Source: a virus. From it: DNA of 20,115 nt. The DNA is taken from positions 1-20,115 of the IMG/VR virus record IMGVR_UViG_3300043775_001295. The stretch is one strand, 5' to 3'. Numbering within the stretch: the stretch's first letter is position 1; the number at the start of each line of letters is the position of its first letter. Below, piece after piece: positions 1 through 20,115 of the stretch. The position numbers were made by a program, and so were the translations under genes. The notes beneath the pieces are model-generated. The model ran no database searches and was not told the DNA's origin. It saw only the letters and a list, made by a program, of their open reading frames with translations.

Positions 1-2
1 CT

Positions 3-1124
3 CAAGAGAACCCTTACTATTTTATCTACGCTAGAAAATACACAGTATGTTTTGCGGGCGGATTCGATGGTTGGGATATCTACAGACAATGGAGAACTAA
101 TGAAGATAGATTCCAATTAGGAGCATCAGGATTTTTAGCAGGAGCATATCCTTCTTCAAGATATCCAAACGCAACTGGTGAGGGGTTATTTAAAAGAATT
201 ACTGTACAAAACAATACTTCAGACTTTGGTAATACTGACTACTACGCTTACTTACTTGGTATTCTTACGTTCTCAAACCCTGAATCTACAAATATTAACG
301 TATTTGCAACTGCAAGTATCGATTACATAAATAACTCAAACCTTTGTGAAGATGCGATTAACATGGTTCAATTTTCAAGAGCTGACTCGGTTTATATTGT
401 AACAACTCCTGACTATAGAATGTATACACCAGACGGAACAAGTCAGTTTGATGTTATCTACTCTCAAGAAGCGGTTGATAACTTAGATAATACAGGAATT
501 GATTCCAACTATACAGCAACTTACTATCCTTGGATATTAACAAGAGACACAGTTAACAACACACAAATATACTTACCAGCAACTGGTGAGGTTTGTAGAA
601 ACTTAGCTTTAACCGATAACATTGCATTCCCTTGGTTCGCATCAGCGGGTTACACAAGAGGTCTTGTAAACTCAATAAAAGCTAGACAAAAACTAACTCA
701 AGAAGATAGAGATACATTGTATCAAGGTAGAATCAACCCTATCGCTACGTTCTCTGATGTTGGAACAGTAATTTGGGGTAACAAAACTTTACAAGTTGCT
801 GACACAGCTCTTAACAGATTGAATGTTAGAAGATTGTTGTTACAAGCTCGTAAGTTGATTTCAGCGGTAGCTGTAAGATTATTGTTCGAACAAAACGACC
901 AAATCGTTAGACAACAATTCTTAGACAGTGTTAACCCAATCTTAGATTCTATCAGAAGAGACAGAGGTTTATACGATTTCCGTGTAACAGTTTCATCTTC
1001 TCCTGAAGACTTAGATAGAAATACACTTACAGGTAAGATTTACTTAAAACCTACGAAGGCTTTAGAATTCATCGACATTGAATTCTTCATCACTCCAACA
1101 GGAGCTTCGTTTGAAAATATCTAA
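3..1124 (+). CDS. Tail sheath protein, C-terminal part (T4 gp18-like), 5' end outside window
   Basis: The frame is open from base 3 to the TAA at 1122-1124, giving 373 codons with no plausible start near the edge, so the N-terminus lies upstream. The C-terminal ~110 residues carry the hallmarks of contractile-tail sheath subunits: the stretch VRRLL, then RGLYDFRV, then DRN..TGKIYLKPTKALEFI before a short beta tail. Upstream, GGFDGWDIYRQW matches the sheath GGFDG motif. The sheath polymerises around the tail tube and contracts to drive the tube through the host envelope. T4 gp18 is about 659 aa, so a bit over half of a typical sheath is present. It is followed directly by a terminator, and a tube gene lies one gene downstream, as expected for a tail module. 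Confidence 0.93.
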   Translation, partial: QENPYYFIYARKYTVCFAGGFDGWDIYRQWRTNEDRFQLGASGFLAGAYPSSRYPNATGEGLFKRITVQNNTSDFGNTDYYAYLLGILTFSNPESTNINVFATASIDYINNSNLCEDAINMVQFSRADSVYIVTTPDYRMYTPDGTSQFDVIYSQEAVDNLDNTGIDSNYTATYYPWILTRDTVNNTQIYLPATGEVCRNLALTDNIAFPWFASAGYTRGLVNSIKARQKLTQEDRDTLYQGRINPIATFSDVGTVIWGNKTLQVADTALNRLNVRRLLLQARKLISAVAVRLLFEQNDQIVRQQFLDSVNPILDSIRRDRGLYDFRVTVSSSPEDLDRNTLTGKIYLKPTKALEFIDIEFFITPTGASFENI

Positions 1125-1130
1125 TAAAAA

Positions 1131-1157
1131 AAATGGGGGAGTTTATCTCCCCCTTTT
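1131..1157 (+). terminator. Rho-independent terminator after the sheath gene
   Basis: GGGGGAG (1135-1141) pairs perfectly with CTCCCCC (1147-1153) around a 5-nt loop (TTTAT). An A-run (1126-1133) precedes it and TTTT (1154-1157) follows. It begins seven bases after the sheath stop codon. This GC-only stem in an AT-rich sequence is a strong terminator and should uncouple abundant sheath mRNA from the downstream HAD-like gene. Confidence 0.88.
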
Positions 1158-1164
1158 AGCCAAT

Positions 1165-1992
1165 ATGAGAAGAATACTAGAAGGATTTAGAGCAGAGCAT
1201 ACACCAGATATGAAATATTATGCATTCGATTGGGATGATAATATTGTTCATATGCCGACTAAAATAGTTTTGAAGACTGAAGACGGTGATGAGGTTGGGA
1301 TGAGTACTGACGATTTTGCGGAATATAGACATAACATTGGGAAAAAACCGTTTAATTATAAGGGTGAGACGGTTGTTGATTTTGCTGATGATGCTTTTAG
1401 AAACTTTAGAACTTCGGGTGACAAAGACTTTTTAATAGATGCAATGACCGCTAAAAAAGGTCCCGCGTTTAACGACTTTAAAGAGGCGATTAATAACGGT
1501 TCGGTTTTTTCAATAATCACTGCGAGAGGTCACAACCCAAACACGTTAAAAGAAGCAGTTTACAATTATATCATCAACGGATTTGGTGGTATTGATAAAG
1601 ACCAACTAGTTAAGAATCTTAAAAAATATAGAACATTTTCTGATGAAGATGACATGTCTGATGATGATTTAATAAGGTCTTATTTAGAACTTAACAGATA
1701 TCACCCCGTATCGTTTGGAAATGATGGAAGTGCTGCAAGTCCTGAAGAATTAAAGGTAATGGCTATGGACGAATTTGTGGACTATGTAAAAGGATTAGCT
1801 GCGTTACTTAATAAAAAGGCATTCCTAAAAAGAGATATTGCTAATAAATTCATACCAGAACAACCTAAAATAGGTTTTTCAGATGATGATTTAAAGAATG
1901 TAGAAAAGATAAGTAAACATTTTAAAGATAAACCAGATAATATAGTAAAAACTTATTCTACTGCTGGAGGAATTAAGAAGGAATATAAATAA
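1165..1992 (+). CDS. HAD-like hydrolase/phosphatase, putative
   Basis: A 275-aa product from the ATG at 1165. A longer reading from a TTG at 1078 would overlap the sheath gene and its terminator and is rejected; a second in-frame ATG at 1210 (M16, followed by KYYAFDWDDN) is a real alternative start. FDWDDN (residues 21-26) fits HAD motif I (DxDx[T/N]), with D22 as the expected nucleophile and D24 as general acid. FSIITARGH (115-123) fits motif II, with T119 or S116. SFGNDGS (183-189) may lie at the motif III/IV end, but this is uncertain. HAD enzymes usually remove phosphate from nucleotides, sugars or polynucleotide ends; the substrate cannot be read here. The gene begins eight bases after the sheath terminator, has no Shine-Dalgarno sequence, and has no visible promoter of its own, so it may depend on readthrough. 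Its place between sheath and tube is unusual. Confidence 0.7.
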   Translation: MRRILEGFRAEHTPDMKYYAFDWDDNIVHMPTKIVLKTEDGDEVGMSTDDFAEYRHNIGKKPFNYKGETVVDFADDAFRNFRTSGDKDFLIDAMTAKKGPAFNDFKEAINNGSVFSIITARGHNPNTLKEAVYNYIINGFGGIDKDQLVKNLKKYRTFSDEDDMSDDDLIRSYLELNRYHPVSFGNDGSAASPEELKVMAMDEFVDYVKGLAALLNKKAFLKRDIANKFIPEQPKIGFSDDDLKNVEKISKHFKDKPDNIVKTYSTAGGIKKEYK

Positions 1993-2043
1993 TGAATATT
2001 AATTTCTAACCACAAAGTAAATAGAAATATTTTTGATAAGACT

Positions 2044-2053
2044 ATATTTATAA
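2044..2053 (+). promoter_or_regulatory. TATTTATA motif, candidate late promoter of tail tube gene
   Basis: The octamer TATTTATA lies at 2045-2052, 34 nt before the tube ATG, inside a 94-nt gap (1993-2086) with no other structure. The same octamer heads five other units in the window. This copy sits inside the longer string TATATTTATAA. Confidence 0.55.
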
Positions 2054-2086
2054 GATATAAAATAAAAAAAACAAAATTATAATAAC

Positions 2087-2575
2087 ATGGCTGATTTACT
2101 AATGAAAATGCCGATTCCTTACGAACCGAAACGTCAGAACCGATTCATCTTGAGGTTTCCTTCAAGCTTGGGAATAAATGAGTGGTTCGTTGAAAGTACG
2201 AAAAGACCATCCATCAAAATTGCTTCAACAGAAATACAATTTTTAAATACATCAACATACGTTGCAGGTAGATTCAACTGGGATGAAATGACGGTTAAGT
2301 TTAGAGACCCAATTGGTCCTTCAGCTTCACAAGCTCTTATGGAGTGGGTTCGTTTACACGCTGAATCAGTAACAGGTCGTATGGGATATGCTGCGGGTTA
2401 TAAGAAAGATATTGACTTGGAGATGTTAGACCCGACAGGTGTTGTTGTTGAAAAGTGGATTCTTTATGGAACCTTCTTAACAAGCGTGGACTTCGGTTCT
2501 TTAGGATATTCAACAGACGCGTTAGCTGATATTACAGCTAGTCTTCGTCCTGACCGTTGTGTGTTAGTGTACTAA
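2087..2575 (+). CDS. Tail tube protein (T4 gp19-like)
   Basis: The product is 162 aa, against 163 aa for T4 gp19. It begins with a short hydrophobic/proline stretch (MADLLMKMPIPYEP), then KRQNRFILRFP, the RFxxxFP-type entry into the beta barrel seen in tube proteins. It continues with a beta-rich body containing FNWDEMTVKFRDPIGPSAS and a C-terminal ITASLRPDRCVLVY strand. These proteins stack as hexameric rings to form the inner tube through which DNA passes. The start is the ATG at 2087, preceded by A/T-rich sequence without a Shine-Dalgarno motif. The gene forms its own unit, with a TATTTATA element upstream and a hairpin terminator downstream. That arrangement fits a protein needed in far more copies than its neighbours. 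Confidence 0.92.
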   Translation: MADLLMKMPIPYEPKRQNRFILRFPSSLGINEWFVESTKRPSIKIASTEIQFLNTSTYVAGRFNWDEMTVKFRDPIGPSASQALMEWVRLHAESVTGRMGYAAGYKKDIDLEMLDPTGVVVEKWILYGTFLTSVDFGSLGYSTDALADITASLRPDRCVLVY

Positions 2576-2577
2576 TA

Positions 2578-2587
2578 CTATTTATAA
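2578..2587 (+). promoter_or_regulatory. TATTTATA motif between tube gene and terminator
   Basis: CTATTTATAA at 2578-2587, starting three bases after the tube stop codon. Unlike the other copies it lies upstream of a terminator (2610-2645), with the next ATG at 2648. A second AT element, TATATTTA, lies at 2603-2610. Confidence 0.5.
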
Positions 2588-2609
2588 AAAATCAATACAA
2601 ACTATATTT

Positions 2610-2645
2610 AACCGTAAAGACATAAACTTTACGGTTATTTTTTTT
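2610..2645 (+). terminator. Rho-independent terminator abutting the next start codon
   Basis: AACCGTAAAG (2610-2619) pairs perfectly over 10 bp with CTTTACGGTT (2627-2636). The loop is 7 nt, and an A followed by eight T (2638-2645) completes the terminator. Only two bases separate the T-run from the ATG at 2648, so the hairpin occupies exactly the position of the ribosome-binding region of the following gene. Confidence 0.88.
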
Positions 2646-2647
2646 AT

Positions 2648-3391
2648 ATGGAAAATCAAACATCAAATTACGCACAACAGAATTTCACATTACCTCATGA
2701 CGTAGTGCCTCTACCATCTCAAGGTACATTTTATAAAAACAAAAAGAAATCTGTTAAGGTAGGTTATTTAACCGCCACAGATGAAAATATCCTGATGGCG
2801 GGTGGAGATGATATATCTGTTAATCTAATCAGAACAAAACTTTATGAACCTGACATTAGGGTTGAAGATTTGTTGGAAGGGGATGTAGAGGCAATTCTTG
2901 TCTTTTTAAGAAACACGGCATTTGGACCTGAATTAAATGTTAATGTTACAGACCCCACAACTAGAAAACAATTTGAAGCGACGGTTGTATTAGATGAGTT
3001 AACTATAAACCAAGGACAGATTCCTTCAGATGACGGAACATTTACAACATTGTTACCAAAGTCAGGTGCTACTATTAAATTAAAACCAATGACTTACGGT
3101 GAAATTATTGAGATAAATAAAATGACTGCTCAATATCCTGTTGGAAGAGTTGCACCAAGAGTTACTTGGAGATTACAAAAACAAATTGTTGAAGTTGACG
3201 GAAATCAAGATAAAGGTGAGATAGCTAAATTTATCGAACAAATGCCGATTATGGATTCTAAATTCATAAGAAGTTTTATGGATGAAAATGAACCAAGATT
3301 AAACATGAACCGAGTAGTAACAACCCCATCAGGAGATAGACTGACAGTTAACGTCGGTTTTGGGGTGGAATTTTTTCGTCCTTTCTTCTGA
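2648..3391 (+). CDS. gp26-like baseplate / tail assembly chaperone candidate (short form)
   Basis: A 247-aa product. Residues ~17-75 (DVVPLPSQGTFY, then VGYLTATDENIL, then LLEGDVEAILVFLR) match the pattern of the T4_baseplate family that includes T4 gp26: a proline-leading LPSxGxxY, a TAxDExIL segment, a DLL.GD turn and a long central helix-strand region. The family is associated with the T4 baseplate hub. Its position directly before the tape measure gene is also where tailed phages encode G/GT-type tail assembly chaperones. The start is the ATG at 2648, two bases after a terminator T-run, with no Shine-Dalgarno sequence. It ends at TGA 3389-3391, but a second frame continues the protein for 50 residues (see 3345-3530). 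T4 gp26 is about 208 aa. Confidence 0.72.
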   Translation: MENQTSNYAQQNFTLPHDVVPLPSQGTFYKNKKKSVKVGYLTATDENILMAGGDDISVNLIRTKLYEPDIRVEDLLEGDVEAILVFLRNTAFGPELNVNVTDPTTRKQFEATVVLDELTINQGQIPSDDGTFTTLLPKSGATIKLKPMTYGEIIEINKMTAQYPVGRVAPRVTWRLQKQIVEVDGNQDKGEIAKFIEQMPIMDSKFIRSFMDENEPRLNMNRVVTTPSGDRLTVNVGFGVEFFRPFF

Positions 3392-3530
3392 TTATAGAAA
3401 AGGACAACTAGATGAATTCTTTTATTTGAATACATTATTAAATATAACATATCAAGATTTTGAAAGAATGCCCATTTTTATGAGAAAATATCTTTTAGAT
3501 AAATGGGTTGAAACTAACAAGAGGGACTAA
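3345..3530 (+). CDS. Frameshifted C-terminal extension of the gp26-like protein (candidate)
   Basis: This frame opens after a TGA at 3342-3344 and runs to the TAA at 3528-3530. It has no ATG near its 5' end; the first ATG is about 30 residues into the useful part. If ribosomes leave the upstream frame at the T6-C run (3371-3377), 50 residues are added from GTC 3378, with the sequence VLSSDYRKGQLDEFFYLN and onward through MPIFMRKYLLDKWVE. The result is a product of 293 aa (+1 shift) or 294 aa (-2 shift) in place of 247. The extension is helical, charged and protein-like. This layout, a long frame plus a short start-less frame just before the tape measure gene, is the classic gpG/gpGT arrangement. 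Alternatives are a one-base assembly error or a genuine inactivating indel in the T-run. Confidence 0.62.
   Translation, partial: QLTSVLGWNFFVLSSDYRKGQLDEFFYLNTLLNITYQDFERMPIFMRKYLLDKWVETNKRD
3371..3377 (+). promoter_or_regulatory. Candidate slippery site (T6-C) for +1 or -2 frameshifting
   Basis: Frame 0 reads GAA TTT TTT CGT here. A Phe-tRNA on TTT (3374-3376) can slip forward to TTC (3375-3377) and resume at GTC 3378. A -2 slip also keeps Phe pairing. Immediately downstream, GTCCTT (3378-3383) can pair with AAGGAC (3400-3405), with TTCT/AGAA inside. That stem starts closer to the slip site than usual stimulatory hairpins. The frame-0 stop lies four codons on. Confidence 0.5.
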
Positions 3531-3543
3531 AAAAATAGTCCTT
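3522..3543 (+). terminator. Short hairpin terminator, possible, overlapping a stop codon
   Basis: GGACTA (3524-3529) pairs with TAGTCC (3536-3541) around six A, extendable by G-T and A-T to 3522/3543. The tail is T-rich (TTCTTCTATTT) but not a pure T-run. The stem includes the stop codon of the frameshift extension. It is weaker than the other terminators here. Confidence 0.55.
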
Positions 3544-3546
3544 CTT

Positions 3547-3556
3547 CTATTTATAA
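3547..3556 (+). promoter_or_regulatory. TATTTATA motif 13 nt before tape measure ATG
   Basis: CTATTTATAA with core 3548-3555, then AGAAAAA. Exactly 13 nt separate the core from the ATG at 3569, the same spacing as the copies at 5439 and 18187. Confidence 0.6.
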
Positions 3557-3568
3557 GAAAAACATTTA

Positions 3569-5410
3569 ATGGCTGACGACAAAGAAAAACCAAGTGAATT
3601 TGGTAAAAAACTAGGTGAAGCGGTTTCTTTCGGTATCGATGAGTTTATTGATGCTGCCTCGGAAATGAAGAAAGCTGCTAACGAATTAGTTGGTGGGTTT
3701 ACTTTATCAAGAGCGAGAGTTGGTGAGATGATGACCGCTGTGAGTGAAGCTGCACCGAGATTAAAAAGACTTGGTGCTGACTTTGAAGGTACATTAAAGG
3801 TAATGAAAGACATTGCCTCAGCGACAGGTAAAAACACCTTAGCGTCGGCGGAAAGTGTTGAAAAATTGTATGCAACCACTCAAGTTATTGGTGGAGAAGT
3901 TAGTAATATTGTTAGTTCATTTACAGATGCCGGCATTCAATTCGGTGTTGTTGGAGGACAGTTGGAGGAATCAGTATTAACTGTTAGAGATTTAGGTTTA
4001 AATGCCAAAGAGGTGATGGGTCAAGTTGTTGATAACACATCAAAACTAAATAAGTTTAATTTTGAGGGAGGTGTTCAAGGATTAACAAAGATGGCAGCAA
4101 GGGCTTCACAGTTCAGGTTTGATATGAGTGAGGCGTTTAATTTAGCTGAAGACGCAATGAATCCCGAAAGAGCTGTTGAATTGGCTTCATCATTCCAAAG
4201 GTTAGGTGTTTCGGTTGGTACACTTGCGGACCCATTCGCATTGATGAATGCGTCCATTAACGACCCAGGAGCATTACAAGAAAGTTTAGTTAAAGCAAGT
4301 AAACAATTTACATACTTCGACGAAAAAACAAAATCATTCAAGATTAATCCTCAAGGAATGTTGACTCTTAGACAGTTGGCTAAGGAAACTGGTATGAGTT
4401 ATGATAACTTATCTAAATCAGGATTAGCCGCAGCGGAATTAGATAAGAGACTGTCACAAATAAGCCCAAGTTTAAACTTCAAAGACGAATCAGACAAACA
4501 GTTTTTAACTAATTTGTCTGAAATGGATGCATCAGGAAATTATGTTGTTAAGATTAGGGATGACCAAGGAATTGATTCAACAAAGAAACTTAGTGAAGTT
4601 ACACAAACAGAATTTGATAAATTAATCAAAGCACAAAAAGAACAACCTCAGTCAATGGAAGACATTGCAAGGGCTTCCATGAAGACGGGTGATATAGTTG
4701 CAAATGATGTTGCATCAATTAAAGAAGCAGTTGTAAGAGGTGCGGTATCGACATCTTTTGTTAAAGACAATATGGAGGCGTTCAGAAAGATTGTAACAAC
4801 TCCGACAGGTTCAATATCAAAAGAAGTAGCTAAAACCGACATATTCAGCACCCAATTTAATACTACCGCCAAAACAATTGAGGGAGCGGTGAATGAGATG
4901 ATAAAAACAGGTGGTAAATCTATGGGTGATATTATGAAAGACCTTGGTAGTAAATTTGGAGAGCAAGGTAAGTCAATTGGAAAAGTTGTTGAAGGACTAA
5001 GTCAAAAAATTTATTCGGACATTAAAGGAAAAAACATGAAAGTTGGTGATTCTGCATTGGGTAAGTTAGCTGCCAGTGCGTTGGAAGGTCTCGAATCATA
5101 CATTGATAAGACATCTGTGGGTAAGGCAGTAGCTGCTCAGAAAGGTGGAACAACGGTTAAAGCCTCACCATCTAAGTCATTATTCTTAGAAGGAACAGAT
5201 TCATTAACAAAAACAGCAAATCAAAACCAAACATTAACATCAACAATCAATAAGACTGTTGACTATAGTGGCACTGTTGTATTTAAAGTTGAAGCTCCCG
5301 CAGGTGTTAGTAAACAATACTTAGAACAATTCTTGAACGAAGAAAAATTCAAAGAAATGGTATACAAATATGTTGAAGAAAAAAACAAACAACTGCAAAA
5401 GACAAAGTAA
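3569..5410 (+). CDS. Tail tape measure protein (T4 gp29-like)
   Basis: The product is 613 aa; T4 gp29 is about 590 aa. It is alpha-helical, rich in Ala/Lys/Ser, and nearly free of Cys and Trp. The N-terminal ~100 residues are amphipathic helix (FGKKLGEAVSFGIDEFIDAA). The middle contains the tape-measure type block LRQLAKETGMSYDNLSK (about residues 265-282). The C-terminus ends in a short beta segment (DYSGTVVFKVEAP, ~575-588) and a charged helix (EEKFKEMVYKYVEEKNKQLQ). Tape measures fill the tube lumen during assembly and fix tail length. Using the usual ~0.15 nm per residue, 613 aa implies a tail near 90 nm, which is an inference and not a measurement. It follows the gp26-like chaperone candidate and precedes the baseplate block, in the order expected for tail modules. 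The start at 3569 is fixed by spacing to the TATTTATA element. Confidence 0.85.
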   Translation: MADDKEKPSEFGKKLGEAVSFGIDEFIDAASEMKKAANELVGGFTLSRARVGEMMTAVSEAAPRLKRLGADFEGTLKVMKDIASATGKNTLASAESVEKLYATTQVIGGEVSNIVSSFTDAGIQFGVVGGQLEESVLTVRDLGLNAKEVMGQVVDNTSKLNKFNFEGGVQGLTKMAARASQFRFDMSEAFNLAEDAMNPERAVELASSFQRLGVSVGTLADPFALMNASINDPGALQESLVKASKQFTYFDEKTKSFKINPQGMLTLRQLAKETGMSYDNLSKSGLAAAELDKRLSQISPSLNFKDESDKQFLTNLSEMDASGNYVVKIRDDQGIDSTKKLSEVTQTEFDKLIKAQKEQPQSMEDIARASMKTGDIVANDVASIKEAVVRGAVSTSFVKDNMEAFRKIVTTPTGSISKEVAKTDIFSTQFNTTAKTIEGAVNEMIKTGGKSMGDIMKDLGSKFGEQGKSIGKVVEGLSQKIYSDIKGKNMKVGDSALGKLAASALEGLESYIDKTSVGKAVAAQKGGTTVKASPSKSLFLEGTDSLTKTANQNQTLTSTINKTVDYSGTVVFKVEAPAGVSKQYLEQFLNEEKFKEMVYKYVEEKNKQLQKTK

Positions 5411-5437
5411 TTTATTATCAGAAAAATACCTATTAAC

Positions 5438-5447
5438 CTATTTATAA
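5438..5447 (+). promoter_or_regulatory. TATTTATA motif 13 nt before the 1689-aa baseplate gene
   Basis: CTATTTATAA with core 5439-5446, followed by TAAAAG. It lies exactly 13 nt from the ATG at 5460. No terminator separates it from the tape measure stop (5410), so readthrough from upstream is also possible. Confidence 0.6.
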
Positions 5448-5459
5448 TAAAAGTATTGA

Positions 5460-8400
5460 ATGGGTAGTCCATTAGATTTAGTTAATTCAGACGCGTTTAG
5501 AAAGAAACTCATTACGAGAAACTTGACCCCTTATGCTAAGGCTCCCAATAGACCTACGCCTCCATTTAATACAGAATACATACAATCAGATACATCAGTT
5601 CAAGACAGTCCTGACCAATTAATAGACGAACCATCGTTTGCTAATAAGTTATATCCATTGAATAAGTGGGGTAATGAGGGAGGGTATCAACAAGCTCCTG
5701 ACCCTGTTGGGAATACAAATACAAAATCCAACGAAGGTGAATATGGTTTCGCAGATGCTAGAATTATAGATGAGGCGGAGCCTGAATCAAAGAATTGGAG
5801 AAAAATTAATGCCTTTGGTAACGGTAGTGAGCAATTATATGACAGTGGTGAATTCGTTGGTAATTTAGAAACAATTGATGCCAACGGTAGTACAAGATAT
5901 TATAACAACCAACCATACCCAAACTTCAATCCGTCAACATACGGACCTGTTTCAATCTTATTAACACCTGACCCTCAAGGTAGTAACGGTTTGTTAAGTT
6001 CTGACTCATATCTTGCTCGTTTAGGTGCTTCAAGATTAAGAAAAGGTTTTGAAGAAAGAATTGCCACAGCGATAGTTCAACAAACTGTAGGTAGAGCCAA
6101 TGCGTTTAACGTAAGAAGTGGTACAGACGTTTTAAATTTAGTTACAGGTAGAGTTCCTTTAATTGAACCTAACTACACGATTACCGCACCATCCAACCCA
6201 ATATTAGCAGCAACAGACTTCGCATTAAGATTAGCGGGTAGTACAATACCAACATCTACAATTCCTGGTTCATACTTCGATGCAAGTATTAATTCAGGTC
6301 AACCAACAACAATACAACAATTAAGTTCTGCGTTCCTTAAAACGTCTGTCGGTAAATCATTCAGTAGATTATTGGGTGGTGACAAGACAGGTTCTCAGTT
6401 ATTCTTAAACAATACAGGTGGTGGTCAAAAGTCGAGATTATTCGGTAACATTGACTACAACAAGTATAAGCCGGATTATCAAAGAACATTATTTGATAGG
6501 GCCGCTGGTGTTTTAGTTGGTTCTACAACAAACAATAGTAACTTCTACGTAGGTTCAACAACATCCGACCCATCAAGAATATTCTCACCAGGAGGTGATA
6601 TACCGGTAAACCAATTCGGACAAGAGGTTCAATCTCCTGTTTATGGTCCAGGTGAACTTGCTGCGTTATACGAAGGTCCTGATTTGGAAAGTAAACTTGG
6701 TGCTAACGGACCTACATATAGTAACGGTGGTGGTGTTGAAGGTGGATTCACTTGGGTATCACCAAAATACAAAGACAATGCTGGTAAGTATGTTGGTATT
6801 GGTGGTGAGATTATTAGACAGGATGAAGATTTTAAACCGTCATCATACAACAAGACCGAGTCGACAAACCAAACATATAGAGAAGGTTCAATTCTTGATG
6901 ACACACAAAGACTAATTAATAGCCAACCTCAAGGAGGAAGAAGATTACAGCACGTTGGTAATGCTATCGACCAAGTTAGTAAGGTCTTCCATGATGGTTA
7001 TAGAGAGATTACGAAGGGTTCTAGAGTTCTTAAGTATATTGGTTCAATTGGACAAGAGGTGGGAACAGAGTACTGTCGTATCTTCACTAAGGACGTTCCT
7101 TATTTACAATACAATGACCTTCAGAAAAGAAACGGTATGACAACCGAAGGTAGAAAGTTTGCTTATTCAGTAATGGATAAGACATGGAATTTAAACATCT
7201 ATCCAAACAAACAAGAAGGTGGTCAAGATTCTACGAATCTTATTGGTACAACCAACAACTCTTATGCCAAGAAGTATATGTTCTCAATTGAGAATTTAGC
7301 TTGGAGAACATCTAACACACCAGGTTTTTCTGTTTCAGATTTGGCAATATGCGAAAGAGGACCTAATGGTGGTAGAGTTATGTGGTTCCCTCCATATGGT
7401 TTAACATTTACTGAAAACGTAAGTGCGAATTGGAAAAATACAGATTTTATTGGTAGACCTGAACCTGTGTATACATACAACAATACAAATAGAACGGGGA
7501 GTTTAACGTGGAAGATAGTTGTTGACCATCCTTCTGTATTAAATTTATTGGTTGATAAAGTTCTTAAAAATGAAACTAACAGACCAAGAATTGATAGTAT
7601 TATTGATTCATTCTTTGCGGGATGTAGAACATATGACTTATATGAGTTAGCCAAAAAGTACTATACAATTAATCCTAATGATTTGTTCCAATTACAACAA
7701 ATGATTTCATCTAAAGAGATGACAAAGGAACAATTAACATATGCGGTTAAAACAATTCAGCCGGGTAATACTGGAGGACAAGGGGAACTAGTTAAACAAA
7801 CTAGCGAACCTATACAAATACCAAACTCTAAAAACATCGGGTTTTATTTTGACAATGATATACCTAAAGAAGGGAATAATGTTACGAATTTTGCTGCACA
7901 ATATGCTGCGTATAGCACCAATGTTTTAAGTGGTGAATATACAAAGAAAAGCACTGCGGCGTTGACACAATCATTTTTTAATTCAGTGGTTGACCCTAAC
8001 TACAAACAAATTCAAAAATTATGTGAAGATATCGGAAACGCGTTAAAAAACAATGAGGGAACCGTTACAATAACAATCGATTCCAGTTGTTCTGCCCCTG
8101 CTAGTACGTCTTACAATGAACAATTATCCAAAAGAAGAATTAACGCAGCAATACAATATTTCACAACAAATACAAATACCGCGACATATTTTAATAGTTC
8201 ACCAAGAAGATTATTTCTTGTAGAAGGTAAAGCGTCTGGTGAAAATGCAAGTGTACAACAATATGACGCACAAGAGAAAAAATTTACAGGAGGGGCTGTG
8301 GTAAGTTGTACTGATGGTGATGCAAACGCTAAAGGTGGTGATACTCTCTCACAAACAAATAAGATTTATTCTACAACAGCAATGGCTTGTAGAAGGGCAT

Positions 8401-10529
8401 ATATCAATGTAGACACGTCAAAACTAACAGCACCACCAGCTCAACTATCTCAGTCTATAACACAACAAAAACCACAACCACAATTATCAAACGTTTTGGT
8501 AGGAACGGTTACACCTGTAACGACAACGGTTCAAACAATTGAAGAAAAGTTTGTGGAAAGAGACAATATCACAAAAAGAGTATTAAGGTCGTTGTTATCT
8601 GAGTGTAATTATTTTGAGGCAATTAAAGAAGAAACCCCAATGGTTTACGATAACTTGAAAGATAAGTTAAAGTTCTTCCAACCAGCATTTCACTCAATGA
8701 CACCTGAAGGACTGAATAGTAGATTAACTTTCTTACAACAATGTATGAGACCTGGTGATACCATCCCAACAATTAAATCAGTGGGTCAAACAAACGAATT
8801 ACAATATAACAATGCAACCAATACAGCCTTTGGGGCACCACCAGTATTAGTTTTAAGGGTTGGAGATTTTTACAACACAAAAATAATTCCAACATCATTG
8901 GCTCTCACTTATGAGGATTTGGATATTAATCCTGAAGGTATTGGTATTCAACCAATGATAGCTAACGTGACATTAGGTTTCAATTTTATTGGTGGTAGTG
9001 GATTAAAAGAATCTGTTGATAGATTACAAAACGCATTAACATTCAATTATTATGCTAATACTGAAATGTATGACGAAAGAGCCGACGCAACAGATTTAAG
9101 TTATAAAGTTATTGATAAAGCGTTCTTAAGTGCAATAGGTGCTCAACCACCTGCGGCGACTGTTAACCAAACACAAGATAACAATCCACAAACTAACGAG
9201 TCAACTATTGGTGATATATTGTCAACTTCAGGTACAACAGGTACAACAAGTTACCAAAAGTATATGGATAACCTTGTTGCACAAACTCAAACTTATTTCC
9301 AAAATTATATTAACAAGAGTAAAGAATGTGTCAAACAATATAATAACGCAATGTTACAGAATTTGACTTGTGATAGAAATTATACTAAAGGAACATTCTT
9401 GGTGGATACAACACCAGGAAAAGAAGTTTACTTAATAGGAAAACCTAACAATGTTCAACAAGTTGTTAATAATGTTTTTACTGATTATGTTGTAAACATA
9501 GAAAGCACTGACCCTAATACTCAGGATAGATTTATTAATTTCATGTCCAATAATAAAGGATTTAGTCCTAAGGTTATTAGACAATTAACAATGAACTTAA
9601 AAAACTTCGTTGTTGGTAAAACAAACACATATCAGAATGCTGTTACTCAATTAAGTCAAGAATTAGTCAACCAACAACAAACCTACATTCAATATCTTAC
9701 AAGAGCTAATGTAATGCCTCTATACAAATCAGGACCAACAACAGGTACGGATGGTTTCCAAGAAAAGAATGGTAATATTATAATTTATGATATTAGTGGA
9801 ACAACAGATGTTTATAACAAAACAGAGGCTCCCGATACCTTTGATGAGATTCAAAAAGACATTAGAAAGATTGGGCGTAATATTAGTGAGTACTATGGGT
9901 TATTAATTACCGCTAGTACAGTCGAGTATAGCTCAAAAAAATATACAGGTATTGGTTTATATGGTACTGACACAGAACAAACAACTTATGAGAAGTATTT
10001 GAAACCAATTGTATTTGTGCCATTTACTGAAGGTGATTTTGGACAAATTGTAAACAACAGTATTGGAAACCCAAGTGGTGTTGGAACACCTCAAAATTAT
10101 GCGTTTAGAAGGATGTATATGATTTTATCACCAGAAATATTGGATGATAAAAAATATCAAACCTTTAAAGATGCGATGATTAATAATATAATTAAGAATA
10201 ACGATATTCTTGGTAGTGGAAGTCAAGACGTTGCTGCACAATTTGATGCTTATTGGATTGGTACTGCCAAGCCACAATTTGCTAAAGAAAATGCTGTGAC
10301 AACTGCGTTCCTTGAAAACTTAGAAAAAGGTAAATTAAAAAACTTTATAAACTATACACCATTCCCAACTAAGAAAAGATTATTTACGTTTGAAAAATCA
10401 ACCGCACCAACGGCAAGTCAAACTGAAGTGATTACAGGATTGGGTAGAGTGTTGGCTAATTCAGACAAACAAACTTGGAACAACCAAGATAAACCATCGG
10501 CATATGTTTCAAAATTAAAACTTAATTAA
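5460..10529 (+). CDS. Giant baseplate/tail-tip structural protein with OmpA-like domain
   Basis: The product is 1689 aa with no close T4 counterpart that I can name. Residues 1-160 are low-complexity, rich in Pro, Asn and Gly. About 638-698 form a beta-rich block with GRVMWFPPYGLTF, then FIGRPEPVYTYNNTNRTGSL and VDHPSVLNLL. About 790-930 resemble an OmpA/MotB C-terminal peptidoglycan-binding domain: IGFYFDNDIP opens it, TVTITIDSS is the central strand, YNEQLSKRRINAAIQYF matches the YNxxLSxxRAxxVxxYL helix, and GKASGEN matches the terminal GxGE. About 1134-1211 hold a second block (VGDFYNTKIIPTSLALTYED, then GIQPMIANVTLGFNFIGG, then FNYYANTEMYD). I read it as a baseplate or tube-initiator type protein from context: it follows the tape measure and overlaps the gp53-like gene by one base (TAATG). 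The overall function is inferred. The OmpA-like call is motif-based and moderately confident. Confidence 0.65.
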   Translation: MGSPLDLVNSDAFRKKLITRNLTPYAKAPNRPTPPFNTEYIQSDTSVQDSPDQLIDEPSFANKLYPLNKWGNEGGYQQAPDPVGNTNTKSNEGEYGFADARIIDEAEPESKNWRKINAFGNGSEQLYDSGEFVGNLETIDANGSTRYYNNQPYPNFNPSTYGPVSILLTPDPQGSNGLLSSDSYLARLGASRLRKGFEERIATAIVQQTVGRANAFNVRSGTDVLNLVTGRVPLIEPNYTITAPSNPILAATDFALRLAGSTIPTSTIPGSYFDASINSGQPTTIQQLSSAFLKTSVGKSFSRLLGGDKTGSQLFLNNTGGGQKSRLFGNIDYNKYKPDYQRTLFDRAAGVLVGSTTNNSNFYVGSTTSDPSRIFSPGGDIPVNQFGQEVQSPVYGPGELAALYEGPDLESKLGANGPTYSNGGGVEGGFTWVSPKYKDNAGKYVGIGGEIIRQDEDFKPSSYNKTESTNQTYREGSILDDTQRLINSQPQGGRRLQHVGNAIDQVSKVFHDGYREITKGSRVLKYIGSIGQEVGTEYCRIFTKDVPYLQYNDLQKRNGMTTEGRKFAYSVMDKTWNLNIYPNKQEGGQDSTNLIGTTNNSYAKKYMFSIENLAWRTSNTPGFSVSDLAICERGPNGGRVMWFPPYGLTFTENVSANWKNTDFIGRPEPVYTYNNTNRTGSLTWKIVVDHPSVLNLLVDKVLKNETNRPRIDSIIDSFFAGCRTYDLYELAKKYYTINPNDLFQLQQMISSKEMTKEQLTYAVKTIQPGNTGGQGELVKQTSEPIQIPNSKNIGFYFDNDIPKEGNNVTNFAAQYAAYSTNVLSGEYTKKSTAALTQSFFNSVVDPNYKQIQKLCEDIGNALKNNEGTVTITIDSSCSAPASTSYNEQLSKRRINAAIQYFTTNTNTATYFNSSPRRLFLVEGKASGENASVQQYDAQEKKFTGGAVVSCTDGDANAKGGDTLSQTNKIYSTTAMACRRAYINVDTSKLTAPPAQLSQSITQQKPQPQLSNVLVGTVTPVTTTVQTIEEKFVERDNITKRVLRSLLSECNYFEAIKEETPMVYDNLKDKLKFFQPAFHSMTPEGLNSRLTFLQQCMRPGDTIPTIKSVGQTNELQYNNATNTAFGAPPVLVLRVGDFYNTKIIPTSLALTYEDLDINPEGIGIQPMIANVTLGFNFIGGSGLKESVDRLQNALTFNYYANTEMYDERADATDLSYKVIDKAFLSAIGAQPPAATVNQTQDNNPQTNESTIGDILSTSGTTGTTSYQKYMDNLVAQTQTYFQNYINKSKECVKQYNNAMLQNLTCDRNYTKGTFLVDTTPGKEVYLIGKPNNVQQVVNNVFTDYVVNIESTDPNTQDRFINFMSNNKGFSPKVIRQLTMNLKNFVVGKTNTYQNAVTQLSQELVNQQQTYIQYLTRANVMPLYKSGPTTGTDGFQEKNGNIIIYDISGTTDVYNKTEAPDTFDEIQKDIRKIGRNISEYYGLLITASTVEYSSKKYTGIGLYGTDTEQTTYEKYLKPIVFVPFTEGDFGQIVNNSIGNPSGVGTPQNYAFRRMYMILSPEILDDKKYQTFKDAMINNIIKNNDILGSGSQDVAAQFDAYWIGTAKPQFAKENAVTTAFLENLEKGKLKNFINYTPFPTKKRLFTFEKSTAPTASQTEVITGLGRVLANSDKQTWNNQDKPSAYVSKLKLN

Positions 10530-10852
10530 TGGCGTATCCATATTATAATCGATATAGTGAATTCATCATTAATGGTGAACAAACTGTCGTGCCATTTGTT
10601 AACATTGCTCAAAAGCCTACAGACCAAACATTTATCTACAAAGTTGCAAGAAGTAGATTAGATAAAGTTTCTCAAGAATTTTATAACTCTCCATATTTCA
10701 GTTGGTTGATATTACAAGCAAATCCTCAATTTGGTGGGTTAGAAGATAATATTTATGACGGTGCAGTATTGATTATTCCATTTCCGCTCATAGCTTCTTT
10801 ACAGGATTATAAAGCGGCATTAGAAAATCATTTTTATTATTATGGCAGGTAA
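10529..10852 (+). CDS. Baseplate wedge protein, gp53/LysM-like
   Basis: The product is 107 aa. Residues ~35-86 follow the LysM-like pattern of gp53-type baseplate proteins: FIYKVARSRLDKVSQEFYN, then FSWLILQANPQFG, then a final DGAVLIIPFP, corresponding to YxVxxGDxLxxIAxxxYG, WxxIxxAN and GxxLxIP. T4 gp53 is longer (about 196 aa), so this is a compact version. In contractile tails this protein joins wedges in the inner baseplate; the LysM fold here is structural and does not by itself imply cell-wall binding. The ATG overlaps the previous stop by one base, and its end overlaps the next gene by 11 nt. This indicates translational coupling within the block 5460-18173. No internal promoter is visible. 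Confidence 0.75.
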   Translation: MAYPYYNRYSEFIINGEQTVVPFVNIAQKPTDQTFIYKVARSRLDKVSQEFYNSPYFSWLILQANPQFGGLEDNIYDGAVLIIPFPLIASLQDYKAALENHFYYYGR

Positions 10853-13800
10853 TTTACAAGCTGACAACAGCGGAAACATATTGGTGGATTTTGACTATAA
10901 TAATATTATTGTAGTCGACCCTAACAAAACAATCGACAATTTTGGTAACATTAGAGAAAGATTAGTTGACCATGAGAATTTGGTTATGTATGCCAATCTT
11001 GAAGCTGAGGTTGTACCAAGAACAAAATTAGCGGTGGGCGGAAGTCCTGAAGATAGAATTAGAACTATATCTGTTGCTAAAATTAATTTTCTAAAACCAA
11101 CAAAAAATACCTACTTAGGGACGGGTTATTATGATGAGTTAACTGGACAAAACTCCACTAAGTTTCAGGGTGTTAATCAACCCAAACAAACCTTGAATCA
11201 AACTGCGGATGGTAAAGAGTCTTATAAGGTTAATAGTGTTGCAGACCAAACGAACGTAATTGACACTGGATTACTTGGTATGACAAGTATTAGTATTAGA
11301 ACAAGTACGTCATTTATTCCAAGTGTATCAATCACATTAGAAGATGTACAAGGTAAAGCGTTATTTCAATTGGGTAATAACTCACCGTATGCCGCATTTT
11401 TTAATTTGCCATATTGTCCGTTCTATTTAACACTGAAAGGTTATTATGGACAAGCAATTAGATACCAATTAAATCTTGAAAAATTTAGTGCTTCATTTAA
11501 TAGTTATAGTGGTAACTACATTGTTAACTTAGAATTTAAAGGATATAAATTCAATATCTTAAATGAGATTTCTTTTGGTCATTTACTTGCAGCTCCACAC
11601 ATGTATTCTCAAAGATTTCAAATTACGCAATCTCCGACTGAGGGACAAAATGCCAATGAATCGAAAGACACATCCACAGCTGGTAAATCTGGTATTGGTA
11701 CAACAAGTACAACAAATGTAACATCAGAAATAGTTGCCGAAAGGGGTTATCAAAAAGTTGTTGAAGTTTACAGTGAATACAAGGCCAAAGGATTAGTTTC
11801 AAGAGATTTTCCTGAGTTAACGGTTCAGCAATTGATGAATAAATTGGATAATTTTGAACAAGCTATTGTCAATTCCTATCAAAAGGCTAATGTCGAACCA
11901 CTTACGAATATTCGAAACTATCAACAAAAACTTAAAGATTATTTTGCTAATGTAAGAGGTGCCGACTCTTCTTGGTTCAATACATATTGTGATGTTAGAC
12001 CAATTTATTTAAAAGATAAACCGTCGGTTGTTTATGCATACAAAGCCAATTTAGACCAATCAGCAATATCTGAGGCAAATACTAAACTATCTGACTTAGT
12101 TGCAAGATACAATATTGGATTGGCTGAAAACCCAACATTGGGAAAGGCCGGAACTTCACCAATCGCAAATCCAATTAAGTATGATGATTTTTTCAGAACA
12201 ATTGTTTATTCGAATATTGATTGGATAGAAACAACAAGGTCACAAACAGGTATTATTGCTCCCACAGAAGAAGATGTAAAATTGGTTCAAGACAGACTAT
12301 CTAAATTTTTTAAAGTGTCGTTCGAACTAAATATATTTTCTACTATTCCAATACCCAAAGAAATTGTATTACCTAAATTCTTAGTATTTGAAGGAGACAA
12401 AGGTTTCGATAAAACTCTTGCTAACATGGAGACTCAAGCTAATGCAAAACTTGCTGAGATTGAGGGATTGTTGTCTGCAGACTTGGCTAGAAAGATAGAA
12501 GACAAAGCAACAGGTTTGGGTTTCAGACCTACGGTAAGAAACATTATTGCGGTATTAATGGCCTCTTCAGAGGCGTTTATTAGGTTGTTAGATGATGTTC
12601 ATACAAATGCGTGGAATGTCAAATACGACCCCATCAGAAAGAATGCCATATTAGATAACCCATCATCAGCGCAAAGTTCCGATAGTAGAGATGATGTTAA
12701 AATATCTACAAATGCACAAGAATCGAATCAGGGGTTATCCACATCTCAGATACCGGTGTACCCATGGCCACAATTTTTTGTTGAAACACCTGAAGATAAA
12801 AAAGGAAGATTCCAACTAAAATATATTGCCGACCCATCTGTTGTTAATCTAACAAAAGGTTATTTGTATGAAAAATGGCCTGAGGTTGAATTTGTTGAGG
12901 AGTATATGAAAGGGTTAACACAAAAGTTTCAAAATCCATTAAGTCAACCTTCCTTGGACGCGGAATCAACAACAATAATAAATAATGTAAATGCTATTGA
13001 GTTTCCGAACGTGGGAATTGCTTACGTGAATAAAGAAGAAATAAAGTTCTTTTATGAAATTTGGGAAAGACAATATCTTACATCTTTTTATTCGGGATAT
13101 GTTAGGTTGTTAGGTAACAACAACGGAAGTGATGTGTTTGCTGAATATACAATGGCTGCCGAATCTCAAAACATAAAACTAAGTTTAGGTGCAAGTTCGC
13201 CATACCTTAATTTAAAATTAAAGAATTTAAATTTAAATTCCGCAAACTATGTTAGTACGTTAGAAACAATTTCAAATCAGGGTACAGGTAGAGCTTATCA
13301 AGATTTCATTAGAGATTTTTATGTGACACCGTATATTAAAACTTTGACAGAATCACCATTTTCAATTTTAAAATTGAATGAAACTGGTAAGATTCCTAAA
13401 GAACCTATAGTATCCGAGGCTCTTCAACAAATTGTAACATCTCCTTATAACACACCAATGTTATTGGACACCTATCCGTTTACAGACGGAACATGGTGTT
13501 TCAAAAATATGGATAACTCAGCGGCAAATACAAATGAGTTAGTTTATAATACAAACAAAACGTATAAAATTTACTCGGAAAATAAGGTTATTGCTAACTT
13601 TGATACTTTAACAGATTATACAACAAATAGACCTGTAACAAACTTTTCTTATTTGAGTGTAAGTAATCCATCAGATGGTCGTACCAATGTTAATCTAAAC
13701 GAATTTTACGCCACAAGAGAAACAAAAAACTTTATACCAACCGAAGGATATTGTTATTTCCCATCACCAAACACTACTTTTGAAACTCAAACAACAACCT

Positions 13801-16800
13801 CAATATTAAACACACCGTATTTTATAAATGCAATTCAAAATGGTGTTAATAATTCAAGAAAGTCTGACCCATATCCTTATGTTCAGGCGGCTTATTTGTT
13901 TATTAATTCACTACCATTGGCGTCTACAAGAGAAAGATATAAGACATATTCACAAGGACAAACTACTGACTTGGATTATATTGCTTCAGTATTCAAAAAA
14001 TTTGGTGCGATACATAAAGTACCATATGTTTGGGTTTTAAAAATGGGTTCTATTTGGCACAGATATAAAAAACATGTTGAAACAAATGTAGATATTTTAG
14101 ATTCGTGTTGGAAAGAGTTTGATTATGTTGTTAACTACGACCCAATAACAAATGATATAAACCATAAGTATAGTTACGAAATAACTGTTAATGGAAAAAA
14201 AGAAGAACAAAATATTGTTTTACAAAACGAAACCACAACAAGTATTAAAATACAAAACGGATTTTATCCTAAGTTAGTTAACGACTTCAACGTATTTTAT
14301 AATGGGTATGAATTATATCAAACTTACAGTGACAAAGAAATACAGGCTAGTTTAACTAATGGAATGAAATTATTTTCATTATCACAAGGTTCTATTTCGG
14401 GTGTAAAACAAAAAACAAAAGACCTTATAGTTGAACCTTTCAGTGTGGTTATTCCACATTTGATTGATGATTCATCTAAAAATCAATCTGTTTGTGTACC
14501 TGCCAACAATACTAAAGGTGGTGAGTATTATGTAATACCATCATTTGGAAACACGGTGAATCAAACTGCTACACAATGTATTAATACAATAGGTAATACC
14601 ATTGTTGATTTAACATACAATCAATCAATGTATAACGGAAGTGTTAGATTATTATGGTCAGCACCAAACTACGGATATTTTGATTCTTTATCAATTCGTA
14701 AACCATCACCTGATTCTTACTTGAACTACATTAATCCTGAAAGAGCAATACAGGCACCAATGAGACTACTCTCGGGAAATACGTATTCTAAAATTGAAGA
14801 GATTTTCTCTGTGTTTGATAAATCAATTTTGAATCAATTTGAACAAGAGTTCCTGAATTTTTGTAAACCAATTAGTACGTTAGATGCTGCCCTCTCAGTA
14901 GTTGGAATTGGACAAAGCCCAATTGATATAAACGCCAACTTCAAAAACTTCCAATCGTTTATGAGAATCGCCATGACGGTTCCATCACAAACGACATCAG
15001 AACAAAACGACCAATATTTTCAAAATACAATTAATAGTCAAGCTCAAGTTTTTTGTTCAAACATAAAGAACTTCATGGAGTATGATGTTATCTTAAGAAA
15101 TGGTAACCCCGGAAATTACAATAGAAGAATATTTGGCTCTTTTCTTGGCACCGCAACCGACCCAATTAGATACGAACCATATGTCAAAAATAGTTTACCA
15201 ACATTAAGTGGTGGAATAACATTATCACAAAGTAAAGCAAAGTATCCACTTGAATGGGTGGCATTACAAACAACCGTAGGATTCTCAACAATTGCCAATT
15301 TAGAATATTCAGATAAAGGTTCTTATATTACTGACTTCTTTGTTGATAACAATATGTTATTTAGTGTACCAAACATTAATTTATATTCTGAGTTGATAAA
15401 AATATATGCAACGAGAAAATTATTAAATCCGACAATCACAACAGGAAATTTTAGAACACAAATACAAAACTTCATTTCTAATGGTACTAGCCTACAAAAT
15501 ATAGTTTTAAATAGAACATTAGAATCACTTAGAAAAAACTTAGAAGGGTATTCTCAATTACCTGAAAGAACAATTCAATCAGTTATTGACGGACAACAAT
15601 CTAAAGTTGAAAACTACGAGGTATTCAAAGCTCTTAATGATAAATGGGTTGCTGGTGGTGACTACAAAACAAAAACATTGTTTGAGGATATGATGTTCTT
15701 AGACAGAGCATCAAGAAATATCGGAGATACAATTATCATTGATATATTTGACCTTCAATCAATGTTGGGTAAAAATGCATATAGTGAGTCAATGAGTGTC
15801 TTTACACTTATAAGTGGAATTTTAATCAAAAATAATTTTACGGTAATGCCTCTTCCGGCTTATGTGAATTTTTATAATGTACAAGATGTTTCAGGGATTA
15901 ACATACCACAAAAAACTCAAGGTTCACTTGAGTTTGCGAATAGTATGTGGGGGACATATTTGAATGTGGATTACAGAAACTCAGGTCCAAAAATGATTTG
16001 TTTTTATGCAGGTAAACCATCACAATATTTGGATTTACCAAAAGGTAATTTCAGATTTAGGGACGATAGTTTTGAAATGAAGAGAGCCTCTGAGAATCCA
16101 TTGATTGAAGACCTAAAAGACAAAAAAGATTTTGGACTATCAAACAGATGTGTTGGGTTTAATGTGGAAATAGGAACAAGAAATCAAAATGTGTTTTATT
16201 CATTCTCGGTTTCACAAGATGCGGGAAAGGCTACATCTGAGGCAATTAACGCACAATTGAATATGATTGACCAAGCGTCAGGTAGAAATGTTGCGACTCA
16301 AAATGTTAGTTTGTATAATCTATACAAAAATAGAAGTTATACTTGTACGATACAATGTCTAGGTAATGCCTTATTACAACCAACAATGTATTTCAACTTA
16401 CAACATGTACCCATGTTCAACGGGCCATACATGATTACGGACATTTCACATAATATTACACCAGGTAATTTTGAGACAACTATTACAGGTGTTAGACAAG
16501 GTATTTTTGATTTACCGGCAATTGATAGTTTCTTACAAAGTATTAATCAAAATCTTTTAACCAAGATTGAACAAGCGGTTCTTAATAAAAAAGATGCAAC
16601 GCCAACACCTGGTGCAACAACAGACCAAAGTAAGGCTGCTAAAATTATACAGGAGGCTAAGAGTGAACGAGAGGACCAAAATACTTGTAGTAATAAATTA
16701 AATCCGATATACACAGAACAAGGTTGGGCGTCAACAACAACAACTGCAACACCACTTTCAGAACAACTGTTTAAAGATGCTATTGTTAAAAAGACGTCCG

Positions 16801-18173
16801 ATTCGTATCTTCAAACAATAATATACACTATATGTTATGTTAGAGTACGTCAAGGGACTAAAGATACAAATTCTTTTGTTGGGTTCAATAATAACTTTGC
16901 AACTGTAACCTTGGATATAGATTATGTTAATAACAACATATATTTTAATCAAACACCTAGAACATATTCTTGTGTGAATGTTCAATCAGGAACCGCAACA
17001 AATGTTAAAAATATATTACCTATTGCTAATTTCTCAGATATAAATAAGTTTTTAGATTTTATGATTTCTAAGTTGACTCCGAACATTCAAAGAATAACAC
17101 AAATTGGATTACCAAAATACTATGTTTGTTATTGGCCAACAACAAACTTTACAGAAGAATATTACGAAACTAAAAAGGGTACCGAGTTCAAGGCGGTAAT
17201 AGCTAATTTCGAATCAGCAATTAAGTCCGCAATAAGTTTGGGATTATCTGACTTAACTGGTACTTATGAACCACCACTTACACCAACAATTTCTGCGACC
17301 ATTGGCTCAACTCCAACTGCAACAAGTTCTGTTACACCAACACCTACACCTACTGTGGGTACAATACCATCACCAACACCTACACCAACCTCTTGTGAAA
17401 AACCTGTTATTATTTCATTTACACCAACTTTTGGTGGACAGAATACTATTTTGACTATTACAGGAAAATACTTACAATCGACAACCTCAATCACTATAAA
17501 CAATGTGATTGTAACTAAAGGAATTACTAAATCAAATGACGGAACTCAACTTACGGTCACTGTTCCTCAAAGTCAATCAACAAGTGTACAATCCAATACC
17601 ATACTCGTAAAAACTCAAAATGGCGATGTAACAAGTACAAATAAGTTCACGTATGACCCTGCGTCAAAAACAACAAGTGCTTCTGCTGCACCGTTGAATA
17701 CAACTAACGTAAGTCAACAAACACAAACAGATATCGCAACTAGCACAAGTTCAACAAGACAAGATGGACAAGCGGGTCCTAAAGTTCTATTAGAAACTGA
17801 AACTAATGGATTGAAGGGTATGGAGAAATTGGTTATATCAATCAATCCAGAAACTACTGGTTGGAGATTAAACCCACAAGCAGACTTAAAACTTCTTCTA
17901 GTAACAAATAAAAGAGGACCAAATAATACTCGAATACAAAGTAAAAGTGATATTAAGAAAACTGCATTACCAGGATATGTTACGGATAATTTACAAGAAT
18001 TCGAAATTGATAATGTTAACGTTATTAATATCGCTTTAGATTACTTTACTCAGGAAGAATTAGATGCGGCAGCATATCTTACCGGACAAGTTGATGTTAT
18101 TGCTACTTCACTTAACGGAAACAATCCTCAAACATATTATACAGCGTCATTCGTAATCTATTTTAACACTTAA
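10842..18173 (+). CDS. Giant baseplate hub-type protein with Pro/Thr linker and IPT/TIG domain
   Basis: The product is 2443 aa, the largest gene in the window. About 145-250 form a conserved-looking beta domain (TSISIRTSTSFIPSVSITL, then DVQGKALFQLGNNSPYAAFF, LTLKGYYGQAIRY, FNSYSGNYIVNLEFKGYKF). About 1821-1895 resemble the terminal barrel of hub proteins such as T4 gp27 and late-control D: TCTIQCLGNALLQPTMYF, then FNGPYMITDISHNITPGNF, then TTITGVRQG. About 1973-2107 contain FVGFNNNFATVTLD and PIANFSDINKFLDFM, reminiscent of a glucosaminidase/lysozyme-like fold, but no ESG-type catalytic Glu is visible. About 2145-2185 are a Thr/Pro/Ser linker. About 2186-2276 match an IPT/TIG immunoglobulin-like domain (PVIISFTPTFGGQNTILTIT, then FTY). 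The last ~150 residues are unassigned. The gene overlaps the gp53-like gene by 11 nt. Hub function is inferred; the possibility that it is a fused hub, fibre and adhesin is open. Confidence 0.65.
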   Translation: MAGNLQADNSGNILVDFDYNNIIVVDPNKTIDNFGNIRERLVDHENLVMYANLEAEVVPRTKLAVGGSPEDRIRTISVAKINFLKPTKNTYLGTGYYDELTGQNSTKFQGVNQPKQTLNQTADGKESYKVNSVADQTNVIDTGLLGMTSISIRTSTSFIPSVSITLEDVQGKALFQLGNNSPYAAFFNLPYCPFYLTLKGYYGQAIRYQLNLEKFSASFNSYSGNYIVNLEFKGYKFNILNEISFGHLLAAPHMYSQRFQITQSPTEGQNANESKDTSTAGKSGIGTTSTTNVTSEIVAERGYQKVVEVYSEYKAKGLVSRDFPELTVQQLMNKLDNFEQAIVNSYQKANVEPLTNIRNYQQKLKDYFANVRGADSSWFNTYCDVRPIYLKDKPSVVYAYKANLDQSAISEANTKLSDLVARYNIGLAENPTLGKAGTSPIANPIKYDDFFRTIVYSNIDWIETTRSQTGIIAPTEEDVKLVQDRLSKFFKVSFELNIFSTIPIPKEIVLPKFLVFEGDKGFDKTLANMETQANAKLAEIEGLLSADLARKIEDKATGLGFRPTVRNIIAVLMASSEAFIRLLDDVHTNAWNVKYDPIRKNAILDNPSSAQSSDSRDDVKISTNAQESNQGLSTSQIPVYPWPQFFVETPEDKKGRFQLKYIADPSVVNLTKGYLYEKWPEVEFVEEYMKGLTQKFQNPLSQPSLDAESTTIINNVNAIEFPNVGIAYVNKEEIKFFYEIWERQYLTSFYSGYVRLLGNNNGSDVFAEYTMAAESQNIKLSLGASSPYLNLKLKNLNLNSANYVSTLETISNQGTGRAYQDFIRDFYVTPYIKTLTESPFSILKLNETGKIPKEPIVSEALQQIVTSPYNTPMLLDTYPFTDGTWCFKNMDNSAANTNELVYNTNKTYKIYSENKVIANFDTLTDYTTNRPVTNFSYLSVSNPSDGRTNVNLNEFYATRETKNFIPTEGYCYFPSPNTTFETQTTTSILNTPYFINAIQNGVNNSRKSDPYPYVQAAYLFINSLPLASTRERYKTYSQGQTTDLDYIASVFKKFGAIHKVPYVWVLKMGSIWHRYKKHVETNVDILDSCWKEFDYVVNYDPITNDINHKYSYEITVNGKKEEQNIVLQNETTTSIKIQNGFYPKLVNDFNVFYNGYELYQTYSDKEIQASLTNGMKLFSLSQGSISGVKQKTKDLIVEPFSVVIPHLIDDSSKNQSVCVPANNTKGGEYYVIPSFGNTVNQTATQCINTIGNTIVDLTYNQSMYNGSVRLLWSAPNYGYFDSLSIRKPSPDSYLNYINPERAIQAPMRLLSGNTYSKIEEIFSVFDKSILNQFEQEFLNFCKPISTLDAALSVVGIGQSPIDINANFKNFQSFMRIAMTVPSQTTSEQNDQYFQNTINSQAQVFCSNIKNFMEYDVILRNGNPGNYNRRIFGSFLGTATDPIRYEPYVKNSLPTLSGGITLSQSKAKYPLEWVALQTTVGFSTIANLEYSDKGSYITDFFVDNNMLFSVPNINLYSELIKIYATRKLLNPTITTGNFRTQIQNFISNGTSLQNIVLNRTLESLRKNLEGYSQLPERTIQSVIDGQQSKVENYEVFKALNDKWVAGGDYKTKTLFEDMMFLDRASRNIGDTIIIDIFDLQSMLGKNAYSESMSVFTLISGILIKNNFTVMPLPAYVNFYNVQDVSGINIPQKTQGSLEFANSMWGTYLNVDYRNSGPKMICFYAGKPSQYLDLPKGNFRFRDDSFEMKRASENPLIEDLKDKKDFGLSNRCVGFNVEIGTRNQNVFYSFSVSQDAGKATSEAINAQLNMIDQASGRNVATQNVSLYNLYKNRSYTCTIQCLGNALLQPTMYFNLQHVPMFNGPYMITDISHNITPGNFETTITGVRQGIFDLPAIDSFLQSINQNLLTKIEQAVLNKKDATPTPGATTDQSKAAKIIQEAKSEREDQNTCSNKLNPIYTEQGWASTTTTATPLSEQLFKDAIVKKTSDSYLQTIIYTICYVRVRQGTKDTNSFVGFNNNFATVTLDIDYVNNNIYFNQTPRTYSCVNVQSGTATNVKNILPIANFSDINKFLDFMISKLTPNIQRITQIGLPKYYVCYWPTTNFTEEYYETKKGTEFKAVIANFESAIKSAISLGLSDLTGTYEPPLTPTISATIGSTPTATSSVTPTPTPTVGTIPSPTPTPTSCEKPVIISFTPTFGGQNTILTITGKYLQSTTSITINNVIVTKGITKSNDGTQLTVTVPQSQSTSVQSNTILVKTQNGDVTSTNKFTYDPASKTTSASAAPLNTTNVSQQTQTDIATSTSSTRQDGQAGPKVLLETETNGLKGMEKLVISINPETTGWRLNPQADLKLLLVTNKRGPNNTRIQSKSDIKKTALPGYVTDNLQEFEIDNVNVINIALDYFTQEELDAAAYLTGQVDVIATSLNGNNPQTYYTASFVIYFNT
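17334..17391 (+). repeat. Pro/Thr-coding degenerate tandem repeat
   Basis: Imperfect repeats of ACACCNAC-type units (ACACCAACACCTACACCTAC, then again after a short gap) encode TPTPTPT and SPTPTPT. They form the flexible linker just before the IPT/TIG domain of the 2443-aa protein. Such a tract may vary in length by slippage. Confidence 0.75.
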
Positions 18174-18184
18174 CATACTAACAG

Positions 18185-18195
18185 TATATTTATAA
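18185..18195 (+). promoter_or_regulatory. TATTTATA motif 13 nt before the 74-aa gene
   Basis: The core lies at 18187-18194, followed by ATAAAAG, almost identical to the copy at 5439 (ATAAAAG). It is exactly 13 nt from the ATG at 18208. A small inverted repeat (ATACT/AGTAT, 18175-18187) touches its left edge. Confidence 0.6.
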
Positions 18196-18207
18196 TAAAA
18201 GATTTTT

Positions 18208-18432
18208 ATGGACTTAAAATCAGCATTGAACAATTACCTTGGAAAATCAGTGAGATATTCTGAGGAAGATAACGGAGACGGAAGTAAACAAGTTTGTGAC
18301 TTGGATACTGGAGACTGTTATACGGTAAGAGAAAGAGATGGTCTAATCGAAAGAGCCGGTCATCAGACAACCGCTAATAGAAAAGTTAGAGTTGAAACAG
18401 CTAACGGAATAAAACAACTTTTAAACGGATAA
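18208..18432 (+). CDS. Small hypothetical protein (74 aa)
   Basis: I do not recognise this gene. It encodes a 74-aa, charged, soluble-looking protein with no membrane segment. Notable points are an amphipathic N-terminus (MDLKSALNNYLGKSVRY), two cysteines six residues apart in VCDLDTGDCYTV (about residues 29-40), the turn RERDGLIER, and a C-terminal ETANGIKQLL segment. Coding is supported by its own ATG at fixed spacing from a TATTTATA element and by only 4 nt separating it from the next gene, which makes the two an operon. The two cysteines could form a disulfide or a metal site, but a C-x6-C pair alone proves neither. Confidence 0.7.
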   Translation: MDLKSALNNYLGKSVRYSEEDNGDGSKQVCDLDTGDCYTVRERDGLIERAGHQTTANRKVRVETANGIKQLLNG

Positions 18433-18436
18433 CAAC

Positions 18437-19102
18437 ATGAGCTTAGATAGAAAAATCATCAGCGAAATTGAAAGATATAGAAATATCAACAAATACATAA
18501 TGGAGCAAGATGCTACAGTACCACCACCGGCTGAAGACTTAGGTGCTGATTTAGGTGCAGTAGCACCACCACCACCTGCAGACCCTGCAGCGGCGGCACC
18601 TCCACCACCAGAGGCACCAGCAACAGCTGAACCAATAGACGTTGCAAATGACCCTGATGTTGAAAAGATTAACGATGACGGTGAGTCAGAAGAAAAGAAA
18701 GATGATGAGGACGAAAGCTCAGAAGAGTTGGATGTAACTGAATTAGTTGATTCTCAAAAAAACATTGAGAAAAAACAAGAAGATTATTTTGAAAACTTGT
18801 TTGGACAATTAAATAAGTTAGAATCAAGATTAGGTGAGATGGACCAAATAATGTCTAAATTGAACACTCTTGAAGCTAAGATTGAAAAATACAGAGAAAA
18901 AACTCCACAAGAAAAATTAGAGTTAAGGTCGTATGATTCATATCCTTTCAATCAAAAACTATCTGATTTCTTTGACGATAAGAAAGAAGAAATGGAGTTA
19001 ACAGGTAAGAAAGATTATGTGTTAACATCAGACGAAGTAACTGACATTAATGCAAATGATATCAAAAAATCATTCCAACCAACAGAGGATGATTTAATGT
19101 AA
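18437..19102 (+). CDS. Pro/Ala-rich acidic coiled-coil protein, possibly prohead/internal structural
   Basis: The product is 221 aa and I cannot assign a family. It has four parts. Residues 1-24 are a basic amphipathic segment, MSLDRKIISEIERYRNI then NKYIMEQ. Residues ~28-65 form a PPPP/AAAA-rich linker. Residues ~70-105 are strongly acidic (EEKKDDEDESSEELD). Residues ~108-160 form a predicted coiled coil (QLNKLESRLGEMDQIMSKLN and following heptads), and a compact C-terminal tail ends in EDDLM. The first segment ends in IME, which fits the [L/I]xE cleavage rule of T4 gp21 prohead protease, so it could be a removable capsid-targeting sequence. This is a hypothesis. The acidic and coiled-coil content would also fit a core or scaffold protein. 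It is the last gene of its unit, closed by a terminator. Confidence 0.65.
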   Translation: MSLDRKIISEIERYRNINKYIMEQDATVPPPAEDLGADLGAVAPPPPADPAAAAPPPPEAPATAEPIDVANDPDVEKINDDGESEEKKDDEDESSEELDVTELVDSQKNIEKKQEDYFENLFGQLNKLESRLGEMDQIMSKLNTLEAKIEKYREKTPQEKLELRSYDSYPFNQKLSDFFDDKKEEMELTGKKDYVLTSDEVTDINANDIKKSFQPTEDDLM

Positions 19103-19122
19103 TACAGAAAAGAAATATTGAG

Positions 19123-19149
19123 AAGGTCATCGAAAGATGACCTTTTTTT
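19123..19149 (+). terminator. Rho-independent terminator with GAAA tetraloop
   Basis: AAGGTCATC (19123-19131) and GATGACCTT (19136-19144) form a perfect 9-bp stem closed by a GAAA (GNRA) loop. Seven T (19143-19149) follow. It closes the 74-aa/221-aa unit and insulates the ssDNA-binding protein gene. Confidence 0.92.
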
Positions 19150-19151
19150 AT

Positions 19152-19180
19152 TTGACATAGAACCTATTTATACCTATATT
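19152..19180 (+). promoter_or_regulatory. Sigma70-like / Bacteroidota-type promoter of the ssDNA-binding protein gene
   Basis: TTGACA (19152-19157) is separated by 17 nt from TATATT (19175-19180), a near-consensus housekeeping promoter. The same bases also read TTTG (19151-19154), 20 nt, TATATTTA (19175-19182), close to the Bacteroidota consensus TTTG/TAnnTTTG. The leader to the ATG at 19218 would be about 30 nt. It would allow early expression by the unmodified host polymerase. Confidence 0.6.
19164..19172 (+). promoter_or_regulatory. TATTTATA motif within the ssDNA-binding protein promoter region
   Basis: TATTTATA at 19165-19172 sits inside the spacer of the sigma70-like promoter and 45 nt before the ATG. 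It suggests tandem early and late control of the same gene. Confidence 0.5.
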
Positions 19181-19217
19181 TAATAAACAATTTAATAATT
19201 TTAATCAAAAAAAAAAC

Positions 19218-20078
19218 ATGAGTAACGTATTAGACGCCGTATTGGCACAGTATGAGAAATCACAGAATTCATCGGGCGGGGCCCAAAGTAAAATGTCGCA
19301 AGACGAAAGAATGAAAAAGTATTTCGCTTTAATCCTTGGTGATAAAGAGAAATCGGGACAAAGAAAGGTAAGAATCCTTCCTACCCAAGACGGTTCATCA
19401 CCGTTTAAAGAAGCTTGGTACCACGAAATTCAAGTTGGTGGTCAATGGCAGAAGTTCTATGACCCAGGAAAGAATGACAACGAACGTTCACCTTTAAACG
19501 AGGTTTACGAAGAGTTAATGTCTACGGGTAAAGAATCAGATAAAGAATTAGCGAAACAATATAAGTCTCGTAAGTTCTATATCGTTAAAGTAATCGACAG
19601 AGACCGTGAAGAAGATGGTCCAAAGTTCTGGAGATTCAAACATAATTACAAGAACGATGGTATCTTGGACAAAATCATCCCAATTTGGAGAAACAAAGGT
19701 GATATCACCGACCCTACAACAGGACGTGATTTAATCATCGAGTTAACAAAATCAAAAACACCGGCAGGTAAAGAGTACACAAGTGTATCTACAATTATGT
19801 ATGAAGACCAAGCTCCTGTTCACGCAGAAAAAGAGCAAGCAAATGCTTGGATTAACGATGAGTTAACTTGGTTGGATGTATATTCTAAAAAACCTGTTGA
19901 ATACCTTGAGGCGATTGCAAGAGGTGAGACACCAAAATGGGACACTGAAAAAGGTGGATACGTTTACGGTGACGCAACGGTTGCTGAAGAAACTTTCGGT
20001 GGTGGCAAAAAGGCAGCACCTGCAAAGGCTGTTGACCCTCAAGCTGAAGCTGAGGCTGATTCGGATTTACCATTCTAA
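19218..20078 (+). CDS. Single-stranded DNA-binding protein, T4 gp32-like
   Basis: A 286-aa product. T4 gp32 is 301 aa. The core shows the gp32 order: KVRILPTQDGSSPFKEAWYH (residues 50-69), matching the gp32 AVIRFLP...PF strands, then GGQWQKFYDP (74-83), SRKFYIVKVIDR (117-128), KFWRFKHNY (136-144) and a helical DELTWLDVYSK stretch (~214-224). It should coat ssDNA in replication, recombination and repair. Two departures are clear. There is no cysteine anywhere, and the CPxC zinc segment of T4 gp32 is replaced by SPLN (91-94). The C-terminus ends in DSDLPF (281-286), the tip typical of bacterial SSB (DDDI/LPF), after an Ala/Gly linker. The start ATG at 19218 follows a ten-A tract with no Shine-Dalgarno motif. 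It has its own promoter region and terminator. Confidence 0.85.
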   Translation: MSNVLDAVLAQYEKSQNSSGGAQSKMSQDERMKKYFALILGDKEKSGQRKVRILPTQDGSSPFKEAWYHEIQVGGQWQKFYDPGKNDNERSPLNEVYEELMSTGKESDKELAKQYKSRKFYIVKVIDRDREEDGPKFWRFKHNYKNDGILDKIIPIWRNKGDITDPTTGRDLIIELTKSKTPAGKEYTSVSTIMYEDQAPVHAEKEQANAWINDELTWLDVYSKKPVEYLEAIARGETPKWDTEKGGYVYGDATVAEETFGGGKKAAPAKAVDPQAEAEADSDLPF

Positions 20079-20085
20079 TTTATAC

Positions 20086-20114
20086 GGGTGGAGGTAATAC
20101 TCCACCCTTTTTTT
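20086..20114 (+). terminator. Rho-independent terminator after the ssDNA-binding protein gene
   Basis: GGGTGGAG (20086-20093) pairs perfectly with CTCCACCC (20100-20107) around GTAATA. Seven T (20108-20114) follow at the very end of the window. It begins seven bases after the stop codon. Confidence 0.92.
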
Positions 20115-20115
20115 A

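Follow-up and report, generated by a model that had tools for sequence, protein, structure and literature searches.

The sequence TATTTAT(A/T) is probably the late promoter core in a group of T4-like phages whose hosts are probably Bacteroidetes; in these phages it would be read by a phage-encoded sigma factor. The box is very likely a start signal of late genes; recognition by the sigma factor, the exact start site, the late timing and the leaderless state of some messages are what we infer around it. The window, the whole stretch of 20,115 nucleotides of viral DNA analysed here, carries TATTTATA on the + strand at 2045, 2579, 3548, 5439, 18187 and 19165, each time in a gap between genes of the same direction, and the six sense, intergenic octamers reported by the first-pass annotation are therefore real, with positions and strand reproduced. 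The phage of the window probably infects Bacteroidetes. The sites and their genes are as follows.

2045..2052, + strand: TATTTATA box of the tail-tube unit; predicted +1 at A2057, ATG at 2087, 34 nt downstream
2087..2575, + strand: tail tube gene (phrog_4542, E 5e-25)
2579..2586, + strand: TATTTATA octamer before the baseplate gene, a weak candidate, with a hairpin between box and ATG
2609..2637, + strand: terminator-like hairpin (z -4.2), then a U-run reaching the ATG at 2648
2648..3391, + strand: baseplate gene (T4_baseplate, Pfam PF12322, E 8e-7)
3519..3546, + strand: terminator-like hairpin (z -3.6) directly 5' of the 3548 box
3548..3555, + strand: TATTTATA box of the tape-measure unit; predicted +1 at A3560, leader 9 nt
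3569..5410, + strand: putative tape measure gene, 613 aa (Pfam PF10145, E 2e-4, under the curated cut-off; position)
5439..5446, + strand: TATTTATA box of the 1689-aa gene; predicted +1 at A5451, leader 9 nt
5460..10529, + strand: 1689-aa gene (ORF), unmatched in Pfam and PHROG at E 0.001
18187..18194, + strand: TATTTATA box of the 74-aa gene, present in 3/3 orthologues; predicted +1 at A18199, leader 9 nt
18208..18432, + strand: 74-aa gene (ORF)
19152..19180, + strand: host-type promoter-like element TTGACA-N17-TATATT before the gp32 gene, read from the sequence
19165..19172, + strand: TATTTATA octamer within the spacer of that element, kept in 1/3 orthologues
19218..20078, + strand: gp32-like single-strand DNA-binding protein gene (Pfam PF08804, E 2.7e-10)

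The box lies 13 nt from the ATG at 3548, 5439 and 18187, as had been described for the tape measure, 1689-aa and 74-aa genes, and the bases that follow these three boxes (AGAAAAA, ATAAAAG and ATAAAAG) are also as quoted; the distance is 34 nt at 2045, 61 nt at 2579 and 45 nt at 19165. The spacing of 13 nt holds within the window but not as a constant, the relatives showing 6 and 13-22 nt before the tape measure gene and 12-21 nt before the 1689-aa gene. Two further copies of TATTTATA are found on the - strand (1984 and 17039), both antisense within genes. Within 60 nt upstream of called genes, TATTTATA occurs five times in the window (0.4 expected) and the T4 late promoter octamer TATAAATA is absent (0.3 expected). 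The recurrence of the octamer in the window is real and beyond chance. That AT-rich gaps yield it by chance or base composition has a negligible probability: the window count by itself is modestly unusual (8 copies observed on both strands against 2.86 expected, with at least 8 in 1 of 100 shuffles), but Markov enrichment in five genomes, direction and conservation contradict this explanation, and plain AT-richness was rejected by the Markov and same-composition controls.

Comparison of orthologous upstream regions showed that the core is kept at four of the six sites, those of the tube, tape measure, 1689-aa and 74-aa genes. TATTTAT was present in 60/60 tail-tube upstreams and TATTTATA in 44/60, TATTTATA preceded the tape measure gene in 24/24 orthologues, and the 1689-aa gene showed TATTTAT in 41/41 and the octamer in 26/41. 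The conserved unit is the 7-mer TATTTAT with a loose eighth base, TATTTAT(A/T), and not the full octamer first described. Operon-internal control genes carried no box (0/28, 0/29 and 0/3), and the same-composition control took every other order of five T and two A, 20 in all. One of these, TATATTT, is frequent in the tube upstreams (50/60) owing to its overlap with the box; among the baseplate upstreams it occurs more often (51/62) than TATTTAT. The orthologue comparison of the 304-aa gene gave zero rows. The site at 2579 keeps the 7-mer in 21/62 orthologues and the octamer in 12/62, and the hairpin at 2609..2637 is present in the 30 baseplate-gene orthologues displayed. Layouts similar to TTGACA-N17-TATATT are seen in the three displayed orthologues of the gp32 upstream. 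Judged by this conservation, the octamers at 2579 and 19165 are each probably not a conserved late promoter.

The same signal is enriched upstream of genes in five related phage genomes, with expected counts taken from a second-order Markov model. The observed and expected numbers of TATTTATA were 24/4.0 in G001, 16/1.7 in G004, 15/1.4 in G002, 15/2.1 in G006 and 23/2.4 in Flavobacterium phage immuto, against 5/2.9, 3/2.2, 2/1.2, 2/1.6 and 5/3.5 for TATAAATA in the same order; the reverse complement of TATTTATA showed no upstream enrichment in the five genomes. Across six whole phage records (genes being ATG-only ORF calls), same-direction gaps hold 114 sense and 17 antisense octamers, and the octamer count is 98 within called genes (868 kb) and 155 in gaps totalling 68 kb; 4 of 11 records were read whole. 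The genome-wide scan that had been proposed thus gave a strong preference for gaps and for the sense strand, instead of equal occurrence inside genes or in either orientation. The annotated genome of immuto adds a late bias, with the box in 16/26 late gaps and 6/61 other gaps (Fisher p 1.4e-6); 65/87 of its gaps lack the box, the exact octamer is missing in 10/26 late gaps, that of the major capsid gene included, and six non-late gaps carry it. Sense orientation before late genes accordingly draws its direction from the six records and its late bias from immuto alone. Enrichment, direction, conservation and this bias support the proposal that late units are preceded by a diverged late promoter in the sense direction. 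The accompanying idea that the box is the T4 promoter reversed was rejected, since TATAAATA is not enriched in these phages and the box is better aligned directly to TATAAATA, with AA->TT at positions 4-5.

In the proposed mechanism the phage would encode its own sigma factor (~250 aa, containing a region 2 and perhaps a region 4), which would take over the host RNA polymerase and recognise the -10-type TATTTAT(A/T) without a -35 element. Transcription would start at the A about five bases past the octamer, giving A-rich leaders of ~9 nt or longer without a Shine-Dalgarno sequence, or no leader, and at up to about a quarter of the boxes the called ATG would lie at the start site itself. The position of the start is suggested by the base at index 12, an A in 83% of 197 box contexts, many of them orthologous; transcription probably starts at this favoured A, five bases beyond the octamer. 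The box-to-ATG distance is bimodal (3-6 nt versus at least 12 nt, with 9/178 between). The short class comprises up to 50/178 boxes, an upper estimate because some short distances are start-codon miscalls, as in G004, where MSKMTFG is called against MTFG in G001 and G006. Short spacing is backed by orthologues in 20 members of eight families, from G001, G002, G004 and G006 and none from immuto. With the ATG at the probable start site, the short class would imply leaderless mRNAs, and leaderless late messages are suggested by the spacing classes together with the conserved starts. The very short leaders anticipated earlier find support as well, with 9 nt predicted at 3548, 5439 and 18187.

The first-pass annotation had offered, as another possibility, a joint promoter and translation signal that replaces Shine-Dalgarno. 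A ribosome-binding role of the box would agree with its closeness to the ATG in many cases and with the absence of Shine-Dalgarno enrichment in these phages, in which such a sequence precedes 4-8% of called starts, at or below the control (49% in T4), but it is very unlikely, as the box is missing from operon-internal genes, its distance to the ATG falls in two classes and can amount to tens of nt, the tape-measure box stands directly behind a terminator-like hairpin, and most gaps of immuto are boxless. The joint signal is not supported, given the same operon-internal genes, the absence of Shine-Dalgarno enrichment and the part of the boxes that would imply leaderless mRNAs. The hairpin directly before the 3548 box also speaks against an RNA processing site within longer transcripts, whose cleavage would likewise leave fixed 5' ends close to the ATG; in that case the resemblance to TATAAATA would be a coincidence, and such processing is highly improbable.

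The promoter reading leaves the choice between a host and a phage sigma factor. The promoter consensus of the primary sigma factor of Bacteroidetes is TAnnTTTG at -7 with TTG near -33. Elements of the form TTG-N-TAnnTTTG precede other genes in G001, G004 and G002 (with no chance control), so that some genes probably rely on the host polymerase. The TATTTAT boxes differ from these elements in having neither TAnnTTTG, which TATTTATA misfits, nor a shared -33 element, and no upstream column above 0.35 bits with the same letters is common to the genomes. Together with the late-region bias and the presence of a sigma-like gene in relatives, this makes reading of the box by the host sigma factor unlikely, and recognition by a phage sigma factor is preferred.

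Relatives, including immuto, encode an unannotated sigma-like protein of ~250 aa (KNV73_gp118 in immuto, annotated as hypothetical); the 20-kb record of the window does not hold the gene. The search for a gp55-like sigma that had been recommended gave a sigma-like gene in relatives and none in the window, and support for kinship to gp55 itself is weak. A weak match to phrog_234 was found in 5/8 records, and also in 7/14 control genomes, and a profile of the family itself recovered the same five records, partly by construction; G002, G005 and G007 showed no match with either profile (3/8 records), and phrog_12791, another late-sigma family, matched 0/8 records. The sigma alignments comprised 30/80 loci (L132 left out for an in-frame stop) and, in a second set, 28/80 loci plus immuto. 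Comparison by hhalign with six gp55 proteins gave E 1.3e-4 over 118 columns (probability 53%), and Pfam Sigma70_r2 was matched in 17/31 members (best E 0.011). In the structural comparison, the modelled region 2 has the fold of the sigma-70 family. Among its matches are 7ckq_F and 5h6x_A, aligned over 90-93 residues at rmsd 2.5-2.7 and Z 9.2-9.3, in a range (Z < ~13) that can reflect a common arrangement in helical models, and the best 50 rows of each PDB list are all sigma factors or RNA polymerase-sigma complexes. Foldseek returned nothing at E <=0.001 (best 3.4e-3). When the C-terminal domain, a possible region 4, is compared alone, sigma C-terminal regions fill the top four rows (Z 5.2-5.7, rmsd 3.3-4.1), other proteins follow from Z 5.1, and Foldseek gave E >1. 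No T4 gp55 label appears among the matches listed, which says nothing against kinship. When the sigma alignment was used as a profile against PDB sequences, just two weak matches were obtained, both to other proteins, which leaves the sigma assignment to the fold, the weak PHROG and hhalign signal and conservation.

The check for a gp45 homologue detected no clamp with phrog_223 (0/8) or PF02916 (0/6), a search of doubtful sensitivity, given that Mel-JY01, annotated with a clamp-loader gene, was missed too and that the runs had no T4 positive control. The clamp loader profile phrog_168 gave weak matches in 7/8 records (none in immuto) and also in 14/14 control genomes; these matches, mostly frames of 586-677 aa, may be other AAA proteins. 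DNA polymerase is of family B in G001, G003, G004, G006 and Mel-JY01 and of family A in immuto, and with such mixed families the replisome does not decide the clamp question. The fuller model, in which a self-sufficient two-domain sigma factor would read the core TATTTAT without the T4 clamp or co-activator, and late messages would be leaderless or carry a leader of at least ~9 nt with intermediates avoided, is put forward tentatively, as a possibility somewhat short of an even chance.

In T4, whose late promoter TATAAATA is read by the gp55 sigma factor, an AT-rich octamer is likewise the sole conserved element, in sense orientation before structural genes, and the sigma factor is phage-encoded. 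The present core TATTTAT(A/T), found in place of the T4-type octamers TATAAATA or NATAAATA, is identical to TATAAATA at 6/8 positions; the sigma-like protein, at ~250 aa, is longer than gp55 (185 aa) and may include a region 4, and here gp45 is undetected, Shine-Dalgarno enrichment is absent and a short-spacing class would imply leaderless mRNAs. Upstream of genes in 75 kb of T4, TATAAATA was observed 10 times (1.0 expected) and TATTTATA also 6 times (0.9 expected); in the gaps, TATAAATA stood at gene heads in 11/11 cases, and TATTTATA at 6 heads and 5 times antisense. Delftia PhiW-14 (50 kb) had neither octamer and S-RIM8 (50 kb) showed TATAAATA at 2/0.2, both little informative. The prediction failed in the distant phage LR756508, which carries a sigma homologue 40% identical: over 100 of its 484 kb, 0.3 copies of TATTTATA were expected and none was observed. 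In T4-like cyanophages, which encode a gp55 homologue, late genes have a diverged octamer upstream, NATAAATA, in which, unlike the box here, the first base alone is relaxed; g33 and g45 homologues are reported in all cyanomyoviruses, against the undetected gp45 here (PMC2984593, in the part available). A survey, likewise available in part, used a TA-like signal lying ~10 bp 5' of the start codon to predict leaderless genes and reported them in 1/37 Bacteroidetes/Chlorobi genomes, at 2.4% of the genes there (PMC3160421). The short class resembles those genes in a -10-type box spaced so that the start codon is the transcription start, and differs in comprising up to 50/178 boxes with a phage-specific box. 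No TATTTATA phage late promoter or Bacteroidetes-phage late sigma was found among the open-licence PMC papers listed, mostly titles and beginnings of abstracts; a paper on Cellulophaga phages (PMC13288928) names gp55 a single time.

The gap in spacing translates into a testable claim for ribosomes that do not use Shine-Dalgarno, with leaders either absent or of at least ~9 nt; if the fuller model is true, Bacteroidetes ribosomes would routinely initiate on leaderless phage mRNAs. With KNV73_gp118, a phage in culture offers a candidate for the late sigma, and the box is a simple means of locating late units and probable sites of transcription initiation in a large phage group, mostly uncultured, for which a single tail-tube query gave at least 600 matches in IMG/VR.

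The window, an entire IMG/VR virus record of 20,115 bases, has on its + strand all of the following genes: tail sheath (5′ end absent), tail tube, T4-type baseplate protein, putative tape measure, gp32-like SSB and one more whose product matches a baseplate wedge. No near match to the window was found in the phage collection; among named phages, its sheath is best matched by those of Microcystis phage Mel-JY01 and Flavobacterium phage immuto. For the tail tube, IMG/VR contains at least 599 relatives, the best 80 of which were taken as loci. The window also encodes proteins of 1689 aa (5460–10529) and 2443 aa (10842–18173), both very large, neither with a PHROG match and the former with none in Pfam.

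Six copies of the octamer TATTTATA on this strand, ahead of the tail tube (2045), baseplate (2579), tape measure (3548), 1689-aa (5439), 74-aa (18187) and gp32 (19165) genes, and three box-to-ATG spacings of 13 nt were all found as the first-pass annotation had claimed; two extra copies on the − strand lie within genes. The octamer had been proposed to be a diverged late promoter read by a phage sigma factor, and this is the best explanation: it probably forms the core of a late promoter which, along with its sigma, has moved away from the T4 type, a reading in which we infer timing, start sites and recognition. The box would work like that of the T4 late promoter, yet its sequence falls outside the definition of the latter.

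The orientation of the octamer was borne out by a genome-wide scan of five genomes plus Mel-JY01, with 114 sense versus 17 antisense copies in same-direction gaps; a further 19 copies lay in divergent and 5 in convergent gaps, and 98 within genes. Across the 80 tail-tube loci, 157 copies were sense heads, 50 were antisense in gaps and 54 were in genes. Four of the eleven larger IMG/VR phage records and immuto, read whole, gave the counts below.

Table. Octamer in the 60 nt upstream of called genes (observed/expected)
Genome; length read; TATTTATA; reverse complement; rank of TATTTATA among upstream 8-mers
G001; 165.5 kb; 24/4.0; 5/2.9; first
G002; 155.8 kb; 15/1.4; 2/1.2; first
G004; 129.6 kb; 16/1.7; 3/2.2; first
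G006; 134.6 kb; 15/2.1; 2/1.6; third
immuto; 160.4 kb; 23/2.4; 5/3.5; seventh

Another upstream motif of immuto (NC_055915.1; L121–L123, L089), approximately TATTTAGGTATCAATAAT as assembled from overlapping 8-mers, was enriched above the late box and may act as an early promoter or as a regulatory site. Octamer positions also suggest that the two ends of the 317-kb record G003 meet within G002, which would make G003 a jumbo genome that is circular or circularly permuted.

A closer inspection of 430 pooled upstreams from the five genomes placed the conserved core in the 7-mer TATTTAT, followed by A in 102 cases (12.8 expected), T in 49 (11.6), C in 12 (2.7) and G in 6 (1.6). Mild excess was seen for the single-change variants TATTTGTA (10/3.1), TATTGATA (7/2.4) and TATTAATA (14/7.8), and most others showed none. 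Counted on distinct 90-nt upstreams, the core is kept in orthologues of the tube (60/60), tape measure (24/24), 1689-aa (41/41) and 74-aa (3/3) genes, poorly at the baseplate (21/62) and gp32 (1/3) sites, and is absent upstream of operon-internal genes (0/28, 0/29 and 0/3). No −35 element common to the genomes was seen, no upstream column above 0.35 bits being shared as one. T stands immediately 5′ of the box in 11% of contexts, and A at index 12 (fifth base after the octamer) in 83% of 197 contexts with longer leaders, many orthologous to each other, with a gradient on both sides. If the box is numbered like an ordinary −10 hexamer, its first T being −12, index 12 falls on +1.

Rather than the box, orthologues of the baseplate gene conserve a hairpin and a U-run that extends to the ATG, and those of gp32 conserve TTGACA-N17-TATATT or similar; the window elements are as follows.

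2602–2650, upstream of the baseplate gene (+ strand): terminator-like hairpin with a U-run up to the ATG, TATATTTAACCG 5′ of the hairpin; present in 30 orthologues inspected
19152–19180, upstream of gp32 (+ strand): promoter-like element TTGACA-N17-TATATT, TATTTATA within the spacer

The G002 counterpart of the latter reads TTGACA-N17-TATAAT.

Box-to-ATG distances were taken from 178 TATTTAT boxes in gaps, at most 80 nt from a called ATG in five genomes; the 20 other heptamers that can be made from five T and two A served as control. Distances from the 7-mer end fell at 0–3, 4–7, 8–9, 10–12, 13–17, 18–23 nt and beyond for 2, 50, 2, 7, 47, 24 and 46 boxes, versus 75, 61, 35, 47, 65, 56 and 369 of 708 controls (Fisher, 3e-6 for 4–7 vs 8–9 and 2e-5 for 8–11 vs 12–23). 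ATGs are therefore absent immediately 3′ of the box, frequent at the predicted start site and rare over the few positions that follow, and become frequent once more from 13 nt. Context-deduplicated octamer distances over all loci repeat the pattern, with none 7–8 nt after the octamer; 30 gene families lie at 3–6 nt and 98 at 7 nt or more. At the sigma-adjacent gene TATTTAT stands exactly 4 nt before the ATG in 68 of 69 recognised starts (80 loci), and this start is real, since the first codons vary mostly synonymously. The 4–7 nt spacing is kept, with aligned starts, in at least two genomes for eight families (20 members, 16 pairs; G001, G002, G004, G006), and 10 co-aligned pairs combine a short spacing in one genome with a long one in the other. 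Leaders exceed 10 nt in 87% of predicted F. johnsoniae transcripts (PMC6847099), and of 37 Bacteroidetes/Chlorobi genomes in one survey (PMC3160421), 1 had leaderless genes detected in it.

The box heads the terminase, portal, sheath, tube, baseplate and tape-measure genes of immuto. In this annotated genome, for gaps of at least 20 nt and late regions assigned from annotation, the octamer occupies 16/26 late gaps versus 6/61 elsewhere (p 1.4e-6); the major capsid gene gap lacks it. Several box-led ORFs in G001, G002, G004 and immuto show an N-terminal short peptide of similar sequence (like MxxLISESQLxxIL.E), which is reminiscent of T4 capsid-targeting sequences; by this analogy, such proteins are possibly encapsidated.

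A candidate for the gp55-like sigma that such a promoter called for was recovered in some of the records: phrog_234, which contains T4 gp55, gave one weak match each in G001, G003, G004, G006 and immuto (E 0.001–0.008) and none in G002, G005 and G007, records that may be fragments; it also matched 7 of 14 control genomes. The five matches form one gene family (G001-type versus immuto-type alignments, hhalign E 1.5e-17), whose combined profile recovers the same records (E < 1e-90), in part because it was built from them. When aligned by hhalign with six gp55 proteins of the T4 type, the family gave E 1.3e-4 over 118 columns, with only 53% probability. For the predicted model (pLDDT 72.6, pTM 0.43), all 50 matches shown in both PDB lists are sigma factors or RNA polymerase–sigma complexes; no Foldseek E-value reached 0.001, the best being 3.4e-3 (probability 0.98). 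Superposition of region 2 on 5h6x_A and 7ckq_F gives Z 9.2–9.3 and rmsd 2.5–2.7 over 90–93 residues, Z values that can be common for helical models, and the C-terminal domain alone (pLDDT 81.7, pTM 0.71) best matches sigma region 4, weakly (Z 5.2–5.7). The immuto gene is KNV73_gp118, annotated as hypothetical. The T4 clamp gp45, also looked for, was not detected by a search that likewise missed one in Mel-JY01, whose clamp-loader gene is annotated. A self-sufficient two-domain late sigma, acting without the T4 clamp or co-activator on its own TATTTAT core and yielding both leaderless messages and messages with leaders of at least about 9 nt, is a tentative extension that we consider somewhat improbable as a whole. 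The odds of both this and the diverged late promoter are slightly lowered because phrog_234 also finds matches among the controls and the helical-model caution applies to the fold scores. LR756508 speaks against strict sigma–box pairing: it has a homologue (40% identical), and the 100 kb read of its 484 kb show no TATTTATA signal. Mel-JY01 (PP395634.1; L306–L309) has both homologue and signal. Directly 5′ of the sigma gene, four loci (L126, L127, L128, L129) carry an ORF of 268–279 aa, glycosyltransferase-like by eye.

SD-like sequences precede 4–8% of called starts in G001, G002, G004, G006 and immuto, not above control, compared with 49% in T4 and 29% in Mel-JY01; F. johnsoniae lacks SD and uses A at −3 (PMC6847099). 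The Bacteroidetes-type TTG-N-TAnnTTTG, in raw counts of the paired pattern, precedes genes in G001, G004 and G002 and occurs once in G006, before gp32; immuto has none, its upstreams holding TAnnTTTG 0 times in sense and 6 in antisense. The host of immuto is Flavobacterium, and five loci in the genome collection carry a tube relative, two of them being Bacteroidales MAGs and three otherwise labelled. Taken together, the immuto host, these MAGs, the lack of SD enrichment and the TTG-N-TAnnTTTG elements make Bacteroidetes the probable hosts, and only probable. Mel-JY01 has TTG-N-TAnnTTTG at 20 gene heads, out of 21 copies in gaps; the cyanobacterial host given for it is doubtful, and a Bacteroidetes present in the culture may be the true one. 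This phage also encodes an annotated ribosomal protein S21.

Follow-up and report, generated by a model that had tools for sequence, protein, structure and literature searches.

The tail gene region of the window, by which we mean the whole 20,115-nucleotide stretch of viral DNA analysed here (IMG/VR record IMGVR_UViG_3300043775_001295), very probably encodes a tail assembly chaperone (TAC) in two forms, the longer of which would arise by a +1 ribosomal frameshift linked to an upstream mRNA hairpin. Two conserved coding frames, entry into the +1 frame at the slip, a UUU_C slip site with a rare codon and a conserved hairpin are all present in the sequence, and from these we infer the occurrence of the shift, its rate, its stimulation by the hairpin and the roles of both proteins. 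The parts of the locus are listed below with the evidence for each.

2087..2575, + strand: tail tube protein gene (phrog_4542, E 5e-25)
2648..3391, + strand: ORF0, encoding TAC-N, the 247-aa short form of a tail assembly chaperone of the gp26/gp51 family (PF12322, phrog_150, AF2 model)
3323..3328, + strand: 5′ arm ACCCCA of hairpin helix P1 (partner 3361–3366; C-G to A-U covariation)
3329..3337, + strand: 5′ bulge with conserved UCAGGAR (TC and GG invariant across the alignment; GGA codon in 191/194)
3338..3345, + strand: 5′ arm of hairpin helix P2 (single positions show as many as six standard pair types; 0/500 shuffles)
3346..3352, + strand: hairpin loop (window and relatives folded)
3353..3360, + strand: 3′ arm of hairpin helix P2 (same pairing evidence as its 5′ arm)
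3361..3366, + strand: 3′ arm TGGGGT of hairpin helix P1 (ends 7 nt 5′ of the P-site codon; GGG codon in 48/48)
3374..3377, + strand: slip site UUU_C (TTT then C in every junction tallied)
3377..3379, + strand: putative slow A-site codon CGT (CGN in relatives, CTC once)
3378..3530, + strand: TAC-C, the +1-frame extension, 50 residues and TAA (pN/pS, three-helix model, hhalign)
3569..5410, + strand: tape measure protein gene, 613 aa (PF10145 at E 2e-4, below cut-off, and position)

A chaperone gene before the tape measure gene

The first-pass annotation had described a gp26-like frame ending at 3391 and placed it before the tape measure gene, following the gpG/gpGT rule. Both points are borne out, as ORF0 runs from 2648 to a TGA stop at 3389–3391 and the gene order of tube (2087–2575), TAC (2648–3530) and tape measure (3569–5410) is the one expected of a TAC; the same order is found in LIS04 and in Mel-JY01/SP-15. 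The tape measure gene is a putative one, assigned from its position and the sub-threshold PF10145 match, and annotated tape measure genes are likewise placed in immuto and LIS04. ORF0 matches PF12322 above the cut-off (E 8e-7), as do both gp26 and gp51 of T4, and on the strength of this family match it is homologous to the T4-type TACs. It also matches phrog_150 (E 7e-12), a match that rises from 46.4 to 49.7 bits when ORF0 is fused to the extension, with the profile end moving from 232 to 252 of 282. Comparison of profiles with the single T4 gp26 and gp51 sequences in hhalign was uninformative.

TAC-N and TAC-C were modelled separately, as the two natural frames. The AF2 model of TAC-N (pLDDT 85) resembles T4-type hub/chaperone models in BFVD, and a Foldseek search of TAC-N against the PDB gave no meaningful match. 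For TAC-C three helices were predicted (pLDDT 88), in keeping with the helical extension of about 50 residues that had been proposed beyond the shift; its matches in BFVD were all weak, one of them being named tail assembly chaperone (E 1.7). In hhalign the extension matches the extensions of the immuto group and other relatives with an E-value of 5e-11, and because it is homologous to those of related phages, we take the locus to encode both TAC-N (247 aa) and the fused TAC-NC (293 aa).

Selection on both frames

The +1 frame at 3345–3530 had been called start-less. It is open as described, but the term does not hold strictly, as a TTG lies in the +1 frame at 3360. A run of 46 stop-free codons past the ORF0 stop is found by chance in 0.7 % of shuffles of this one region, and the window alone is therefore weak evidence; it is conservation that makes the sequence evidence for the +1 frame decisive. 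Among 80 IMG/VR relatives read, with identities down to 49 %, the split is kept except for two cuts at contig ends and one deletion, and it is kept in about 200 distinct relatives overall, many of them added by further protein-based and pattern-based scans. The extension contains no stops in the +1 frame across 48 distinct fused sequences and has a pN/pS of 0.39 there (0.37 for ORF0), whereas the other frames over the extension give 0.94 and 1.28 with 3.7–5.5 stops per sequence; judged by these values, the extension is under purifying selection in the +1 frame only. A scan by DNA pattern, made without reference to reading frame, gave 112 distinct junctions, all of them in this gene and with the extension open. 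Judged by its sequence, the locus has the conserved out-of-frame C-terminal domain, apparently joined by frameshifting, that is expected of a TAC. The deletion concerns L051 (3590–3610), in which 148 nt present in the otherwise nearly identical L035 are missing, removing the junction and fusing the frames, and probably represents an assembly join or artefact.

The split could in principle also stem from RNA polymerase slippage on the T run (transcriptional realignment), from a sequencing error or from gene decay. Transcriptional slippage would be served by the six consecutive T, but the relatives with TTCTTTC retain the split with only three; an error or decay is countered by the agreement of many contigs and by purifying selection on both frames. 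As seven other IMG/VR contigs have the same junction, and as 190 of 196 distinct junctions carry T6 and the remainder TTCTTT, a read error is not the source of the six T, and we regard this whole group of explanations as extremely improbable.

A separately initiated or reinitiated small gene would agree with public annotation, which shows the extension as a separate small CDS in immuto and Mel-JY01, and with the TTG at 3360 in the window. This TTG is not conserved, however: of the distinct relatives, 5 in a set of 48 and 7 in a set of 104 lack any ATG, GTG or TTG codon in the +1 frame 5′ of the extension, no start codon is conserved, and the conserved LSS codons right after the slip precede the ORF0 stop. 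Independent initiation is thus very improbable.

Direction of the shift

A programmed frameshift at T6-C (3371–3377, phase TTT TTT CGT), as proposed at first reading, is supported by the conserved junction together with the conserved extension. The homologue comparison suggested there was run, and the relatives retain the split at the slippery run with the same frame relation in 196 distinct junctions. Throughout the clade the junction reads TTY-TTT-C, the second Phe codon being TTT and the next base C at every site, in scans that permitted TTC at the second Phe codon.

The direction had been left as +1 or −2. A −2 shift at UUUUUU, as in Mu-like phages, would yield a product in the same frame, and T6 would let the tRNA re-pair two bases back; in the six relatives with TTCTTTC, however, it would put tRNA-Phe on UCU, and re-pairing fails in these TTCTTTCG variants. 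Under a −2 shift, moreover, there would be no need for UUU as the second Phe codon or for the C after it, yet neither of them varies. With −2 excluded by the six relatives, and its residual chance accordingly slight, +1 is left. Re-pairing of the P-site tRNA from UUU to UUC is possible at all sites, and of the two codons UUC is the better partner for tRNA-Phe(GAA). A −1 shift at an X XXY YYZ heptamer is at odds with the extension, which is in the +1 frame, and with the −1 frame, which runs for six codons before it closes.

Upstream of the slip, codons are unconstrained in the +1 frame, where GTN and GAN vary and some relatives (L008, L021) even have a +1-frame TAG just 5′ of the slip. Downstream, the third positions of the post-slip codons CCT and TTC, which are second positions of the +1 frame, are fixed in 48 of 48 sequences. 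Since +1-frame codons are free 5′ and fixed 3′ of the slip, it is here that reading passes into the +1 frame. The ORF0 stop varies among relatives in kind (TGA, TAA or TAG) and in place, and therefore lies outside the signal; no downstream stimulatory structure was found (z −0.3 to −0.6). We consider the sequence evidence for a +1 skip very strong.

Two elements of the site had been overlooked by the first-pass annotation, namely the rare A-site codon and the conserved upstream hairpin. The A-site codon is CGN in 48 of 48 sequences, although these ORFs otherwise encode Arg mainly by AGA, and CGN also among the tallied relatives with a single CTC. CGC and CGG make up 60 % of the site codons in the 196-site set, whereas a 165-kb relative uses them for only 11 of its 1575 Arg codons; the excess may come in part from a +1 frame that favours Gly, Ala or Val at this point. 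Going by the rarity of CGN in the ORFs of the clade and in the 165-kb relative, the A-site codon would be a slow one. The relative G003 (L292) has 22 tRNA genes, among them those for Arg(ACG), Arg(TCT) and Phe(GAA), which are the tRNAs relevant to the slip site.

A covarying hairpin 5′ of the slip

Directly 5′ of the slip lies a conserved two-helix hairpin (3323–3366). In helix P1, codon 226 is xCC in 190 of 194 sites and the Gly codon is GGG in 194 of 194 (and in all 48 of the protein-based set), both being minority choices elsewhere in these ORFs, and the CCCC/GGGG stem appears in the minimum-energy fold of 65 of 66 representatives (z −2.4 versus synonymous resampling). A scan for GGH in place of GGG yielded TACs with GGTG, which is paired with upstream CACC (or CGCC). 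On a protein tree leaving out both hairpin arms, the swap from CCCC/GGGG to CACC/GGTG occurred in at least two supported lineages; for P1 the tree gave only 2–4 independent pairs, a number too small to support a sign test. GGGG was first considered as a Shine-Dalgarno sequence, a reading dropped once the CACC/GGTG compensation was seen.

Helix P2 stacks on P1 across the 9-nt bulge with its conserved UCAGGAR. Several P2 pairs occur as three to six standard pair types, and none of 500 shuffles matches the observed pairing. For 57 sequences less than 78 % identical, the covariation score is 0.279 versus 0.189 ± 0.009 in shuffled alignments (0/500) and at most 0.138 in slid ones, the shuffle counts overstating significance because the sequences are related. 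P2 pairs in 74 % of cells and is present in the best fold of 39 of 73 representatives, and the pairs −49/−4 and −50/−3, which would close the gap between P1 and the P-site codon, form only partly (57 % and 78 %). A covariance model locates the element with certainty once in the window and once in the 165-kb relative, with the next match at E 0.027, and a search of Rfam over 3319–3385 gave no match in the element up to E 1.

A stable helix just 5′ of the slip is what a refolding upstream hairpin calls for, here with P1 ending 7 nt 5′ of the P-site codon, farther than the 3 nt of the prfB Shine-Dalgarno sequence; this gap is the main caveat for a stimulatory role. Considering its conservation and the analogy with engineered hairpins described below, the element probably stimulates the +1 shift. 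Since a sister +1 group lacks such upstream structure (z −0.3), +1 shifting in TAC genes does not as a rule depend on the hairpin.

Frameshift and hairpin may both be real while the hairpin serves RNA stability or transcription, or while GGGG acts as an internal Shine-Dalgarno sequence. We consider this unlikely, though deserving of attention. GGGGU can pair with the anti-Shine-Dalgarno sequence with one G-U, and the bulge UCAGGAG looks Shine-Dalgarno-like; the GGTG variants, however, still pair with upstream CACC, and Shine-Dalgarno motifs are not enriched in the genes of the 165-kb relative (6 of 140 versus 4.2 expected). Against another role of the hairpin speak its constant distance to the slip in 194 in-register sites and the single occurrence of the element in the 165-kb genome.

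Proposed mechanism and relation to known recoding sites

In the model favoured here, most ribosomes would read ORF0 and stop at 3389, giving TAC-N, while a fraction would slip one base forward when UUU (3374–3376) occupies the P site and the rare CGU waits in the A site, tRNA-Phe re-pairing from UUU (G-U wobble) to UUC (exact). Reading would resume at GUC 3378 and produce TAC-NC with its 50-residue helical TAC-C domain. If the two forms act like lambda gpG/gpGT, TAC-N would coat the tape measure protein, whereas TAC-C would recruit tube subunits. The hairpin would be unwound by the ribosome and refold in the mRNA exit region, favouring forward over backward movement and doing the job of the Shine-Dalgarno duplex in prfB. 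We find it reasonably likely that a natural covarying hairpin refolding behind the ribosome replaces the Shine-Dalgarno duplex as +1 stimulator across a large T4-like clade, probably in Bacteroidota hosts that hardly use Shine-Dalgarno sequences. Such a host, probably Shine-Dalgarno-blind, is suggested by the 30 % GC of the 165-kb relative, by its genes without Shine-Dalgarno enrichment, by its A-rich start contexts, as in Bacteroidia, and by the cultured phages found by similarity, which include Flavobacterium phages; a search for relatives in GTDB genomes found none, and the host was not identified directly. In Bacteroidia the prfB +1 site is retained even though these bacteria seldom use Shine-Dalgarno sequences (PMC8710568), and engineered refolding upstream hairpins raise +1 and lower −1 shifting in yeast, in E. 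coli 70S lysate and also at hungry codons (PMC3639245, PMC6321510).

TAC frameshifting is known from lambda gpG/gpGT and as a general rule (Xu 2004), and a review names T4 as an exception among long-tailed phages (PMC5009743). The present locus shares with lambda the gene right before the tape measure, a short and a frameshifted long form and a small C-terminal domain, but has a +1 instead of a −1 shift, no X XXY YYZ heptamer and an upstream hairpin. The first-pass statement that gp26-type proteins are not textbook carriers has been overtaken, as T4-like TAC genes were identified in 2022 (Vladimirov 2022, PMID 34826709, as quoted in passages of PMC10885494 and PMC12846349). According to these quotations, some T4-like phages have separate short and long TAC genes, and the poly-T TAC sites cited for T4-like phages in the PMC12846349 passage are −1. 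As far as quoted there, those genes belong to the same gp26/gp51 family; unlike them, the site described here is +1 at UUU_C and belongs to a large uncultured clade.

In prfB (RF2), too, a P-site slip to a matching +1 codon is combined with a slow A site and an upstream duplex. Where prfB has an internal Shine-Dalgarno sequence about 3 nt before the P codon and an in-frame UGA in the A site, however, the TAC site has a helix arm and the sense codon CGN, the duplex being a hairpin instead of a Shine-Dalgarno:anti-Shine-Dalgarno pairing, and no feedback is visible. The engineered refolding hairpins (PMC3639245, PMC6321510) likewise combine a +1 site whose A-site codon is hungry with a GC-rich stem immediately 5′ of it; in yeast the site tested was CUU CGG C (PMC3639245). 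Those hairpins are constructs, whereas the element described here is natural, covarying and found in phage genomes.

Related phages provide further +1 extensions, at [CT]UU_UGG in immuto-type Flavobacterium phages, TTT TTT TGG in Mel-JY01 and RM378, TTT CAC in SP-15 and TTC TTT CGT in GXN1. These loci resemble ours in having a +1 extension at [CT]UU_UGG or UUU_C, that of the immuto group being homologous; a conserved upstream hairpin was not found in the immuto group (z −0.3), and a search of IMG/VR for relatives of LR756508 returned none. Arrangements for −1 at T-runs occur in a Synechococcus, a Rhizobium and a Xanthomonas phage and in one uncultured jumbo phage, and the TAC family therefore uses both directions. 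In the Synechococcus phage (L377, 1899–2090) the annotation gives the −1 extension its own gene, “baseplate hub assembly catalyst” (gp51), which is probably also a TAC-C part.

TAC frameshifts, T4-like TAC genes and, in the passage of PMC12846349 concerned, poly-T −1 sites in them were already known. New here is a probable +1 TAC frameshift with an upstream hairpin, as opposed to the known −1 ones including those of T4-like phages; in the literature searched, which left the full text of PMID 34826709 outside its scope, we came across neither a +1 site in a T4-like TAC gene nor, in phages, a natural +1 signal that uses an upstream hairpin. Contrary to the exception made for T4 in the review, a large T4-like clade would have TAC frameshifting, and in the rarer +1 direction. 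Its three separable parts, hairpin, UUU_C slip and rare A-site codon, would offer a natural system for the question posed with engineered constructs, namely whether 70S ribosomes can be moved forward by an mRNA hairpin in place of Shine-Dalgarno pairing. Annotators miss TAC-NC, even in cultured phages of Flavobacterium and Microcystis, where the extension is entered as a hypothetical gene of its own, and the +1 TAC loci of immuto, Mel-JY01 and related phages are not annotated as frameshifts.

Neighbouring features

Between the sheath and tube genes, a 304-aa protein (1078–1992) without a match in Pfam carries a YAFDWDDNI motif and looks HAD-phosphatase-like by eye. Two very large, structural-looking proteins are encoded further downstream, one of 2443 aa (10842–18173) without a Pfam match and one of 1689 aa (5460–10529) with a weak OmpA-like match. 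A strong terminator-like hairpin with a T8 tail (2609–2637) ends about 10 nt 5′ of the TAC start codon and could reduce expression of the TAC and tape measure genes relative to the tube protein. A second terminator-like hairpin (3519–3546) overlaps the end of the extension between the TAC and tape measure genes, and L035 has a similar one.
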